Shown here in pieces: positions 1 through 64,000 of a stretch of 64,000 nt of DNA (positions are counted from its first letter, which is position 1; each line of letters opens with the position of its first letter). A model generated the notes under the pieces. It did not search any database and had not been told where the DNA came from. It was given only the letters and a program-made list of their open reading frames with translations. Source of the DNA: Candidatus Lumbricidiphila eiseniae. Lineage in GTDB: Bacteria > Actinomycetota > Actinomycetes > Actinomycetales > Microbacteriaceae. A program made the position numbers and the translations under genes. The stretch spans positions 1 through 64,000 of the forward strand of contig NAEP01000045.1 of assembly GCA_002529645.1 (NCBI GenBank), in the 5' to 3' direction.

Positions 1-40
1 GTGGTGGGGTGGTGGGGTGGTGGGGTGGTGGGGTGGTGGT
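1..40. repeat. 8-bp tandem repeat at window edge
   Basis: About 4.9 copies of the octamer TGGTGGGG run from the first bases of the window to position 40, directly downstream of the stop codon of the minus-strand permease. The array may continue beyond the window start, so its full size is unknown. The G-rich strand could form a G-quadruplex, which is an inference. Confidence 0.85.
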
Positions 41-42
41 TC

Positions 43-1032
43 TTAGTCGGTGCGTTGTCCCGTGATTCGTACATAGAACCATGCGAGAGTCAGCACGATA
101 ATTCCGTAAATAATCTGTCGCACCGCGTCAGTTGTTTCCAGCCCGGTGAGTAGGCGGTTAAGCACGGTGAGGATAAAAGCTCCCACGATGGTTCCCGCGA
201 ATCCACCCGTGCCTCCCAAGATTGAGGTGCCGCCAATGATTGCGGCTGCGACTGAAGGAAGGAGGTAGGAGTTGGTCTGGTCGGGGCCGACCGAGCCGCT
301 AATGCCAGAGAACATGAGCCCTCCGAGCGCAGCGAGGAGGCCAGCAATAGTGTAGACAACCAGCAGTACTCGCCAGGATCGGGTTCCAGCGAGGCGGACG
401 GCGCTCTCATTGTCGCCTGTTGCATAGATAAGCCGCCCAATTCCGGTGCGTGAGAGACCGAAGATGATGAGCAATGACAGTGCCGCGAGCACGATCGTGC
501 TCATGGGTATTGGTCCAAACAGCGTGGCAGATCCCAGCGTTTTTACAAGCGGGAGAAGAGCGGTTGATCCCGACAGAAACCCGTCTCCGACAATCCCGAC
601 GGTGACGATGCCGACGAGCACGCTGGACATCCCGATTGTCATGATGAGCGGGTTAACCTTGAAGACACCGATGCCAATGCCGTTGGCGGCACCAACAGCG
701 GCACCGACAAGAAATGCAAAACCAAGAGAAACAACCGGACCAGCGCCGGAATTGTTGGCTGCTATGTAGGCGGCAAAATTTGCGATCATGGTTGATGACA
801 GGTCGATGCCACCGGTGAGCATGCACACGGTTTGACAGGCAGCGAGGATGGCAAGAGGACAGGCGAGCAGCAGTGTAGAACGAATTCCCTGGGTTGTGAA
901 GAGCGCAGGATCTTTCATTCCCGTCACGATGAAGAGGACGGTAAGAACACCGAGTAGCGCGATGACGGGACGGTGGGAGATATAGTGCGACAACCGCTGT
1001 GTCGGAGTCGTCAGGGCGATCTCCGCGGTCAT
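43..1032 (-). CDS. Sugar ABC transporter permease (RbsC-like)
   Basis: Inner-membrane permease of 329 residues of the BPD_transp_2 (RbsC/XylH) family, expected to form half of the translocation channel of a sugar importer. It is almost entirely hydrophobic, with 8-10 predicted membrane segments. Near the C-terminus it has the family's glycine-rich stretch GGTSILGGTGG. I start it at the ATG at 1032 (MTAEIALTT); a longer open frame upstream is only the shadow of the preceding permease. The start overlaps the stop of that permease by four bases (ATGA), so the two are probably translationally coupled. It is the last gene of the binding protein-ATPase-permease-permease operon 4685-43. The substrate cannot be read from the sequence; the neighbouring GntR, SIS, NagB-like and ROK genes point to an amino sugar or derivative. 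Confidence 0.93.
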   Translation of the reverse strand: MTAEIALTTPTQRLSHYISHRPVIALLGVLTVLFIVTGMKDPALFTTQGIRSTLLLACPLAILAACQTVCMLTGGIDLSSTMIANFAAYIAANNSGAGPVVSLGFAFLVGAAVGAANGIGIGVFKVNPLIMTIGMSSVLVGIVTVGIVGDGFLSGSTALLPLVKTLGSATLFGPIPMSTIVLAALSLLIIFGLSRTGIGRLIYATGDNESAVRLAGTRSWRVLLVVYTIAGLLAALGGLMFSGISGSVGPDQTNSYLLPSVAAAIIGGTSILGGTGGFAGTIVGAFILTVLNRLLTGLETTDAVRQIIYGIIVLTLAWFYVRITGQRTD

Positions 1033-2012
1033 GACGCTCTCCTCCTTATCTGAAGTAACCCGCCGAATAAAACGACGAGAATGAGAATGACTCCGCTGGC
1101 AACCTGTGCAAGGTTGGGATCCCAGCCCAGTCCGAGCATGAGCGGCGGAATGAGTCCCAGAACCAGAGCTGCAAACACAGGTCCGACAAGCCCGCCGGTT
1201 CCGCCGGAAATGGCAACTCCACCGAGAACAACCGCCGCAACACTTGTGAGTAGTGCCGCTGAGCCGATGGCTGCTCGCGGTTCTCCACCGCCGGTGAAAG
1301 CTGTGGTCACCACTCCGGCAAACCCGACGAAAAGTCCCGACAGTGCATAGGTACGAATGCGGGTGATCCGGACGTTGACGCCGGAGAGATAGGCGGCTGA
1401 CCGGTTGCTTCCGATTGCGTAGGTGGCGATGCCCCATCGACTGCGTTTGAACGGCCACCATATTCCCGCCAACACGAGCGTAAGCAGAATGATTGCCGGT
1501 ACCGGATTGGAGAATCCACCGACGAGAAGTGGCTGCAGGTCTGGGGCAATTCCACCACCGGGTGTTGGCAATACCAGAAATGCGGCACCGGCGATGATAA
1601 AGCTCGCGGCAAGAGTAACAACAATGTCGGGCACCCCGGACACCGTGGTAATCCAGCCCATCAGGGTCGAGATGAGGACACTGGCGAGCAAGCCAACCAC
1701 CGTGATACCGATGCACGCGGGGAGTGATTGATCTTTCATAAGGCTGGCGCAGAGACAGTTTGTGAACACCATGAGTGCGCCAACAGCCATGTTTATGCCA
1801 CCCGATATCACGACGATGGCCTGTGACATGGCAAGGAAGGCGAGGGCGAGCGATCCGGCGAAAACAGTTCGCAATCCGAATCCACCGAAGGTCGGAACTT
1901 GACTCGCGCGAATAATTAACAGCACGACGAAGAGGACAATAACTCCGGCGAGCCACCCGTGTCGGCGACGCAATCGCGTAAGCGTCGGTACTCCTGGGTT
2001 AATCGCAATCAT
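1029..2012 (-). CDS. Sugar ABC transporter permease (RbsC-like)
   Basis: Second permease of the importer, 327 residues, BPD_transp_2 family, with about nine hydrophobic segments. The N-terminal basic stretch TRLRRRHGWLAG precedes the first membrane segment, as is usual in this family. Near the C-terminus GGVAISGGTGG matches the glycine-rich signature of the partner permease. It overlaps the ATPase gene upstream by four bases and the next permease downstream by four bases, so the three are one tightly coupled unit. Two different permeases imply a heterodimeric channel. Confidence 0.93.
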   Translation of the reverse strand: MIAINPGVPTLTRLRRRHGWLAGVIVLFVVLLIIRASQVPTFGGFGLRTVFAGSLALAFLAMSQAIVVISGGINMAVGALMVFTNCLCASLMKDQSLPACIGITVVGLLASVLISTLMGWITTVSGVPDIVVTLAASFIIAGAAFLVLPTPGGGIAPDLQPLLVGGFSNPVPAIILLTLVLAGIWWPFKRSRWGIATYAIGSNRSAAYLSGVNVRITRIRTYALSGLFVGFAGVVTTAFTGGGEPRAAIGSAALLTSVAAVVLGGVAISGGTGGLVGPVFAALVLGLIPPLMLGLGWDPNLAQVASGVILILVVLFGGLLQIRRRAS

Positions 2013-3508
2013 GATGTTGCTCCTTTGCCAGAGTGAGAGTGAGTGTTCGTAAACCCGTGCGCTGCCGAGAGCAGCGCCTCGTCTCCAACATCTGCGGCGA
2101 GCTCGGCTACCATTCGACCTCGATAGAGAACAACTGCCCGGTCTGCTACGAGGTTGACCTCGCGTAGTTCGCTTGTGTACATGAGCACCGCTGCACCTTC
2201 GTCCGCGATGTCGCGGATGAGGTCATAAATTTGATGCTTTGTGCCGATATCGATTCCGCGGGTGGGATCAAACAAGAGCAGAGTGTCAAAGCCAGCGGTC
2301 AACCACCGACCGATGGTGAGTTTTTGCTGATTGCCGCCCGAGAGTCGGCGTGCTTGAGACGCCGCACGAGTGTCAATTGACAACCGCTCGACAGTTCGGG
2401 TTACTTTGGCGCTCACGGTTTTCTGTGGGATGGGCCCCCATGTTCTTGTTCGTCGGAACAGCGGCAGCGCAAGGTTTTCGCTAATGGGGCGCTGGGGCAA
2501 AAGCGCGTGTGCGCGGTCGGAGGGTACAAAGGCGACTCCCCGCGCAATAGCCTTTGCTGGATGGGAGGCCGACAACGGATTTCCGCCTATGAGCACCTCT
2601 CCAGAATCGAACTTTTGTGCTCCCGCGATGCCTTCAAACAGGGTGTCCTGCCCCTGTCCCTCGAGCGCTACCACGGCAACAACTTCACCGGGTCGCACGG
2701 CAAACGACACATCCGCCAGTTGTTCCCCAGCGGCGACGGAACGAACTTCCAGCTGAGGTTTTACCCCGTCAAAACTCACGGATGATCGTCGTGCCTCCTC
2801 CCGCACAAGGCCTGCGGAATCCCCAAGCATTGACTGCACGATGCGGGATTCACCTCCCTCGCGAGGAACAAAAGTTGCGACATCCCGACCGTCACGGAAG
2901 ACCGTGCACCGCCCGCAATGCTCGATGATTTCTTCCAGCCTGTGGGAGATAAATAGCACCGACCCGCCCGCCGCTGTGTGACGCCTCATGGAGTCAAAGA
3001 CTCTGTCTGCGAGGTCGGTTGGTAGCGCTGCGGTGATCTCATCGAGAACAAGGAGGCGTGGCTGATGTGCAAGTGCGCGAGCAAGATCGAACATCCGCAA
3101 GAACGGCAGGGAAATATCCGCAATCTGTTCACCAGGATCAAAACCTGTGATTCCGAGATCATCAAGTGCGCGGGCGAAACCAGCCCGCGGAGTGCCCGTG
3201 AGTCGAAGATTTTGCGCGACGGTGAGGTCGGAAACAAGCGCGGGATCCTGGAAGACGGATGCAATTCCCGCCTGGCGCGCTTGCGCTGGTGATGAGAAGC
3301 ACGTCGCGACACTGTCAACTGAGAGTTGACCGGCCGACGAGTTGATGACACCGGTCAGGATTTTAACGAACGTGGATTTACCCGCTCCGTTGGCTCCGAG
3401 CAGAGCATGAGATTCACCAGGATGGATCGACAGGTTCGCGTTACGCAGGGCAATGACTGAGCCGTATTGTTTTGCGATTCCCGTTGCTTGTAACAATTCC
3501 TGTGCCAT
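2009..3508 (-). CDS. Sugar ABC transporter ATP-binding protein (RbsA/MglA-like, two ATPase domains)
   Basis: Cytoplasmic ATPase of 499 residues with two fused nucleotide-binding domains. The first has a normal Walker A (GANGAGKST, about residues 38-46) and Walker B (LLVLDE). The signature region before it reads ISLPFLRMFDLARAL instead of the usual LSxGQ, so it looks degenerate. The second domain lacks a Walker A lysine (VALEGQGQDT) but keeps LSGGNQQK and ends in LLLFDPTRG, with proline where the catalytic glutamate normally sits. Loss of function in the second site is common in this family. The weak signature in the first domain is less usual, although the intact Walker motifs argue against a pseudogene. 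It overlaps the downstream permease by four bases. Confidence 0.92.
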   Translation of the reverse strand: MAQELLQATGIAKQYGSVIALRNANLSIHPGESHALLGANGAGKSTFVKILTGVINSSAGQLSVDSVATCFSSPAQARQAGIASVFQDPALVSDLTVAQNLRLTGTPRAGFARALDDLGITGFDPGEQIADISLPFLRMFDLARALAHQPRLLVLDEITAALPTDLADRVFDSMRRHTAAGGSVLFISHRLEEIIEHCGRCTVFRDGRDVATFVPREGGESRIVQSMLGDSAGLVREEARRSSVSFDGVKPQLEVRSVAAGEQLADVSFAVRPGEVVAVVALEGQGQDTLFEGIAGAQKFDSGEVLIGGNPLSASHPAKAIARGVAFVPSDRAHALLPQRPISENLALPLFRRTRTWGPIPQKTVSAKVTRTVERLSIDTRAASQARRLSGGNQQKLTIGRWLTAGFDTLLLFDPTRGIDIGTKHQIYDLIRDIADEGAAVLMYTSELREVNLVADRAVVLYRGRMVAELAADVGDEALLSAAHGFTNTHSHSGKGATS

Positions 3509-3574
3509 GATCCTCCTCGGTCATAGAAACGAATTGAACTTCCCCGACACGGGGTTTGCGGGGTATGTGCAATC

Positions 3575-3617
3575 GTGAACGGGGTGCCCGACTCACCGAG
3601 TCGGGCACCCCGTTCAC
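3575..3617 (-). promoter_or_regulatory. Intercistronic stem-loop after the binding-protein gene
   Basis: A perfect 19-bp inverted repeat (3575-3593 with 3599-3617) closes a 5-base loop and begins one base after the stop codon of the binding-protein gene. No U-run follows on the minus strand, so it looks like an mRNA-stabilising or partial-termination hairpin rather than a full terminator. Such structures after binding-protein genes raise that product over the membrane components; the role here is inferred. Confidence 0.8.
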
Positions 3618-4685
3618 CTACTCTCCTGGACCTTTGCAAGAAGTGAGCTGGCTGCGTGTAAAGGTCGTAAGACCATCGATCGAGAACGTTGAGGAGTAAA
3701 GCTGGTCGAGCTTCGGATCGTATGCCGCCTGCAGGTCTGCCTTGCCTGTTGTTGCATCAAGAACCTTGGGGGTCAAGATCGTTTGCAAATTCGGCTTTTT
3801 TCCCTGCAGTGCTTCGATGGCAACGTGTGCGCCCACCCCGCCGATAATCGCCGGGTTGGTTGTTACCGCACCGGGAGCGCCATTGATGAGTTGACCAATG
3901 AATGCGTTTGTTTCCTGGCCGGTCACTGGAATCGGCTTAATCCCGGCGGTCTGGATTGCATTGACCACGGTGTAATCGGTGCCCGAGGTCCACACACCCT
4001 GGTATGACCCGGATGACAGTTCCTGTACCGCGATCTCACCGGCCTTGGTATAGTCCCACCCCGTCCACACTTCCTTCACGGTGATGCCGGAGTAGGTTGC
4101 AAGTGCTTCCTTGACACCAGCATGCCGGTCGGAGTCTGCTGGCACACCCTCAATGCCGCGCATGTAGAGAACTTTGCCCGTACCACCCATTTGTTTGAAC
4201 AACCATTCGGCGGTGAGCTTGCCCCAGGCTTTCTGATCGTTCACCGCAACGTATGCACCTTTCGCTGAGACCGGGCTGTCAACGGCAACGACGACGATGC
4301 CCTGAGCGATTGCCTCTTCGATCACCGGGTTGAGCTTGTCACGGTCAGCGGGGTTCACAACAATCGCGTTTACCCCCTGTGAAATCAGCGACTGCAGGTC
4401 TTGAATCTGGTCGGTCGGGCCACCGTTTTTTGACACGGCAATGACCTTAGACACGACGCCACTGGCGACAGACTCCGCTTTGACGGCACAGATCATCTCT
4501 TCACGCCAACCGTTTCCCGCGAGCGTGTTACTGACTCCGATGACAAACTTGCCGCCCGCCTTCGTGCCCGCCGTGCTGTCAGCGTTCTTTTCTCCGCCGC
4601 ACGCGGTGAGGGCCAGTGCCGAGACCACGACTATAGTCGCGAGACTGATTCCTCGACCGGACCTGGGGGTTTTATTCGCAGCCAT
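3618..4685 (-). CDS. Sugar ABC transporter substrate-binding lipoprotein
   Basis: Surface-anchored binding protein of 355 residues (Peripla_BP_4, ribose-binding-like). The N-terminus is a lipoprotein signal peptide with a lipobox ending ALTAC, followed by a GGEKNADS linker. The mature part has typical features of the fold: VIGVSNTLAGNGWREE at the first strand, then GVNAIVVNPADRD and GIVVVAVDSPV. The ATG has a good ribosome site (AAGGAGCAACC). It is the first gene of the importer operon, and a strong hairpin separates it from the ATPase gene. A TATACAA element lies about 70 bases upstream (4758-4764) and may be a GntR site. Confidence 0.93.
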   Translation of the reverse strand: MAANKTPRSGRGISLATIVVVSALALTACGGEKNADSTAGTKAGGKFVIGVSNTLAGNGWREEMICAVKAESVASGVVSKVIAVSKNGGPTDQIQDLQSLISQGVNAIVVNPADRDKLNPVIEEAIAQGIVVVAVDSPVSAKGAYVAVNDQKAWGKLTAEWLFKQMGGTGKVLYMRGIEGVPADSDRHAGVKEALATYSGITVKEVWTGWDYTKAGEIAVQELSSGSYQGVWTSGTDYTVVNAIQTAGIKPIPVTGQETNAFIGQLINGAPGAVTTNPAIIGGVGAHVAIEALQGKKPNLQTILTPKVLDATTGKADLQAAYDPKLDQLYSSTFSIDGLTTFTRSQLTSCKGPGE

Positions 4686-4757
4686 GGTTGCTCCTTTGCT
4701 GTTTCCTTGGTGTTTGATCTTTGCCGCCGATTCTCAGAGGAGAGCGTCGGCAGGGTC

Positions 4758-4764
4758 TATACAA
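4758..4764 (+). promoter_or_regulatory. Candidate GntR half-site (TATACAA)
   Basis: The heptamer TATACAA lies in the leader of the binding-protein gene. The same core appears in the 5708-5778 and 8414-8557 intergenic regions of this cluster, which makes a shared regulator plausible. It is short, so chance is not excluded. Confidence 0.35.
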
Positions 4765-4864
4765 TCCAAACTAGTGTCTCGATACGTTTTAAGCACGCTA
4801 CTCTATACATCTTGTTTGTCACGATTTTATATATCTTGGTAGTAAGACAGCACGTCAGCCCGTG

Positions 4865-5707
4865 TTAGTTGTGCGACATGGTTTCATGACCGCTGCGGCG
4901 GATCTGTTCACGGATGTCACCGGCGCCGGCAAGAGTGCGACCGATGCGCCGTGCGTGGTCGTCGTAGGCGGCGTCAAAGAGACGCGTTGACTCGTCGGCA
5001 CCGACAACCATGGGGCCGGTCAGGACGGGCGGGTAGATGCCTTTGCTGACGAGGATCTCGGCGGTCTGCACCTTGATTTCATTGACAACAGCAACCGTCG
5101 CGACCGTCGATCCGGGACCAACCGGTGTTGCCAGCCCGGGAACTGTGACTAAGGCGTCGCCGGGCGGGGTGTTTATATCAATCACTAGATTGGCGACATC
5201 CATTAGTTTGGTTCCGGTCTTTGACTCAGAGGCGGTTGAGTGAGCCACAGAGGTCACGGCGATGGTGCGAAGCCCGCGATCCCTGGCGATGCGTGCAAGT
5301 TCGACGGGCAGAGCGGATGTCCCGGAAACGCTGAAGATCATCATGACGTCGGTGGGCAGGAATGCGAAGTTTGCCATGATGGCGTCGGCGAGGCCGGAAA
5401 CCCGCTCAATGAACATCGCCTGTCGCTGGCCGTTGGAGCCAACTACCTGCGTGTGGAATGTCGTAGACAACTCCACCATCGGGTTGAAACCGGGGAACGA
5501 CCCGTAGCGGGGGAACATTTCTTCAACCGCGATGCGGGAGTGGCCGCTGCCGAACATATGAACGAACCCGCCATTGGCGATTGCCTCGGCCGACCACCGG
5601 GATGCCTCTGCGATTGCCGGAGCCTGGCTGTCTTGGAGATGCTCGAGCAACTCAATGGCCTGTTTTGTCCAGCTGCCGACGACCACGCTGTCGGATGAGC
5701 TACTCAT
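4865..5707 (-). CDS. SIS-domain sugar-phosphate-binding protein (UPF0309-like)
   Basis: Cytoplasmic protein of 280 residues with one sugar isomerase (SIS) domain over most of its length. MFGSGHSRIAVEEMFPR (about residues 50-66) and IFSVSGTSALPVELARIARD match the two sugar-phosphate loops of SIS proteins, although the usual SxSG(R/K) serine-rich loop is modified to SVSGTS. Members of the group sit beside amino-sugar transporters and ROK kinases and probably bind, isomerise or cleave a phosphosugar. Here it is divergent from the GntR regulator and upstream of the importer operon. The exact reaction is unknown. Confidence 0.85.
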   Translation of the reverse strand: MSSSSDSVVVGSWTKQAIELLEHLQDSQAPAIAEASRWSAEAIANGGFVHMFGSGHSRIAVEEMFPRYGSFPGFNPMVELSTTFHTQVVGSNGQRQAMFIERVSGLADAIMANFAFLPTDVMMIFSVSGTSALPVELARIARDRGLRTIAVTSVAHSTASESKTGTKLMDVANLVIDINTPPGDALVTVPGLATPVGPGSTVATVAVVNEIKVQTAEILVSKGIYPPVLTGPMVVGADESTRLFDAAYDDHARRIGRTLAGAGDIREQIRRSGHETMSHN

Positions 5708-5725
5708 AAAATGTACATACTTTCA

Positions 5726-5740
5726 TAGTAAGTTGTATAG
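5726..5740. promoter_or_regulatory. Candidate GntR operator in the SIS/GntR divergent promoter
   Basis: The 15-mer TAGTAAGTTGTATAG contains the TATACAA core (minus strand, 5733-5739) preceded by CATAGTA, which also occurs at the 8488-8505 palindrome. It lies between the start of the SIS gene (5707) and the GntR gene (5779), where an autoregulatory site is expected. Confidence 0.4.
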
Positions 5741-5778
5741 GGTGTTTGGTGTAGTTTGTCTACTATAAGCTGACGATC

Positions 5779-6537
5779 ATGAAAGATCAAGCCGGGTTGG
5801 GTGCGCGTGAGACTCTCGTCCGCTACCAGGAGATCGAGAACTGGTTGCGGGATCGCGTCATCAATGGGAGGGAAGGGGATCCGCTTCCCTCTGAGGCAGA
5901 ATTGGGTGCGAGATTTGGCGTAAGCCGGATGACAGCTCGACAGGCAGTCCAGAATCTCGCTGCCGAAGGACTCGTTCGGCGACTGCGTGGCTCTGGAACT
6001 TTCATCGCCCCGAAACCGCTACACCGACACTCCGGGCCGTTGATGAGCTTCACCGCTGACATGAAGCGACGGGGTCTCACAGCCTCCTCCCGTTTGCTGT
6101 CTGCGGAACTTCGGGAAGCGAATCAGGCTGAGGTTGATGCATTACGCCTTCAAGACAAAGCCCGTGTTGTGTCAATTGCCCGGTTGCGATTGGCCGATGG
6201 CACACCGATGGCCGTCGAACACGCGAGTGTGACCCCGGACTGTGCTCCTGTTCTTGCCGAAGAACTCGAGTCGGGTTCCCTCCACGAAGCGCTCCGCAAA
6301 CTTGGCCGCATCCCTGTCACCGCTCTCACCTGGATTAGTGCGCGGGCGGCCTCCACGGCAGAAGCGAGGTTGCTGGGACTCTCGGCAAGGGCTCCGGTAC
6401 TGGTTGAAAAGCGAATCATCTCCGACCAGGAGGAGCAACCGATTGAATTCACGACCACTGTTTATGATCCGGATCGTTACGTCATTGATGCTGTTTTCAC
6501 TCTCGTGGACCAGTCCGTGGCCACAGAACAGAACTGA
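5779..6537 (+). CDS. GntR-family transcriptional regulator (HutC/UTRA type)
   Basis: DNA-binding regulator of 252 residues. Residues about 15-75 form a GntR winged helix (LPSEAELGARFGVSRMTARQAV, then the wing RRLRGSGTFIA). Residues about 95-240 form a UTRA ligand-binding domain, the type that senses phosphosugars such as glucosamine-6-phosphate in NagR/DasR relatives. It is divergent from the SIS gene with a 71-base shared promoter region holding a candidate operator. It probably controls both arms of the cluster; that is inference from position and the shared TATACAA motif. Confidence 0.93.
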   Translation: MKDQAGLGARETLVRYQEIENWLRDRVINGREGDPLPSEAELGARFGVSRMTARQAVQNLAAEGLVRRLRGSGTFIAPKPLHRHSGPLMSFTADMKRRGLTASSRLLSAELREANQAEVDALRLQDKARVVSIARLRLADGTPMAVEHASVTPDCAPVLAEELESGSLHEALRKLGRIPVTALTWISARAASTAEARLLGLSARAPVLVEKRIISDQEEQPIEFTTTVYDPDRYVIDAVFTLVDQSVATEQN

Positions 6538-6597
6538 GGACCGCAGCAGGGTCACCCGTGCGACCAGTCCGTGACCGTGGAGCGAAACCGGTGCGGA

Positions 6598-7533
6598 TCA
6601 GTCACGACCGGTGCGGTGGGCCGAAGCTTCGATGCTCATGAGCGCCGCGCCAATCGCACCTGCCTGTCTGCCCAGCGTGGCCGCGAGCACTGTGATGTGT
6701 GATTCTGGTGCGACCTTCACGCGTCGACGGATCTCAGCGGTCAGCGGTTCGATCAGTTGACTGCCGGCTCCTGCCAGACCGCCACCGATCACGAACGCGT
6801 TTGGTGCCAGTGTCACGAACACATTTGCCAGTCCCGCACCGATCGCGCGAATCGCGCGATCAATGGCTGCTTGAGCCTGTGAGTCACCGCGTTGGGCGGC
6901 CTGAAACGCGTCGTGTGCCGAGGGTTGTCCGGCGAAGCTGCTGATCGCTGCCGCACCAGCGAAAGATTCGACACAGCCGTTGTTACCGCAGCCGCAGGGC
7001 GGGCCATCCATCTCTACTGTGAGGTGACCAAGCTCACCGGCAGAGCCCTTGCCGGTGACAAGAGCACCATTCTGAACCACACCACCACCGACTCCTGTGC
7101 CCAGTACGACACAGACAACAAGGCTCTGATCAACGGCCGCACCGACAACCGACTCGGCGATACTGAAGGCTTTAGCGTCGTTGACCAGGACGATCGGCTG
7201 TTCCAGGCGCCGTGTGACGGCGGAGCGGAAGTGATAGCCGATCCACGCGCTCGGAAAGTTCGGCAGCAGAGTTGGTATCCCCGTTGCGGCCTCGAACATG
7301 CCGGGGATACCGACTCCAATTGACGTGAGCACCCCGTGGGCGTGACGAGTTGTGCGTGTGATATCAGCGAGTTCTGTGATCACATCTTCGGGCATCCGTG
7401 ACTCTTTGATCGGTCGAATGCCCGTTTCAATCACGCGAGGTTTGTCGCGGGCGCTGTGTGATACGAGAGCCCACTTGATAGAGCTGCCACCGATGTCGAG
7501 CCCGAGCGCGTAGCAAGCCTTCGTCTCCATCAC
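6598..7533 (-). CDS. ROK-family sugar kinase
   Basis: Sugar kinase of 311 residues. The N-terminus has the ATP phosphate-binding motif LDIGGSSIKWALV. GVGIPGMF and VLGTGVGGGVV follow, then the ROK zinc motif CGCGNNGCVESF (about residues 180-191). Relatives phosphorylate glucose, N-acetylglucosamine or N-acetylmannosamine. It is convergent with the GntR gene and lies downstream of the SDR gene; the 112-base gap between them contains a paired-repeat unit. A role in trapping the imported sugar as its 6-phosphate fits the context. Confidence 0.92.
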   Translation of the reverse strand: MMETKACYALGLDIGGSSIKWALVSHSARDKPRVIETGIRPIKESRMPEDVITELADITRTTRHAHGVLTSIGVGIPGMFEAATGIPTLLPNFPSAWIGYHFRSAVTRRLEQPIVLVNDAKAFSIAESVVGAAVDQSLVVCVVLGTGVGGGVVQNGALVTGKGSAGELGHLTVEMDGPPCGCGNNGCVESFAGAAAISSFAGQPSAHDAFQAAQRGDSQAQAAIDRAIRAIGAGLANVFVTLAPNAFVIGGGLAGAGSQLIEPLTAEIRRRVKVAPESHITVLAATLGRQAGAIGAALMSIEASAHRTGRD

Positions 7534-7551
7534 GGCTGACCGGTCGCAGCG

Positions 7552-7639
7552 GGCACACCCGCCTGAACAAGGAACCGGGTCATGACGCCAGCTATGCCAC
7601 CGCCCGTCGCCGATGTGCCCGCTTGAACGGGGAACCGGG
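7552..7639. repeat. Paired direct repeat, 28-bp arms, 60-bp period (locus 1)
   Basis: Arms 7552-7579 and 7612-7639 flank a 32-bp insert (7580-7611). They match at 20 of 28 positions and all eight differences are transitions, so they look like a decayed duplication. The second arm contains CCCGCTTGAACGGGGA, an imperfect palindrome placed like the inverted repeats of a type I-E CRISPR repeat. The unit fills most of the ROK/SDR intergenic region. Confidence 0.65.
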
Positions 7640-7645
7640 AGTGGG

Positions 7646-8413
7646 TCACGATGTAGAGGTCACCTCCCAGCCGCCATCCACAGCGAGCACCTGACCGGTC
7701 ACCGCGTCTGCGGTGACAAACCAGCACAGTGCCGCCGCGACCTGCTCGGCTGTCAGCAGTCCCTGGGCCAGTGGCTGTTTTCGCTGTGCAAACGCGACGA
7801 TCGCGCGGTCCTGCGCTGCGCGCTGCGCCATTGGTGTGTGAACAAGTCCGGGTGCCACTGTGTTGACCCGGATCCCATCCGCCGCATAAGCCGCCGCGAG
7901 TGGCACGGTCCAGCCGGTAATTGCTGCCTTTGCCGCTGCGTATCCGTGCGTGGCGAAATTGTCGGGCTGTGGCGAGGTGGCAAGAACACTGGAGGTCATC
8001 ACAAGCGACCCACCCTGTGCTTTCATGTGCCGGACTGCTTCACGCGCTGTGAGGAACATCGTCGACAGATTGAGGCTTAACGACGCATTCCATGCCTCTA
8101 GCGACATATTATGCAACCAGCCGTCCCCCATTTTTCGGGCACTACCACCAGCGACGGCCACGACAGCGTCAATCTGCCCGAGCGCCTCAGCGGCCTCTGC
8201 AAACGCTGTGACCGCCGCTGACTCATCTTGAAGATCGGCGACCGCCCAACCTGCGCTACCGGCTCCGAGTGTGCTGGACAGGGCCGCGCAGCCACTGGCC
8301 CCGCGGGAGATGACGAACAGTCGGTGCCCATCGGCTGAAAGCTGTCGGGCGGTAGCAGCAGCAATGCCGGATGAGCCTGTGATGACGATGCCGCGCGTTC
8401 GCTTGTCCATCAA
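7646..8413 (-). CDS. Short-chain dehydrogenase/reductase (SDR)
   Basis: NAD(P)-dependent oxidoreductase of 255 residues. The Rossmann motif is slightly modified (ITGSSGIAAATARQL, where TGxxxGIG is usual). The catalytic Ser is in MTSSVLA and the YxxxK pair in HGYAAAKAA. The C-terminus VTGQVLAVDGGWE is typical of classical SDRs. The substrate is probably a sugar or polyol intermediate of the cluster. It is divergent from the FAD oxidoreductase; the 144 bases between them contain the best candidate GntR palindrome. Confidence 0.9.
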   Translation of the reverse strand: MMDKRTRGIVITGSSGIAAATARQLSADGHRLFVISRGASGCAALSSTLGAGSAGWAVADLQDESAAVTAFAEAAEALGQIDAVVAVAGGSARKMGDGWLHNMSLEAWNASLSLNLSTMFLTAREAVRHMKAQGGSLVMTSSVLATSPQPDNFATHGYAAAKAAITGWTVPLAAAYAADGIRVNTVAPGLVHTPMAQRAAQDRAIVAFAQRKQPLAQGLLTAEQVAAALCWFVTADAVTGQVLAVDGGWEVTSTS

Positions 8414-8487
8414 AACCTCCCGGAGGTGCTGGCTATGCGGTAGAACGAGTTCGACGCAGTTTCGCTAATGACCGACCTATTGTGTCA

Positions 8488-8505
8488 TAGTAGTATATAC
8501 AACTA
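8488..8505. promoter_or_regulatory. Candidate GntR operator, near-palindrome TAGTAGTATATACAACTA
   Basis: An 18-base near-perfect palindrome centred on GTATATAC lies between the divergent SDR (8413) and FAD oxidoreductase (8558) genes. It shares CATAGTA and TATACAA with the element at 5726-5740. Its position suits control of both operons. Confidence 0.5.
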
Positions 8506-8528
8506 GCTGCAGCTTCGTGTCCTACTTG

Positions 8529-8563
8529 TGGAGTCAGCGTGGAATCTTGGAGTCAGCGTGGAA
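8529..8563 (+). repeat. 19-bp tandem duplication of a translation start
   Basis: The 16-mer TGGAGTCAGCGTGGAA occurs at 8529-8544 and again at 8548-8563. Each copy carries a GGAG ribosome site and a GTG codon. The second GTG (8558) opens the FAD oxidoreductase. The first (8539) is out of frame and opens an 11-codon ORF that ends at TAG. Confidence 0.9.
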
Positions 8564-9913
8564 CCCTTCGCTAGCACGTGGTCGTCAGTGCCGTCGATCG
8601 GTGAGTTCGATGTCATCGTGATCGGGTCTGGTTCCGCGGGTTCCACCGCAGCAATCGCCGCCGCTCGGCAGGGCACACGGGTGCTTCTGATAGAAAAACT
8701 TCCGTTCCTCGGCGGAAACTCCACCGCGGTTCTCGACACTTTCTACGGGTTCTACTCGCCCGGGTCGCGATCACTTCGAGTTGTCGACGGTATCCCCGGC
8801 GAAGTTGTCCGCGAATTGACACGGCTCGGTCCGGTCGTTGAACGACCGAACACCTACGGTGCAGGGACCGGTGTTACCTACAACGCAGACCATCTCAAAG
8901 TCGCGTGGGAGAGCCTGACCACCGGCGCGGGTGTCACCCTGCTGCTCCACAGTTTCCTACAGGATGTGAGAACGGTAGACGGACGGGTCACCGACATCCT
9001 GCTCGCAACGAAGGGTGGGCTGCGTCACGCGTCAGCGGCCTCGTTCGTCGATGCATCCGGTGATGGTGACCTGAGCCACTATGCCGGATTCGACTACGAA
9101 CTCGCCGGTGACATCTCTCCGGCACAAACTCTCACCACGACGTTTCGAATGATCAATGTTGATCACGACGAACGGAAGAAGCTGAGCAAGGAAGACCTGC
9201 GGGCACTCATGCTTCAGGCTGCTGCCGACGGTTATAACCTGCCTCGACGTGACGGAAGTGATCACATCACGCCCATCAGCGGGATGAGTGCAACGGTCAT
9301 GACTCGACTCGACTCTGTCACCCGCGATGACGACGGAACTCTGCACACCGTGCTGGAGCCTGACCGACTGACCGCAGCAGAAATCGAGGGTCGTCGTCAG
9401 GCTCTTGAGTATGCTCGCTTCCTCACCGACCGTGTCGCCGGGTACCAGAAGGCCAGCCTTGTCGGACTCAGCACTCAGATTGGACTGCGCGAAACCCGCC
9501 GGATCTGGGGTGACTACCGCATTACTCGGGAGGATGTGCTCAGTGCACGTCAGTTTGATGACCAGATCGCGCTGTGCGCCGCTCCCATCGAAGACCACCA
9601 CTCCGGTGACGGAACCGCCTGGGCATACCTACCGGAAGGTTCGGCGGTTGGTATCCCGCTTCGAACCCTCCTTGTTCGTGACGCGCAGAATGTCATGGTC
9701 GCTGGTCGATGCTTCTCTGCGACACACGATGCGCACGCCTCGATCCGGTCTATGGCGCAGACCATGGCGATGGGGCAGGCAGCCGGCACTACCGCCGCGC
9801 TTGCGGCTCTGAGAACGAAGGGCAGTGTTCGCGAGGTCTGTGTCACCACTGTGCGTGACACGCTGCGTGAGGCTGGTGTGATACTGGAGTTGGGCGGCAC
9901 AATCGGTGGCTGA
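8558..9913 (+). CDS. FAD-dependent oxidoreductase (FAD_oxidored family)
   Basis: Flavoprotein of about 451 residues. The ADP-binding motif VIVIGSGSAGSTAAIAAARQ near the N-terminus is followed by LLIEKLPFLGGNST, and the second FAD motif AGRCFSATHDAHASIRSMAQTMAMGQAAG lies near the C-terminus. I take the GTG at 8558 (VEPFAST), which has GGAG six bases upstream; an in-frame GTG at 8528 is possible but lies in the duplicated start region. Relatives oxidise small hydroxylated [13 protein letters not shown] often occur in sugar or polyol operons. The stop overlaps the start of the next gene by eight bases, so it is coupled to the phosphotriesterase-family hydrolase. Oxidation of a sugar to a lactone followed by hydrolysis is a reasonable guess. 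Confidence 0.88.
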   Translation: MEPFASTWSSVPSIGEFDVIVIGSGSAGSTAAIAAARQGTRVLLIEKLPFLGGNSTAVLDTFYGFYSPGSRSLRVVDGIPGEVVRELTRLGPVVERPNTYGAGTGVTYNADHLKVAWESLTTGAGVTLLLHSFLQDVRTVDGRVTDILLATKGGLRHASAASFVDASGDGDLSHYAGFDYELAGDISPAQTLTTTFRMINVDHDERKKLSKEDLRALMLQAAADGYNLPRRDGSDHITPISGMSATVMTRLDSVTRDDDGTLHTVLEPDRLTAAEIEGRRQALEYARFLTDRVAGYQKASLVGLSTQIGLRETRRIWGDYRITREDVLSARQFDDQIALCAAPIEDHHSGDGTAWAYLPEGSAVGIPLRTLLVRDAQNVMVAGRCFSATHDAHASIRSMAQTMAMGQAAGTTAALAALRTKGSVREVCVTTVRDTLREAGVILELGGTIGG

Positions 9914-10868
9914 CACGACCTTTATTCGCACGGTGCTGGGGGATGTCTCGGCTGATGCACTCGGCATGACCTACGCCCACGAACATCTCATCCTTGACAG
10001 TCCGCTGATTGCAGCCGTTTTCCCGCATATCCGACTCGATGATGCATCGGCGGCCATCTCTGAAGTCGCTCGGTGTCGTGACGCGGGTGTGAAGACAATG
10101 GTGGACGCGATGCCGTGCTCGGCCGGTCGTGACGTCGTCCGGCTCGCCGAAATTAGCCTGGCCACGGGGGTCAACCTGATCACCGCGACCGGGCTGCACC
10201 ACGAGCGGTACTACGGTGCGCGTCACTGGACTGCTCGCATCGGTGTCGACACGCTCGCTCAGCTGTTCATTGATGATCTCGTCATCGGCGTGGATGAATT
10301 CGACTACACCTCGCCGATTTTGCAGCGAACTGAGCATCGCGCCGGAATTATTAAAGTTGCGACGAACGGGGGAAAACTCGATGCGCGTGACCAGCGTGTG
10401 TTCGAGGCTGCGGCGCACGCACAGAGGGTGACTGGTGCACCCATCCTGACGCACTGCGAGCACGGTAGGGGTGCGATGGAGCAGATCTCGGCACTGGCCC
10501 ATCTGGGCGTATCGACCGATGCCATCCTGCTCTCTCATATTGACAAGGTCACCGATGTTGGGTACCACCGGGATATCGCCGAAACCGGTGCGTGGTTACT
10601 GTTTGACCAGGGGGTTCGCCAGGCTGGCAACCCCGTCCCCCCGACAGCAACGCTCATCGCACGGTTGGCTGAGAGCGGCCACCTGGGCTCACTCATTCTG
10701 GGAACCGATGGAGCGCGCCGCGACCTGTGGTTAGAGTACGGCGGAAACCCCGGTTTGGTCTGGCTTGCGGCTGATTTTCCGACAAAGCTCGTTGCGCAGG
10801 GCCTCACCGACGCAGATGTTCGGCAACTCCTGGTTGACAACCCGGCCCGTGCGCTTGCATTTCGGTAG
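9906..10868 (+). CDS. Phosphotriesterase-family metal-dependent hydrolase
   Basis: Metal-dependent TIM-barrel hydrolase of 320 residues (PTE/PHP family). The ligands are readable in order: HEH in MTYAHEHLI, the bridging lysine in GIIKVATNGGK, histidines in THCEHG and LLSHIDK, and aspartate in LGTDGARR. The GTG start at 9906 overlaps the end of the FAD gene. Family members close to this type are mostly lactonases or esterases rather than organophosphate hydrolases. Placement after an oxidoreductase suggests it opens a sugar lactone; the substrate is unproven. Confidence 0.9.
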   Translation: MADTTFIRTVLGDVSADALGMTYAHEHLILDSPLIAAVFPHIRLDDASAAISEVARCRDAGVKTMVDAMPCSAGRDVVRLAEISLATGVNLITATGLHHERYYGARHWTARIGVDTLAQLFIDDLVIGVDEFDYTSPILQRTEHRAGIIKVATNGGKLDARDQRVFEAAAHAQRVTGAPILTHCEHGRGAMEQISALAHLGVSTDAILLSHIDKVTDVGYHRDIAETGAWLLFDQGVRQAGNPVPPTATLIARLAESGHLGSLILGTDGARRDLWLEYGGNPGLVWLAADFPTKLVAQGLTDADVRQLLVDNPARALAFR

Positions 10869-10925
10869 CGAGAGGCGTTCAGTGATGCGGCGTGATTTGG
10901 TCTCTGGACTATCCGGTCTGGGTGT

Positions 10926-11735
10926 GTGAAACTGAATAAAATGACCACCAACAGCGGCCGCCTTACCGTCTTCGCCGATGCCCGGACGCTCGGGATTCAG
11001 CTTGCCGCCGAGATTGCGGAGCTTGCCGAGCGGTGCCTGTCAGAACGGGGCACGTTCATACTCGGATGTCCTGGTGGCCGCACCCCGATGAGCACCTACC
11101 AAGCGCTCGCCGTCGAATTCGCATGGCGTCGAACTGACCTGAGCCACCTCGTTATCGCGATGATGGATGACTACGTCGTTCCCCACGGACACGGTTGGGC
11201 GACGGTGCCTGCCACCGCCCATAATTCGTGTCGGCGCTTTGCGCACGAGGACATCCAGGCCGTGCTCAACGCCGGACGTGACGCCAGATTTCAGATCGTC
11301 AACGAGAATGTGTGGTTGCCAGACCCCGCAGCGCCGACTGAGTACGACCAGCGTCTCTCTGAGCACGGCGGTGTCGATTTCTTTATCCTCGCGAGCGGCG
11401 CTGGTGATGGGCACATCGCTTTTAACCCACCCGGCAGCGCAGAAGATTCGACGACGCGGATCGTTGAGCTGGCTGAACAAACCCGTCGCGATAACCTTGC
11501 GACGTTTCCAGACTTCACCGGTCTAGATGAGGTACCCAGCCACGGTGTCACGGTAGGAGTGGGTACCATTGCTACGCAGTCGCGACGTGTCGTCATGATC
11601 GCCCACGGAGCAGATAAGCGCGAGGCCGTTCGTCGGCTTACAACTGGCGATGGTTATGATTCATCCTGGCCTGCGACCATATATCGAACCGTACCGGGTG
11701 CTCGGCTGTATGCGGATGTGGCAGCCGCACGATGA
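10926..11735 (+). CDS. Glucosamine-6-phosphate deaminase-like protein (NagB family)
   Basis: Protein of 269 residues (264 from the ATG at 10941) in the NagB/6-phosphogluconolactonase fold. CPGGRTPMSTYQAL near residue 48 is the phosphate loop and GAGDGHIAFNPPGS carries the catalytic motif of glucosamine-6-phosphate deaminases (DGHIAFN). VGVGTI and MIAHGADKREAV follow as in NagB. There is no clear ribosome site for either start. The sequence is divergent from housekeeping NagB, so the substrate may be another amino- or keto-sugar phosphate. It is followed after 37 bases by a second ROK gene. Confidence 0.87.
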   Translation: MKLNKMTTNSGRLTVFADARTLGIQLAAEIAELAERCLSERGTFILGCPGGRTPMSTYQALAVEFAWRRTDLSHLVIAMMDDYVVPHGHGWATVPATAHNSCRRFAHEDIQAVLNAGRDARFQIVNENVWLPDPAAPTEYDQRLSEHGGVDFFILASGAGDGHIAFNPPGSAEDSTTRIVELAEQTRRDNLATFPDFTGLDEVPSHGVTVGVGTIATQSRRVVMIAHGADKREAVRRLTTGDGYDSSWPATIYRTVPGARLYADVAAAR

Positions 11736-11772
11736 CTCTTGTAGGTGTACCAGCACACTCGGACGCCACCGA

Positions 11773-12645
11773 ATGAATGTCCTCGCAGTTGATGTGGGCG
11801 GCACCAAAACGCTGCTCGGCATTGTGACACCCGCAGGTGACATAGTGAGCCAGTCGGAGCATCCAACACGGATCGGAATCGATGACATCGAGCGGGTATC
11901 GGCGCTCACCGTAGAGGAGCTTGCCTCGGCCACAGAACCCGTCGGGGCAGTGTGCGTCGGGTTTCCCGAGTATGTGTCGGCGGAGGGCCTTCTCACCTCG
12001 AGGGAGGTGCTCACGTGGGCGGAACAACCCGCTCGGGTCATCCACCGGGCTATCGCCGCGCGGGGGTTGGAACAGCTTCCAGTGCGGATTGACTCTGACG
12101 TTCGGCTTGGTGCTCTCGGAGAAGCAACGTTTGGGGTTGGTGTTGATCGCAGCTCATTCATATATGTGTCCCTGGGAACCGGTCTTTCATCCGCCTTTGT
12201 CGTCTCTGGTGCTCCCTGGCGAGGTAGTCGTGGTGAGGCAATCGCGCTGGGTGAATGGCCAGGTCCCGAGGGAACTACCCTCGAGCGGTATGCCTCGGGC
12301 ACCGCAATCACACAACGATACGAGCACCTTACCGGTGTTGCACGTACCGCCCGCGACATTGTCACGGCATCGGCCACTGACCCGGTCGCTCGGGGTATTC
12401 TCGAGACTGCGGGGTCGGCGCTCGGTCGAGCGTGCGCAGACATTGTGAGCCTCATTGACCCCGCCGTCGTGATCATTGGAGGGGGATTGGGTAGTGCACC
12501 GACGCTTCTGAGCGAAGCGGCTCACCGCGCGTATATTTCAGCCACCGCGCGACGCGACGATAGCCCGCCGTGGGTGGTAGCAGGAAATGGTGCACGCAGT
12601 GGGCTGTTGGGTGCCGCAGCAGCGGCGCTTCCTCTGTGTTGTTGA
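11773..12645 (+). CDS. ROK-family protein (zinc motif absent)
   Basis: Putative sugar kinase of 290 residues from the ATG at 11773 (MNVLAVDVGGTKTLLGIV). It has the ATP-binding DVGGTK, GAVCVGFPEYV, VSLGTGLSSAFV and IIGGGLGSAP motifs. The CxCGxxGCxE zinc site of most ROK proteins is missing: GEWPGPEGTTLERYASG stands in its place. An upstream in-frame ATG would overlap nagB and adds sequence unlike the family. It closes the plus-strand arm of the cluster and is convergent with the antiporter 20 bases away. Confidence 0.87.
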   Translation: MNVLAVDVGGTKTLLGIVTPAGDIVSQSEHPTRIGIDDIERVSALTVEELASATEPVGAVCVGFPEYVSAEGLLTSREVLTWAEQPARVIHRAIAARGLEQLPVRIDSDVRLGALGEATFGVGVDRSSFIYVSLGTGLSSAFVVSGAPWRGSRGEAIALGEWPGPEGTTLERYASGTAITQRYEHLTGVARTARDIVTASATDPVARGILETAGSALGRACADIVSLIDPAVVIIGGGLGSAPTLLSEAAHRAYISATARRDDSPPWVVAGNGARSGLLGAAAAALPLCC

Positions 12646-12665
12646 CCACAACTGCCCGCCGTGGG

Positions 12666-13835
12666 TCAGGTGTGGTGCGCTACCCGTGCGCGGAACCACG
12701 GGGCATCCGGCATTCGCGCCAGGATCGTGCCCGCCAAGATTGTGATGAGCACGTACGTTGTTGCGAGCGGGGCGAGGGCAGCGGGCACGATTCCGGAGGT
12801 CACGGCCAGTCCCGCAATGATGATCGAGAACTCGCCGCGCGGGGTGAGTGACATGCCGGTCCGCCATCGACCCAACGGTCCGATTCCAGCTTGGTGGGCC
12901 GCATATATTCCGGTCAGCACCTTTGTTGCGATTGTGACCGCGGCGAGCGCGAGGGCCGGGAGGACCATTGACCACAGCGATGACGAATCCGTGACAATCC
13001 CGAAGAAAACGAAGAACAGTGCCGCAAACAGGTCCCGCAGAGGGGTCAGTGCTTGATTCGCGTTTTCTGCGACCTTGCCGGAGATCGCGATGCCGACGAG
13101 GAAGGCACCGACGGCAGCCGACACACTCGCCTTGGCGGCAAGCCCCGCGATGAGCATGGTAAGCCCGAGCACGCCGAGCAGCAGCGGTTCGTAGTGATCA
13201 GCGGGGAACAGGCGCGATACGAGGTGCCCATACCGGAGCGCGACAACCAGAATGACCGTGACCATCGCAACGGCGATCCCGACCGTGATGGCTCCCTGCA
13301 GGAAGGCGACTCCCGCTGCAATTGCCGAGAGCACGGGTAGGTAGAACGCCATCGCCAGGTCTTCCATGACGAGCACCGAGAGGATGACGGGGGTCTCTCG
13401 GTTGGGGAGCCGTCCCAGATCTCCTATGAGCTTCGAGATAACCCCCGACGATGAGACCCACGTCACGCCCGCCAGAGTCACGGCGGCGACCGGTCCCCAG
13501 CCCAGCAGGAGTGCGAGAGCCGCTCCGGGCAGCGCGTTGAGCACAGCATCCAGGAGCCCGGCTCGACGACTTGTACGGAGGCCGCCAATAAGTTCAGCCG
13601 CCGTGTATTCCAGCCCGAGCAGAGCGAGCAAGAGCACAATCCCGATCTCGGATCCGGCTTGAATGAACTCGATGCTCGCACCCAGTTGAACGGCCCCCCC
13701 CTGACCGAAGCACAGTCCGAGTAGGAGGTAGAACGGGATGGGCGACAGGCCAAGCCACGTTGCTAGCCGCCCCAAAGCGCTCATGGCAAGAAGGAGAGCG
13801 CCGACCTCAATGAGAAGCAGCGTAGTATCATGCAC
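12666..13835 (-). CDS. Monovalent cation:proton antiporter (CPA2, KefB/KhtU-like)
   Basis: Membrane antiporter of 389 residues with about 12 hydrophobic segments and no C-terminal NAD-binding domain. GLSPIPFYLLLGLCFGQ and LLLALLGLEYTAAEL are typical of the Na+/H+ exchanger domain. The gene lies 12 bases after a small RCK_C protein, so the pair resembles the KhtTU K+/H+ efflux system, with the regulatory subunit encoded first. A role in cytoplasmic pH and K+ homeostasis is likely. Confidence 0.92.
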   Translation of the reverse strand: MHDTTLLLIEVGALLLAMSALGRLATWLGLSPIPFYLLLGLCFGQGGAVQLGASIEFIQAGSEIGIVLLLALLGLEYTAAELIGGLRTSRRAGLLDAVLNALPGAALALLLGWGPVAAVTLAGVTWVSSSGVISKLIGDLGRLPNRETPVILSVLVMEDLAMAFYLPVLSAIAAGVAFLQGAITVGIAVAMVTVILVVALRYGHLVSRLFPADHYEPLLLGVLGLTMLIAGLAAKASVSAAVGAFLVGIAISGKVAENANQALTPLRDLFAALFFVFFGIVTDSSSLWSMVLPALALAAVTIATKVLTGIYAAHQAGIGPLGRWRTGMSLTPRGEFSIIIAGLAVTSGIVPAALAPLATTYVLITILAGTILARMPDAPWFRARVAHHT

Positions 13836-13847
13836 GAGAATAACCGA

Positions 13848-14354
13848 TCAGCCGGGACCGTTGGCGAGGAGCTTCTCGACACCGTCGAGACCCTCACGCG
13901 TGCCGACCACCACAATGAGATCCCCCGGGCGCAACACGTCGGTTGGTGTTGGCGAGGGAATGATGGTGCCGTCACGCATAATTGCAACAATCGAACAGCG
14001 GGTGCGGGTGCGGGCCTTGGTGTCGCCGAGCGGACGATTGAGGTACGGGGAGTCAGTCGGCAGCGCGATCTGTTCCGTGTAGAGTCCGGTTGTCTCATCC
14101 GACAGGCTTGTCAGCCGACTCAGCATGACCGACGCTCCGAGAACGTCGGCGAGCGCCGCAGCCTCGTCATCACTGAGCGCAATTGATGCTCGGCAGGTGT
14201 CTTCGTCGTCGTCGTCAATGATGCCGATGCTGCGATCCCCGTTGCGCTGCGATACAACACTCACACGATGCCCGCCCTCGGTAACGAGGTCGTGGCGCAC
14301 GCCAATGCCCGGTAGATCAATTTTTGCGATTCGAATACCCACATCAGCAATCAT
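13848..14354 (-). CDS. RCK_C (TrkA-C) regulatory subunit, KhtT-like
   Basis: Cytoplasmic protein of 168 residues from the ATG at 14354 (MIADVGIRIAKIDLPGIG). The N-terminal half matches KhtT-type proteins (VTEGGHRVSVVSQRNGDR) and the C-terminal half is an RCK_C domain (RSIVAIMRDGTIIPSPTP-like, then LRPGDLIVVVGT). RCK_C domains gate antiporters in response to ligands such as cyclic di-AMP or nucleotides; which one applies here is unknown. A longer frame to 14450 adds a low-complexity leader that I do not believe is translated. Confidence 0.88.
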   Translation of the reverse strand: MIADVGIRIAKIDLPGIGVRHDLVTEGGHRVSVVSQRNGDRSIGIIDDDDEDTCRASIALSDDEAAALADVLGASVMLSRLTSLSDETTGLYTEQIALPTDSPYLNRPLGDTKARTRTRCSIVAIMRDGTIIPSPTPTDVLRPGDLIVVVGTREGLDGVEKLLANGPG

Positions 14355-14394
14355 ACCCTGTTTGCGTGGTGCGCCGCCCGGGATGCCACGGGTC

Positions 14395-14503
14395 GTGGCC
14401 TCCTTATTAGCTGGGAGTTGTCGGCCGGTTGACCCGACCGAGGCCCGCACTCACGCCGACCTTTTCGTCAGCTGGGAGTCATCTTTGTTAGCTGGGAGTC
14501 ATC
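14395..14503. repeat. Paired direct repeat, 61-bp period, plus 20-bp tandem copy (locus 2)
   Basis: Arms 14395-14422 and 14456-14483 flank a 33-bp insert (14423-14455). They agree at 18 of 28 positions, and nine of the ten differences are transitions. The core AGCTGGGAGT is conserved. A third copy of AGCTGGGAGTCATC starts 20 bases after the second and overlaps the stop codon of the MFS gene. I placed the window using the CTGGGA motif, so its exact limits are uncertain. Confidence 0.5.
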
Positions 14504-15696
14504 GGGATCGGTTCCGTGTCAGGCACCGGGCTAACATCGCGGCCGCGGAGGTCTGGATGCCAACGGCGTGCGAGAGTTGGCACGAGGCAGGTAAAGAATG
14601 CGAAACCCGCGGCTGCCCACAGCGCTCCGGTCGGCCCTTCGCTGTCGATGAGGAACCCGGCGGTCGCCGATCCGAGTGCGGCACCGATGAGTTCCCCTGT
14701 GCCCAACCATCCGAACGCTTCGGCGGTGTCGGCGAACTTCACGTTCGACGACACAATCGCTGAGATGACCGTGAGTACCGGCGCAATTCCGAGGCCGGCT
14801 ATGAACAGCGTGACAGCGAGCCACGGTGCGTTGAGGAAAAGGGTGGCCAGGGCCATCCCAAGAAATATGATGAGGGAACGTCGGGCAGTTGACCACGGTG
14901 ATATTTGTTTGTGTCCAAATGCAAAGCCACCGATGAGGGAGCCGGTCGAAAACGCCGCGAGAACGAAGCCTGAGACCGGTGAGCCGTGGCCGAAGGCCGA
15001 CACAACTCCTGCCTCAATGGCCGCGCACGCGGCAATAAGGAGGAAGCCCACCACTGTCGCGAGCATGATCGGTGGGCGGGTCAGCACAGCACCGAACCGT
15101 CGTTTTGAGCGAGGTATTCTCACGCGACCGAGTTCAGGACAGGATATGAACCACGCTCCGCCCCCGACTGTGAGCAGCATCGTGAGCAAGAGCGCCCAGA
15201 CCGTGCCGAGGCCGGTGGCCAGAAATGCGGCTACGACGGGGCCGATCACCCAGATCACCTCCTGCACCGCGGCATCCAGCGAATACAGAGGAGTTAGCTG
15301 GCTCGCGTTGACCATCTTGGGATAGATTGTGCGGACGGCCGGTTGCACGGGTGGCGTGGTGATGCCGACGAGTAGGCCCACAACGACGTACCACGGGACG
15401 GACATCGGGACCCACGCGATTGCGGCGGTCGCGGCGACGCAGACGCTGACGGTTGTGCCAAGGACCGTGCGCATTCCCACGCGACCCATCATCCGGCTCA
15501 TAAGCGGGCCCGCGGTTGCCTGTCCAACAGAGGTTGCCGCGAGCATTAGGCCCGCCGCGGCGTAGGACCCGGTCCGCTGTTCGATGTGGAGCAGGAACAC
15601 GAGCGCGAGCATTCCCTGCGGGAACCGAGCAGTCAACTGGGCGGCGACAACGCGGGCGACACCCGAGGTCTTGAGGAGTTCGGAATAGTGGCCCAC
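14488..15696 (-). CDS. MFS transporter
   Basis: Major facilitator protein of 402 residues with about 12 membrane segments. The motif GPLMSRMMGRVGMRTVLG after segment 2 is the conserved cytoplasmic loop. GELIGAALGSATAGFLIDSEGPTGALWAAAG in the last third resembles drug or metabolite efflux members. It is monocistronic on the minus strand. The stop codon lies inside a short tandem repeat (AGCTGGGAGTCATC), so the last few residues (PIPMTPS) may be repeat-derived. The substrate is unknown. Confidence 0.88.
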   Translation of the reverse strand: MGHYSELLKTSGVARVVAAQLTARFPQGMLALVFLLHIEQRTGSYAAAGLMLAATSVGQATAGPLMSRMMGRVGMRTVLGTTVSVCVAATAAIAWVPMSVPWYVVVGLLVGITTPPVQPAVRTIYPKMVNASQLTPLYSLDAAVQEVIWVIGPVVAAFLATGLGTVWALLLTMLLTVGGGAWFISCPELGRVRIPRSKRRFGAVLTRPPIMLATVVGFLLIAACAAIEAGVVSAFGHGSPVSGFVLAAFSTGSLIGGFAFGHKQISPWSTARRSLIIFLGMALATLFLNAPWLAVTLFIAGLGIAPVLTVISAIVSSNVKFADTAEAFGWLGTGELIGAALGSATAGFLIDSEGPTGALWAAAGFAFFTCLVPTLARRWHPDLRGRDVSPVPDTEPIPMTPS

Positions 15697-15783
15697 GGTG
15701 GAACTAGCCTATCGAGGACTGCCCGGGTTTGGTGCACGAGTTTTAGCGTCCTGACGGGGAACCAGCGTCACCCAATCCGACCT

Positions 15784-15872
15784 GGGCAGGGACACCAACC
15801 GCTGCGAGCAGCGGCACCCCGCGGTGGGCGGCATTATCCGGCAGGGGCAGCGGCATCAACCAGCGCCAGCCG
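15784..15872. repeat. Paired direct repeat, 61-bp period (locus 3, weak)
   Basis: Segments 15784-15811 and 15845-15872 agree at 20 of 28 positions with a 61-base offset. The similarity trails on for about 11 further bases, so the arms are less sharply bounded than at other loci. It lies in the 292-base gap between the MFS gene and the aldo/keto reductase. Confidence 0.4.
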
Positions 15873-15891
15873 CGACACCTCGCTCCGGAAA

Positions 15892-15925
15892 AATTCCAGC
15901 ACTAGCTTCCGTGGGTGTTGGAATT
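15892..15925. terminator. Hairpin with flanking A- and T-runs upstream of aldo/keto reductase
   Basis: AATTCCAGCAC (15892-15902) pairs with GTGTTGGAATT (15915-15925) with one G-U pair and a 12-base loop. An A-run precedes and CGTTTTTC follows, giving the look of a bidirectional terminator. It sits 60 bases before the aldo/keto reductase start and upstream of the divergent MFS gene, so it may instead be a leader structure. Confidence 0.45.
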
Positions 15926-15988
15926 CGTTTTTCTAGCGTAAGTTTTTGTGTGTCGGTGAAGGTATCCCCGGCAGAACGGATTTGAACG

Positions 15989-16825
15989 ATGAGCGTACCT
16001 CCGGTTCCTGTACTTACCCTGAATGACGGCCGCACCATCCCGCAGCTGGGATTGGGGGTATTCAAGATTGACCCGAGCGAGACCACACAGGTGGTGCTCG
16101 ATGCGTTCGAACTCGGGTATCGCCACATCGACACCGCGCGAATCTACAACAACGAAGAGGGTGTCGGGCAGGCAGTCGCAAGTTCCGGGATACCTCGCGA
16201 AGACCTGTTCATCACCACGAAGCTGTGGAATGACGACCAGGGCACCGACACTGCGTTTGCTGCGTTTGAGAAGAGCCTTGAGCGGCTCGGGCTGGACTAC
16301 GTGGATCTCTACCTCGTGCACTGGCCCTGTCCGGCAAAAAATCTGTACGTCGAAAGCTGGCAGGCACTGGAGAAGATTCGGGCGTCGGGTCGTGCACGAT
16401 CAATCGGGGTGTCGAATTTTCTCGTGCCGCACCTGGAGCGATTGTTGAAAGAGACACACATCGTGCCGGTGGTGGATCAAATTGAGTCGCATCCGGCTCA
16501 TCAACAGCCTGCGACAGAGGCGTTCGCGACGGCGCACAGCATTGCCGTTGAATCGTGGGGGCCGCTGGGCCAGGGCAAGTACCCACTGCTGGAGTTGCCT
16601 CAGGTCACATCGGCAGCGGCAGCTCACGACAGATCCCCGGCGCAGGTGGTGTTGCGCTGGCACATTCAGCGCGGGCATATTGTGCTCCCGAAGTCGTCGC
16701 AGCGTGCACGCTTGGCGGAGAATATTTCGGTCTTCGACTTCGAGCTCAGCGAGAACGAGATGGCGGCGATAACGGCGGTGGAAAGTGTGGGTCGTGTGGG
16801 TTCGAATCCGAATGAAATGAACTGA
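15989..16825 (+). CDS. Aldo/keto reductase (2,5-diketo-D-gluconate reductase-like)
   Basis: NADPH-dependent reductase of 278 residues, AKR5-like. The catalytic tetrad is visible: Asp and Tyr in GYRHIDTARIYNNEEGVG, Lys in ITTKLWNDD, His in YLVHWPCP. The cofactor loop LPKSSQRARLAEN is near the C-terminus. The length is normal for the family. It is monocistronic. The physiological substrate is likely a small aldehyde or keto-acid. Confidence 0.93.
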   Translation: MSVPPVPVLTLNDGRTIPQLGLGVFKIDPSETTQVVLDAFELGYRHIDTARIYNNEEGVGQAVASSGIPREDLFITTKLWNDDQGTDTAFAAFEKSLERLGLDYVDLYLVHWPCPAKNLYVESWQALEKIRASGRARSIGVSNFLVPHLERLLKETHIVPVVDQIESHPAHQQPATEAFATAHSIAVESWGPLGQGKYPLLELPQVTSAAAAHDRSPAQVVLRWHIQRGHIVLPKSSQRARLAENISVFDFELSENEMAAITAVESVGRVGSNPNEMN

Positions 16826-16909
16826 GGAGTCTGTATGTGTGTGAGTTGATACCCGATAGACCCTCATCAGTTACACACGCAACCAGCGTGGTCCTAAAAC
16901 GGCGTGGTG

Positions 16910-16932
16910 GAGGGGTGTTTCTTATGCCCCTC
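16910..16932. terminator. Possible terminator hairpin between convergent genes
   Basis: GAGGGG (16910-16915) can pair with CCCCTC (16927-16932) around an 11-base loop, followed by GAAGGGTTTCTTG. It lies between the convergent aldo/keto reductase and the 16989 gene. The stem is short and the U-run weak. Confidence 0.3.
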
Positions 16933-16988
16933 GAAGGGTTTCTTGACCCGCAAAGGTGAACCGGGGGTGGTGGTTTTCTCAGTGAGTT

Positions 16989-17450
16989 CTATGACCAGTC
17001 GCGTGAGGTAAAGAGCATATCGATAGCATAGCGGCGCTGGTCAAAGGTGAGGTTTGTCGCGTGCATGTCAAGCACTACATTCCCGTCGCGCCTTCCATCG
17101 TCCCCGAGAACTGTCGCCCAGTATTCCGCACTTCCTGTCGAGCGAAACTGCAGATATGACCCCACATCGGTGCGCCAACCTTCGATGCAGTCTGGCTTAT
17201 GACCATGACAGGGATCACAGTCCGGCACATTACAGAGTTCGTCCGTCGCTACGATCGGGTGCACTTCCGGCGCATTCGCTAACAAGTTTCTTAGTTTTGT
17301 ACCGGGATACGGTCTGAAGGAATCTATACCGCTTATTATCCACCAAGCTATCACGATCCCAGCGGCGGCGGCCACCCCAATCACAATCTTCGTTGATGCA
17401 GAGGAAGGGCGAGTGTGATACCCGCCGTAAGGTTCTGGGTCTGGGTGCAT
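16989..17450 (-). CDS. Hypothetical membrane-anchored protein
   Basis: Unrecognised protein of 153 residues. A hydrophilic N-terminus (HPDPEPYGGYHTRPSS) is followed by one membrane helix at about residues 23-43 (IVIGVAAAAGIVIAWWIISG). The rest would be outside the cell. Four cysteines in CNVPDCDPCHGHKPDC suggest a disulfide-stabilised or metal-binding loop. It follows the DUF2599-like secreted protein by 18 bases, so the two are probably cotranscribed. Confidence 0.75.
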   Translation of the reverse strand: MHPDPEPYGGYHTRPSSASTKIVIGVAAAAGIVIAWWIISGIDSFRPYPGTKLRNLLANAPEVHPIVATDELCNVPDCDPCHGHKPDCIEGWRTDVGSYLQFRSTGSAEYWATVLGDDGRRDGNVVLDMHATNLTFDQRRYAIDMLFTSRDWS

Positions 17451-17468
17451 TATCTTCTCCTAGCGTTC

Positions 17469-18536
17469 TTATTCGCGATAAGAGGTGTTCCAATTGCAGT
17501 GATGAATGTACGCATGACTCCACCAATCACCCCCAATTCGGTTTGGGCGGTACTTCTCAAGGTTCCATGTCCCTGCGGCGAGCGCACCAAGTGCGTGGCA
17601 GGAGAACTGTTGCCGCTGGCTCGGCTTGTCTAGGGCTCTGCGTACACGGCCGCCCTTACTCCAAGCCTCATCCCATCCCGCCGTGTTAAGGATGGCTTGC
17701 CCAGCGGCGAAACCTACCGCACCACCACCCTGCGTTATTCCGATGTAGACTGCCCATCCCCAGCCGGAGAGATCCAGGTTCACCACGGGTTGCCCCTTTT
17801 CCTCTTTCTGGGCAACTGAAATATTCTGGAAAAGTGCGAGCCCTATCCAGGGATCCGCAACCACCGGATATGTAACCTCACCCCCGACGTGTTCAACAAC
17901 TTGTGTGATCGTCGCGCCGGTAACCTCGTAGCGTGTGGGCACATCCCGGCCTGCAGAGTCTTTCGCCCATGCTGGAGCAAGCCCACCGAACAGTTTCCCA
18001 TCATCAATGAACAGTAACGTTGTGCCAGCAGCGATAACCTCTGCTCCTTCAGGGAGGTTAAACTCGTATACATACCTTGTGGGAGCAGAAGCGGAATCGA
18101 TGATAGTCACCACCTGCAGCGAACCTTCCCCCTTGGCAATAGCTGCGGTCGTGCTGGCATTGCGGTTATCGAAGGCGACCACTCCATCCGCGACAACAAC
18201 GGCATCTGCTGCCTTGTCTGCGAAAGGAAGTTCAACCGAAATCACGTCCCCCTTATGTGACTTGACCGTGATGGGATCTGAGGGATCAGTTGGGATGATC
18301 AGATCGGTCCCAGCGACTGTCGCATCAATTGCGGCATCACCTGTCGAGTCGGTCGAGACGTTCGCAACGCCATTGAGCACCTCTGTTGCGCGCGAGGTAG
18401 ATTTGCTCGTCACTTCCGCAAGCACTGAACCCGTTTCTGTCTTGAGCTCTTCCTCGGCACCTGCGGGGGAAGTCACACCAAGTGCCAACGCGCCCGCCGC
18501 GAGGAATCCGGACAAAACCATGGTAGGCCGACTCAT
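17469..18536 (-). CDS. Secreted protein with C-terminal DUF2599-like domain
   Basis: Exported protein of 355 residues. A clear signal peptide ends at TSPAGA-EEE (about residue 28). The middle is a β-rich hydrophilic region with no recognised fold. The last ~90 residues (GGRVRRALDKPSQRQQFSCH, then GGDWWSHAYIHHCNW) resemble DUF2599, a tail found on secreted actinobacterial proteins, with conserved Trp, His and Cys. Function is unknown. It is the first gene of a two-gene unit with the membrane-anchored protein downstream. Confidence 0.75.
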   Translation of the reverse strand: MSRPTMVLSGFLAAGALALGVTSPAGAEEELKTETGSVLAEVTSKSTSRATEVLNGVANVSTDSTGDAAIDATVAGTDLIIPTDPSDPITVKSHKGDVISVELPFADKAADAVVVADGVVAFDNRNASTTAAIAKGEGSLQVVTIIDSASAPTRYVYEFNLPEGAEVIAAGTTLLFIDDGKLFGGLAPAWAKDSAGRDVPTRYEVTGATITQVVEHVGGEVTYPVVADPWIGLALFQNISVAQKEEKGQPVVNLDLSGWGWAVYIGITQGGGAVGFAAGQAILNTAGWDEAWSKGGRVRRALDKPSQRQQFSCHALGALAAGTWNLEKYRPNRIGGDWWSHAYIHHCNWNTSYRE

Positions 18537-18892
18537 TTAGTACTCCCTTGAACTGCAAAACCTGCGCCTTTCATTCAACTATATGGAGGGTGCCTTGTCA
18601 ATTTCACTCCCAGTTCTTTCAAAGCCCACCCATGGTTTTTCACAGTCCGGTAAGAGGTAGGGTTGCGCATGTTGTGTCAGAGGGTGGCTGTGATGTTGGT
18701 TGTTCTGGTGAGGCGGTGCAGGCTGTGTCTCCACATGTGAAACCGTAGGTGGTGGCTGGGGGCCACCCGGGCGAAACCCATCACCAGTCGGTGCGGTGAA
18801 CCTCATTTATACGTGTCAGCTGAGGTAGCAGTTATCGGCGTGCCCGACCTCGGGTGCAGCAAGTACGACGGGGCAGGTGTTTGGATGGTGGG
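18537..18892. other. Intergenic region, divergent promoters
   Basis: 356 bases between the secreted-protein gene (minus) and the M18 aminopeptidase (plus). It contains a small hairpin, GGTGGC with GCCACC around 18750, and a T/G-rich stretch. No coding region, known riboswitch or clear promoter is visible. Confidence 0.6.
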
Positions 18893-20227
18893 ATGTCTCA
18901 CCTAGATACTGACACCTACGCTGCTGACCTCGCTAGCTTTGTTGTAGCCAGCCCCTCGTCCTACCACGCGGTCAGCGAGATCGCTCGACAGCTCCGGGCC
19001 GCGGGGTTTCTTGAACTCACGGAAACCGATGAGTGGCCGAGTGACGCGGGTGCGCGCTTCGTCGTGCGTGACGGAGCCATCGTGGCGTGGCGGCAACCGG
19101 TCGGGGCATCCGCCACAACCGGTTTTCGCATCCTTGGTGCGCACACCGACTCGCCCTCGTTCAAGCTGAAGCCGACGCCCGATTCACTCAGTGAAGGATG
19201 CCTGCAGGTCGCTGTTGAGGTGTATGGCGGGCCGCTGCTATCGTCGTGGCTGGATCGGGAGCTGGAGCTTGCCGGGCGTATCGTCACCCGCGACGGCGCG
19301 GTGCGTCTTGTTCGCACGGGGCCGCTGCTGCGAATCACGCAGCTTGCGATTCACCTAGACCGGGAGCAAAACACCTCGCTCACCCTCGACAAGCAGCGGC
19401 ACGTGCACCCGGTGTGGGGGGTTGGCGACAAGCCCGGCGACATCCTCGAACTGGTGGCGGGGGTGGATGCCTCACAGATCGCGGGGCACGACATCATGGC
19501 GGTGCCAACCGAGTCGGCGGCGCGCTTCGGTAGTGGCGGCATGCTGTTCGCCTCGGCGCGGCTCGACAACCTCAGTTCGGTGTTCGCGGGATTGCGGGGG
19601 TTGCTCGCGGCGAGCGGAGCGAGTTGGGATGACGATACGGGGGAGGCGGTGCAGGGACTGTCGGTGCGGTTATCGGCAGCCGCACCGGGTGTTGATCCGA
19701 TGATCCCCGTGTTTGCCGCCTTTGATCATGAGGAGATCGGATCGGGGTCGCGGTCGGGTGCGAGCGGTCCGCTGTTGGAGGATGTGTTGGCGCGGGTGAG
19801 CGCGGGGCTCGGGGCAACCGACAACGAATGGCGGCGGGCGGTCGCGGCATCCTGGCTCGTCTCAGCAGATACCGGTCACGCAACGCACCCCAACTATCCC
19901 GAGAAGCACGATCCGCTGACGCGCCCGCAACTCGGTCGGGGGCTGCTGCTCAAGCTCAATGCGAACCAGCGGTACGCGACAGACGCGGTGACATCGGCGA
20001 TGTGGGCGGGAGTGTGTGAGCGCGCCGGAGTCGCCGTGCAGCCCTTTGTGTCGCACAATCAGGTTGGATGTGGTTCAACAATCGGACCGCTTACGGCAAC
20101 CCGCCTGGGACTGCGGACCGTGGATGTCGGTGTGCCGTTGTTGTCTATGCACTCCGCCCGCGAACTCGCACACGTTACCGATCTTGTCGCGCTCGCAACA
20201 GCGGTCGCGGAGTATTTTCGCGGGTGA
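18893..20227 (+). CDS. M18 family aminopeptidase
   Basis: Cytoplasmic zinc aminopeptidase of 444 residues from the ATG at 18893 (MSHLDTDTYAADLAS). Metal and catalytic motifs are in place: GAHTDSPSFKLKP, FDHEEIGSGSRSG and DTGHATHPNYPEKHDP. The N-terminal FVVASPSSYHAV motif is typical of the family, which removes acidic or neutral N-terminal residues from peptides. The stop codon is followed almost at once by a paired-repeat unit that fills the whole gap to the convergent sulfurtransferase. Confidence 0.94.
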   Translation: MSHLDTDTYAADLASFVVASPSSYHAVSEIARQLRAAGFLELTETDEWPSDAGARFVVRDGAIVAWRQPVGASATTGFRILGAHTDSPSFKLKPTPDSLSEGCLQVAVEVYGGPLLSSWLDRELELAGRIVTRDGAVRLVRTGPLLRITQLAIHLDREQNTSLTLDKQRHVHPVWGVGDKPGDILELVAGVDASQIAGHDIMAVPTESAARFGSGGMLFASARLDNLSSVFAGLRGLLAASGASWDDDTGEAVQGLSVRLSAAAPGVDPMIPVFAAFDHEEIGSGSRSGASGPLLEDVLARVSAGLGATDNEWRRAVAASWLVSADTGHATHPNYPEKHDPLTRPQLGRGLLLKLNANQRYATDAVTSAMWAGVCERAGVAVQPFVSHNQVGCGSTIGPLTATRLGLRTVDVGVPLLSMHSARELAHVTDLVALATAVAEYFRG

Positions 20228-20228
20228 A

Positions 20229-20317
20229 GTACCGGGTGTGTGGGCGGGGAGAATGTAGTGATTCTGATCCGACAGCGGGGTCGTAGACCGTACCGGGTGT
20301 GTGGGCGAGGAGAATGT
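20229..20317. repeat. Paired direct repeat, 28-bp arms, 33-bp insert (locus 4)
   Basis: Arms 20229-20256 and 20290-20317 are 28 bases long with a single G/A difference, and both ends are sharply bounded by mismatches. The insert 20257-20289 is 33 bases. Arm positions 17-22 read CGGGGA (CGAGGA in the second), the same bases at the same positions as in the E. coli type I-E repeat. The unit starts one base after the M18 stop codon and ends two bases before the sulfurtransferase stop codon. Confidence 0.9.
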
Positions 20318-20319
20318 GA

Positions 20320-21297
20320 TTAGTGGGGAAGATTTGCGGCGAGCTGGGTGAGCGGTGCGAGCGGGTTGGCCCGCCACGCGGCGAGTGAGCCGTCGTAGAC
20401 GGCAACATCCCGATGCCCGCGAAGGCGCAGTGCGAAGGCGACACCGGTCGCGAGAATGCCGTGTTCACAGTACGTGATGACGGGCCTGCGCGGGTCGATT
20501 GCCGCAGGGTAGCGGTCGAGTGCAGCACCGCTGAGGAGGTGGCGGGATGGCACCTCCAGCAGCGACTCGAAGGGAATATTGACACTGCCCGGGATGTGCC
20601 CAGAACGCGGGTCACCGGGGTTTCCCGCGAACGCTTGCCCCGACAGCCCGCATACGAGGGTTGTTTCGTGGTGGGGCTGGGCGCCACCGGGGTCTGAGGC
20701 CGTCAGCCCGCACACGAGGGTTGCCTCGGAGTCGTTGTTCACGGCAACCTCAACGCTCACCCCGGCAGCACCGTCGAGGATGCGGCGAACATCAGCGGTA
20801 GTGGCCCACCACCCGTCGCGCTCGCGCAGAGTAAGCTCGCCCGCCAGGCGGGGTTCCGTGTCTCCGCGCTCTTCAGGATGCCCCGCCTGGCGCCACCCCG
20901 AGAGCCCGCCGTTGAGCAGGGCCACCCGGTCGAGTCCGGCTGCACGCAGAATCCACCACACTCGTGCTGCCCACTGACCGAAGGCCGAGTCATAGATGAC
21001 GACCGTTGACGTATTGTCAATGCCGAGTGCTCGGAGCACCTGCTCGAGCCGTTCGAGGCCGGGCCGGGCCGGTGGAAACGGTGCTCCCGGCTCGCGGAAC
21101 GAATCAGCGGTGTCCGCATATACCGCTCCGGGAATATGACCGGTGATGAGGTAAGCATCATGTGCGCCCATCGGCATACCGGTCACCGGGTTGGTTGCCG
21201 ATGTGCTGGCATCCACAACGACGAGCCGCTGGTCACCGAGATGGTCGGCGAGCCACTCGAGTGACACCAGCGGTGATGGCAGTGGCAGATGGGACAT
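20320..21297 (-). CDS. Sulfurtransferase (two rhodanese domains) with a 20-residue internal repeat
   Basis: Thiosulfate/3-mercaptopyruvate sulfurtransferase-like protein of 325 residues. The first, inactive rhodanese domain includes GQWAARVWWILRAAG and LNGGLSGWRQAGHP. The active-site loop TYCEHGI, with the catalytic cysteine, is in the second domain. Between them LVCGLTASDPGG and LVCGLSGQAFAG repeat with a 20-residue spacing, exactly where the family normally has a short strand leading to RSGHIPGS. The repeat corresponds to the DNA unit at 20640-20727 and lengthens the interdomain region. The enzyme probably still folds, since flanking motifs are intact. Confidence 0.9.
   Translation of the reverse strand: MSHLPLPSPLVSLEWLADHLGDQRLVVVDASTSATNPVTGMPMGAHDAYLITGHIPGAVYADTADSFREPGAPFPPARPGLERLEQVLRALGIDNTSTVVIYDSAFGQWAARVWWILRAAGLDRVALLNGGLSGWRQAGHPEERGDTEPRLAGELTLRERDGWWATTADVRRILDGAAGVSVEVAVNNDSEATLVCGLTASDPGGAQPHHETTLVCGLSGQAFAGNPGDPRSGHIPGSVNIPFESLLEVPSRHLLSGAALDRYPAAIDPRRPVITYCEHGILATGVAFALRLRGHRDVAVYDGSLAAWRANPLAPLTQLAANLPH
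20640..20727. repeat. Paired direct repeat inside sulfurtransferase gene, 60-bp period (locus 5)
   Basis: Arms 20640-20667 and 20700-20727 agree at 24 of 28 positions (29 bases if one further matching base is counted). The insert is 32 bases (20668-20699). The arm core CCCGCATACGAGGG is an imperfect palindrome like that of type I-E repeats. The period of 60 keeps the reading frame and produces a 20-residue repeat in the protein. Confidence 0.85.
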
Positions 21298-21299
21298 CC

Positions 21300-21938
21300 C
21301 TAACGGGCCGTCTTACGGGCCGTGATTTGCCCGGTATCGAATCCCAGCAGGTGCAGGCCGCCGTGGAACCGGGCGTGCTCGACCTTGATGCACCGGTCCA
21401 TGACCACCGTGAGTTTCTGCTTTTCACCGTAGTACGCGGCCTCTTCGTTCCAGATCCCCAGCTGCACCCAGATTGTTTTTGCGCCCGCAGCGACAACCTC
21501 GTCAACAACCTGCGGGATATCGCTCCCACGCCGGAATACAACGACAATGTCCGGCACTTCCGGCAGCGATGTGAGATCGGGGTAGGCCCGTTCACCGAGA
21601 ATCTCGTGGGCGTTCGGATTCACGAAGTACACCCGGTAGTTGCTCGACTGTTGCAGGTACGTGCCGACAAAATAGCTTGATCGTGCCGGGTTGGGAGAAG
21701 CTCCGACGATTGCGATCGACCGCGCGGCATCCAGAATCTTTTTCCGCGCCTTCGCGTCGGGACCAGTCCATGTGCGCTGCGAGCGCAGCAGCTTCGCGAG
21801 CGCAGAGTCTGGTGGCAGATCGCAGGAGAGACCATTGGGTAACCGGACTGTTTCGAGGTTGTCGGGGAGGTTGTTGGGCAGCCGGACCGTTTTCACATCG
21901 CCGGTCGAGTTGGCACTGTCACTCGCAGCAGTACTCAT
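21300..21938 (-). CDS. CoA-binding domain protein
   Basis: Protein of 212 residues whose main part (about residues 65-200) is a CoA_binding Rossmann domain: SIAIVGASPNPARSSYFVGTYL, FVNPNAHEILGERAYPDL, then IWVQLGIWNEEAAYYGE. The first ~60 residues are a poorly conserved leader with a repeated phrase VRLPNNLPDNLETVRLPNGL. It overlaps the O-acetylhomoserine sulfhydrylase by four bases and is followed one base later by the sulfurtransferase stop region. The grouping with metY and a sulfurtransferase is often seen and suggests a link to sulfur metabolism. Confidence 0.9.
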   Translation of the reverse strand: MSTAASDSANSTGDVKTVRLPNNLPDNLETVRLPNGLSCDLPPDSALAKLLRSQRTWTGPDAKARKKILDAARSIAIVGASPNPARSSYFVGTYLQQSSNYRVYFVNPNAHEILGERAYPDLTSLPEVPDIVVVFRRGSDIPQVVDEVVAAGAKTIWVQLGIWNEEAAYYGEKQKLTVVMDRCIKVEHARFHGGLHLLGFDTGQITARKTAR

Positions 21939-23230
21939 CGTGAACCTCCCGTTGCGGCGGAGAGCGCCTGATCCAGATCGTAGATGATGTCGTCGACATC
22001 TTCGATGCCCACCGAGAGTCGGATAACGCCCGGCGCGACGCCCGCCGCGACCAGTTGTTCTTCGGTGAGCTGTGCGTGCGTTGTTGAGGCGGGGTGAATA
22101 ATGAGGGTCTTTGCATCGCCAATGTTCGCGAGGTGGCTCGCGAGATTCACCGAGTCGATGAGCTTTTTACCGACTTCGCGACCGCCCTTCACCTCGAAGC
22201 TGAACACGGCCCCTGGCCCCTTTGGCAGGTATTTTGCGGCCCGCTCATGGTGGGGATGGCTCGGCAACCCGGCCCAGTAGACATGCCCGATGCGCGGGTC
22301 AGATTCTAGCCACTGGGCAACAGCGCGAGCATTGTCGACGTGCGCCTGAATGCGGTAGGGGAGGGTTTCTACTCCCTGCGCGAGCAGGAATGCAGAGTGT
22401 GGTGCAAGGGTGGGGCCAATGTCTCGCAGTTGTTCGGCCCGCAGTCGGGTGAGGAAGGCGTACTCGCCAAAGTTGCCAGACCACTGCAGTCCGCCGTAGC
22501 TCGGGACCGGTTCGCTAAACAGCGGGAAGGTGTCGGAGTGCCAGTGGAAGCGCCCCGACTCCACGACCACGCCACCGAGGGTCGTGCCGTGCCCGCCGAG
22601 AAACTTTGTGGCCGAGTGCGTCACAATATCGGCCCCCCACTCGATGGGGCGGTTGAGGTACGGTGTCGCTATTGTCGAGTCCACGATGAAGGGGATGCTG
22701 TGTGCTCGGGCAACATCTGAAAGACCCGCCAGGTCGGCGATCTCACCGGAGGGGTTGGCAACCGTTTCGACGAACAGTGCTTTCGTGCGGTCGGTGATCG
22801 CCGCCGCGTAGTCGACCGGATTAGCGGAGCGGACGAACGTTGTCTCGATGCCAAAACGGCGGAGCGTGACATCCAACTGGGTGATGGAACCGCCGTAAAG
22901 GTTTGCGGATGCGACGATGTGATCGCCCGTGCCGAGGAGGCTTGCAAACACGATGTACTGTGCAGACAGGCCGGACGCGGTGGCGACAGCGCCGAGGCCA
23001 CCTTCGAGGCTCGCGATTCGCTCCTCAAAGCTTGCGACGGTGGGGTTTGCAAGGCGCGAGTAGACATTGCCGTACTTTTGCAGGGCAAAGCGCGCGGCGG
23101 CATCCTCGGTGTCATCAAAAACGAACGCGCTCGTTTGATAAATCGGGAGCGCGCGGGCACCGCTCACCGGGTCGGGAATATTGCCTGCGTGGATTGCTCG
23201 GGTCTTGAACCCGTATTCGCGGTCTGCCAT
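21935..23230 (-). CDS. metY: O-acetylhomoserine sulfhydrylase
   Basis: PLP enzyme of 431 residues that makes homocysteine from O-acetylhomoserine and sulfide in methionine synthesis. The start is the ATG at 23230 (MADREYGFKTRAIHAGNIPD). SRLANPTVASFEERIASLEGG is the family signature, the PLP lysine lies in THSATKFLGGHGTTLGG, and the C-terminus has the conserved RLSVGIEDVDDI. The long upstream open frame is not coding. I looked for a SAM-type riboswitch in the 149-base leader and saw none that I can support. Confidence 0.95.
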   Translation of the reverse strand: MADREYGFKTRAIHAGNIPDPVSGARALPIYQTSAFVFDDTEDAAARFALQKYGNVYSRLANPTVASFEERIASLEGGLGAVATASGLSAQYIVFASLLGTGDHIVASANLYGGSITQLDVTLRRFGIETTFVRSANPVDYAAAITDRTKALFVETVANPSGEIADLAGLSDVARAHSIPFIVDSTIATPYLNRPIEWGADIVTHSATKFLGGHGTTLGGVVVESGRFHWHSDTFPLFSEPVPSYGGLQWSGNFGEYAFLTRLRAEQLRDIGPTLAPHSAFLLAQGVETLPYRIQAHVDNARAVAQWLESDPRIGHVYWAGLPSHPHHERAAKYLPKGPGAVFSFEVKGGREVGKKLIDSVNLASHLANIGDAKTLIIHPASTTHAQLTEEQLVAAGVAPGVIRLSVGIEDVDDIIYDLDQALSAATGGSR

Positions 23231-23379
23231 GTGACAACGGTACTCGGTCGTGCGCGTGAGTGCTGTGTGCGATGTCACGGGATGCAACGGGCACCGTGCA
23301 ACGCGGTGGCGGTTGGTGTGACCGGGGGAGCGCAACAGCCGAGAGTGTGCGGTTGAACAGGTGCTGTCACAGAGGTTCT

Positions 23380-24210
23380 TTAGCCGTTGCTCGACGGCGC
23401 GACGATAACCTCGACTCCGGCCTCCGCAATGGTGGACATCAGGGAGAGATCCGCTTTCTGATCGACCACTACGTGGGTGAAGTCGGTCACACTCCCCAGG
23501 CGATGCAGCGCGCCCTGGCCGAGCTTTGTGTGGTCCATCAGCAGCACCCTGCGCTGCGCTGCGGCCATCATTGCACGCTTCACCGCCACAACCCGTTGGT
23601 CTTGGTGGTAGAGCTCGAGACCGCGGAGCGCCGAAGTTGAAGCGAAGAGCACATCGGCATAGAGCTCCGACAGCGCCTGCTCGCATCCGACTCCGAGGAA
23701 GGCGCGGTAGCGGGGAACGTATTCCCCGCCCAGGCCGATCAGGGTGGTGTCCGGTTTGCCGGCGAGCCGTTCCATGGCTGACATAAAATTGGTGATGATG
23801 GTCATCGGCGCGCGGCCCACGATGAGCGGTAGCAGTTCGAGTGAGGTGGTGGAGTCGTCGATAATGACGACATCGCCCTCCGTGGCGAGTCCGGCTGCGG
23901 CTCGGGCTATGGCCTTCTTCTCCGTCACGGCTACGCGCATCCGGTATGGCAGATCGCTCTCAAACTGGGCGGAGCGCTGTGCCGATGCACCCCCGCGAAC
24001 CTTGCGGAGCACTCCCGATTGTTGCAGCACGTCAAGATCGCGGTGCACGGTCATCCGGCTGATGTCGAGTTCGTCGGCGAGCACATCAACCGTCACGAAA
24101 CCGTCGCGGTTCACGGCCTCGGTAATAAACGCGAGACGGGTTGACTTATTACGACCCGTCTCAGGAAACTGTCTCTCTCGATCGGCAACATCGTCGCCCG
24201 GATCGTTCAT
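23380..24210 (-). CDS. DeoR/GlpR-family transcriptional regulator
   Basis: Regulator of 276 residues from the ATG at 24210, which has AGAAGG upstream. The N-terminal helix-turn-helix reads VTVDVLADELDISRMTVHRDLDVLQQSGVLRKVRGGA (in two motifs, about residues 32-68). The C-terminal DeoR sensor domain begins at about residue 90 (VIIDDSTTSLELLPLI) and would bind a phosphosugar. It is the last gene of the importer operon 28948-23380 and probably represses it and the divergent aldolase/kinase genes. Confidence 0.92.
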   Translation of the reverse strand: MNDPGDDVADRERQFPETGRNKSTRLAFITEAVNRDGFVTVDVLADELDISRMTVHRDLDVLQQSGVLRKVRGGASAQRSAQFESDLPYRMRVAVTEKKAIARAAAGLATEGDVVIIDDSTTSLELLPLIVGRAPMTIITNFMSAMERLAGKPDTTLIGLGGEYVPRYRAFLGVGCEQALSELYADVLFASTSALRGLELYHQDQRVVAVKRAMMAAAQRRVLLMDHTKLGQGALHRLGSVTDFTHVVVDQKADLSLMSTIAEAGVEVIVAPSSNG

Positions 24211-24292
24211 CTGCACCTTCTTCCCATCGTAGAGTTCCCCCAATTCTGGCGGAGAACCGCGCCCGCCGCGGTAATCTCCTGGCGTCTGCTGC

Positions 24293-25786
24293 CTATGACC
24301 GTACGATTACTCGCATGATCTGCCGACTCATCCCCTCGTACTGGCCATTGTTGGGAAGATCAGCGCAGATCCGGTTGTTAGCCATGACGAGCACCCGGTC
24401 AGCGAGTTGCACGACTTCGCGCAGGTCGCTCGAGATAATCAATACCGTCTTGCCGCTGGCGGCGAGATCCCAGATCAGCCGGTGCATTTGGTCCTTCGCT
24501 CCGATGTCGATGCCAACGGTCGGCTCGTCACAGAGCAGGATGTCCGCTTCAGCCGCCAGCCATTTAGCCACGCTGATCTTCTGTTGGTTGCCACCGCTCA
24601 ACTCTGAAATGACCTGATCGGGAGAGGTCATCCTGACCTTGAGTCGTTCGACGGAGGGAAGCACCGCAGGCCACGTGCGTGTGCGGGAGAGGAAACCGAA
24701 CGGTTTTGCCAGGCCAGCCCAGATCGTCATGCTGGCATTTCGGCCGATGGTGTCGGAAACGATGAGACCTTCGCCCTTGCGATCCTCGCTGACATAGCCA
24801 AGGTGGTACTTCTGGAGTGCGACCGCCGGATCCGGGATGCGTGCTACATATCCGTTCACGAGCACCGTGCCACCGGTGATCCGGTCGAGTCCCACAATGC
24901 TGCGGGCCAGTTCTGTTCGCCCCGCACCGACCAGACCGTAGAGTCCGACGATCTCACCCTCTCGGAGAGAGAGGTTCACGGCCTCGTGGCCGCACCTGGT
25001 CGAGACATCGCGCAGTTCGAGGGTGACCGCACCGGGGGCAGGCCGCTCTGCAAAAGGCGACTCTACAAACTGGCGGCCGACCATGGCCTTGATGAGTGTC
25101 GGCCTGTCAACGGTGCTAAGCTCGCCCCCTTCGATCACAGTGTGTCCGTCGCGGATGACGGTGATTCGATCACAGATGCGGTACACCTCGTCGAGTTTGT
25201 GGCTGACAAACAGGAGCGCCCGCCCCTGAGCCTTTAGTGTGGACAGGAGCTCGAAGAGCCGGTTTACCTCTTCCTCGCCGATCGACGCCGTGGGCTCGTC
25301 GAGCAGGAGAATCCGGCTCTCCAGTGAGAGTGCACGTGCAATCTCGAGGAGTTGGCCCTGACCGGGACTCAAGACCGAGGCATCCTGGCGGACATCAAGG
25401 TGGAGACCGACCATCGAGAGCCACTGCTGGGCATCGGCATTGAGCCTGCGATAGTTGACGAAGCCTGCTCGGCGTGGAAGCCGGCCCATAAACACGTTCT
25501 CGGCGATTGACTGTTCCGGGACTATGTTGCGTTCCTGCGGCACGATGCTAATTCCGCACCGTACCGCATCGGTCGGTGTATCGAAGACTACCGGCCTGTC
25601 GTCGAAGGTCATGATCCCGCTTGAGGGTTGATGCAGGCCGCTCATGATCTTGATGAGAGTTGACTTCCCAGCTCCGTTCTCGCCGAGTAGCGCGTGTGCC
25701 TCGCCCGGTTTCAGTTCGATGGTCACATTGACGAGGGCTGGGATGCTATTGAAGGACTTGCCGATCTCCTGGAGTCGCAGCATCAT
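24293..25786 (-). CDS. Sugar ABC transporter ATP-binding protein (RbsA/MglA-like)
   Basis: Two-domain ATPase of 497 residues. The first domain has Walker A GENGAGKST, signature LSPGQGQLLEIARAL and Walker B ILLLDEPTAS. The second has a degenerate Walker A (GLVGAGRTE), signature LSGGNQQK and a normal DEPTVGIDIGAK. All motifs are those of an active monosaccharide importer ATPase. Start MMLRLQEIGKSF at 25786 overlaps the upstream permease by four bases. A longer frame upstream is the shadow of the permease gene. Confidence 0.94.
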   Translation of the reverse strand: MMLRLQEIGKSFNSIPALVNVTIELKPGEAHALLGENGAGKSTLIKIMSGLHQPSSGIMTFDDRPVVFDTPTDAVRCGISIVPQERNIVPEQSIAENVFMGRLPRRAGFVNYRRLNADAQQWLSMVGLHLDVRQDASVLSPGQGQLLEIARALSLESRILLLDEPTASIGEEEVNRLFELLSTLKAQGRALLFVSHKLDEVYRICDRITVIRDGHTVIEGGELSTVDRPTLIKAMVGRQFVESPFAERPAPGAVTLELRDVSTRCGHEAVNLSLREGEIVGLYGLVGAGRTELARSIVGLDRITGGTVLVNGYVARIPDPAVALQKYHLGYVSEDRKGEGLIVSDTIGRNASMTIWAGLAKPFGFLSRTRTWPAVLPSVERLKVRMTSPDQVISELSGGNQQKISVAKWLAAEADILLCDEPTVGIDIGAKDQMHRLIWDLAASGKTVLIISSDLREVVQLADRVLVMANNRICADLPNNGQYEGMSRQIMRVIVRS

Positions 25787-26850
25787 GCAGTCACCTCCCC
25801 CGGTGTTGTGGTCGGTGGAGTCAGCTCGGTGGTGTGACTGTTGCGTCGTCGGAGGAGCCCGAAGCCACCGATCCGACCCGCGAACACAGCGAGCAGGATG
25901 AGCAGGCCCTGGGCGAATATTACTCCGTACTGACTGACCTTCAGGATGATGAGTGCGTCGTTGATGGTGGCTAACACGATGGCGGCGATGACCGCCCCCG
26001 GAACCGATAGACGTCCGCCGTTCAGGGCAGTGCCGCCGATAATCGGGACGGCGAAGGAGATCAGGATCCAGCTTCCGCCGAGATCGGGCGGTGCCGAGGA
26101 GAGTCGTCCAACGTAGATGAGTGCCGCGATCGATGCGAGCGCGCCAGAGAGCATGTGTGCCAGTACGAGCTGCCGGGTGCCGCTGATTCCGGCCAGTCTC
26201 GCCGCGGAGGGATTGCCCCCCACCGCGAGCATTGATCGACCGGCCGAGCCCCAACGGTAGAGCACGAAGAGCGCCACGGCGAGCACCAGAGTAACAATGC
26301 CGATCAGGGGGAAGGGCCCGAGACGTCCCTGTCCAAAGCTCGACCACTCCCGGGGGATATCTGAGAACGCCGTAGCTTTTGTGACGCCGAGGGCGATGCC
26401 GGTGAGTGCTGCTCCCGTCGCTAGGGTCACCACAAACCCGCTGAGCCCGCTTCGTGCGATCACAACGCCGTTGATCCATCCCGCGAGCACGCCGAGGAGG
26501 ATTGTCGCGAGCGCAGAGACGGCGAGCGGGAGTGCAAGATCGGCGACCATCCAGCCGAAGAGCACGGCGGACAGGCTCCCGATGCCACTGACAGCAAGGC
26601 TGATATCGCGAACGGCGAGCACGACCATGGCGGCGAACCCAATCACCGCGTAGGTGCTGGCTTCCTGGAGGATGACAAAGAAGTTGTACTCGGTGGCGAA
26701 CGTGTTCGACAGTAGCGACACGACGGCTCCGCCAATCACGGTGGCCGCCAGTAACGGGAACCACGGTGCGGAGAATGTCTTGTCCGAGAAGGGCTTAGCC
26801 ACGAGCGGAGTTCCTTTCGCGAGACCGACTGAAGCGTAAGAATGATTCAC
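25783..26850 (-). CDS. Sugar ABC transporter permease (RbsC-like)
   Basis: Inner-membrane permease of up to 355 residues, BPD_transp_2 family. The N-terminus is hydrophilic for about 25 residues, then nine or so membrane segments follow. VGGNPSAARLAGISGTRQ and IIGGTALNGGRLSVPGA are the conserved cytoplasmic loop and glycine-rich motif. The assigned start lies inside the upstream permease gene (56-base overlap), so the true start may be further in, for example MVADLA-independent internal codons are not supported but an ATG nearer 26800 is absent. It overlaps the ATPase gene by four bases. Confidence 0.9.
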   Translation of the reverse strand: MNHSYASVGLAKGTPLVAKPFSDKTFSAPWFPLLAATVIGGAVVSLLSNTFATEYNFFVILQEASTYAVIGFAAMVVLAVRDISLAVSGIGSLSAVLFGWMVADLALPLAVSALATILLGVLAGWINGVVIARSGLSGFVVTLATGAALTGIALGVTKATAFSDIPREWSSFGQGRLGPFPLIGIVTLVLAVALFVLYRWGSAGRSMLAVGGNPSAARLAGISGTRQLVLAHMLSGALASIAALIYVGRLSSAPPDLGGSWILISFAVPIIGGTALNGGRLSVPGAVIAAIVLATINDALIILKVSQYGVIFAQGLLILLAVFAGRIGGFGLLRRRNSHTTELTPPTTTPGEVTA

Positions 26851-27814
26851 GCCGCAACTGGCCGACGACGAGGGCGATCAGCAGCACCGTCGCCTGCGCG
26901 AAGGTAAGCCAGTAGGTGGGTACGTTCAGGATGATGAGGCCAGAGAAGATGCTCCCGTAGAAGACACTGCCGATGAGGATGCCGCCGATCGAGACGTTTC
27001 CACCGGAGAGAGCAACACCGGCCAGGAGTGGGCCGATGAAGGAGAGCAGCAGCCAATCCGACCCTGTTGACGGTGAGGCTTCGGCCAGTCGGGATGTCTC
27101 CATGATCGCGGCGATCGCGCACAACAGCCCGGACACGACGTACCCGAGTAGCACGATCCGACGCACCCGGAGGCCGGAGGCCGCCGCCGCTCGCTCATTG
27201 GCACCCACCGCGAGGCTCTGCCAGCCGGGAGACGTGCGGAAGTAGAAGATCCAGAGCAGGATCGCGACCACAAGGGCCACGACAAGCAGCGGCGAGATGG
27301 CCGGCAGTAACGCTCGTCCGTTGCCGAACGCGAGGAGCACCGGTGAGGAGATCCGGTAGTGGGCAGCCTGGGTAAGCAGCAAGACACTGCCCTGGTAGAT
27401 GGAGAGGAAAGCGAGGGTCACGACGAAGCTGTTGAGGTTTGTGAAGAGTTCGACCACCGCTATTAACGCCCCCGCCGCCGCTCCGATCATCAGAGCGAGC
27501 ACCAGCACCAGTGGGAGCGGAACCGGTGTGTGGGTCACCATCAGGCCGATGGAGGCAACGACGACAACGCCGATGCCTCCAACGGCCAGATTGATGCGAC
27601 CGAGAACCATGAGGGCGGCCTGCGCGAAGCCGATCACGACACTCTGGGCTATGAGCTGACTCAGGGAGTTGAGATTGAACGGTGAGAGGAAGCCTCGCCC
27701 AAAGAGGGAGAAGACAATCCAGGTCATACCCGTCAACAGCACCAGCGACCAGACGCGTCCGTGACCGCTCACCACGCCCCGCAGTACCGGCTTCATGTGG
27801 CTTTCGCCCTTCAT
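26795..27814 (-). CDS. Sugar ABC transporter permease (RbsC-like)
   Basis: First permease of the second importer, 339 residues, nine or so membrane segments. VGANERAAAASGLRVRRIVLLGY is the conserved loop and GVALSGGNVSIGG the glycine-rich motif. The start lies in an 18-bp direct repeat (CTTCATGTGGCTYTCGCC on the plus strand, about 27792-27827), which duplicates the initiation region: ATG at 27814 and ATG at 27796 are both in frame, each with an AAGG-type ribosome site. The shorter form has 333 residues. Confidence 0.9.
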   Translation of the reverse strand: MKGESHMKPVLRGVVSGHGRVWSLVLLTGMTWIVFSLFGRGFLSPFNLNSLSQLIAQSVVIGFAQAALMVLGRINLAVGGIGVVVVASIGLMVTHTPVPLPLVLVLALMIGAAAGALIAVVELFTNLNSFVVTLAFLSIYQGSVLLLTQAAHYRISSPVLLAFGNGRALLPAISPLLVVALVVAILLWIFYFRTSPGWQSLAVGANERAAAASGLRVRRIVLLGYVVSGLLCAIAAIMETSRLAEASPSTGSDWLLLSFIGPLLAGVALSGGNVSIGGILIGSVFYGSIFSGLIILNVPTYWLTFAQATVLLIALVVGQLRRESFLRFSRSRERNSARG

Positions 27815-27844
27815 GTGGCTCTCGCCTTCTTCATCTGCTGGCAG

Positions 27845-28948
27845 CTACGGGCAGGTGAGGTATTTGTCCGCTTCGGTGAGTAGTTTCTTGGTCACCTCGG
27901 GTAGACCGTAGGGTTTGCCAATGACATCGGCCACGGTGCTGGAATCGACAAACTGGTAGCCCGAGTCCATCAGACGGTCGGTGAGGGCCGACTTCTTCCA
28001 GGGGCCGCCCGCGTTGACCGTGCAATTGTGGGTAATGATTCGGTTGAGCAGATAGGCGGCGACAAGACCCTGGCCGGATGAGTTCTGGAACATCGTGCCG
28101 TAGATGGCACCCTGTTGGATGGCCTGCATAACCTCGGGGCTGCTGTCGGCTGCCGCAAAAACGATGCGTTGATACTGGGAATTCTGCGACCAGATCTCCG
28201 CACCCGCTACTGACGGGTAGTACGACGTGGAGACAATGCCGTCGATGTGGTCGGCACTGCCGGCCAGTAGGCTCTGGATGGCGGGAGTCGCAGCGGTGGG
28301 ACTGTCGATATTGGAGACCACCTGCAAGAGCTTGACCTTGCCACCGGTCTCAGCGATGGCAGCTTCCACACCGGCCTGGCGCTGCACCGTATTTGCATCG
28401 GTGGGTTGGCCGGCCAGGAAGACAATGTTGCCTTTGCCGCCCATCTTTTTGATGACAAGCTCGGTCTGGGTCTTTGCTGCGGCCTCGACGTCGGTAGCCA
28501 GGCAGAAAAGTGCCGGAGTGGGCTGTTTGGTGCAGCCGGCCAGGTCGATGATTTTTGCGCCCTGGTCAATGATGCGCTGGTAGGCCGGTTGCAGTGCGGT
28601 CGCACCGTTGGGGAAGACGGCCATGCCGTTGACGCCCTGACTCGCGAGGGAATTGAGGGTGGTGATCTGCACCGCCGTCTCGAACGTCTGGGTGGGCGGC
28701 ACGACGTAGCTCACTTTCGCGATGTCGAACTGTTTCTGGGCGTCGGTAGCGCTCTGCTCCCACGGGGCGAAATAGATGTTCGGGCCGCCGGGAACCAGGG
28801 CGATGTTCGCTTTGCCACCGCCGGAGTTTCCGGACGAGGAAGGACTCTCGGTCGCGCTGCAGCCGACGAGCAGCACCGCTGTGGTCGCAATCGCGGCGAT
28901 ACTGAGACCCGGGTGCTTGACACCGCGCGATATGACTGGGATCAACAT
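27845..28948 (-). CDS. Sugar ABC transporter substrate-binding lipoprotein
   Basis: Binding protein of 367 residues with start ATG at 28948 after a strong AGGAGG ribosome site. The signal peptide ends in a lipobox VLLVGC, followed by a serine/glycine linker. The mature domain is of the Peripla_BP_4 type (NIALVPGGPNIYFAPWEQ, then GVNGMAVFPNGATALQPAY). It is the first gene of the minus-strand importer operon and divergent from the aldolase gene. The substrate is probably a sugar or polyol processed by the divergent pair. Confidence 0.93.
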   Translation of the reverse strand: MLIPVISRGVKHPGLSIAAIATTAVLLVGCSATESPSSSGNSGGGKANIALVPGGPNIYFAPWEQSATDAQKQFDIAKVSYVVPPTQTFETAVQITTLNSLASQGVNGMAVFPNGATALQPAYQRIIDQGAKIIDLAGCTKQPTPALFCLATDVEAAAKTQTELVIKKMGGKGNIVFLAGQPTDANTVQRQAGVEAAIAETGGKVKLLQVVSNIDSPTAATPAIQSLLAGSADHIDGIVSTSYYPSVAGAEIWSQNSQYQRIVFAAADSSPEVMQAIQQGAIYGTMFQNSSGQGLVAAYLLNRIITHNCTVNAGGPWKKSALTDRLMDSGYQFVDSSTVADVIGKPYGLPEVTKKLLTEADKYLTCP

Positions 28949-29005
28949 TGAACCTCCTGGGGACGATACTGTGATAATAGCGTGCATGAATTGTGCTTCT
29001 AACAC

Positions 29006-29020
29006 AGAATAGAACATTCT
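29006..29020. promoter_or_regulatory. Candidate DeoR operator (AGAAT-N5-ATTCT)
   Basis: The inverted repeat AGAATAGAACATTCT lies in the 251-base divergent region between the binding-protein and aldolase genes. It is the most symmetrical short element there, and the DeoR gene is the last of the flanking operon. Assignment rests on position only. Confidence 0.4.
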
Positions 29021-29199
29021 TGTTCGTGAGGCAACAGGCATCGAAGGCTCTTTTTGGATGAAATACTTGGGAAAAACGGTATTGCGCAGACTGATCCCAA
29101 TCTGTTACGTTGTTGACCTATAACGCGTGTGCCTGTTACAAAACAGACAGGGATGCCGCACGCTCACACGTTGAACCGCAGATCGGTAGGAATGTCTCA

Positions 29200-31197
29200 A
29201 TGGAGAATCGCTGGGATGAATTCGGCAACCTTTCACCGAACGCGTCGATAAGCGCGGCGCTCGTAGAGTGTGTCCAGGGATCACGCGCACTGGGATCGAA
29301 CCCGGATCTGGTTCTGCACGGAGGCGGGAACTCCTCAATCAAAGACACGGTTGTTGACATCACGGGTCGTCACATCGACGTGATTTACGTCAAGGGAAGC
29401 GGCTGGGATCTGGGCACGATCGAGCCGGGCGGCTTTGCCGGCATGCGACTGGAGCGTCTGCGTGAACTTGCAGAGATGGGTGCAATGTCTGACCCAGAGA
29501 TGGTCAACGAGCTTCGCTGCGCGATGATCAACGCTTCGTCCCCCGATCCTTCCGTGGAATCTCTGCTACACGCTCTGATCCCGCATCGTGCCGTGCTGCA
29601 CTCCCACGCCGACTCGATTGTGGCCATTACCAATCAACCTGACGCCGAGTCAATGAGCCGCGCGCTGTTCAGCGATGCGGTCATCGTCCCGTACACGATG
29701 CCCGGTTTTGATCTGGCCCAGTCCGCCAAAAGACTCCTTGTTGAGCACGCGACATCCGACACCCGGGCGATGGTGCTGCTGCAGCACGGGCTTTTCACCT
29801 TCGGTGATTCGATGGAGCAAGCGTATGCGACCCACATCGAATTCCTCACGAGGGCTGAGGAATACCTCGCCCGTATCGGAGCTCCGAGGCCCGACACTAA
29901 CGGTGAACTCGAGCCGATTCCTCCGCTTCGGATCGCGGAACTTCGCAGTGCCGTGTCGAAGGTGGCCGGTCAACCGATGATCCTCTCTCACCACTCTTGC
30001 GAGCGCATCGGATCGTTCGTGCATGCTGCAGGCTTCCCCGGGGTCTCAGAGCGTGGCACGGCGACACCGGATCATGTCATTCGCACCAAGCGTCTCCCCC
30101 TGATTGGCGCAGATGCAGCCGAGGTCGCCGTGTACGCCGAGGCCTACACCAGGTATTTCGAGCGCAATCGCGCTCGGAGCGAGGCGAAGACCGGCCATCC
30201 GATTGCGATGCTCGACCCGGCCCCTCGGGTGATTCTCGACGCGCGATATGGACTCTTTACCGTCGGTTCGACGCCGAAAGAGTCCAGTATTGTGCACGAC
30301 ATTGCACTGCACACCATGGATGTCATCGATGCTGCCGAATCGATTGGCACTTTTACCCCGATCGGTGAAGCGGATTTGTTCGATGTCGAGTACTGGGATC
30401 TCGAACAGGCGAAACTCCGCTTGGCCCGAACGCCACAGGTGCTCGCTGGCCAGGTAGCCGTCGTCACCGGCGCAGCATCCGGCATCGGTGCCCGCTGTGC
30501 GGAACGCCTTCTCCAACTCGGTGCCAGTGTCATCGGTATTGATATTTCTTCCGACAGCGAGAGCACCTTCAGCGGGCCAGCCTGGTACGGCGTGCGGGCC
30601 GATGTCACTGACTCCACCGCGGTCACCGCCGCCCTGACCGCCGGTGTCGAACGCTTCGGCGGTATCGATATTGTCGTTGTTGCGGCCGGTGTCTTCGCCG
30701 CGAGTACGCTGCTGACCCACACCGACCGCGCGGTGTGGGATCGCACGATGAACGTTAACCTCAACGCAGCTATGACGCTCTTCTCTCTTGTGCACCCGTA
30801 TCTTGTCGTGTCACCGACCGAGGCACGAATGGTCGTGATCGGGTCGAAGAACGTCGCTGCGCCCGGACCCGGTGCCGCTGCTTACTCGGCCTCAAAGGCA
30901 GCGTTGACCCAACTCGCTCGGGTCGCTGCCCTCGAATGGGCTCCCGACGGGATCCGCGTGAACATCGTGCACCCGGACGCTGTGTTTGACACGGCCCTGT
31001 GGACAGAGGGCCTGCTCGAGGAGCGCGCGGCGAAGTACGACATGACGATCGACGAGTACAAGCGTCGCAATCTTCTTTCCACCACCGTCACCACCGAGAA
31101 TGTCGCGGACATGGTGGCGGCGATGGTCACCGGAGCGTTCGCCTCGACCACGGGTGCCCAGGTTCCCGTCGACGGTGGAAACGACCGTGTCGTCTAA
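29200..31197 (+). CDS. Bifunctional class II aldolase / short-chain dehydrogenase (RhaD/RhaE-like)
   Basis: Fusion enzyme of 665 residues. The N-terminal ~420 residues are a class II aldolase domain with LHGGGNSSIKD for phosphate binding, the zinc histidines in VLHSHADSI, and LLQHGLFTFGD. The C-terminal ~240 residues are an SDR domain with VVTGAASGIGARCAE, the catalytic serine in IGSKN and YSASK. The same architecture is known from rhamnulose-phosphate aldolase/lactaldehyde dehydrogenase, where one chain cleaves a ketose phosphate and oxidises or reduces the aldehyde. With a PfkB kinase immediately downstream it probably acts on a phosphorylated ketose; rhamnose itself is not proven. The start is the ATG at 29200 (MENRWDEFG). 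Confidence 0.9.
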   Translation: MENRWDEFGNLSPNASISAALVECVQGSRALGSNPDLVLHGGGNSSIKDTVVDITGRHIDVIYVKGSGWDLGTIEPGGFAGMRLERLRELAEMGAMSDPEMVNELRCAMINASSPDPSVESLLHALIPHRAVLHSHADSIVAITNQPDAESMSRALFSDAVIVPYTMPGFDLAQSAKRLLVEHATSDTRAMVLLQHGLFTFGDSMEQAYATHIEFLTRAEEYLARIGAPRPDTNGELEPIPPLRIAELRSAVSKVAGQPMILSHHSCERIGSFVHAAGFPGVSERGTATPDHVIRTKRLPLIGADAAEVAVYAEAYTRYFERNRARSEAKTGHPIAMLDPAPRVILDARYGLFTVGSTPKESSIVHDIALHTMDVIDAAESIGTFTPIGEADLFDVEYWDLEQAKLRLARTPQVLAGQVAVVTGAASGIGARCAERLLQLGASVIGIDISSDSESTFSGPAWYGVRADVTDSTAVTAALTAGVERFGGIDIVVVAAGVFAASTLLTHTDRAVWDRTMNVNLNAAMTLFSLVHPYLVVSPTEARMVVIGSKNVAAPGPGAAAYSASKAALTQLARVAALEWAPDGIRVNIVHPDAVFDTALWTEGLLEERAAKYDMTIDEYKRRNLLSTTVTTENVADMVAAMVTGAFASTTGAQVPVDGGNDRVV

Positions 31198-31268
31198 ATC
31201 CCCATCACCAACAAGTCCCCAGTTACCCGCTGCTACGAGGGTGCACGGTCACCCCAAAGGAGGAAGTC

Positions 31269-32231
31269 ATGTCACCACGCGTCGTCGCGTTCGGCGTCCA
31301 CATTGCCGACGCACTCGGATGGCCATTCACGGTCATTCCGCCCGGTCAGGAACTGGAATTCATCCAGCAGATCAAATTCACCGCCGCCGGTACCGCCGCC
31401 GCTACCTCGGTTGTTCTTGCCAAACTCGGGATCGATGTAGCCGCCGTCGGTAAGGTCGGAGAGGACTCGATGGGTGACTTTCTCCGTTCCACCATGGCAG
31501 GTTACGGAGTGAATATTGACCATGTCACCACGACCGACCGGGCGCAAACCTCCGGCAGCCTTCTTCCGATCCGGCCCGACGGATCCCGTCCGGCCCTCCA
31601 TGTCGTCGGCGCGAATGCCGTGCTCTCTGAGGCTGATATCCCCTGGGAGCTCGTTGAGTGTGCTGAGGTGTTTCACATGGGCGGTGCGTTCATTCTGCCG
31701 GCAATCGATGGTGCTCCGATGGCGCGCATTCTGCGACGAGTTAAAGAACTCGGACTCACGGTCACGATGGACTTCCTGATGAGCCGCCGCGACGATGCTC
31801 AGGAACTCATTACCCCGTCACTGCAGTACGTGGATTACCTGATGCCCAATATTGAGGAAGCCGGTTGGCTCGTGGGCACCGACGATCGAACCGAGATCAT
31901 CCGGTGGCTGCACGACCGCGGAGTCGGCACGACCTCGCTTACCCTCGGCGGAGACGGTGTCAGCATTGCCCCGAATGGCCAGTCCGAGAGGGTACTTCCC
32001 GCGTTTGCGGTCGATGTCATCGACACCACCGGCTGTGGTGATGCATACTCAGCGGGTCTGATCTCTGGCCTTGTCGATGGGCTCGACGTTTATCAGGCGG
32101 CGACCCGTGGACTGGCTTGTGGCAGTCTTGTCGCAAGCGGGCTCGGTGCCGACTCGGGTGTCGTTGATCTCGCCCAGGTGGAGGATTTCATTGCGCACCA
32201 TCCCCGGCACCCGGCACTCGCCATGACGTGA
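31269..32231 (+). CDS. PfkB-family carbohydrate kinase
   Basis: Sugar kinase of 320 residues with start at 31269 after AAGGAGG. The N-terminal substrate region contains FTAAGTAAATSVVLAKLG and GKVGEDSMGDF. The ATP/anion-hole motif DTTGCGDAYSAG with the catalytic aspartate is near residue 252. It follows the aldolase/dehydrogenase by 71 bases and probably phosphorylates the imported sugar before cleavage. It is convergent with the mannosyltransferase gene, six bases away. Confidence 0.93.
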   Translation: MSPRVVAFGVHIADALGWPFTVIPPGQELEFIQQIKFTAAGTAAATSVVLAKLGIDVAAVGKVGEDSMGDFLRSTMAGYGVNIDHVTTTDRAQTSGSLLPIRPDGSRPALHVVGANAVLSEADIPWELVECAEVFHMGGAFILPAIDGAPMARILRRVKELGLTVTMDFLMSRRDDAQELITPSLQYVDYLMPNIEEAGWLVGTDDRTEIIRWLHDRGVGTTSLTLGGDGVSIAPNGQSERVLPAFAVDVIDTTGCGDAYSAGLISGLVDGLDVYQAATRGLACGSLVASGLGADSGVVDLAQVEDFIAHHPRHPALAMT

Positions 32232-32237
32232 ACACCA

Positions 32238-34034
32238 CTACCATCCCGGCAACCAAATGCGCAGCTGGCGGGCGGCGGCGCTCAGTGGCATCCCGGACCA
32301 CATCGGGTAGAAGAAGACCGTGAGAATAATGATGAGCCCGAAGAAGACCGCGACAACTCTCACCCGAAACTCTCGCCGCGGTCGAGGGTCGGAGGCGCGC
32401 CCGAGGAACAACCAGATACAGTACGCGAGCGCGAGCATGGTGTACGGCTGGAAGGCGATCGAGTAGAACGCGAACACCGTGCGGTTGAGGTACATGAACC
32501 ACGGCAGGTACCCGGCTGCGAACCCGAGCAGGATGAGCGCCACCTGCCACTCGCGGTATCGGACAAGTCGGTACACGAGGAAGAACACGGCCGCCGCAGC
32601 TGCCCACCAGATAAGCGGGTTCCCCAGGGCCATCACCGAGTCGGCGCACGCGCTTGCACCACAGGCCGCCTGGCCATCTTCGGTCACGGCGTAGTACATA
32701 TTCGTCGGGTGCAGCATGAACAGCCACTGCTCAGGGCTCGATTTTGCCGCATGCGGGCTTGTGACACCGAGATGAAAACCGTACACCTCCCTGTGGTACA
32801 TCCACAGACTCTGCAGACTCTTCGGCAGCCACGACCACAACCCGGTTGCTGCGTTGCCTGGTTGCATTGCCCAGCTGCGATCCCAGCCGCCGGTGGTAAC
32901 AAACCATCCCGTCCACGAAGCCAGGTACGTCACAAGCGCGATCGGCACATACAACACAAACGACACAGGGCCCTGTTTCAGGATGCCTCCGGCTGCCCAG
33001 TTACGCAGGCCCAACCGTCGTCGCTCCAGAGTGTCGACGACGACGACGTAGAGCCCGAGCGCGAGGACAAACCACACACCGGACCACTTCACCGCACAGG
33101 TCGCACCGACCGCGATAGCTGCGGCAAACAACCACGGTCGATTCCAGATTGCCGGACCCCAGTGATGATGGTGGGGTGCGCAGGCCAACCGGTCGGCCAA
33201 TTTCCGCAGTGAGCGTTGCCGATCAAGTAGGACGAACCAGAAACTCAGCAGTCCAAAGAGCATCACCCAGTTATCGAGCAGTGTGATCCGGGACATGACG
33301 ATCGCGTTGCCGTCGACAGCGAGGAGGAATCCGGCGATGACGGCGAACGCTGTTGATGAGAATAGTCTCCGGGCGAGCATCATGAGCAGGAAAACCGCAG
33401 CGATGCCCGCGAGAGCGGTGGTGATCCGCCAGGCGAAGGAGTGGTCAACACCAAAGAGAAGCATCCCCAGTCCAATGAGCCACTTCCCGAGTGGCGGGTG
33501 CACGACGTACGAGCCAGCATCCAAGAATGCGGGAACGTGCCCCTGACTGAATCCGGTATCGGCCTTGTCTGGCCACTTGCTCTCGTAGCCGTTGTTGACG
33601 AGGGTCCAGCTATCCTTCACGTAGTACGTCTCATCAAACACAAGGGAGTTGGGAGATCCCAGATTCCACAGCCGGAGCACTGCAGCGATGAGGGTAACCA
33701 GCAGGGGCGCCCCCCAATACCAGAGTGCCAGCCGTCGTGGCGTGTTGAGGAGCCGGGCCGAGAGGTCGTCGAGAATACTGCCGCGCGCGATAGGTGTGGT
33801 GGGTGTTTCGGTGAGCCTGTGGGACTCTTCGGCGGGTGTGCAGGGCTCCCCGGAGCTCGTGTGGCATTTATCGGGATGGCACCGGAGCGGTGACTCGGAT
33901 TGTGCAGCGTGTGCGAAGTCACTGGTGTCATCGAGATGTCCCGAGGGTGGGGGCTCGGATGCGTCAACGGCCCCCTCGGTGCAATGAACGGGCGGACTGG
34001 GCGCAGTGGGCTGCTCAGGATCAGCGACGGACAT
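32238..34034 (-). CDS. pmt: Protein O-mannosyltransferase (dolichyl-phosphate-mannose type, Pmt)
   Basis: Membrane glycosyltransferase of 598 residues that transfers mannose from polyprenyl-phosphate-mannose to secreted proteins. After a ~100-residue hydrophilic leader comes a GT39-type core with the acidic loop FDETYYVKDSW, HPPLGKWLIGLGM and a series of about ten membrane helices; WLFMLHPTNMYY and WYLPWF-like loops follow. The leader (low complexity, Pro/Ser/Glu/His-rich) is longer than usual and contains a decayed paired repeat at residues 25-54. The ATG at 34034 has GAGGG upstream. Divergent from rsmI, as in many actinobacteria. Confidence 0.92.
   Translation of the reverse strand: MSVADPEQPTAPSPPVHCTEGAVDASEPPPSGHLDDTSDFAHAAQSESPLRCHPDKCHTSSGEPCTPAEESHRLTETPTTPIARGSILDDLSARLLNTPRRLALWYWGAPLLVTLIAAVLRLWNLGSPNSLVFDETYYVKDSWTLVNNGYESKWPDKADTGFSQGHVPAFLDAGSYVVHPPLGKWLIGLGMLLFGVDHSFAWRITTALAGIAAVFLLMMLARRLFSSTAFAVIAGFLLAVDGNAIVMSRITLLDNWVMLFGLLSFWFVLLDRQRSLRKLADRLACAPHHHHWGPAIWNRPWLFAAAIAVGATCAVKWSGVWFVLALGLYVVVVDTLERRRLGLRNWAAGGILKQGPVSFVLYVPIALVTYLASWTGWFVTTGGWDRSWAMQPGNAATGLWSWLPKSLQSLWMYHREVYGFHLGVTSPHAAKSSPEQWLFMLHPTNMYYAVTEDGQAACGASACADSVMALGNPLIWWAAAAAVFFLVYRLVRYREWQVALILLGFAAGYLPWFMYLNRTVFAFYSIAFQPYTMLALAYCIWLFLGRASDPRPRREFRVRVVAVFFGLIIILTVFFYPMWSGMPLSAAARQLRIWLPGW
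33873..33960. repeat. Paired direct repeat in the Pmt leader, 60-bp period (locus 6, decayed)
   Basis: Arms 33873-33900 and 33933-33960 agree at 19 of 28 positions and end together at CTCGGAT. The insert is 32 bases (33901-33932). The encoded leader shows the matching pair SEPPPSGHLDD and SESPLRCHPDK, 20 residues apart. On the minus strand one arm keeps GGGA at positions 19-22. Confidence 0.55.
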
Positions 34035-34154
34035 GCCCTCACCCTATTGGACTGGGATGTACCCAGGTTGGATTGAGATGCACCACAACTGGCCCGACTG
34101 GACCACATATGCCCCGGCGGTTTGAGCCCCGATTCGGGGTGACATGCTTGGGGG

Positions 34155-34967
34155 ATGCTTATTCTCGGTGCGACACCCATCGGCAACCTGGGGGATGCCT
34201 CGCCACGCCTGCGTGATGCGCTTGATGGTGCGACAACCATCGCGTCGGAAGATACCCGGGTGACCCAGCGGCTGCTGGTCGCGCTGGGAGTGACCAATCG
34301 CCCCCGCCTTATTGCCCTGCACGAACACAACGAACGCCAACGGGCCGCCGACATTGTTGAGCTCGCACGAGAGTCCGATGTGCTCGTGCTCAGTGACGCG
34401 GGCATGCCGACCGTGTCGGATCCCGGATTTCCACTCGTCACGCACGCGGTCGAGGCGGGGGTGAGAGTAACCGTCATCCCTGGCCCGTCGGCTGTAACAA
34501 CGGCACTTGCGCTGTCGGGGTTGCCGACCAATCGGTTCGCGTTTGAGGGTTTTCTGCCACGCAGAGCGGGGGAACTTGCGCGTGCGTTGAGCGCACTCAC
34601 GAGGGAGAGACGCACGCTCGTGTTCTTCGAAGCACCCTCGCGCATCGCGGCGACTCTCACCGCGATGGCGACGGCGTTTGGGCCCGACCGCCGCGCGGCG
34701 GTGTGTCGCGAACTCACGAAGCTCCACGAGGAAGTGCGGCGGGGTTCACTCGGCGAGCTTGCCGAGTGGGCGGCGGGCGGTGTGAGAGGTGAGGTGTGTG
34801 TGGTCGTGGCCGGTGCCGAGGAGGAGGCGGTGGGCACCGAGGCGGCGGTTGCCCGGGTGCGGGAACTCGTGGCATCCGGATATCACACGAAGGACGCGGC
34901 CGCACTGGTCGCCGCCGAGACGGGCATGAGCAAACGAGACCTGTACCAGGCAGCTCTCAATCAGTAG
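34155..34967 (+). CDS. rsmI: 16S rRNA (cytidine-1402-2'-O)-methyltransferase
   Basis: SAM-dependent tetrapyrrole-methylase-fold enzyme of 270 residues. MLILGATPIGNLGDASPR at the N-terminus, EDTRVTQRLL, and LSDAGMPTVSDPGFPLV with VTVIPGPSAVTTALALSG are RsmI hallmarks. The C-terminal part (GYHTKDAAALVAAETGMSKRDLY) is the usual small helical domain. It is divergent from pmt and precedes metG, the conserved actinobacterial order. Confidence 0.95.
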   Translation: MLILGATPIGNLGDASPRLRDALDGATTIASEDTRVTQRLLVALGVTNRPRLIALHEHNERQRAADIVELARESDVLVLSDAGMPTVSDPGFPLVTHAVEAGVRVTVIPGPSAVTTALALSGLPTNRFAFEGFLPRRAGELARALSALTRERRTLVFFEAPSRIAATLTAMATAFGPDRRAAVCRELTKLHEEVRRGSLGELAEWAAGGVRGEVCVVVAGAEEEAVGTEAAVARVRELVASGYHTKDAAALVAAETGMSKRDLYQAALNQ

Positions 34968-35012
34968 TACGTCGTTTCGCGCTACCTCCACTGGTTGTTG
35001 AGCAGTCGGCAA

Positions 35013-35101
35013 GACCGGTCCCCGCGATGACTGCGGCTGCCTGCCCTCGCCGCGCGCGGCCTCCGCATCGGGCGACCGGTCCCCGCGATGAGGGTGATCG
35101 G
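35013..35101. repeat. Paired direct repeat between rsmI and metG, 61-bp period (locus 7)
   Basis: The 18-mer GACCGGTCCCCGCGATGA occurs at 35013-35030 and 35074-35091. If the arms are taken as 28 bases, the first 18 are identical and only three of the last ten match. The insert would be 33 bases (35041-35073). The second arm continues GGGTGATCGG, so it looks much like a type I-E repeat (GGTCCCCGCG...GGGTGATC). Confidence 0.7.
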
Positions 35102-35213
35102 TGCACGTTTCGAACGCATCTCTGGTCTTTTTCCTCGCTGGGCTACCAGCGGAGCGACCGCACCCTTCGCGGCCGCACTCCGCGATACCCGTCGCGCCCA
35201 TAGGATTGAGCGC

Positions 35214-36773
35214 ATGGCTGATGGCTCTTCCTTCTATGTCACCACGCCCATCTTCTACGTCAATGATGTGCCACACATCGGGCATGCGTACACGGAGGTG
35301 GCCACCGATGTCTTGGCGCGCTGGCACCGACAGGCTGGGGATGACACGTGGATGCTGACCGGCACCGATGAGCACGGCCAGAAGATTCTGCGCACCGCGA
35401 CCGCAAACGGTGTAACCCCCCAGGAGTGGGCCGACAGACTCGTATCGAGCGCCTGGTTGCCGTTGTTGCAGACGGTCAACATCGCCAACGACGACTTCAT
35501 TCGCACGACCGAACCGCGGCACGAAGAGAACGTGCAGCGCTTCCTGCAGAAACTGTACGACGACGGTCACATCTACACCGGCGAGTACGAGGGTCACTAC
35601 TGCGTCGGCTGTGAAGAGTATAAACAGGACGCTGACCTTGTACCGGGCACGGGTGAGTATGCGGGCCAGGAGGTCTGCGCCATCCATTCAAAACCGGTCG
35701 AACTGCTGCAGGAGAAGAACTATTTTTTCCGGATGTCGGCGTTCACGCAGCGGTTGCTTACGCTCTATGAGGAACGACCCGATTTTGTGCAACCCGAGTC
35801 GGCGCGCAACGAGGTTGTGTCGTTCGTGCGGCAAGGACTCGACGATCTCTCGATTTCCCGCTCCACCTTCGACTGGGGCGTGAAGGTTCCGTGGGATGAC
35901 TCACACGTTGTGTACGTCTGGTTCGACGCGCTGCTCAACTACATCACGGCTGTCGGTTATGGTGTCGATGAAGAAGAGTTCGCTCGCCGATGGCCCGCAC
36001 ACCACATCGTCGGTAAAGACATACTTCGCTTCCACGCCGTCATTTGGCCGGCCATGCTCATGGCGGCAGGGTTGGATGTCCCGCGCGGCGTGTTCGGTCA
36101 CGGTTGGCTTCTGGTCGGGGGCGAAAAGATGTCGAAGTCGAAGCTCACCGGGATTATGCCCGAACACATCACCGATACCTTCGGCTCGGACGCATTTCGC
36201 TACTACTTTCTCTCGGCGATCAGTTTCGGGTCGGACGGGTCGTTCTCGTGGGAAGATCTTTCCGCGCGCTATCACGCGGAACTTGCCAACGGATTCGGCA
36301 ACCTGGCCTCCCGTATTATCACGATGATCGAACGCTACTGTGACGGGAGTGTTCCGTCGGTTGCCGTGTTGACCGATGCCGATGCCGCGATTTCCGCGCT
36401 GGAAAAGACGGTGACGGATGCTTCGTGGCAGGCCATCAACCGCTGTGCCATCCACGAGGCAATTGCCGCTGTGTGGGAACTGGTCAACGCACTCAACGGA
36501 TACCTCACCACCGAACAACCGTGGATGCTCGCAAAAAATCCCGAAAACCGTGCTCGACTCGAGACGGTACTCGCCGTCGCCTATCACGGGCTGGGCACCC
36601 TCGCCGTGCTGTTGTCCCCGATCCTGCCCACTGCGGCGGCAAAGCTGTGGTCAGCACTGGGCGCTGCCGGGCTGGTGCAGGAGCAGCGGATTGATCGGGC
36701 GTACCAGTGGAGCGTCGGTACCCGGGTGGCGCAACTTGCGGGGTTGTTTCCGCGGATTGAGGCGGTTGAGTAG
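35214..36773 (+). CDS. metG: Methionyl-tRNA synthetase
   Basis: Class I aminoacyl-tRNA synthetase of 519 residues from the ATG at 35214 (MADGSSFYVTTPIFYVND). The HIGH motif reads HIGH in DVPHIGHAYTE and the KMSKS loop is GEKMSKSKLTG. The short zinc-knuckle region has YCVGCEEY. The C-terminal tRNA-binding extension of some bacteria is absent, as usual in actinobacteria. Its stop is immediately followed by the tatD start. Confidence 0.97.
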   Translation: MADGSSFYVTTPIFYVNDVPHIGHAYTEVATDVLARWHRQAGDDTWMLTGTDEHGQKILRTATANGVTPQEWADRLVSSAWLPLLQTVNIANDDFIRTTEPRHEENVQRFLQKLYDDGHIYTGEYEGHYCVGCEEYKQDADLVPGTGEYAGQEVCAIHSKPVELLQEKNYFFRMSAFTQRLLTLYEERPDFVQPESARNEVVSFVRQGLDDLSISRSTFDWGVKVPWDDSHVVYVWFDALLNYITAVGYGVDEEEFARRWPAHHIVGKDILRFHAVIWPAMLMAAGLDVPRGVFGHGWLLVGGEKMSKSKLTGIMPEHITDTFGSDAFRYYFLSAISFGSDGSFSWEDLSARYHAELANGFGNLASRIITMIERYCDGSVPSVAVLTDADAAISALEKTVTDASWQAINRCAIHEAIAAVWELVNALNGYLTTEQPWMLAKNPENRARLETVLAVAYHGLGTLAVLLSPILPTAAAKLWSALGAAGLVQEQRIDRAYQWSVGTRVAQLAGLFPRIEAVE

Positions 36774-37715
36774 ATGGCGGCACCACAGGAGTCCGGTGGT
36801 CTCGGCGGATCAGGCGGGGCTGTGGGTTCGTCGTCGGTTGACGCTCAACACTCTCGCACCCGGTCGGGTGGCAGAGCCACGACGTATCCTGATCTGCCCG
36901 ACCCGCTTCCCGTTGGCGTGTACGACAACCACACCCACCTCGATATCCACGACGGCATCACCCCGCTCACCGTTTGCGAACACCTTGATCGGGCGGCAGC
37001 AGTGGGGGTCGTTGGTATCGTCCAGGTGGGGGTAGATATGCCGAGCTCGCGGTGGTCTGTGCAGCTTGCGGCGGCGGAGCCGCGCGTACTCGCCGCCGTT
37101 GCCGTGCACCCCAACGAGGCACCCGTGCTCGCGGCATCCGGCGACCTGGATGCCGCGCTCAGCGAGCTCAATGAGCTTGCCGCGCACCCCCGAGTGCGTG
37201 CGGTTGGCGAGACCGGACTCGATTTTTTCCGCACCGGCGTCAACGGGCGTGAGGCACAGTTCCGCTCCTTCGAGGGACACATTGATATCGCAAAACGCCA
37301 CGGGATTGCGCTGCAGATTCATGACCGCGACGCGCACGACGATGTCGTTGCGACTCTCAAGCGGGTGGGGGCACCCGAGCGCACGGTGTTCCACTGTTTC
37401 TCTGGTGACGCCGAGTTGGCCCGACTCGCGGCCGATGAAGGCTGGTATCTCTCGTTCGCCGGAACCGTGACGTTTTCCAGCGCCCACAACCTGCGCGCGG
37501 CGCTCGCGGTCACCCCGCTCGAGCGCATGTTGGTTGAAACGGATGCCCCGTTCCTCACTCCCGCTCCGCAGCGCGGCCGCCCCAACGCGCCCTATCTTGT
37601 GCCGCACACCGTGCGGTACCTCGCGGCACAGCTCGATGTGCCGTTGGCAGAGGTGTGTGCGGCGCTCGCTGCAAACACGGTGCGGGTGTACGGGGGGTGG
37701 CAGGATGCCGCCTAG
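36774..37715 (+). CDS. tatD: TatD-family metal-dependent DNase
   Basis: TIM-barrel hydrolase of 313 residues. Metal ligands are HTHLD, the glutamate in VGETGLDF, histidine in IHDRDAHDD and aspartate in LVETDAPFL. The first ~40 residues (Gly/Ser-rich) are an extension before YDNHTHLDIHD. The ATG at 36774 abuts the metG stop, and the end overlaps rsmA by 11 bases, so the three are one transcription unit. Confidence 0.94.
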   Translation: MAAPQESGGLGGSGGAVGSSSVDAQHSRTRSGGRATTYPDLPDPLPVGVYDNHTHLDIHDGITPLTVCEHLDRAAAVGVVGIVQVGVDMPSSRWSVQLAAAEPRVLAAVAVHPNEAPVLAASGDLDAALSELNELAAHPRVRAVGETGLDFFRTGVNGREAQFRSFEGHIDIAKRHGIALQIHDRDAHDDVVATLKRVGAPERTVFHCFSGDAELARLAADEGWYLSFAGTVTFSSAHNLRAALAVTPLERMLVETDAPFLTPAPQRGRPNAPYLVPHTVRYLAAQLDVPLAEVCAALAANTVRVYGGWQDAA

Positions 37716-38553
37716 CGGGCATCCAACCCTGCTTGGTCCCGCGCAGATCCGGGATCTTGCTGCTGAGCTGGGTGTGATTCCCACCAAGAAGCTTGGTCAG
37801 AACTTCGTGCACGACCCCAACACCGTGCGTCGAATCGTGCAGACGGCAGGGGTCGTTGCGGGTGACACAGTGCTTGAGGTTGGCCCGGGGCTCGGGTCGT
37901 TAACGCTCGGGTTGCTGGAGGTTGGGGCGCACGTCGTTGCGGTTGAGATCGATCGTCGGCTTGCCGAGCGATTACCGCAGACGGTGTCAGAGCGTCAGCC
38001 CGGGGCATCCCTTACCGTCATGGTGTGCGATGCGCTGCGGGTCACCGATGTTCCTCATGCTCCGACCCGGCTTGTCGCGAACCTACCATACAACGTGTCG
38101 GTGCCGGTGTTGCTGCACCTGCTTGAGCACATCGGGTCGCTGCGCTCGGGCATCGTTATGGTGCAGGCCGAGGTGGGGATGCGTCTGGCTGCCCCCGCGG
38201 GGTCGAGGGTGTACGGGGCGCCGAGTGTGAAGGCCGCGTGGTACGGGCAGTGGCGGCTTGTGGGGCAGGTGTCGCGGCAGGTGTTTTGGCCGGTCCCGAA
38301 TGTTGATTCGGTGCTTGTTGGTTTTGAGCGTTGTCAACCGCCTGGTTCTGAGGTGGAGCGGGTCGCCACGTTTGAACTGGTGGATGCCGCGTTCGGTCAG
38401 CGCCGTAAGATGCTGCGGCAGTCACTTGCCGGGGTGTTTGGCGGTTCATCAGTCGCGGCATCCGCTGTGTTGTGCAGTGTCGGGTTGGACCCGACGTTGC
38501 GCGGTGAGCAATTGACGGTGGGGGACTTTCTGCGAGTCGCTCGGGTGCGGTGA
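37705..38553 (+). CDS. rsmA: 16S rRNA (adenine-1518/1519-N6)-dimethyltransferase
   Basis: KsgA-type methyltransferase of 282 residues from the ATG at 37705 (MPPSGHPTLLG). Motifs are KKLGQNFVHDPN, the SAM loop VLEVGPGLGSLT, VAVEIDRRLAERL and the catalytic NLPYNVSVPVL. It is required for late 30S assembly. In related genomes ispE follows it directly; here a 12.8-kb accessory segment intervenes. Confidence 0.96.
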   Translation: MPPSGHPTLLGPAQIRDLAAELGVIPTKKLGQNFVHDPNTVRRIVQTAGVVAGDTVLEVGPGLGSLTLGLLEVGAHVVAVEIDRRLAERLPQTVSERQPGASLTVMVCDALRVTDVPHAPTRLVANLPYNVSVPVLLHLLEHIGSLRSGIVMVQAEVGMRLAAPAGSRVYGAPSVKAAWYGQWRLVGQVSRQVFWPVPNVDSVLVGFERCQPPGSEVERVATFELVDAAFGQRRKMLRQSLAGVFGGSSVAASAVLCSVGLDPTLRGEQLTVGDFLRVARVR

Positions 38554-38854
38554 GCGATATCTTTGAGTCGGTGGGCTCGACGACAGCGTCGACAGGGGGG
38601 GGCTGGTGGGGCTGGACTTATTTCCTCCAGCGCGTGAATCACAACACCGTCGGAGATTCCGGGTGGGCGGGGCTGATTTTTAATCATTAGCGGAGTTTCT
38701 GGTGTTCTGTGATACCCACACAATAGGTATTCAGGACAGGTATGGACTTGAACTTGTTCATAACAAACTCCACCGTCATTCTGGTGCTGAGAGATTTCTG
38801 TTCGGTGGTGTTTCTGTGAACAAGCCAGAGGTGTTCTGCAAAAGAAAGATGGAG
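38554..38854. other. Intergenic region after rsmA; left end of the accessory island
   Basis: About 300 bases. A six-base-pair hairpin TCGACG-ACAG-CGTCGA (38577-38592) may end the rsmA transcript. From about 38755 the sequence resembles the region at 46370-46490 (for example TTCATAACAAACTCC, and AAGCCAGAGGTGTTCTGCAAA against AAGCCAGGGGTCTTCTGCAAA). It is therefore a diverged copy of the lipoprotein gene's upstream region. No intact gene is seen. Confidence 0.6.
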
Positions 38855-39525
38855 AGTTCGCGCAGCTTGGCGGCTGGGTTTTTAGTGACTCATTTAGCAG
38901 CTTTTCGAGGTGCGTTACAAAATTTGGGTTCACAGCGCCAATAACGAACTGGGTCGAGCATCTCGATATCCCAAATCGGCAGTATGGTATCTGGACGATG
39001 AAACAGGCTACCACTTGGGGATATGGTCTTCCCACAAATCCGACGATGGAACAAGAAAAAATCACGTACCCAGCAACTGTGCAGAAGATGTCAGATGAAG
39101 CATTTCGAGCGTGTCGTTCTAGCCCTGAAGAACTTCCAGCGATGCGGCCACACTCATCAAATCCAAACCAACCTAGCATTGTTGATCGTGGTTATATTGA
39201 TGCGTGGATCCAGGCGATGGGAAATTCTGAGTGGCGTGCGATCCGCGAAAAGTGGGTGGCGTGTATCGGCCAGCAGCATCTGAAACCATATTCTGGTGAC
39301 AGTCTCGGGCCAGAATTGCCTCAGGATGATCTGGAGGCACAGATGAAAATCGCGTTAGTTGATGTGGAGTGCAAGATATCGCTGGGTACGGTCCAGCAGT
39401 TGGCAGATATTGAATCACGCTATCAGGCGGCATATATCGAGGCTAACCAAGCGGCATTGAATGAGGCTCGAAAGAAAGCCAGAGATGTACTCGCCAAAGC
39501 AGAGCGAATCATTGCTGGTGAATGA
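38855..39525 (+). pseudogene. Truncated copy of the lipoprotein gene (paralogue of 46793-47638)
   Basis: From about 38904 to the stop codon this is almost base-for-base identical to 47018-47638: I see only three or four differences in ~620 bases, two of them changing a residue (E/D and Q/R). The similarity stops right after the TGA. The first ~230 bases of the intact gene, including the lipoprotein signal, are missing. Instead the reading frame runs in from QLGGWVFSDSFSS, which in the other copy lies upstream of the gene. No ATG, GTG or TTG start precedes MKQATTWGYG (38998), so a full product is unlikely. Confidence 0.85.
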
Positions 39526-39547
39526 GGGGTGGAAATCCCTGCTGTGG

Positions 39548-40282
39548 TCACGTGTCGTGTGCTTCTAGGAATCGTAGACTTTGGGCTAGACCGTCAAAAA
39601 TATCGCCGGTGTAGTCGTCGAATTCTACGATGCCCAGTTCGAGATGAGGTGCTGCGTGGATTGCGGCTGTGATGTTCATGTCGCCTTGTCCTGCGGGGCG
39701 CTGGGTTTTTGTGTCGTGGGAGAGCGGGCCATCTTTTAGGTGCATGAGTCGTACCCGGTCGCCCAGGGTGGTGATGTATTCGGCTGGATTTTTGCCGCCC
39801 ACTGTGACCCAGAATGCGTCGATCTCGAGTACCACGGCGGGGTGCAGAAACTCCACGAAGTGTTCTAGCGCGGTACGCCCGTCAATGATTGTGCTGATTT
39901 CAAAATCGTGATTGTGGTACCCCACCCGAAGACCGTGCTGTGACGCGGTGTTCTGTGCGGCATTCATGAGGTTGGCGGTGTGTTCGATGTCGCTGAGAGT
40001 GGTCCACCGTTCCGGTGGCACATACGGGTCAATAACCGTGTGCATCCCGAGTTGCTCGGCAGCTTTGAAGATCGGTTCAAGCGGGGTGGAGAGAAAAGGT
40101 GCGTGTCCTGACACCGGGGTGATTCCCGCGGAACGCAGCGCGGCATTTAGCTCGGTGGCACGTGCCACGAAGCTATACGGTTCGGCCCGGGTAAAACCAA
40201 TCTCTGCAAGGCGGGTGATCGTGTGCTCGAGATCCTCCTCGAGCGCATCCCGCACCGAATACAACTGAACTGCGTAATCCAT
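39548..40282 (-). CDS. Sugar phosphate isomerase/epimerase (xylose isomerase-like TIM barrel)
   Basis: TIM-barrel protein of 244 residues (AP_endonuc_2 fold). AVQLYSVRDALEEDLEHTITRLAEIGF at the N-terminus, YHNHDFE, LEIDAFWVTVGGKNP and LMHLKDGP contain the usual metal-binding Glu, Asp and His residues. It probably interconverts a keto- or deoxy-sugar. It is transcribed away from the importer cluster but separated from it only by the TetR gene, which may control both. Confidence 0.88.
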   Translation of the reverse strand: MDYAVQLYSVRDALEEDLEHTITRLAEIGFTRAEPYSFVARATELNAALRSAGITPVSGHAPFLSTPLEPIFKAAEQLGMHTVIDPYVPPERWTTLSDIEHTANLMNAAQNTASQHGLRVGYHNHDFEISTIIDGRTALEHFVEFLHPAVVLEIDAFWVTVGGKNPAEYITTLGDRVRLMHLKDGPLSHDTKTQRPAGQGDMNITAAIHAAPHLELGIVEFDDYTGDIFDGLAQSLRFLEAHDT

Positions 40283-40387
40283 TTCTCAACTCCTCTGGTC
40301 TACATGATGTGCTGGTAGTACACAAGTGGTGTCGGCACCCCAGCGCCCCGGCACCTCAGCACTGACGTAATATATTGACTGTATGCC

Positions 40388-41074
40388 CTATTCTTGTTGA
40401 TTGTCGGCGGTCGCCGTGCTGATGTGACTTGATAGTGTGTGGGCAGACTGGGCTTTGGTGTGCTCAGAAAATCTCATGACGGCAAAAGTGACTTCCTCTG
40501 CGGGGGGTAGCACATGAAACTCTCTCAGGAGGAATAGGAATTCGTCATACATATCAAAATCTGAGGTGTGGAGCGAACGGAGCTGCAGGCCTTCACAGGC
40601 CGCGATGAGCAGCCGCGTTACGCGCACTGTATCGCTGTCGGGAGGGCATAAACCGAGGCGTTTTAGCCGATCGATGTCATCGGCCACTTTGTGGGTGATT
40701 ATCTCATATCGCTGGGCAATAAATGAGCGAGCAGAGTGGTTGAGGTCGGCGGTCTCGACCGCAAGCGCCGTGTAGAGACGTATTAGCCCTGGAATGGTCG
40801 TGTTGTGCTTGATCGCCAGCAGCCAGTGGGAGAGGAAGTTCATTCCTTCGGCGAGGCGGTCATTTTCGGCATCCCACGCGCTCACGACCTCCACAAGGAG
40901 CTCTTCGCGGGTGGAGAAGTAGTGCTGTAGAAGGTTGGGGCTGATCTCTAGCTCGCGCGCAATCGCCCGCAGCGATGCACCGCGACTGCCACGGTGCGAG
41001 AACACCTCGAGCGTCGTCTTGAGGATCGCCTCGCGTCGTTCGCGCCCTTTGGCGTATGGGCCGCGTTCGTACAT
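40388..41074 (-). CDS. TetR-family transcriptional regulator
   Basis: Regulator of 228 residues. The helix-turn-helix is RGASLRAIARELEISPNLLQHYFSTREEL (about residues 32-60). The C-terminal ligand domain is not assignable. It is divergent from a MalEFG-type sugar importer, with the palindrome CAGAAGTTCTG at 41090-41100 in between, a good candidate for its operator. Confidence 0.92.
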   Translation of the reverse strand: MYERGPYAKGRERREAILKTTLEVFSHRGSRGASLRAIARELEISPNLLQHYFSTREELLVEVVSAWDAENDRLAEGMNFLSHWLLAIKHNTTIPGLIRLYTALAVETADLNHSARSFIAQRYEIITHKVADDIDRLKRLGLCPPDSDTVRVTRLLIAACEGLQLRSLHTSDFDMYDEFLFLLREFHVLPPAEEVTFAVMRFSEHTKAQSAHTLSSHISTATADNQQE

Positions 41075-41089
41075 GGTGAGAGCTTAGTA

Positions 41090-41100
41090 CAGAAGTTCTG
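41090..41100. promoter_or_regulatory. Candidate TetR operator CAGAAGTTCTG
   Basis: Perfect 11-base palindrome located 16 bases upstream of the TetR start codon and 11 bases upstream of the -35 box of the divergent importer operon. Binding there could repress both. Confidence 0.55.
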
Positions 41101-41111
41101 AAAACTGGCTA

Positions 41112-41140
41112 TTGACTCATTTTGAATCCTGGTCTATGTT
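41112..41140 (+). promoter_or_regulatory. Sigma-70-type promoter of the importer operon
   Basis: TTGACT (41112-41117) and TATGTT (41135-41140) are separated by 17 bases, the optimal spacing. The promoter points into the binding-protein gene that starts at 41201. Confidence 0.7.
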
Positions 41141-41200
41141 AGGGTTTCACCACGGGTGCCGTCGCAGATGGTACTCCCACAACGAGGTGAGGAGAAGAGA

Positions 41201-42511
41201 GTGAAATACAGTCGCCCCATCACTGCCGTAGTCACCATCCTGGCGCTGAGCGCAACGCTGGTGGCCTGCTCGAGCGGTGGTAGCAACAGCGGAGCTGGCT
41301 CAAACAAGCAGACCGTAACGTTCTGGCAGTTCAACGGTGATCAGGCCTCGATCACCGCATACAAGTCAGCGATCGCCAGTTTTGAAGCAAAAAATCCGGA
41401 CATAACAGTGAACATGCAGATCGTGCCGTGGTCCGACCAGCAGCAGAAAATTACGACTGCTCTCGCATCCGGTTCACTGCCAGACGTATCGATGATGGGT
41501 AACGATGTTGTTGCGCAGTACGCTGCGAATGGCTCACTGGTGCCCCTTGATTCTTACCTTGATGGTTGGTCGGCATCGGAAGGCATAGACGTCAAGCAGG
41601 ATATGTACGCGGGTGACCTCTCGTACTACACCTACAACGGGAAGCTGTACGGTGCACCGCTGGCCGACGAGACTCGAATGCTCTACTACAACACAGAATT
41701 TTTCCAGAAAGCCGGCCTTGACCCGAATAAGCCTCCGACGACATGGGCAGATATCGAAAAAGCCGCAGTGGCTCTGAAATCCGTAGTGTCTGTACCATGG
41801 AGTGCACCGATGAGCAAACAGTATGTGACGGTGCAGACATTCATGTCTGTTTACCTGAGTTATGGCGCATCACTTTTTGATTCCAACGGAAAGTGTGGTT
41901 TGAACACGAAAGAGTTCAAGGATGCACTGAGCTGGTATACCGGACTTGCCAAATCCGGCCTGACCTCTCCAGACGCGGCAAACCTGACGGCGAACGATAT
42001 TATCAACCAGTTCATCAATGGTAAGGCTGGAATGTTGATCGAGGGCCCGAGTCAGTACAATGCAATCAAGAACGCCAACCCGGAGCTTTTCAAGAATATT
42101 CGAATCGCTCCCATTCCAGCTGGGCCTAAGGGTCAGTTTGGATTTCTCGGAGGGTGGCCGCTGGTTATGTGGAACTCCTCGAAGGTAAAGGAGGCTGCTG
42201 CGAAGTGGATACACTTTGTGACAAGTCCCAACGGTGCCCTTTCAGATATCGTTCAGAAGGTGGGAATTCTGCCCGGCCGGAAATCTCTTGCGTCTAAACC
42301 ACCGTGGACCGACGCCCCATACAACCAGTTCGCTGACCAACTCAGCAGGGCGTACGCGTACCAGTATCCCGCAGGTCCGAGCCCGAAGATGGGTGAGATT
42401 GAGACCGCGTCAATCCAGACCGCGGTTCAGGAGGTTGCGACGGGTGCCTTGAGCGTTGACAGCGCGACAAACCAGCTCTGCACCGACATCAATCAGATCC
42501 TTAGCAAGTAG
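41201..42511 (+). CDS. Extracellular sugar-binding lipoprotein (MalE family)
   Basis: Binding protein of 436 residues from the GTG at 41201, which has GAGGAGAAG just upstream. The signal peptide ends in a lipobox ATLVACSSG. The mature protein has family-1 solute-binding features: VTFWQFNGD, a LPDVSMMGNDVV strand, YTYNGKLYGAPLADETRMLYYN and FINGKAGMLIEGPSQY. It is the first gene of the plus-strand operon 41201-46177. Confidence 0.94.
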   Translation: MKYSRPITAVVTILALSATLVACSSGGSNSGAGSNKQTVTFWQFNGDQASITAYKSAIASFEAKNPDITVNMQIVPWSDQQQKITTALASGSLPDVSMMGNDVVAQYAANGSLVPLDSYLDGWSASEGIDVKQDMYAGDLSYYTYNGKLYGAPLADETRMLYYNTEFFQKAGLDPNKPPTTWADIEKAAVALKSVVSVPWSAPMSKQYVTVQTFMSVYLSYGASLFDSNGKCGLNTKEFKDALSWYTGLAKSGLTSPDAANLTANDIINQFINGKAGMLIEGPSQYNAIKNANPELFKNIRIAPIPAGPKGQFGFLGGWPLVMWNSSKVKEAAAKWIHFVTSPNGALSDIVQKVGILPGRKSLASKPPWTDAPYNQFADQLSRAYAYQYPAGPSPKMGEIETASIQTAVQEVATGALSVDSATNQLCTDINQILSK

Positions 42512-42516
42512 CTGCT

Positions 42517-43422
42517 GTGTCCCTGGCTCTTCGCCTCGCCGGGGGTAGGTTCCGCCGAGAATTCGGTGGAACCAACCCCTGGTACTACGTCACGCCAGCG
42601 ATGGTCATCGTTGGTCTCCTGACAATCGCTCCCCTGCTCTACGGCATCTACCTGTCGTTCACGAACTGGTCATTGAACTCATCAGCGGCCCCGCAGTTAG
42701 AGGGTGTCTCGGCCTACAGAGTGGTGCTCAGTGATTCGGCATTCTGGGACAATCTAGTGCGGACGATTGCCTGGACAGTAGGAACTGTTGTTGTTGAGAT
42801 CGTGATAGCTGTCCCTTTTGCGCTTCTGCTCAATATCCGAACGTCGGTAACAGGCGTCGTGACCGGATTCATCATGATCCCGTGGATTACCCCTTTCGTT
42901 GTTCTCTCCTACGCATGGCTTTTTCTTTACGACGGTCAGAGTGGTCCGCTACATGCCTTCATGCAGGCGATCGGTCTCGTCGGCGATTCGACACCGCTTG
43001 CTAGTCCGACTGCGGCACTCTGGTCGATCATACTCATCAGTGGTTGGAAGGGCATTCCGTTTCTCACAATTGCGCTGCTTGCCACACTGAAGAGCATCCC
43101 GACGGAACTGTACGAGGCAGGTTCAATTGACGGCGCTGGCCGGTGGAAGAGTTTCCGCAGCATCACACTTCCGTTGGTTCGTCCGACTTTGGGTGCAATG
43201 TGCGTTGTGCTCGGAGTCCAGGCTTTTTACAGCTTTGATCTGGTGTGGATTTTGACCCAGGGCGGCCCCGGGAGCAGTTCGACGATCCTCGGAATACAGC
43301 TTTTTCAGACATTTTTTACACAGGCCAGCCCGGGACAGGCGGCAGCGCTTGGAACGCTCATGCTGCTGCTTGCGCTTGTCCTCATTGTTCCGATACTTCG
43401 AGCCACTTCGAGGAGGACATGA
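42517..43422 (+). CDS. Sugar ABC transporter permease (MalF-like)
   Basis: Permease of 301 residues with six or so membrane segments. The EAA loop is ELYEAGSIDGAGRWKSFRSITLPLVRPT. The GTG at 42517 follows the binding-protein stop by five bases. No ATPase gene accompanies this importer, so a shared MsiK/MalK-type ATPase encoded elsewhere is expected, as is usual in actinobacteria. Confidence 0.93.
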   Translation: MSLALRLAGGRFRREFGGTNPWYYVTPAMVIVGLLTIAPLLYGIYLSFTNWSLNSSAAPQLEGVSAYRVVLSDSAFWDNLVRTIAWTVGTVVVEIVIAVPFALLLNIRTSVTGVVTGFIMIPWITPFVVLSYAWLFLYDGQSGPLHAFMQAIGLVGDSTPLASPTAALWSIILISGWKGIPFLTIALLATLKSIPTELYEAGSIDGAGRWKSFRSITLPLVRPTLGAMCVVLGVQAFYSFDLVWILTQGGPGSSSTILGIQLFQTFFTQASPGQAAALGTLMLLLALVLIVPILRATSRRT

Positions 43423-44330
43423 TGGGGATAACCCGCGATGCGAGACCGAGCCTACCTCCTGCGGTAGTGTCTCAAGATAATCGTCTTCGACGCACGAGCG
43501 AATCGAAGGATCGGCGAGCCAGGCAAACCATATTCGTGGCCGGTGCTCAAACCGTGGCAGCTCTTGTGTTCCTCGCTCCAATTGTCTGGATGTATGTTGC
43601 GTCGCTGCGTCCCGATCTAGATATCCGCTCTGGAAATCTCGTCCCGACTCGGGTGTCGCTCGACAATTTCGTGCATCTCTTTGAGTTGGACATCGTTCCA
43701 CAGGCATTCTTGAACAGTGCAATAATTGCGGCTTTTAGCTCGGTGATCGTCACCACCGTCTCTACGCTCTCCGCCTATGCTCTCAGCAGGTTCAGGTTCC
43801 GTGGTCGCGGATTTACACACGGTTTCTTGCTCGCCGGTCAACTTGTTCCGGGTCTGGTAGTTCTTGTGCCGATCATCGTCGCATTCCGTCAACTCGGGCT
43901 TGCTGACTCCCTTGTTGGATTGACTATCGCACACCTCACCCTGGGTCTTCCGATCGCCGTGTTGCTATTGCGTAACTATCTAGCAGAAATTCCGGTCGCA
44001 CTGGAAGAGGCCGCCATCGTGGACGGTTGTAGTCGAGTCGGTGCACTCTTCCGCATTGTTCTGCCGCTACTGCGTCCGGCACTGGTTGCCGTGACGGCGT
44101 TCTCGTTCATCCTTTCCTGGGGTGAATATGTGGTTGCGCTCAGTCTCATTACGACCGATGACAAGAAGACTCTTCCGCTGAGCATGCAGTACCTTTTCCA
44201 ACTTTACGGTGTTGATCTCGGTGTTGTTATGGCGTTCGGCGTCATCATCTCCTTGCCCGTCGCAGTTTTGTTCATGTTTATCCAGCGGAGTTTTGTCTCC
44301 AACCTCGGAACCGGAGGAATCAAAGAATGA
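43419..44330 (+). CDS. Sugar ABC transporter permease (MalG-like)
   Basis: Second permease, 303 residues from the ATG at 43419, which overlaps the previous stop by four bases and has an AGGAGG site. About 40 hydrophilic residues precede the first of six membrane segments. The EAA loop reads ALEEAAIVDGCSRVGALFRIVLPLL. The C-terminus ends SNLGTGGIKE, similar to the usual GLTAGAVKG tail. Confidence 0.93.
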   Translation: MMGITRDARPSLPPAVVSQDNRLRRTSESKDRRARQTIFVAGAQTVAALVFLAPIVWMYVASLRPDLDIRSGNLVPTRVSLDNFVHLFELDIVPQAFLNSAIIAAFSSVIVTTVSTLSAYALSRFRFRGRGFTHGFLLAGQLVPGLVVLVPIIVAFRQLGLADSLVGLTIAHLTLGLPIAVLLLRNYLAEIPVALEEAAIVDGCSRVGALFRIVLPLLRPALVAVTAFSFILSWGEYVVALSLITTDDKKTLPLSMQYLFQLYGVDLGVVMAFGVIISLPVAVLFMFIQRSFVSNLGTGGIKE

Positions 44331-45373
44331 CCACCCACGCCACCCATCTTGCCCGTACTGCGACCCTTGTTGCCCCCCGGAGTCTCAGCGTCTTTGAGGC
44401 ACCCCTGCCGGAGGTTGGCCCCGGAGAAGTTCTCCTGCAGACGCGCTACTCAGGAATCAGTGCGGGAACCGAGATGAATGTCTACCGTGGTTTAGCTGTG
44501 GGATGGCGCACCCGTCGCGATCCTGAGAGTGGTCTCTTCGAGCCCACCGACCACCCCGAATGGACGTATCCGATGGCCTATGGGTACGCTGCGGTGAGCG
44601 TTGTTGCAGAACTGGGCGCAGACGTGGATGCGGTGAGGGTGGGTGATCTTGTTTATAGCTACACGCCGCACACATCTGCGATCGTCGTCCCGGCAACATC
44701 GGTCATTCGCTTGCCTCCGCTGGAAGATCCCAGATCTGGTGTGTTTAACGCCAATATCAACACCGCCTACAACGGTATTCTCGACGCTCATCCCAATTTT
44801 GGTGATGTCGTCATTGTTGTGGGACTTGGCGTTATTGGTCTTATCCAGGTGCAGTTACTTCGACGGCTCGGCGCTCGGGTCATCGGGGTCGATGGGGTTG
44901 CCGAGCGACGAGCTCTCGCCGAGAGATTTGGCGCAGAAGTCACGTTTGAGCCGGGCAGTCATGTCGCCCGTGAGGTTCGCGCGCTCACTGATAATCGCGG
45001 TGCCGACATTGTCATCGAAGTTTCAGGTGCTAGCGCTGCTCTCAACGAAGCAATCCGTACTGTCGGATTCAACGGAACCGTTATCGCGATGTCGTGGTAT
45101 GGTGGCACATTCGAGAACCTAAGTCTCAGTGGCGAATTTCATCACAATCGTCCACGGGTCATTTCCTCCCAGGTTGCCGGTCTCAGTCCGCATCTCGGCC
45201 CACTGTGGTCACTAAAGCGCCGACAGGAAATTGTCTTGCAGTTGATGCAGGAACTCGAACTTACGCCGCTTATTACCCACGAGCGCCACATCGACGAAGC
45301 TGCTGAGGCATATCGCATCGTCGACACTCAACCAGATGACCTGGTTCAACTTGTCCTCACCTACGGCAACTAA
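44327..45373 (+). CDS. Medium-chain dehydrogenase (sugar/polyol dehydrogenase-like)
   Basis: NAD(P)-binding MDR-family enzyme of 348 residues. The nucleotide motif is VVGLGVIGLIQVQLLRRLGARVIGVD. The catalytic-zinc cysteine expected in the N-terminal GICGTD position is replaced (YSGISAGTEMNVYRG), which marks the zinc-less subgroup found in sugar clusters. It overlaps the permease gene by four bases, so it is coupled to uptake. It probably oxidises the imported sugar or a derivative. Confidence 0.9.
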   Translation: MTTHATHLARTATLVAPRSLSVFEAPLPEVGPGEVLLQTRYSGISAGTEMNVYRGLAVGWRTRRDPESGLFEPTDHPEWTYPMAYGYAAVSVVAELGADVDAVRVGDLVYSYTPHTSAIVVPATSVIRLPPLEDPRSGVFNANINTAYNGILDAHPNFGDVVIVVGLGVIGLIQVQLLRRLGARVIGVDGVAERRALAERFGAEVTFEPGSHVAREVRALTDNRGADIVIEVSGASAALNEAIRTVGFNGTVIAMSWYGGTFENLSLSGEFHHNRPRVISSQVAGLSPHLGPLWSLKRRQEIVLQLMQELELTPLITHERHIDEAAEAYRIVDTQPDDLVQLVLTYGN

Positions 45374-45400
45374 CAGTCATCCGCTAAGGAGAATCCCCGA

Positions 45401-46177
45401 ATGAATGTACTCGCAGCTAACATGGAATGGTTATTTACCGAAGCCGGTGAATCAACCGCCAACCGCATTCGCGCTGCCGCCAAACACGGACTCAGGAGTG
45501 TTGAAATCTGGGGATGGCGCGACAAAGACCTTGGTGCCATTGAGGGAGCCCTCCGCGACACCGGAGTCCAGCTGCTGTCCTTGATTGTTGAACCGCAACT
45601 GAACATCACCGATCCGGCGATTCGGGAGCGATATCTCACGGGCGTGCGTGAGTCCCTCAATATTGCTGTACAGCTTGGAGCACCCTATCTTGTGGTTGTG
45701 GCCGGTGACGAGATGGCGGGAGTCAGTCGCACGACGCAGCACGATTCTGTTGTTGACACTCTCCGCGGAGCAGTCAAAATCCTTGAACAAAGCGGTGTGA
45801 CACTTCTCCTTGAGCCACTCAACACGAAGGTTGATCACATCGGCACCTACCTCTGGTCTACGAGGGAGGGACTTGACATTGTTCGAGAGGTCGGTTCTCC
45901 GCATCTCAAACTGTTGCTCGACGCGTACCACGCGCTCGTGATGGGTGAGCACTTCGAAGAGGTGATTGGAGAGGATATTGCTCTCATCGGTCACGTTCAG
46001 GTCGCGGACATTCCAGGACGTCACGAACCAGGAACGGGAAAGATCGACTGGGCACAACAGCTTGGTATCCTCCGAGGGCTTGGCTACACCGGTTCATTTG
46101 GTATGGAGTACATGCCTACTGTCGAGACGGGACAGTCGCTGGTCGCGGTCACTGCGATGGTGAACGGCCTGGTTTAG
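45401..46177 (+). CDS. Hydroxypyruvate isomerase-like TIM-barrel isomerase
   Basis: TIM-barrel isomerase of 258 residues. MNVLAANMEWLFTEAG at the N-terminus, the metal glutamate in LLLEPLNTKVDHIG, LLLDAYHALVMGEH and HVQVADIPGRHEPGTGKIDW match the Hyi/OtnI group. Such enzymes isomerise hydroxypyruvate or 2-keto-tetronate-type acids. It is the last gene of the importer operon, 27 bases after the dehydrogenase. Confidence 0.9.
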   Translation: MNVLAANMEWLFTEAGESTANRIRAAAKHGLRSVEIWGWRDKDLGAIEGALRDTGVQLLSLIVEPQLNITDPAIRERYLTGVRESLNIAVQLGAPYLVVVAGDEMAGVSRTTQHDSVVDTLRGAVKILEQSGVTLLLEPLNTKVDHIGTYLWSTREGLDIVREVGSPHLKLLLDAYHALVMGEHFEEVIGEDIALIGHVQVADIPGRHEPGTGKIDWAQQLGILRGLGYTGSFGMEYMPTVETGQSLVAVTAMVNGLV

Positions 46178-46605
46178 GTTGTACTCGACTGCGCACGTTT
46201 CGGTTCTGCTCTGAGTTGAGGTCGAACGCCGGGCTCGCGGATGGCACAGGATCGCCCGAGTGGTGGGTCGCCAACGTTAGGGTCGAACGCCGGGCTCGCG
46301 GATGGCACCCCGCTGCGGCTGCACGGGCGTTTTCGCTCGTTTGCGGTGAGAACAGCGACATTTTTGAATGTGTTTATAATAAACTCTGCCGACGTTCCGG
46401 TGTTGATAATTTCCTGTTGTCGGCGGGAGTTACTGGTGAGATTCTGTCCGATGGTGTTTTCTGCGAGTAAGCCAGGGGTCTTCTGCAAAGAAGCTGAAAT
46501 TTTCGGATGTATTCTACATGCTCTGATAGCTTGGGCGCATTCGGACTGTGAAGGGCAGCCAGTCGACCGTCCTGGATCCGTGCATGAGAAAAAACGGAGA
46601 TCGCC
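46178..46605. other. Intergenic region between isomerase operon and lipoprotein locus
   Basis: 428 bases without an intact gene. It holds the paired repeat at 46220-46308. From about 46370 the sequence is a diverged copy of 38755-38850. A short stretch just before 46606 (ACGGAGATCGCC) serves as a ribosome site for the frameshifted ORF that follows. Confidence 0.6.
46220..46308. repeat. Paired direct repeat, two identical 28-bp arms, 33-bp insert (locus 8)
   Basis: Arms 46220-46247 and 46281-46308 are identical over exactly 28 bases, and the adjoining base on each side differs. The insert 46248-46280 is 33 bases. Arm positions 17-22 read CGCGGA and the 3' end reads GGATGGCAC, resembling the 3' half of type I-E repeats. 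This is the freshest of the units in the window. Confidence 0.95.
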
Positions 46606-46789
46606 ATGAAAAAATCACGCACGCAGAATGAGCTGAGTTCTTCCCGCGTGATGAAGTTGTCACGCGCAGGGTTTATGAGCCACCGTGGCCCTGTTGCTCA
46701 TCGCAGTAAGCATTCCCTCCACACCGTCGCCCGCGCAGCTTGGCGGTTGGGTTTTTAATGACTCATTTAGCAGCATAGCGATTGGGTGA
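46606..46789 (+). pseudogene. Frameshifted small secreted-protein ORF
   Basis: An ATG at 46606 with GGAGA upstream opens a 50-codon ORF (to 46758) starting MKKSRTQNEL. After GFMS a shift of one base gives a frame reading ATVALLLIAVSIPSTPSPAQ, an obvious signal peptide with an AxA-type cleavage site, then LGGWVFNDSFSSIAIG and a stop at 46789. The simplest reading is a short exported protein broken by a one-base frameshift. The tail QLGGWVF also survives in the copy at 38855. Confidence 0.6.
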
Positions 46790-46792
46790 TTG

Positions 46793-47638
46793 ATGAATAA
46801 ACAGTCGTTAGTGAAGTTTCGACATGTGTTGCCGGTATTGCTGACTGTGACTGCTGTTGCTCTGTTGCCCGGTTGTGCTGCGCCGAACATTGACAAGTTT
46901 GGTGGTGTGACGGCTCGGCTCGATACGGAAACATCTTCGATTGGATATCCGCTTGATGACTACGTTTTGGTTGGGCGGGAAGCTCAAAAAATTGAACGGG
47001 CGGATGAGTTACTTTTTTCGAGGTGCGTTACAAAATTTGGGTTCACAGCGCCAATAACGAACTGGGTCGAGCATCTCGATATCCCAAATCGGCAGTATGG
47101 TATCTGGACGATGAAACAGGCTACCACTTGGGGATATGGTCTTCCCACAAATCCGACGATGGAACAAGAAAAAATCACGTACCCAGCAACTGTGCAGAAG
47201 ATGTCAGATGACGCATTTCGAGCGTGTCGTTCTAGCCCTGAAGAACTTCCAGCGATGCGGCCACACTCATCAAATCCAAACCAACCTAGCATTGTTGATC
47301 GTGGTTATATTGATGCGTGGATCCAGGCGATGGGAAATTCTGAGTGGCGTGCGATCCGCGAAAAGTGGGTGGCGTGTATCGGTCAGCGGCATCTGAAACC
47401 ATATTCTGGTGACAGTCTCGGGCCAGAATTGCCTCAGGATGATCTGGAGGCACAGATGAAAATCGCGTTAGTTGATGTGGAGTGCAAGATATCGCTGGGT
47501 ACGGTCCAGCAGTTGGCAGATATTGAATCGCGCTATCAGGCGGCATATATCGAGGCTAACCAAGCGGCATTGAATGAGGCTCGAAAGAAAGCCAGAGATG
47601 TACTCGCCAAAGCAGAGCGAATCATTGCTGGTGAATGA
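46793..47638 (+). CDS. Putative lipoprotein of a MacAB-type exporter operon
   Basis: Lipoprotein of 281 residues from the ATG at 46793 (MNKQSLVKFRHVLPV). The lipobox is VALLPGCAAP (cysteine at about residue 27). The mature part is mixed α/β and ends in a ~60-residue helix rich in Ala, Glu and Lys (IESRYQAAYIEANQ, ARKKARDVLAKAERII), probably coiled coil. No known domain is recognised. It overlaps the adaptor gene by eight bases, so it is likely a component or accessory of the exporter. A truncated near-identical copy lies at 38855-39525. Confidence 0.8.
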   Translation: MNKQSLVKFRHVLPVLLTVTAVALLPGCAAPNIDKFGGVTARLDTETSSIGYPLDDYVLVGREAQKIERADELLFSRCVTKFGFTAPITNWVEHLDIPNRQYGIWTMKQATTWGYGLPTNPTMEQEKITYPATVQKMSDDAFRACRSSPEELPAMRPHSSNPNQPSIVDRGYIDAWIQAMGNSEWRAIREKWVACIGQRHLKPYSGDSLGPELPQDDLEAQMKIALVDVECKISLGTVQQLADIESRYQAAYIEANQAALNEARKKARDVLAKAERIIAGE

Positions 47639-48860
47639 GCTGAGTGTGGTTCGTATACCGATTGTGAGTCGTGTTGGTCGTATTTGGGTTTTTGTTGCTG
47701 TGTGTGTTGTGTTGGTCGGGGTGGGATTTGGGGCTGGTTGGGTGGTTCGTTCCCCCCAGTCAGGGGCGGTGACTGCCGTTCGTGCTGCGGTTGTGGTGTA
47801 TGCGACGGCGGAAATGCGGACTGTGTCGGTTGGGCTTCGTGCACAGGGAGTGGTGTCTGACAGTGAGAAGTTGACGGTGCTGGGAACCGGAGTGACTATG
47901 GGCTCGGGGGTGGACGCCTCGAAGCCTGGTGTCGAGGGGTCGAAGCCCGGTGGGGGACAGGAACCGGGAGGCGAGAAAGGGCCTGGTGGTGGGGCGGGAG
48001 TGTCTGGCGGCGGGCGGGCGGTTGTGACGAGGGTTGGGTTGGGTGTTGGTGATGCGGCTGTAAATGGTGAGTTGTTGGCAACGGTATCAGATCGTCCATT
48101 TTTTGTGTTGGGAATGAGGATTCCGCCGTTTCGCGATTTGCGCCGTGGTGATCAGGGCTCTGATGTGAAGAGTTTGCAGGTTGCACTGGGTGTCTCAGAA
48201 ACGGGTGTTGTTGATAGCGCGACTCTTCGGGCGGTTCAGAAGCTGTATGCGAGATATGGTCTTGTGCCTCCGGGGGGAGTGGGAGCAGGGATGTATATTG
48301 CTGCCGGTGAGATACTTCCGGTGTCTGTCACCCCGCCGCCGGTGGTGGAGAGTGTTGCGGGGGTTGGTGATGTGTTGGGTGCGGGTCGGCCGCTGGCTAT
48401 TTTGCGGGTCGGCGTTCCGACGATTAGGTTTCGTGCGACGGTCGCGAGCTTGAGCACTGTGAAGCAGGGGGCCTTGGTTAAAATCAGTGGCCTGAAGGGC
48501 AGAGTCGTTGAGGGCAGTGTTACCTCGGTGAGTGGTTTTAGAGGCGCAGACAGTCAGCAGGCCAGCCTTCAGCCTGGGTATGAGGTGGTAGTCAGTTTCA
48601 CGGAACCACCGGCAGCTGATGAGTTCCCGACGGGGCAGAGCGTGACGGTTACGGACGCGGCCACTCCGCCTCCCAGCCTGGCTGTGCCGCAGGTTGCGAT
48701 CAAGCAGGATGCGTCGGGCCCGTATGTGTTAAAAGCGCCTAAGGATGACTCGGGGCATCCCGGTCGAGTTTCAGTGACGGTGCTGGCCCAGAGCGACGGA
48801 TGGGTCGCGATTGCGGCGGAGGGACTGGTCGCGGGTGACCGGGTACAGGTACAGCCATGA
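47631..48860 (+). CDS. Exporter adaptor with peptidoglycan-binding-like domain
   Basis: Membrane-anchored periplasmic-adaptor-like protein of 409 residues. The GTG at 47631 overlaps the lipoprotein stop. One helix (about residues 15-35, IWVFVAVCVVLVGVGFGAGW) is followed by a β-barrel/lipoyl-type region interrupted by a Gly/Pro-rich insert (about residues 88-125). A PG_binding_1-like domain (LRRGDQGSDVKSLQVALGV) lies at about residues 165-200, then a C-terminal HlyD-type β domain. This architecture accompanies MacB-type exporters in actinobacteria. Confidence 0.85.
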   Translation: MNELSVVRIPIVSRVGRIWVFVAVCVVLVGVGFGAGWVVRSPQSGAVTAVRAAVVVYATAEMRTVSVGLRAQGVVSDSEKLTVLGTGVTMGSGVDASKPGVEGSKPGGGQEPGGEKGPGGGAGVSGGGRAVVTRVGLGVGDAAVNGELLATVSDRPFFVLGMRIPPFRDLRRGDQGSDVKSLQVALGVSETGVVDSATLRAVQKLYARYGLVPPGGVGAGMYIAAGEILPVSVTPPPVVESVAGVGDVLGAGRPLAILRVGVPTIRFRATVASLSTVKQGALVKISGLKGRVVEGSVTSVSGFRGADSQQASLQPGYEVVVSFTEPPAADEFPTGQSVTVTDAATPPPSLAVPQVAIKQDASGPYVLKAPKDDSGHPGRVSVTVLAQSDGWVAIAAEGLVAGDRVQVQP

Positions 48861-48901
48861 TGAGCGCCACCGTGACACGGGTGTGGAGTGTGATCCGATG
48901 A
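48857..48901 (+). CDS. 14-codon ORF with ATGA overlaps on both sides
   Basis: An ATG at 48857 overlaps the adaptor stop (ATGA) and opens MMSATVTRVWSVIR, ending at 48901, where the next ATG (48898) again overlaps by four bases. It resembles the start of the next ORF (MSAP...TVIRVRSVIP), so the two may come from a short duplication. Whether it is translated is unknown. Confidence 0.3.
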   Translation: MMSATVTRVWSVIR

Positions 48902-49005
48902 GCGCACCGGCACCAAAGGGTGCACACACCGTGATACGGGTACGGAGCGTAATACCGACAGTCCCGGTGCTGGCGATCGCGGGTGCGATTGCGGTGTGGG
49001 TGTGA
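48898..49005 (+). CDS. Small ORF with one hydrophobic segment
   Basis: 35-residue ORF beginning MSAPAPKGAHTVIRVRSV and ending in a hydrophobic run VPVLAIAGAIAVWV. It overlaps the preceding mini-ORF (ATGA) and the ATPase/permease gene (GTGA) by four bases each. It may be a remnant of a lost membrane protein or a real small membrane protein kept for translational coupling. No ribosome site stands out. Confidence 0.4.
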   Translation: MSAPAPKGAHTVIRVRSVIPTVPVLAIAGAIAVWV

Positions 49006-51083
49006 CGGGGGTGTTTTTACGACTGCGAGGGGTTGGTCGTGATTTCGGTTCGGGGGTTGTAACCTCTGCGCTGAGGCTGGTTGATTTGGATATTGTATCG
49101 GGTGAGTTTGTTGCGTTGACTGGAACGTCTGGTTCTGGGAAGTCGACGCTGCTGAACATTTTAGGATTGCTGGATTCACCGACGGTTGGGAGTTACAGCA
49201 TTGCCGGCGAGGATGTCGCGCAGCTTTCGGAGCGACATCGTGACTGGTTGCGTCAGAACACGTTCGGGTTTGTATTTCAGGATGCGCATGTGCTTGCCTA
49301 TGAAACGGTTGTGCAGAACGTTGTTCTTGGTCTTGAGATTCGAGGGGACTCCCGCACGGTGCAGGCTACCGCTGCCACGTCGGCGTTAGCAGCAGTGGGG
49401 TTGCGACACCGGGCTGACGCGCTCGGGCGGGATCTTTCCGGCGGGGAACGGCAACGACTTGCGATCGCGCGTGCGCTGGCCACCTCGCCCCGGGTACTGC
49501 TCGCTGATGAACCAACCGGGAACCTCGACGCGGCCAATACGGACGCGATCATGACGCTACTGCGCACTATCAACCGTAACGGTGCCACCGTCATTGTCGT
49601 CACCCACGACAACCGGGTAGCCGAAACTGCAGATCGCCGAATCATGATGACCGACGGACAACTCCACGGAACCCTCACCCACCCACCCACCGACCGGATG
49701 ACCGCTGGTCACCCACCCACCGGCCTCAGAGTAACTGGCCAGCCATCCACCAGCGAGGACATCGCAGGTCGAGTGCAGGTCCGGGGTGATGATCGGGTTG
49801 CATGGTTCGCACACCGGGCGGCGCTGTTAGGTAGAAAACAGAGGTGGTGGGCGGCTCGTCGGACGGGGGCGAGGGTGGCGGCGCGGGCCGAGGGTCGGGG
49901 TGAGCACCGCTATCCTCGCGTGTCTGGGTTGAGTGGTTTGGTGACATCCGCGGTTAATGCCCTCACCTCGCGCCCGGCTCGAACGTTGGCGCTTATCGCG
50001 TCGTTTGTACTCGGCACGGGCGGATTGGTGGCGGCAGCGGGGATCGGCACGACCGCATCACAGCAGATCGCGGACCGGTTGGCAGCGGGTGCCCTTGACG
50101 AGGTCACTGTGCAAGAACCAGCCGGTACGACACCCGTCGTCCGGGAGGATCGCGCGGGAGAACTGCGGGAGCTCAGTCATGTCATCGGTGTGGGTCTGCG
50201 TATCGATATAGAGCACCAAACAGCGCAGGTATCCCGGTTCCCGCAGGGAAGTGTGTCTGACCAACCGCAGTTCGACGGCCCCACAATCGGAACAGATGCC
50301 GAGTATCTCCGTCTGACGGGAATACGAGTTCTTCCCTCCACCGCGGTCAACCTGTTCGACGATTCCACCTCCGGTGATATCGCGATTGTTGGTGCCACCG
50401 CCGCACGCACCCTTGGAATACCCGAAAACTCCCAGGGACACCAGATTTGGGTTGCTGCGCGAGCATTTACTGTCGTAGGTGTTATCACCGATACCGAACG
50501 ACAGCCTGTGTTCGCTAATGCCGTCATTATCCCCACCCGAACCCTCCCCGCGCTTGCCGCGGAATGGTTCGTGAAAACCGAACAGGGTTACCCTGCAGAT
50601 ATCGCCGACGCGGTGCCCTACGCACTCAATCCTGCGAACCCCGGAGCGGTGAGCGTGAACACCGTTGCTGATCTGCGAAACCTCCGCCGCGGAGTGGCAG
50701 GAGATCTCTCAACCCTCATCGCCGTGACCGCCACAGTTCTACTCGCAATGGCGATTCTCAGCTCCGGCACCGCGATGTACCTTAACATCCAAAGTCGTAT
50801 CTCAGAAATTGCCCTCCGCCGTGCACTGGGAGCAAGTCGCCTCGCCACAGCAGGAATATTCCTCGCTGAGGGAACCCTCCTCGGACTCGCCGGAGGTCTC
50901 GCCGGAACAGCAGTCGGCACCCTCGCCGTCAGCCTCACCGCTATCCTCCAAGGATGGACCCCCATCGCCGACCCCACCATGATCACCATCGGACTGGTCA
51001 CAGGGCTCCTCGGCGGATCAATATCCGCCATCCTCCCCGCACTGCAGGCAGCAAAAATTCAACCCGCACAAGCCATCCGATAG
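49002..51083 (+). CDS. MacB-like ABC exporter, fused ATPase and permease
   Basis: Exporter subunit of 693 residues. Residues about 1-225 form the ATPase: Walker A TGTSGSGKST, signature LSGGERQRLAIARAL, Walker B VLLADEPTGNLD. A ~90-residue linker with 10-residue repeats (THPPTDRMTAGHPPTG) and many arginines follows. The permease has a helix at about residues 320-345, a large extracellular domain, then three helices at the C-terminus with the FtsX motif ISEIALRRALGAS. With the adaptor and lipoprotein it forms a MacAB-type tripartite-like exporter for a peptide, lipid or antibiotic; the substrate is unknown. The GTG at 49002 overlaps the small ORF; GTG at 48996 is an alternative. Confidence 0.9.
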   Translation: MTGVFLRLRGVGRDFGSGVVTSALRLVDLDIVSGEFVALTGTSGSGKSTLLNILGLLDSPTVGSYSIAGEDVAQLSERHRDWLRQNTFGFVFQDAHVLAYETVVQNVVLGLEIRGDSRTVQATAATSALAAVGLRHRADALGRDLSGGERQRLAIARALATSPRVLLADEPTGNLDAANTDAIMTLLRTINRNGATVIVVTHDNRVAETADRRIMMTDGQLHGTLTHPPTDRMTAGHPPTGLRVTGQPSTSEDIAGRVQVRGDDRVAWFAHRAALLGRKQRWWAARRTGARVAARAEGRGEHRYPRVSGLSGLVTSAVNALTSRPARTLALIASFVLGTGGLVAAAGIGTTASQQIADRLAAGALDEVTVQEPAGTTPVVREDRAGELRELSHVIGVGLRIDIEHQTAQVSRFPQGSVSDQPQFDGPTIGTDAEYLRLTGIRVLPSTAVNLFDDSTSGDIAIVGATAARTLGIPENSQGHQIWVAARAFTVVGVITDTERQPVFANAVIIPTRTLPALAAEWFVKTEQGYPADIADAVPYALNPANPGAVSVNTVADLRNLRRGVAGDLSTLIAVTATVLLAMAILSSGTAMYLNIQSRISEIALRRALGASRLATAGIFLAEGTLLGLAGGLAGTAVGTLAVSLTAILQGWTPIADPTMITIGLVTGLLGGSISAILPALQAAKIQPAQAIR

Positions 51084-51350
51084 GTAACAACCACTTGAAC
51101 AGTACGCCTCATCCTGAGACAGCGGCACACGGGGTAAAGAGCTGAATTATGGTCTCGGTGCGGTCACAGTGCCGAACCGCTCTGGTGACCGAACAGGGGA
51201 ACGGTCAATGGTTTGCTGCCGCGGTATCCCGAGGGTTGTGGATGAGAACGTCACAAAACACTCAGTTCACACACAAGCGGTATTCAGCGGCTGCGGAGGA
51301 GACAGATGCTCGGAATAGCCCCTGTGAACCCCACGGGGTAGCGTTGGAGC

Positions 51351-52277
51351 ATGTCATTGTCCGTTGCATCCCCCACGGTTTGTGTGTGGGCACCGGGGAA
51401 GGTAAATGTCCTCCTGCGGGTGGGCCCGGTCGAGAGCAGCGGGTATCACGAGATCGCGACGATTTTCCAGGCGGTGTCACTCTATGAAGAGGTGCGGGCT
51501 TCCCGAGCTGACACCGTGACGGTGACCTTTGAGGGTGATGACATTGACACCTCTGGGCTCGTTGTCGACGACACCAATCTTGCGATTCGGGCGGCACGAG
51601 CCGTCGCGGCGCACACGGGTGTCACCGAGGGGGTGCGGCTGGAGATCCACAAACGGGTTCCGATCGCAGGGGGCATGGGCGGTGGGTCGGCGGATGCCGC
51701 GGCAACCCTCGTCGCGTGCGATGAACTGTGGGGCACACACATCCCGAAAGACGACCTCTACGACATCGCGGCTACCCTGGGGGCGGATGTTCCGTTTGCC
51801 CTCTCCGGCGGCACGGCCATGGGCACCGGGCGTGGTGATCTGCTCAGCCCCGTGCTCTCCTCCGGGGAGTTTCACTGGGTGCTCGCCGTGGCCGAGTTCG
51901 GGCTTTCAACCTCAGACATCTACCGTGAGTGTGATGCGCTTCGGGCGCAGTCCGGGGCCGAGATCCCCGAAAACCTCGACATCGATAAGCGCGTACTACA
52001 GGCACTGCGCTCTGGCGACCCCGTCCAACTCGCCGAGGTGCTACACAACGACCTGCAGGAAGCCGCGCTTCACAAAGCACCCGGGCTGCGAGGCATCCTG
52101 GATCTGGGGCAGAAGCACGGCGCGCTCGCGGGATTAGTGTCCGGCTCTGGCCCGACGATCGCGTTCCTTGCAGAAGATAAACACGCCGCGATCGGGGTGC
52201 AGGTTGCGCTCTCTGCAGCGCGCCTGAACGTCATTCGGGTCAAGGCACCTGCGCCGGGTGCCCGGGTTCTCTCATAG
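51351..52277 (+). CDS. ispE: 4-diphosphocytidyl-2-C-methyl-D-erythritol kinase
   Basis: GHMP kinase of 308 residues in the non-mevalonate isoprenoid pathway. [13 protein letters not shown] is motif 1, [17 protein letters not shown] is the ATP-binding glycine-rich loop, and [11 protein letters not shown] is motif 3. The ATG start at 51351 leaves a 267-base leader with no recognised feature. Its normal neighbour rsmA is 12.8 kb away on the other side of the accessory island. The last bases overlap the convergent ABC-F gene. Confidence 0.96.
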
Positions 52278-54113
52278 CAGACTCTCATTGAGGCGTTCCG
52301 ACAGTTCAAACCAGCGTTCTTCGAGCCCTGCGGTCTCTGTGCTCAGCCGGGCTAACGACTCCATCATGCGCGTCAACTCCTGATAGTCGGACTGATCGTG
52401 TGCTGCCATCTGATCGTGTATGGCCGACACCTGTTCCGCGATCCGGGCAAGCTTGCGTTCAATCGCGGCGACCTCCTTCTTCACCATCCGCTCGTCGGCC
52501 GACGAGAGAGGCGTGAGTGCCGATGAGCGCGAATGGGATGCTCCGTCCGCATCGCTTCCGGTCTCTGTCGTCACACCGGATACTCCCGACCCGCTACCGA
52601 TCAACGAATGATCGTTCGCCCGGATCCGCAGATATTCATCCACTCCGCCCGGCAGGTGCCGCAGTCGCCCGTCAATGATCGCGTACTGCTGGTCCGTCAC
52701 CCGTTCCACGAGGTACCGGTCGTGCGAAACAACAATGAGGGTGCCCGGCCAGGAGTCGAGCAGATCTTCTATTGCGGCGAGCATATCCGTGTCAACATCA
52801 TTGGTCGGTTCATCCAGAATCAACACGTTCGGTTCAGCCAGCAGCACGAGCAGGAACTGCAACCGCCGTCGTTGTCCACCTGATAGCTCTCCCACCCGCG
52901 TCGAGAGGTGCTCGCGGGCGAATCCGAGTCGCTCCAGCAGTTGAGCGGGAGTGAGGTCTTTTCCCTCAACCGTGAAGGTTGTCTTGGTGCGAGCAAGCAC
53001 CTCGCGCACCCGGTCCGAGGCAATGTCCGCAAGATCGGTGAACGTCTGGTCGAGAATGCCAAGCTGCACCGTTTTGCCCCGCTTCACCCGACCCCCGGTT
53101 GGCGTGACGGTTCCCGCGAGCAGTCCGAGCAGAGTAGACTTCCCCGCCCCGTTCGGCCCGAGAATCGCCGTGCGCTCGCCCGGCGCAATCCGCCACTCAA
53201 TGTCTTGCAACACCCCTCGACCGTGAAAGGCAACGGATGCCTCGACGAGGTCGATGACATCCTTCCCGAGCCGGGCCGTGGCGAGCCGTGACAGTTCCAC
53301 GCGGTTGCGCAGCGGTGGTATGTCCGCGATCAACGCGTTCGCCGCGTCAATTCGAAACCTTGGCTTCGACGTGCGTGCGGGTGCCCCCCGCCGCAACCAT
53401 GCGAGCTCTTTCCGCAGGAGGTTTTGACGTTTGCTCTCAACGGTGGCGGCTTGCCGGTTCCGCTCCACCCGCTGCAAAACATAGGCGGCATACCCACCCT
53501 CAAACGGTTCCACAATCCGGTCGTGCACCTCCCACGTGGCCGTTGACACCTCGTCGAGAAACCACCGATCGTGGGTCACCACGAGCAAACCGCCCGCGTT
53601 TTTTGGCCACCGCCTTCGCAGGTGATCCGCGAGCCACGCGATGCCCTCCACATCAAGGTGGTTGGTTGGTTCATCGAGCGCGAGGATGTCCCATTCGTTC
53701 ACGAGCAGTGCGGCAAGCGCAACCCGACGGCGCTGGCCGCCCGAGAGGGTGTTGATCGAGGCATCCCACGGCAGGTCGGCGACCAGTCCCGCAATGACAT
53801 CCCGGACGAGGGGGATGCCCGCCCAGTCGTGTTCGTCGCGATCCCCGACGATGGTCGCCGATACGGTGGTCGCGTCATCCAGGGTGTCGGCCTGATCAAG
53901 CACTCCGACCATCACGCCACCGCGTCGAGTTACCCGACCACGGTCCGGTGATTGAACGCCCGCGAGCATCCGCAGGAGGCTCGACTTGCCGTCACCGTTG
54001 CGGCCCACAATGCCGATTCGGTCGCCCTCGTTGATGCCGATGGTCACGGAGTCGAAAACGATCCGGGTCGGATATTCGAGCCGAATGGATTCCGCGCCGA
54101 GTAGGTGTGCCAC
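52272..54113 (-). CDS. ABC-F family ATPase (Uup-like)
   Basis: Soluble two-domain ATPase of 613 residues without membrane segments. Domain 1 has [24 protein letters not shown] and [10 protein letters not shown]. Domain 2 has [22 protein letters not shown] and [11 protein letters not shown]. The C-terminal ~80 residues ([20 protein letters not shown]) form a coiled coil as in Uup. ABC-F proteins act on the ribosome or on DNA intermediates. It is convergent with ispE, sharing six bases. Confidence 0.93.
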
Positions 54114-54318
54114 TGTCCCAGCGTAGGTGTCCGGGCGGGTTCAGCAAATCGCTACCGATTTGTTATCCGAATCGTTGCTGCACTCGGAGTCGAGTCAAGT
54201 AGCGTGGATCGAGTGCCCTGTTGGGTGCAACGGCGATCGCCCTGTTGGCATCCCGTGAAGCGAGGGGACGGTGCCGCGCGCGTAGGTCGCGACACGGTGT
54301 CGATCGATTGGGAGCACG

Positions 54319-55299
54319 ATGTCGATCACAAGTGACACGAAGTTGATGAAAAGAGGGGGCACGGCGCTGCCATCTTCCATAAGAGCCCTTGCGACCGCGG
54401 TTGCGCTGGGGGTGAGTCTTGTTGGGTGCGCGAATATGCCAACCGCAGCGGCGGGTGGTCGTTCAACCCCGTTTGAATCAGTGGCACCCACGCCGACAGT
54501 CGTGCGGGTGGGGGTCATCGGCAAGGGCGAGCCGCAGTGGCCTGCACTTGTCAAGGCAGCGGCAGCCGAGGGTATCACCGTCGAACTTGTCGATTTTGCC
54601 GACCCCGGGCAGGTGAACCCCGCCACCGACAGTCATGGAGTGGACCTGAGCCAAACCCAAAATCTTGTGAGCCTTGCAAAATACAATGCTTCAGCGGCCA
54701 GTCCGCTCATTCCGATTGGGAGCACGGCAATCTATCCGCTGGGTTTGTACTCACGGAAGTATCAGAGCACTGCGCAGATCCCCGACGGGCAGACCGTGGC
54801 CGTGTCACACAGTCAGGGCGACCAGGCGCACGGGTTGCTGCTGTTGCAGTCAGCGGGCCTTATCAAACTCGGTGGCGGCGGGTCGGTGTTTGCCACCCTG
54901 TCTGACATTGATCCGGCGGCATCCCGAGTAAAAGTTATCGCGATTGATCCGACTCTTTCGGCGACAACCCTGCCCGATGTGGCGGGGGTCGTCATGGCCC
55001 AGAATTACCTTCGTGATGCCGGTCTCACGGTTCACCAGGCGCTGGTTCGGGATGCTCCGACCGACGCGTCTCTTGTGCCCTACACCGGGGTGTTTGCCAC
55101 GCGAGTCGCCGACCGGGTGAACCCGCTGTATCTGAACCTTGTGCGTATCTTCCAGACCGACCCGGCGGTGCAGGCTGGGCTTGTCGCCTCATCCGGTGGG
55201 ACTGCCATCCCGGTACAGATTCCAACCGAGGTGCTCGAGCGTGAATTCGCGAAGACAACCACCGACACGGCGGCAACACGGAAGGTGGTAAAGGGTTAG
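54319..55299 (+). CDS. NlpA/MetQ-like substrate-binding lipoprotein, orphan
   Basis: Lipoprotein of 326 residues. The signal peptide ends in VSLVGCAN (cysteine at about residue 36). VVRVGVIGKGEPQWPALVKAAAAEGI and QTQNLVSLAKYN, PLGLYSRKYQS are NlpA-family motifs, a group that binds methionine or other amino acids. There is no metN or metI gene beside it, so it either serves a transporter encoded elsewhere or has another role. The usual YxDxxxPN substrate stretch is altered (VDLSQTQNLV), which suggests a different ligand. Confidence 0.87.
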   Translation: MSITSDTKLMKRGGTALPSSIRALATAVALGVSLVGCANMPTAAAGGRSTPFESVAPTPTVVRVGVIGKGEPQWPALVKAAAAEGITVELVDFADPGQVNPATDSHGVDLSQTQNLVSLAKYNASAASPLIPIGSTAIYPLGLYSRKYQSTAQIPDGQTVAVSHSQGDQAHGLLLLQSAGLIKLGGGGSVFATLSDIDPAASRVKVIAIDPTLSATTLPDVAGVVMAQNYLRDAGLTVHQALVRDAPTDASLVPYTGVFATRVADRVNPLYLNLVRIFQTDPAVQAGLVASSGGTAIPVQIPTEVLEREFAKTTTDTAATRKVVKG

Positions 55300-55344
55300 C
55301 CCGCGTTCACGTTTGAGGTGCACCCCACCACCGCCCCGGGCCCA

Positions 55345-55542
55345 TCAACCTTTGACGCTTCCGGAGGTCACGCCCCGGATAAAGTGTCGCTGGAGCAGCA
55401 CGTACACCACAAGGGCGGGCACGGTCATGATGATCGCGGCGGCAGCAAGGCCGGCGCTGTCGGTGGTGTGCTGGCCGATGAACAGGCCGAGACCCGCGGG
55501 CGCGGTCTGCACGCGCCTCGTTTTGTGCTGTGATCGGAACAT
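55345..55542 (-). pseudogene. Chimeric remnant of a deleted sugar importer operon
   Basis: 65-codon ORF with a strong ribosome site (AAAGGAG) and start MFRSQHKTRRVQ. From AGLGLFIGQHTTDSAGL it is the unmistakable C-terminus of a MalG-type permease, with the last membrane helix (AAAIIMTVPALVVYVLLQ) and the tail FIRGVTSGSVKG. The first ~15 residues do not belong to that position in a permease; they look like the start of a different gene. An in-frame deletion that joined the first gene of an importer operon to the end of its last one explains this. Two SorC-type operator sites lie just upstream, where that operon's promoter would be. Confidence 0.8.
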
Positions 55543-55622
55543 GTGATGACTCCTTTGTCAGGTACCGCAAGGACCGCAGCATCGGGCTGAGTGTTGCACG
55601 GTGGTTCGACTGTACGACAATT

Positions 55623-55655
55623 TCTCATATGTGACAATCAATCTCAAATGTGAGA
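55623..55655. promoter_or_regulatory. Paired operator sites (SorC candidate) upstream of the importer remnant
   Basis: TCTCATATGTGACA (55623-55636) and TCTCAAATGTGAGA (55642-55655) are 19 bases apart. The second is a perfect TCTCA-N4-TGAGA palindrome. The same pair, with the same 19-base spacing, occurs at 58993-59025 upstream of the oxidoreductase operon. The adjacent SorC gene is the obvious candidate regulator. Confidence 0.7.
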
Positions 55656-55708
55656 GAGTGATTTTGCTCGACGTCGCAAAGCACCGGGCCGCGCGAGCAC
55701 GGAGCTGT

Positions 55709-56686
55709 TCAGCGGCCGAGCAGCCTGATCGCGGTTGCGGTGTCCGTCGCGAGCCCGTTCACTAGGCCGCTCCGCAGGGCCGACTGGATCGCGTTCACCT
55801 TCTCCGGTCCCGCCGCCACCGCGAGCCGGAGCCGGATGGCGAGGAACTCGTCCAGTGTTGGTCCCACGATTGTCGGGCCATCCTTGATCACGGCGGCGTG
55901 TGTGTCAACAAAGTGCATCAGCACGTCCGCGCTGACATCTGCTTGACGCAGCTGCTTCGCTGCCCACTCCGGCAGTGCGGATGACTGGCGGAGAGCCGAC
56001 GAGCCGCCCTGCCAGCCGCCCACTCCGACGAGAGCGCAGTCCGTCACCGCGAACTGGTGGAAGGTGCGCCGCAGCGATTCCTCCTGCCGCAGTGTGTCCG
56101 CGACCTGCGCGTTGGCGACAACCGCGGGTGCGTACAGCGAGTAGAGGCGACCGCCAAAGACATCGCTTGCCGCAGTGGCTAGGCCGATCGCGTTGAGTGG
56201 AAGTTCGACGCCGTCCACGCCCCCCGCCAGCTGCACGACATCAACCCGTGGCACTCGCCGCCGCTCCTGCAGTGAGCGGATGGTGTGGTACACACTCGTG
56301 CCCCAGCCGATTCCAAGCACGTTGCCGTCGCGCAGCGTGTCAAGCAGGGCACCTGCTGCGACCATCCCTACGGCCTCCAGATCCGTTGACGGTGTCGGCC
56401 CGGAGACCCTCGCCTGTTCGAGTCTGTATGTTTCGATGAGTCGGACTTCCAACTCGCGGGTGCTGCTGCTGCTGTCGACGATGCTGATGCGGACGATCCC
56501 GTGTGCGCGGCCGAACTTGATGAGGTCGGCCACTTTGAAGCGCGAGATGGAGAGTCTGTCTGCGATCTCGCTCTTTGTCAGCTCATCGACAAAGTGCAGG
56601 CGGCACACCTCAGCCACCAGCTGTTCGTCGGGGTCTGGGTCCATCCGAGCCCCGAGGCTCACGTGGGCTCCCTTTTCCCTGCCCAT
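55709..56686 (-). CDS. SorC-family sugar-binding transcriptional regulator
   Basis: Regulator of 325 residues. The N-terminal helix-turn-helix is VDELTKSEIADRLSISRFKVADLIKFGRAHGIV (in two parts, about residues 33-66). The rest is a sugar-phosphate-sensing domain with GIGWGTSVYHTIRSL and the effector-binding GPEKVNAIQSALRSGLVNGLATD near the end. It overlaps the upstream oxidoreductase by one base (TGATG), so it is the third gene of the operon 58946-55709 and probably regulates it through the TCTCANATG sites. Confidence 0.93.
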   Translation of the reverse strand: MGREKGAHVSLGARMDPDPDEQLVAEVCRLHFVDELTKSEIADRLSISRFKVADLIKFGRAHGIVRISIVDSSSSTRELEVRLIETYRLEQARVSGPTPSTDLEAVGMVAAGALLDTLRDGNVLGIGWGTSVYHTIRSLQERRRVPRVDVVQLAGGVDGVELPLNAIGLATAASDVFGGRLYSLYAPAVVANAQVADTLRQEESLRRTFHQFAVTDCALVGVGGWQGGSSALRQSSALPEWAAKQLRQADVSADVLMHFVDTHAAVIKDGPTIVGPTLDEFLAIRLRLAVAAGPEKVNAIQSALRSGLVNGLATDTATAIRLLGR

Positions 56687-57834
56687 CAGTCCTCCGGCGG
56701 AACCACGACGGTCCGCGGGTCGACCGGAACTCCGCGCCTGCTTGACTCCATCGCCGCGAAGCAGAGAGCCAGGCCCGGCAGAGAGTGGCGGGCATCGTTC
56801 GATGGCTCGCGTCCCTCTTCGATCGCCGAGAGTAATTCAGCCATTGTGCCGTGCATACCGTTCTGCCACCAGTCGCCCTGGAGAGGGATGACGAGGTCGG
56901 AGTCGTCGGTGACGATGCGCACGTCGTTCCCGCCGAGCGAGAGCCCCGTGTGCACCACGACACCGTCCGTGCCTTCGACGCGGTAACTGCCGCTTTCAAG
57001 CCGGTGGCTGGCGGCGCGCAGCACCAGGGTGGCGGTGGCATTCTCCCACGTGATAATAATTTGCGCTTCAGTGGGAACCGGGATGACCTGGCCGGGCCGG
57101 GAGTTGACTGCGGCATACACGCTGTGCGCCTGGCCGCGGTCGGCGAAGAGCCGCGAGATGAGGTCAAACCAGTGGATGCCGAAGTCGTAGAGGACCAGAT
57201 CGCGCATGTTCGCGAACGCCGGCATATCAGCGACGATCTTGTCGTGGGGCCAGTAAACCGCGAAGTCGGCGGAGGTGACTGTTCCAATCCTGCCGTCACG
57301 GGCGGCCGCGAGCATGATCGCGAAGTGTGGGGCCCATCGGCCGTTCTGGTTCACGGCGAGTCTCACTCCGGCACGGCGCGCGGTATTGATGAGCCGGGCA
57401 CCCACACCGAGATCCTTCACGAAGGGCTTCTGGCTCAAAACGTGCTTATGGGCACGGATGGCGCGCTCGATGAGTGCCGGTCGAACGTCCACGTGCGTCG
57501 CGATATCGACAACCTGCACATCGGGCCGAGCCAGCAGGTCATCGACGTCGTCGGTGATGTTGGCCGAGGGGAAGAATTCGTCCCGGCGCCCCCTGGCACG
57601 GTCGATCGAGTTGTCGCAGATACACACGACGTTGTACCCCGCGTCTCGATAGGCTGCCAGATGCATTCCGCTGATGTTTCCAGCACCGATCAGGCCGATC
57701 GGCCGGGAGAGCTCCACCGGATCCCGTGGCAGGTAGTCGATCCTCGCTTCTCTAACCGTTTCCTGTCGGCTATGGGTTTCGGATGCCCCCGCGGAGTCGA
57801 TCCTCGTTTCCCTGGCCGTTTCGTCGATGCTCAT
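56686..57834 (-). CDS. Gfo/Idh/MocA-family oxidoreductase with N-terminal repeat
   Basis: NAD(P)-dependent sugar or inositol dehydrogenase of 382 residues. The Rossmann motif IGLIGAGNISGMHLAAYRD starts at about residue 46, later than usual. The catalytic EKP motif is replaced by SQKPF, with Lys kept. The first ~40 residues contain the pair ETARETRIDS and ETVREARIDY, 20 residues apart, encoded by the paired DNA repeat 57735-57822. The start overlaps the upstream oxidoreductase by four bases. The leader is charged and probably disordered. Confidence 0.9.
   Translation of the reverse strand: MSIDETARETRIDSAGASETHSRQETVREARIDYLPRDPVELSRPIGLIGAGNISGMHLAAYRDAGYNVVCICDNSIDRARGRRDEFFPSANITDDVDDLLARPDVQVVDIATHVDVRPALIERAIRAHKHVLSQKPFVKDLGVGARLINTARRAGVRLAVNQNGRWAPHFAIMLAAARDGRIGTVTSADFAVYWPHDKIVADMPAFANMRDLVLYDFGIHWFDLISRLFADRGQAHSVYAAVNSRPGQVIPVPTEAQIIITWENATATLVLRAASHRLESGSYRVEGTDGVVVHTGLSLGGNDVRIVTDDSDLVIPLQGDWWQNGMHGTMAELLSAIEEGREPSNDARHSLPGLALCFAAMESSRRGVPVDPRTVVVPPED
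57735..57822. repeat. Paired direct repeat in oxidoreductase 5' end, 28-bp arms (locus 9)
   Basis: Arms 57735-57762 and 57795-57822 are 28 bases long, matching at 24 positions with four transitions. The flanking bases on each side differ, so the arm length is well defined. The insert is 32 bases (57763-57794). On the minus strand both arms read CGAGGA at positions 17-22, the I-E repeat position. The 60-base period keeps the frame. Confidence 0.9.
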
Positions 57835-58946
57835 TGCGCGCCCGTCTTCGCTGCGTCTGCGGTCTCGAGAATCACCGGGGCACCGGACTCAGCGCTCGCG
57901 ATGGAACTATCGACGATCCGCTGGCCAGCCCGCGAGATAGACCACGACATCGGGCCCGTCAGGATCCCACCGGACTCCAGCCCCGCAATCACGTGCGCGA
58001 CTCCGTTCGTGTCGGCTAGGTCAAGAACATCAACCGGGATGTCGCGACCCTCGGGATGCTCGTGCGTCTGCACGGTCACCGAGCCCGCGTAGTCAAAGCT
58101 TGAGATGGTGCCCTCCGTTCCGACGACAACGAACCCGCAGCGCGGCTGCGGCTGGTGGGTCCACGGATCGGTGAAGGTTCCCCAGCGCGTCTGCAGCGTC
58201 GAGAGGCCACCCGGGTACGACGCGATGACGACCGACTGCTCGTCCACCTCATCGCCCGGAGCAACGTGCGTGCGTGCGGTGATCTCCGAGGGGAGTTCAC
58301 CGCCGCGGAACCAGGTGCTCAGAGTTGCGCCGTAGCCGAGGTAGTCGAGGAGCGAGCCGCCGCCGCGTTCCTTCTGGTACCACCACGTCGTGCGACGGGC
58401 CTCTGGGTCGAGTGCCCCCTCGGCCTCCCTCTTGTCGTGCACGTGGTTGAGTGGCCCACGGTTGCCGTCGTAGTAGTGGACCTCGCGTACGCGGCCGATG
58501 AGACCCTCGTTGATCAGTCGCTGTGTGGTCCGATGCGGTGGATACCAGGCGAGAGGCCAGTTCACGGCGAGGAGGACATCGGCCGTGGTGGCGGCCTCGA
58601 TCATGCGATCAGCATCTTCAAGCGAGGTTGCGAACGGTTTTTCGAGGATGATGTTGACACCCTTGCCCGCGAGGTAATCGACCCACTCGGCATGCTCGCG
58701 GGTGGTCGAACAGACGACCGCGATGTCGGGTCGGCCACTTTCGATAAGTTCGTCCACGTCTGCAAACCGGATCTCCGCTGGAATATCGAAGTCGTCCGCG
58801 ACGATATCAACCCGCGCGGGGTCGCTGTCCCACAGACCCGCGGCGGCGGCACGGGGATGCTCAATGATCGCGCGCAGGAAGTCACCCGCGTGCATATGGT
58901 CGAAGCCGATGATAGCGATCTGCCAGATTTTGCTCTCGTGTGGCAC
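57831..58946 (-). CDS. Gfo/Idh/MocA-family oxidoreductase
   Basis: Dehydrogenase of 371 residues. The N-terminus has IAIIGFDHMHAGDFLRAI, a variant Rossmann motif lacking the usual GxGxxG. ILEKPFATSLEDADRM carries the catalytic EKP lysine. The C-terminal α/β domain includes YLGYGATLSTWF. It is the first gene of the SorC operon and lies downstream of the operator pair at 58993-59025. Confidence 0.91.
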   Translation of the reverse strand: MPHESKIWQIAIIGFDHMHAGDFLRAIIEHPRAAAAGLWDSDPARVDIVADDFDIPAEIRFADVDELIESGRPDIAVVCSTTREHAEWVDYLAGKGVNIILEKPFATSLEDADRMIEAATTADVLLAVNWPLAWYPPHRTTQRLINEGLIGRVREVHYYDGNRGPLNHVHDKREAEGALDPEARRTTWWYQKERGGGSLLDYLGYGATLSTWFRGGELPSEITARTHVAPGDEVDEQSVVIASYPGGLSTLQTRWGTFTDPWTHQPQPRCGFVVVGTEGTISSFDYAGSVTVQTHEHPEGRDIPVDVLDLADTNGVAHVIAGLESGGILTGPMSWSISRAGQRIVDSSIASAESGAPVILETADAAKTGAQ

Positions 58947-58992
58947 GTGTTCTCCGTTGATCTTGTCACACAGACGCCGTGAGTCGTCATGT

Positions 58993-59025
58993 TCTCAGAT
59001 GGTAACACTGATCTCAAATGAGCGA
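58993..59025. promoter_or_regulatory. Paired operator sites (SorC candidate) upstream of the oxidoreductase operon
   Basis: TCTCAGATGGTAAC (58993-59006) and TCTCAAATGAGCGA (59012-59025) lie 47-79 bases upstream of the start codon at 58946 and are 19 bases apart. Spacing and core (TCTCANATG) match the pair at 55623-55655. Confidence 0.65.
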
Positions 59026-59026
59026 T

Positions 59027-59114
59027 ATCCGACTCCACGAAACTGGGACACCAGCAGTTCAAGATCGTCACCGATGTCCGCGTCAATTCCGACTCCACGA
59101 AACTGGGACACCGG
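59027..59114. repeat. Paired direct repeat between SorC and ROK clusters, 60-bp period (locus 10)
   Basis: A 25-base core is identical at 59028-59052 and 59088-59112. As 28-base arms (59027-59054, 59087-59114) they match at 26 positions, and positions 17-22 read CTGGGA. The insert is 32 bases (59055-59086). The unit lies between two divergent promoters. Confidence 0.85.
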
Positions 59115-59166
59115 GTACCCGCCGTGGGATTTTTGCGTGAGCGTGAGATGTTGTGGCCTCAAGCAC

Positions 59167-60384
59167 TCAGGCTACGGTCGCGAACGCCGACGATAATATG
59201 AGCCCGCCTCCTCCCAGTAGCGTGATTTCGTCGGGCTGAGTAGCGAAGAGAACCAGCGGATTTGTTTCACGTGCGGGAGCAAGTTTGTTCATCCAGTCCT
59301 GGATCGCCTCGAGCATCGGTTTTCCCCCACCGCAGACATCACCGTGCATGATATAGGTACCCGATGCCAGTATCTGCTCATTGTTGATCATTCCCACGGC
59401 CAGGTTGCGCGCATACAGGCTCATCAATCCCGCGGCGACGGTATTACCGTCCGAGACCTGTGAAAGGAGCGTGGCTGCGGTCATTTCTGACGCGTTGTCA
59501 AGGCCAAGCTCGGACGACTTCTGTCGGAGCCATCCCAGTGTTGCAACCGTTTCCCAGCATCCCCTGCGACCGCATCGGCACAGCGCCCCATCGAGTTGTA
59601 CCGTCGTGTGTCCCGATTCGCCGCCCGCGCCGTCTCGCCCACGAATGATGCTGCCGCGATGCACAATACCGAAGCCAAGTGCCTCGCCGGTATAGACCGA
59701 TGCAAAATCCTCAATGTCACGACCGAGCCCGAACCACAGGTCGCCGAGGGCCTGTACTCGGGGGTGGTGATCAACCAGAACGGGGGTACCGAATCGATCC
59801 TCTAGTGTCTGGCCGATTTCGATACCGTTTAGTCCGGGGGTGAGGTGCATTGAGATGATGCTGCCGGTGCTTATTTTGACCATCCCAGATGCGGCGACGC
59901 CGATTCCGATCAGATCCGCTGCGGAGAAGCACGTACTGGTGGCCTCGACAAGTGCGGAAAGGATCGTCTGTGAGTCGGCGTCACGTTCGTAAACCGCGCT
60001 GGCCCGAACTCGCACATTGCCATCGATGCCCAGCAGGGCGGCGGCAACGAAGTCGGGTGAAACCTGCACCGCACCGAGTAGAGGGCCGTTACGGCTAAAC
60101 CAGATGGGTCGTGCCGGCTTGCCGCCCGCGGGCGAGGCTGCAATCGGTGGTTTTTCGACGAGCACTCCTACGTCAATCAATGGCTGCAGGATTGATGCGA
60201 TCGTTGCACGATTCACACTGAGAACTCGAGCAAGCTCGGCTCGACTTGAGGGACCACTGCGATGCAGGATCTCGAGCACGCGCCCGCGATTGGTCTCGCC
60301 GACGCGGGAGGCTGTGATCAGCTTCCGGGAAGAGTTTCTCGGGCGCACATCGAGCACTGGCTCACGGTAGTCGATTGTTCCCAT
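59167..60384 (-). CDS. ROK-family transcriptional regulator (NagC/XylR-like)
   Basis: Repressor of 405 residues. The N-terminal winged helix has SSRAELARVLSVNRATIAS (about residues 42-60). The ROK domain has the zinc motif CRCGRRGCWET and a GESGHTTV loop. It is divergent from an oxidoreductase and a MalEFG importer, which it probably controls. No obvious operator was identified in the 216-base gap beyond a weak GCAT-N10-ATGC element near 60452. Confidence 0.93.
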   Translation of the reverse strand: MGTIDYREPVLDVRPRNSSRKLITASRVGETNRGRVLEILHRSGPSSRAELARVLSVNRATIASILQPLIDVGVLVEKPPIAASPAGGKPARPIWFSRNGPLLGAVQVSPDFVAAALLGIDGNVRVRASAVYERDADSQTILSALVEATSTCFSAADLIGIGVAASGMVKISTGSIISMHLTPGLNGIEIGQTLEDRFGTPVLVDHHPRVQALGDLWFGLGRDIEDFASVYTGEALGFGIVHRGSIIRGRDGAGGESGHTTVQLDGALCRCGRRGCWETVATLGWLRQKSSELGLDNASEMTAATLLSQVSDGNTVAAGLMSLYARNLAVGMINNEQILASGTYIMHGDVCGGGKPMLEAIQDWMNKLAPARETNPLVLFATQPDEITLLGGGGLILSSAFATVA

Positions 60385-60600
60385 AGCACTTGCTGCCTTT
60401 CCTTGTCACAAGGCTGGAACCTTTTTGAAGTTGCTTCCTAACTCTAGACACACTTGCATGTAGGTATGTATGCTGTGGAGTCACACATACTGGTAAGAGG
60501 GTTCGCCGCAGGGAGTGCGACGCACGTTTTCGACGCGCTGTTGTCCGTAGGTTTCAGGCTCACGAGAGTGCTGACAAACCATGAAAGAGCAGGTTTGAGT

Positions 60601-61644
60601 GTGACCGCAGATAGGCAAGCACGGGTTGGGGTTGTCGGTGGAGGAATCCGAGGCTCCATGTTCGCCCGAGCCATATCCGAGAACCCGCGCGCGCATTTGG
60701 TTGCGATCTGCGATCAAAGTTCCCGGGTTTTGCAGGGCGCTGCGACGTCATTTGATGTGCCGACCTATGGTTCTGTTGAGGCGATGGTGGGAGCTCATCC
60801 CGAACTCACGGCGGCAATCGTTGCAACACCCGACTTCGCACATCGCGATGCTGCAGTTGTGTGCGCAACACACGGGCTCGACCTCATGATTGAGAAACCA
60901 TTGGCGACAACTACCGCCGACGCAGAGGCGATCATCGCAACGGCGAACAAATCCGGTTCTCGGATAATGGTCGGGTTCGAGAATCGCTGGAATCCGCGCT
61001 TCTCGACTGTTCGTAACCTGCTACGGACAGTCGACGGTGGCCGCCTGATCACCCAACAAGTCAGCCTGAATGACACGATATTTGTTCCGACAAAGATGCT
61101 GTCATGGGCAGAGAAAAGCTCACCGGCGTGGTTTCTCATGCCCCATACTCTCGATCTGGCGATATGGCTCAGCGGAACACAGCCCGTGTCGGTTTACGCA
61201 CGGGGGCACCGAGGGGTTCTAGCCGGACTCGGCATCAATACCTGGGACAGCGTGAGCGCCACATTCACGATGAATGACGGATCGTATGTTGTTCTGAATT
61301 CATCCTGGATACTGCCAGAAACGGCACCGGCAGTCTACGACTTTCGCTACGAGATCCAGACTGATTCCACAGTGTTTCACATTGACGGGGCCAACCACGG
61401 CATCACACAGTACGGTGCCGCGGGTGTGCGCTGGCCACAGTGTGCTGTCTTTGAACGTAGCGGCAGGATCACTGGAATTCCCATTGACATGGTGAATGAC
61501 TTCGTCGGGTTTGTACGAGAGGGCGACACCGATGTTCCGACTCACGAGGACGGCCTTCTTGTCACTCAAGCGATCGAAGCGGTACACGAATCGCTGGCGG
61601 AGGGCAGCATCATCGAGCTATTCCCACACGTTCACAAAAAATAA
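60601..61644 (+). CDS. Gfo/Idh/MocA-family oxidoreductase
   Basis: Dehydrogenase of 347 residues from the GTG at 60601 (VTADRQARVGVVGGGIRGSMF). The nucleotide motif is GVVGGGIRGSMFARA and the catalytic EKP lies in LMIEKPLATTTADA. HTLDLAIWLSG is a conserved C-terminal element. An ATG at 60454 is in frame but would add 49 residues unlike the family and has no ribosome site. It is the first gene of the importer operon. Confidence 0.9.
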   Translation: MTADRQARVGVVGGGIRGSMFARAISENPRAHLVAICDQSSRVLQGAATSFDVPTYGSVEAMVGAHPELTAAIVATPDFAHRDAAVVCATHGLDLMIEKPLATTTADAEAIIATANKSGSRIMVGFENRWNPRFSTVRNLLRTVDGGRLITQQVSLNDTIFVPTKMLSWAEKSSPAWFLMPHTLDLAIWLSGTQPVSVYARGHRGVLAGLGINTWDSVSATFTMNDGSYVVLNSSWILPETAPAVYDFRYEIQTDSTVFHIDGANHGITQYGAAGVRWPQCAVFERSGRITGIPIDMVNDFVGFVREGDTDVPTHEDGLLVTQAIEAVHESLAEGSIIELFPHVHKK

Positions 61645-61667
61645 TCGAGATCACTGGAGAAACAGCA

Positions 61668-62996
61668 ATGGACACGTCACCCACAATGAGTTACCCCATC
61701 AGCCGTCGCAACCTGCTTCAACTCGGTGGCCTAGCGGCTGGGACGCTCGCACTTGCAGCGTGCTCAACCACGTCCCCGCAGTCCAGCGCGGGGCCACTGA
61801 AGACCGGTGGAAAGCCGTCCGGACAGATCAATATTCTGGATGACAACACAAACTCCGTTTTTAAAGACTCAACAATAGCGGCGTTTGAGAAGCAAACCGG
61901 TATCAAGGTCGCTTCCTACCAGCAGGGGAATTTCAACGATCTACACGACAAGATGGCGACGATGTTCGCGGCGCAGGATGCCTCGTTCGACGTCGTCATG
62001 ACCTGGGCGGGATGGTCGGCCGAGTTCGGTCAGGCCGGATGGCTCCAAGAACTTGACAAGACGGCAGTGCCGAGTGACCTGATCCAGCCAGCTCTGGACG
62101 CTGTCTCGTGGCGGGGAAAGATATACGGCCTTCCCAAATTTGTGAGCGTACAGACAATGTTCTGGAATAAGGATATCTATAAGAAGAATGGGATTGACCC
62201 TCACGTCGCACCGGCGAACTGGGATGAATTTGTTAAACTGGCAAAGAAACTAACAACCGGTAGTCAATTCGGGTACGCATGTGACATGGGGAACCCGGCC
62301 GGGGCCTATCAGAACTTCTTAAGAATGCTTCTTATCTGCGGTGGCGAGATGTATGATGCGGACTACAATCCGATTTTTGCTGGCGAAGCAGGGGTTGAAG
62401 GACTGACCAAACTCGTAGAGCTGCTGCAACTGCACAGAGTGATGGATCCGGCTTCTCTGCAGATCACCAACGCATCTGATCTAGCAGACCTTTTTGCTCG
62501 GGGGACGACGGGCATCGTATTCAACTGGCCCTTCCAGTATGCTGTCGCAACGGCAGCCACATCAAAACTGACGAAAGATTCTCTCGGTAACGGTTTGATC
62601 CCCGGCATCTCGGTGACATCCGCATCGATCGACGGCTCTGAAGGCTTCGCGATAAACAAGTACTCGAAAAACAAAGAGGCAGCACTGGCCTGGCTCCAGT
62701 TTGTGGCAACCGAGACCGTGCAGTTGCAGATCGTCGAAAAAGAGGGATGGTTTCCCGTCTCGAAGAGTGTGCTCGAAGCCCCGACTGCTGTGGCTGCCCT
62801 GCCGGTACTCACGACATACAAGGAGACAACTCGCTACGTGACGAAGCGCTACGGCACACCGTGGGGCAACGAATTCGATCAGGCACTGTCCATCCAGATC
62901 ATCAACGCAATGAATGGAAAAACAAGCCCAAAGGATGCGCTAGCCTCGGCCCAGACGACCGCTCAAGGCCTTGTCAAGAAGTACCTCAAGAAGTAG
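61668..62996 (+). CDS. Extracellular sugar-binding lipoprotein (MalE family, Tat-type signal)
   Basis: Binding protein of 442 residues. The signal peptide carries a twin-arginine motif (SRRNLLQLGG) and a lipobox LALAACS, so export may be by the Tat route. The mature part has INILDDNTNSVFKDS, FDVVMTWAGWSAEF and WRGKIYGLPKFVSVQTMFWNK, which are family-1 features. It follows the oxidoreductase by 23 bases. Confidence 0.93.
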   Translation: MDTSPTMSYPISRRNLLQLGGLAAGTLALAACSTTSPQSSAGPLKTGGKPSGQINILDDNTNSVFKDSTIAAFEKQTGIKVASYQQGNFNDLHDKMATMFAAQDASFDVVMTWAGWSAEFGQAGWLQELDKTAVPSDLIQPALDAVSWRGKIYGLPKFVSVQTMFWNKDIYKKNGIDPHVAPANWDEFVKLAKKLTTGSQFGYACDMGNPAGAYQNFLRMLLICGGEMYDADYNPIFAGEAGVEGLTKLVELLQLHRVMDPASLQITNASDLADLFARGTTGIVFNWPFQYAVATAATSKLTKDSLGNGLIPGISVTSASIDGSEGFAINKYSKNKEAALAWLQFVATETVQLQIVEKEGWFPVSKSVLEAPTAVAALPVLTTYKETTRYVTKRYGTPWGNEFDQALSIQIINAMNGKTSPKDALASAQTTAQGLVKKYLKK

Positions 62997-63015
62997 ACGG
63001 TATCAGGTGCGAACG

Positions 63016-63939
63016 ATGGCCGGGCTCGCAGAATTAGGACGGAAGCGAGAGACCCGATTCGGGTTGTTGCTGATCACGCCAGCTGTTCTCATCATCGTGA
63101 TGCTCCTCGGTTATCCGATGGGCTATGCAATCTTCATGTCGTTTCAACAGTGGAACGATAAGCTGGGTGCTGACCACCGTGCCATCGGGCTAGCTAACTA
63201 CGAGCAACTTGTATCAGACCCGGCCGTTCATGAAGCTATGGGGCTGACGGCGTACTTTTCTGTCATAACGGTGGTGGGCGGAGTTGCGCTTGCGATCAGT
63301 ATCGCCATCCTACTCAACCGCACGTTTCGAGGCCGCACAATCGTGCGCGTGCTTCTCCTTGTGCCCTGGGCGGTGCCGCCGGTCGTGAACGGCATCATGT
63401 GGAAGCTCATTTTTGACGGCAGCGTTGGCATTGCAAACACAATCCTGAAAAGCCTTGGGATCATTAGCGCCAGTGTGCAGTGGCTATCAGATCCGGCAGC
63501 GACGATGAACATCCTCGTTTTCGCAGAAACGTGGAAGTTGCTCCCCTTTCTGTGTCTGTTGATGCTCGCTGCGCTGCAGGGGGTTCCGCGGAGCCTTTAT
63601 CGCGCTGCTGCGATCGATGGTGCCGATGCGTGGAATACGTTCTGGCGGATCACCCTGCCGAACATCCGAGGGCCGTTGATGTTCGCACTGATCGTGCAAT
63701 CGATGTGGTCGCTCAAGGTGTTCGACACAATTTACGTTCTCACCGGAGGCTCTGGTGGACCGGCTGGCGGAACCACGACGATTAATTTCCTCGCCTACCT
63801 GACCAACTTCAGCAACCTCGATCGTGGCTACGGCTCAGCGATGGCGGTCGGAATTATGATTCTTGTCCTGGTCATCGCAGTGTTCTGGATCCTTGTTTTC
63901 GGTGGTTTTAACCGGAAGAGACGTGCAGCTGATGCGTGA
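63016..63939 (+). CDS. Sugar ABC transporter permease (MalF-like)
   Basis: Permease of 307 residues from the ATG at 63016 with six or so membrane segments. The EAA loop reads SLYRAAAIDGADAWNTFWRITLPNIRGP. A longer frame overlaps the binding-protein gene and is unlikely. It overlaps the next permease gene by eight bases. Confidence 0.93.
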   Translation: MAGLAELGRKRETRFGLLLITPAVLIIVMLLGYPMGYAIFMSFQQWNDKLGADHRAIGLANYEQLVSDPAVHEAMGLTAYFSVITVVGGVALAISIAILLNRTFRGRTIVRVLLLVPWAVPPVVNGIMWKLIFDGSVGIANTILKSLGIISASVQWLSDPAATMNILVFAETWKLLPFLCLLMLAALQGVPRSLYRAAAIDGADAWNTFWRITLPNIRGPLMFALIVQSMWSLKVFDTIYVLTGGSGGPAGGTTTINFLAYLTNFSNLDRGYGSAMAVGIMILVLVIAVFWILVFGGFNRKRRAADA

Positions 63940-64000
63940 GTCGTGGTTATCGCGGAACCTGAGGCACCACCTCACCGCGTGGACTTGCGGTGCCCTGGTC
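63932..64000 (+). CDS. Start of a MalG-like permease, cut by the window end
   Basis: An ATG at 63932 overlaps the MalF-like stop and opens MRESWLSRNLRHHLT, which runs to the window edge. The basic N-terminus, the coupling and the position after malF-like indicate the second permease of the importer. Only 23 codons are visible. Confidence 0.6.
   Translation, partial: MRESWLSRNLRHHLTAWTCGALV

Follow-up and report, generated by a model that had tools for sequence, protein, structure and literature searches.

The genome of Candidatus Lumbricidiphila eiseniae carries repeat-spacer-repeat (R-S-R) units outside its CRISPR array, and we consider it about 95% probable that they are ectopic (off-target) integrations by the bacterium's own type I-E Cas1-Cas2. 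A preliminary description had proposed this origin for ten sites in the 64,000-nucleotide stretch of DNA under analysis (the window), and the proposal is supported by the offset peak, the cas genes, the arms, the donors of the inserts, an AA motif and empty sites.

Analysis of 1.21 Mb (43%) of the 2.85-Mb genome (a draft of 73 contigs), in which the native array was masked, identified 51, 108 and 16 direct repeats of 28 nt at offsets 60, 61 and 62, respectively, while the background per other offset had a mean of 0.57 and a maximum of 7. The native array, low-complexity pairs, overlapping calls, a degenerate array near C67:61.8 kb and pairs longer than 35-36 nt were removed before these counts; one offset scan put aside pairs located at most 130 nt from another pair as arrays, which would also have hidden two-spacer neo-arrays in that scan. 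The spectrum is not flat, its peak being sharp and genome-wide, and the units suspected from the window are not confined to it. A first set of 91 units was called at a threshold of at least 23/28, and a final set of 169 units, distributed over 150 loci of the sample, at a threshold of at least 22/28; if extrapolated, this would correspond to about 400 units in the whole genome. Loci at one-, two-, three- and six-spacer stages were present, the last represented by an array on contig C1 that has grown at a single locus from non-CRISPR sequence. Chance was rejected by comparison of the offset spectra with other offsets, with Markov-resampled window sequence and with other genomes.

R-S-R units within the window

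When windows of 28 nt matching at a minimum of 22/28 were compared at offsets 29-399, seven pairs were found in the window. Five of these had an offset of 60 or 61 (46220, 28/28; 20229, 27/28; 59025, 26/28; 57735, 24/28; 20640, 24/28) and the remaining two had offsets of 81 (14397) and 59 (48867). At a threshold of at least 20/28, there were four pairs each at offsets 60 and 61, with an average of 0.04 pairs each at offsets 40-57 and 64-99, and 20 Markov-resampled windows yielded a mean of 0.05 pairs for offsets 60 and 61 together (maximum 1). A 19/28 pair at 31370 with an offset of 60 exemplifies the chance level. Of the ten units originally put forward, six (20229, 20640, 35013, 46220, 57735 and 59027) are solid, two (7552 and 15784) are likely and two (33873 and 14395) could not be separated from chance.

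20229..20317, unstranded: R-S-R unit; arms 20229-20256 and 20290-20317 (27/28), insert 20257-20289 (33 nt)
20640..20727, unstranded: R-S-R unit; arms 20640-20667 and 20700-20727 (24/28), insert 20668-20699 (32 nt)
35013..35101, unstranded: R-S-R unit; offset 61, exact 18-nt core, best match 21/28
46220..46308, unstranded: R-S-R unit; arms 46220-46247 and 46281-46308 (28/28), insert 46248-46280 (33 nt)
57735..57822, unstranded: R-S-R unit; arms 57735-57762 and 57795-57822 (24/28), insert 57763-57794 (32 nt)
59027..59114, unstranded: R-S-R unit; arms 59027-59054 and 59087-59114 with a 25-nt exact core, insert 59055-59086
7552..7639, unstranded: candidate unit, likely an older R-S-R; offset 60, 20/28
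15784..15872, unstranded: candidate unit, likely older; offset 61, 20/28
33873..33960, unstranded: site indistinguishable from chance; offset 60, 19/28
14395..14483, unstranded: site indistinguishable from chance; offset 61, 18/28

Closer examination of the solid units revealed that 20229 is located directly behind an M18 aminopeptidase gene (18854-20227), while a rhodanese-domain gene (20320-21297, minus strand) has gained 20 in-frame codons through unit 20640 and a GFO/IDH/MocA oxidoreductase gene (56686-57834, minus strand) has gained 20 codons near its N-terminus through unit 57735. Unit 35013 lies in the region where the methionyl-tRNA synthetase gene starts and was counted as solid despite its 21/28 match because a donor matching 31/32 of its insert is present on contig C34 (near 14978-15009). 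Among the weaker sites, the match at 15784 forms part of a longer stretch (35/48 from 15775) with no sharp 28-nt ends, and 14395 sits in a compound local repeat (offsets 20 and 81).

The earlier statement that coding pairs all have a period of 60 holds as a tendency, but offset-61 and offset-62 units occur in long open frames as well. Offset-60 units retain the reading frame. Long open frames hold fewer units than expected, with no such depletion for offset-62 units (7/9 in long open frames). Arm decay correlated with the decay between insert and donor (n=61, rho 0.39, p 0.0017). The draft state of the assembly could suggest an assembly or sequencing artefact; the presence of units in 54 of the 60 sampled stretches, their graded decay, correlated between arms and inserts, and the frame retention of offset-60 units make this explanation exceedingly improbable.

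Target sites and their empty counterparts

Profile searches located a type I-E cas1 (334.9 bits) and cas2e (64.6 bits), both above the cut-off, in a type I-E gene set that is complete except for a cas6e-like gene below the cut-off. The active-site motifs of Cas1 are conserved. The native array comprises 70 repeats with a 28+33 geometry, and 66 of its 69 spacers are 33 nt long. The type I-E cas1-cas2 and genuine CRISPR array presupposed by the preliminary description are thus located in this genome.

Among units matching at a minimum of 24/28, arm length had its mode at 28 nt (31/85), with 57/85 in the range of 27-29 nt, while insert lengths of 33, 32 and 34 nt accounted for 57, 28 and 6 of 91 units, respectively. 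The arm core exhibits CC centred at positions 8-9 and GG at positions 20-21, as in the native repeat; the GG(A/T) initially described for positions 20-22 was right as to the GG but incomplete, the centred CC belonging to the motif as well. The suspected likeness between arms and native repeat was borne out upon alignment, with 24 sharp arms reaching 12.8/28 identity; random 28-mers from the genome gave 8.8 +/- 0.43 and shuffled versions of these arms 9.35 +/- 0.42. Shuffling of the arms also ruled out base composition as the source of this likeness. Arm palindromy was modestly raised (4.38/14 pairs vs 3.62 +/- 0.34). The motif is so close to a palindrome that it alone did not orient the arms unambiguously; when they were oriented by the AA motif, identity was 9.87 to the native repeat and 9.30 to its reverse complement, with 26 arms matching better in forward and 18 in reverse orientation. 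Integration is helped by a leader-like sequence or a host-factor site next to its target but does not require one. No AT bias suggestive of leader-like composition was detected upstream or downstream of 53 oriented units. Folding of four arms, one strand each, gave -3.1 to -7.0 kcal/mol vs -14.1 kcal/mol for the native repeat.

The identical period and related core motif would also fit genuine CRISPR arrays that have decayed to remnants at sites across the genome, and a degenerate canonical-like array is present near C67:61.8 kb. We regard such an origin as extremely unlikely, since arm sequences vary between loci with no one repeat common to all of them, the 25-nt core of the native repeat (up to 3 mismatches) has 71 matches that are confined to the array with the exception of one in a prophage, and the spacers with donors are self DNA. 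For units with single-arm empty sites, it is refuted.

Such single-arm empty sites, which had been anticipated in close relatives, are present in proteins of relatives and in paralogous DNA of the same genome. In a whole-region search for empty sites at the DNA level the relatives were too distant, and homologous proteins and own paralogues were therefore used. The rhodanese protein of unit 20640 has a single arm in 8/8 aligned congeneric homologues, and for unit 57735 a homologue in G050 fits an N-terminus that is shorter by about 20 residues, judging from an inferred start. Paralogous DNA provided an empty site for 9/149 loci. Two congeners that lack type I-E cas1 had no 61-62 peak in samples of 80 kb each, and no comparable offset excess was observed in samples of three other cas1-positive genomes or in the DNA around 80 other cas1 genes.

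Donors of the inserts and the AA motif

Within the sampled 43% of the genome, a donor site was found for 62 of the 169 inserts. Control flanking 33-mers also matched elsewhere in 12/361 cases. For the most part, the inserts copy the bacterium's own chromosome, and those with donors copy different loci. AA adjoined 44/61 donors compared to 12.0 +/- 3.1 expected, and 17/61 were without AA near either end. For the native spacers there were three full-length prophage matches, with AA beside all three; two partial matches of 26 nt each (one in the prophage, one elsewhere) were left out of this count. Dispersed exact matches, searched for independently of the arms and with 20-mers present six or more times ignored, showed a second peak of 28 pairs at 33 nt (6 at 30 nt and 8 at 35 nt), for which the other-genome controls (80 kb each, one strand) are too small for comparison. 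Among 130 exact-match pairs of 27-36 nt, one member was inside arms in 41, both in 0 and neither in 89.

A search of the ten window inserts against their own genome was partly successful. Donors were found for 46220 (contig C12 near 22628) and 59027 (contig C7 near 47317-47349), both preceded by AA, as well as for 35013 as given above. The inserts of 20229, 20640 and 57735 had no donor in a search of the whole genome, and those of 7552, 14395, 15784 and 33873 had none within the sampled part. The inserts of these first three, 20229, 20640 and 57735, likewise had no match in a phage collection, and a plasmid search with one 4-kb window piece containing 46220 returned no match at near identity. 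The window itself contains the following donor sites for inserts on other contigs.

15713..15745, minus strand: donor site (33/33) for the insert of a unit on contig C1 (L007:7633)
10233..10265, minus strand: donor site for the insert of a unit on contig C2 (L009:2577)
9960..9993, minus strand: donor site for the insert of a unit on contig C12 (L019:15605)
28825..28857, plus strand: donor site for the insert of a unit on contig C7 (L162:4272)
56483..56516, minus strand: donor site (34 nt, AA before it) for the insert of a unit on contig C56 (L161:10608)
57334..57366, plus strand: probable donor site for a 33-nt insert on contig C56 (L160:9753; arms 20/28)

Target-site duplications around an insert are a hallmark of transposition, and a small mobile element (a MITE, a casposon-like element or what remains of an insertion sequence) that duplicates 28 bp of its target would leave inserts flanked in this way. 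The donors, however, differ and are spread across the genome, none of the 41 flagged pairs has arms on both members (0/41), and base counts of the inserts revealed no shared ends, which leaves this explanation a negligible probability. A casposon encodes its own Cas1 and has defined ends, while the 33-nt inserts cannot encode Cas1. The use of a Cas1-family integrase would be common to the units and to casposons (PMC6977970).

If staggered double-strand breaks were mended by templated (filler) repair, as in Ku/LigD end joining, a short chromosomal piece would be copied and the staggered ends duplicated, in agreement with inserts that copy own chromosomal DNA between direct repeats. Such repair would not be expected to generate the 28-nt duplication mode and the 33-nt length peak, a donor AA that is also present beside the prophage sequences matched by native spacers, targets whose CC...GG core resembles the repeat, or stepwise growth at a regular period to a six-spacer array, and the samples of the two congeners lacking type I-E cas1 did not exhibit the offset peak. 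The geometry and the AA motif argue strongly against filler repair, which we judge to be very unlikely.

Proposed mechanism and relation to known systems

Geometry, target motif, donors, AA motif, empty sites and coherent decay can all be read from the sequence, and the agent of the off-target integration is probably the Cas1-Cas2 of this lineage. The complex would take up fragments of about 33 bp adjoining AA, mostly from the own chromosome, and join them into chromosomal sites that have a centred CC...GG core in common with the native repeat, whereupon gap filling would double the 28-bp target on either side. Such events would have accrued over long periods, with point mutations eroding the units, and repeated hits at some sites would have given rise to short neo-arrays with as many as six spacers. 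The promiscuity may stem from relaxed specificity, from high expression or from the lack of a host specificity factor. The arms are presumably poor Cas6e substrates, so that self spacers would be tolerated there that would be lethal in the native array.

The units resemble canonical type I-E adaptation in the 28-nt duplication, the 32-34-nt spacer, the AA beside the protospacer and the involvement of Cas1-Cas2. They differ from it in their location outside the array, their differing arms, the lack of a visible leader-like composition and their spacers, which derive largely from the cell's own chromosome. Off-target integration and neo-CRISPR loci were reportedly obtained by Nivala, Shipman and Church (2018) upon overexpression of Cas1-Cas2 in E. 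coli, and only several putative natural cases are said to have been named there. The events reported in that work share with the present units integration by Cas1-Cas2 outside arrays into a repeat-like target with a copy of the target on each side. Here, in contrast, the events are found in a natural genome, number about 400 by extrapolation and are largely self-derived, and they come with donors, AA motif, empty sites, decay and a six-spacer neo-array. Off-target integration as a process is known; its natural scale here appears to be new. The 2018 study is cited in PMC11788318, PMC9456107, PMC11687729 and PMC7642515. In Streptococcus thermophilus (PMC7999890), ectopic acquisition likewise takes place off the usual site; unlike the present units, those events stay inside an existing, true array of type II-A. 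The self origin of the inserts, the approximately 400 expected units and the six-spacer neo-array were not part of the preliminary description.

The genome appears to be a fossil record of array birth, misfiring and self sampling, with about 400 extrapolated events of graded age together with their donors, motif and targets. It would bear on the origin of new CRISPR arrays, the natural misfire rate of Cas1-Cas2 and the sampling of self DNA before selection removes self-targeting cells. CRISPR adaptation is also seen here to act as an insertional mutagen, able to leave a conserved protein with 20 additional residues in frame. Tentatively, and at somewhat less than even odds, the adaptation complex of this lineage may act as a genome-wide copy-and-insert element that continually seeds arrays from ordinary sequence, the six-spacer array on contig C1 being in mid-growth, adds 20-residue segments to proteins and leaves in the chromosome an unselected record of the self DNA sampled by naive adaptation.

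Periodic direct repeats in the window and across the genome

A preliminary description had proposed ten repeat-spacer-repeat units in the window (two arms of about 28 nt around an insert, or spacer) as ectopic integrations by a type I-E CRISPR system, and had suggested a genome-wide scan of offsets (arm-to-arm periods), a search for cas1, cas2 and a genuine array, alignment of its repeat with the arms, and searches for the sources of the inserts and for single-arm empty sites. The scattered repeats proved to be real. Among the seven 28-nt direct repeats in the window with at least 22/28 identities (offsets 29-399), five lay at 60 or 61, and at a threshold of at least 20/28 eight pairs were found at these two offsets, compared to 0.04 per other offset (40-57 and 64-99) and 0.05 pairs for both offsets together in Markov-resampled sequence. 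Six of the ten sites were solid and two likely, while those at 14395 and 33873 did not exceed chance level.

The genome (2.85 Mb, 73 contigs) was sampled as stretches with 1,213,527 unmasked bases scanned. The peak at 60-62 was sharp, with counts of 8, 51, 108, 16 and 7 at offsets 59, 60, 61, 62 and 63, respectively, compared to a mean of 0.57 and a maximum of 7 at other offsets (29-300, excluding 118-126). Once the arrays (native and degenerate) had been excluded together with long or overlapping pairs, the final set comprised 169 units at 150 loci, of which 136 carried one spacer, 12 two, one three and one six. Units were present in 54 of the 60 sampled stretches at a density of 13.9 per 100 kb, corresponding by extrapolation to about 400 per genome.

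Properties of arms and origin of inserts

For units with at least 24/28 identities the most frequent arm length was 28 nt (31/85; 27-29 nt in 57/85), and inserts measured 33 nt in 57, 32 nt in 28 and 34 nt in six of 91 units. In 24 sharp arms, pooled over both strands without fitting, the type I-E repeat core of C8 and G21 occurred in 81% (39/48 cases compared to 16.8 in shuffled arms). Identity of these arms to the repeat of the native array was 12.8/28; random genomic 28-mers gave 8.8 +/- 0.43, and shuffled versions of these arms 9.35 +/- 0.42. Expectation-maximisation motifs were nearly alike whether started randomly or from the native repeat.

The inserts derive largely from the bacterium's own chromosome. 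Of 91 inserts in an initial set, 31 matched a chromosomal donor site over at least 26 nt with 43% of the genome searched, compared to a single insert when 400 kb from other genomes was searched. Twelve of 361 flanking control 33-mers also matched elsewhere, at least one of them being the donor of another unit and others belonging to a multicopy family. Donors were found for 62 of the 169 inserts in the final set (approximately 86% if extrapolated to the whole genome). Among the ten inserts of the window, those at 46220 and 59027 (both with donors preceded by AA) and at 35013 (31/32) had donors, while none was detected for 20229, 20640 and 57735 in the whole genome or for 7552, 14395, 15784 and 33873 in its sampled part. 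Extended donor matches were most commonly exactly 33 nt long (35/61), and AA adjoined one donor end in 44/61, compared to 12.0 +/- 3.1 for random 33-mers (maximum 20 in 500 trials). An arm-independent search yielded 74 dispersed exact-match pairs at 20 nt, falling to six at 30 nt and rising to 28 at 33 nt; among 130 exact pairs of 27-36 nt, 41 had exactly one member inside arms, none had both and 89 had neither, many of the latter belonging to multicopy families.

The native type I-E system and other genomes

The genome encodes cas1, cas2, cas3, cse1, cse2, cas7 and cas5 of type I-E, as well as a cas6e-like gene scoring below its cut-off. Alignment with 11 relatives indicated that the active-site motifs of Cas1 are kept. 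Following the conserved histidine motif, this Cas1 (P0001) carries GS where nine of the 11 relatives have GH, Brachybacterium GT and Jonesia GN; it also contains a one-residue insertion (GKPMAVGDN). Both features are a possible lead for relaxed specificity. The native array on contig C67 consists of 70 repeats with spacers of 33 nt in 66/69, three of which match the prophage on contig C11 full-length (33, 33 and 32 of 33), each target being preceded by AA. At its leader end (L002:17574-17727; C67:47.6 kb) a 77-bp tandem duplication comprises leader and first repeat, and the first "spacer" (49 nt) is therefore leader sequence. The start of the cas6e-like frame upstream of cas3 is overlapped by a short, degenerate array (L003:11938-12263; C67:61.8 kb) whose repeat is canonical-like. 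Adjoining the integrase gene of the C11 prophage (L039:18158-18246; C11:38158-38246) is a near-exact copy of the host repeat (26/28), with a 33-nt spacer and, at offset 61, a degenerate second repeat (17/28); this is a phage-borne mini-array or repeat mimic, the spacer of which matched nothing in the phage collection.

All 59 other congeners searched lacked a type I-E cas1 over the cut-off, with one weak match. No pair with at least 22/28 was found at offsets 61 or 62 in 80-kb samples of two congeners and three cas1-positive genomes of the order, the expectation at the rate of this genome being about 11 units per 80 kb. Offset 60 yielded three pairs at 22-23/28 in one of the two congeners; with the threshold lowered to at least 21/28 it yielded three in each, as did other multiples of three. 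Around the best 80 of 242 other cas1 genes (1.49 Mb), 19 isolated pairs occurred at 60-62 compared to about 207 expected at the rate of this genome; by eye, 12 were type I-E repeat remnants and seven were other pairs, similar to the background of two per offset.

Empty sites, selection and mechanism

Unit 20640 lies inside a rhodanese-domain gene. Twenty congeners were searched, and in all eight homologues whose match spanned the linker the arm-encoded motif was single-copy. The gap measured precisely 20 residues in seven of them and 24 in the eighth, and all eight were also missing another 12 residues close by. Unit 57735 adds 20 codons at the N-terminus of an oxidoreductase, and a homologue in another genome (G050), whose start is inferred, fits a shorter N-terminus. 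At the DNA level, nine of 149 loci had a paralogue with flanks running contiguously through one arm, several belonging to one multicopy family. For one of the nine, the six-spacer locus (L179:751-1143; C1:160751-161143), a paralogue on contig C14 contains one arm with a matching left flank (29/29), and this array therefore grew on ordinary sequence. A multicopy sequence family (approximately L007:7200-8000, L012:4100-4550, L028:9500-9850, L165:1350-2200, L170:10000-10500, L179:300-1800 and 14300-15500) includes several copies with ectopic units and others with the empty site. Within the window, a 300-nt stretch is duplicated at 100% identity (38902-39201 and 47015-47314) with related sequence near both copies, and four ORFs on or beside the duplicates had no Pfam match.

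Of the 111 units at sufficient distance from the ends of their stretches, 35 lay inside an empty-site open frame of at least 900 nt compared to 74% of random positions (13/34, 15/68 and 7/9 at offsets 60, 61 and 62), the small offset-62 class exhibiting no depletion. The frame was shortened by more than 300 nt by zero, five and two of these units, respectively. Arm identity spanned the range between the cut-off of 22/28 and a perfect 28/28, and was correlated with that between insert and donor (n=61, rho 0.39, p 0.0017); transitions outnumbered transversions in arms (281 vs 179) and inserts (45 vs 14).

The data fit integration by Cas1-Cas2, which would capture AA-flanked self fragments and join them into repeat-like chromosomal sites. 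Relaxed specificity, high expression or gain of the system without a host factor are candidate reasons for heavy misfiring in this lineage. Four arms fold weakly relative to the native repeat; their transcripts would therefore not be made into guides, and self spacers there would be tolerated. Among the matches listed in the open-access literature (titles and abstract starts, with subscription literature little covered) there was no account of such a genome. Nivala 2018 reportedly provides a precedent, relative to which the scale, the self origin, the natural setting and the intermediate stages observed appear to be new.
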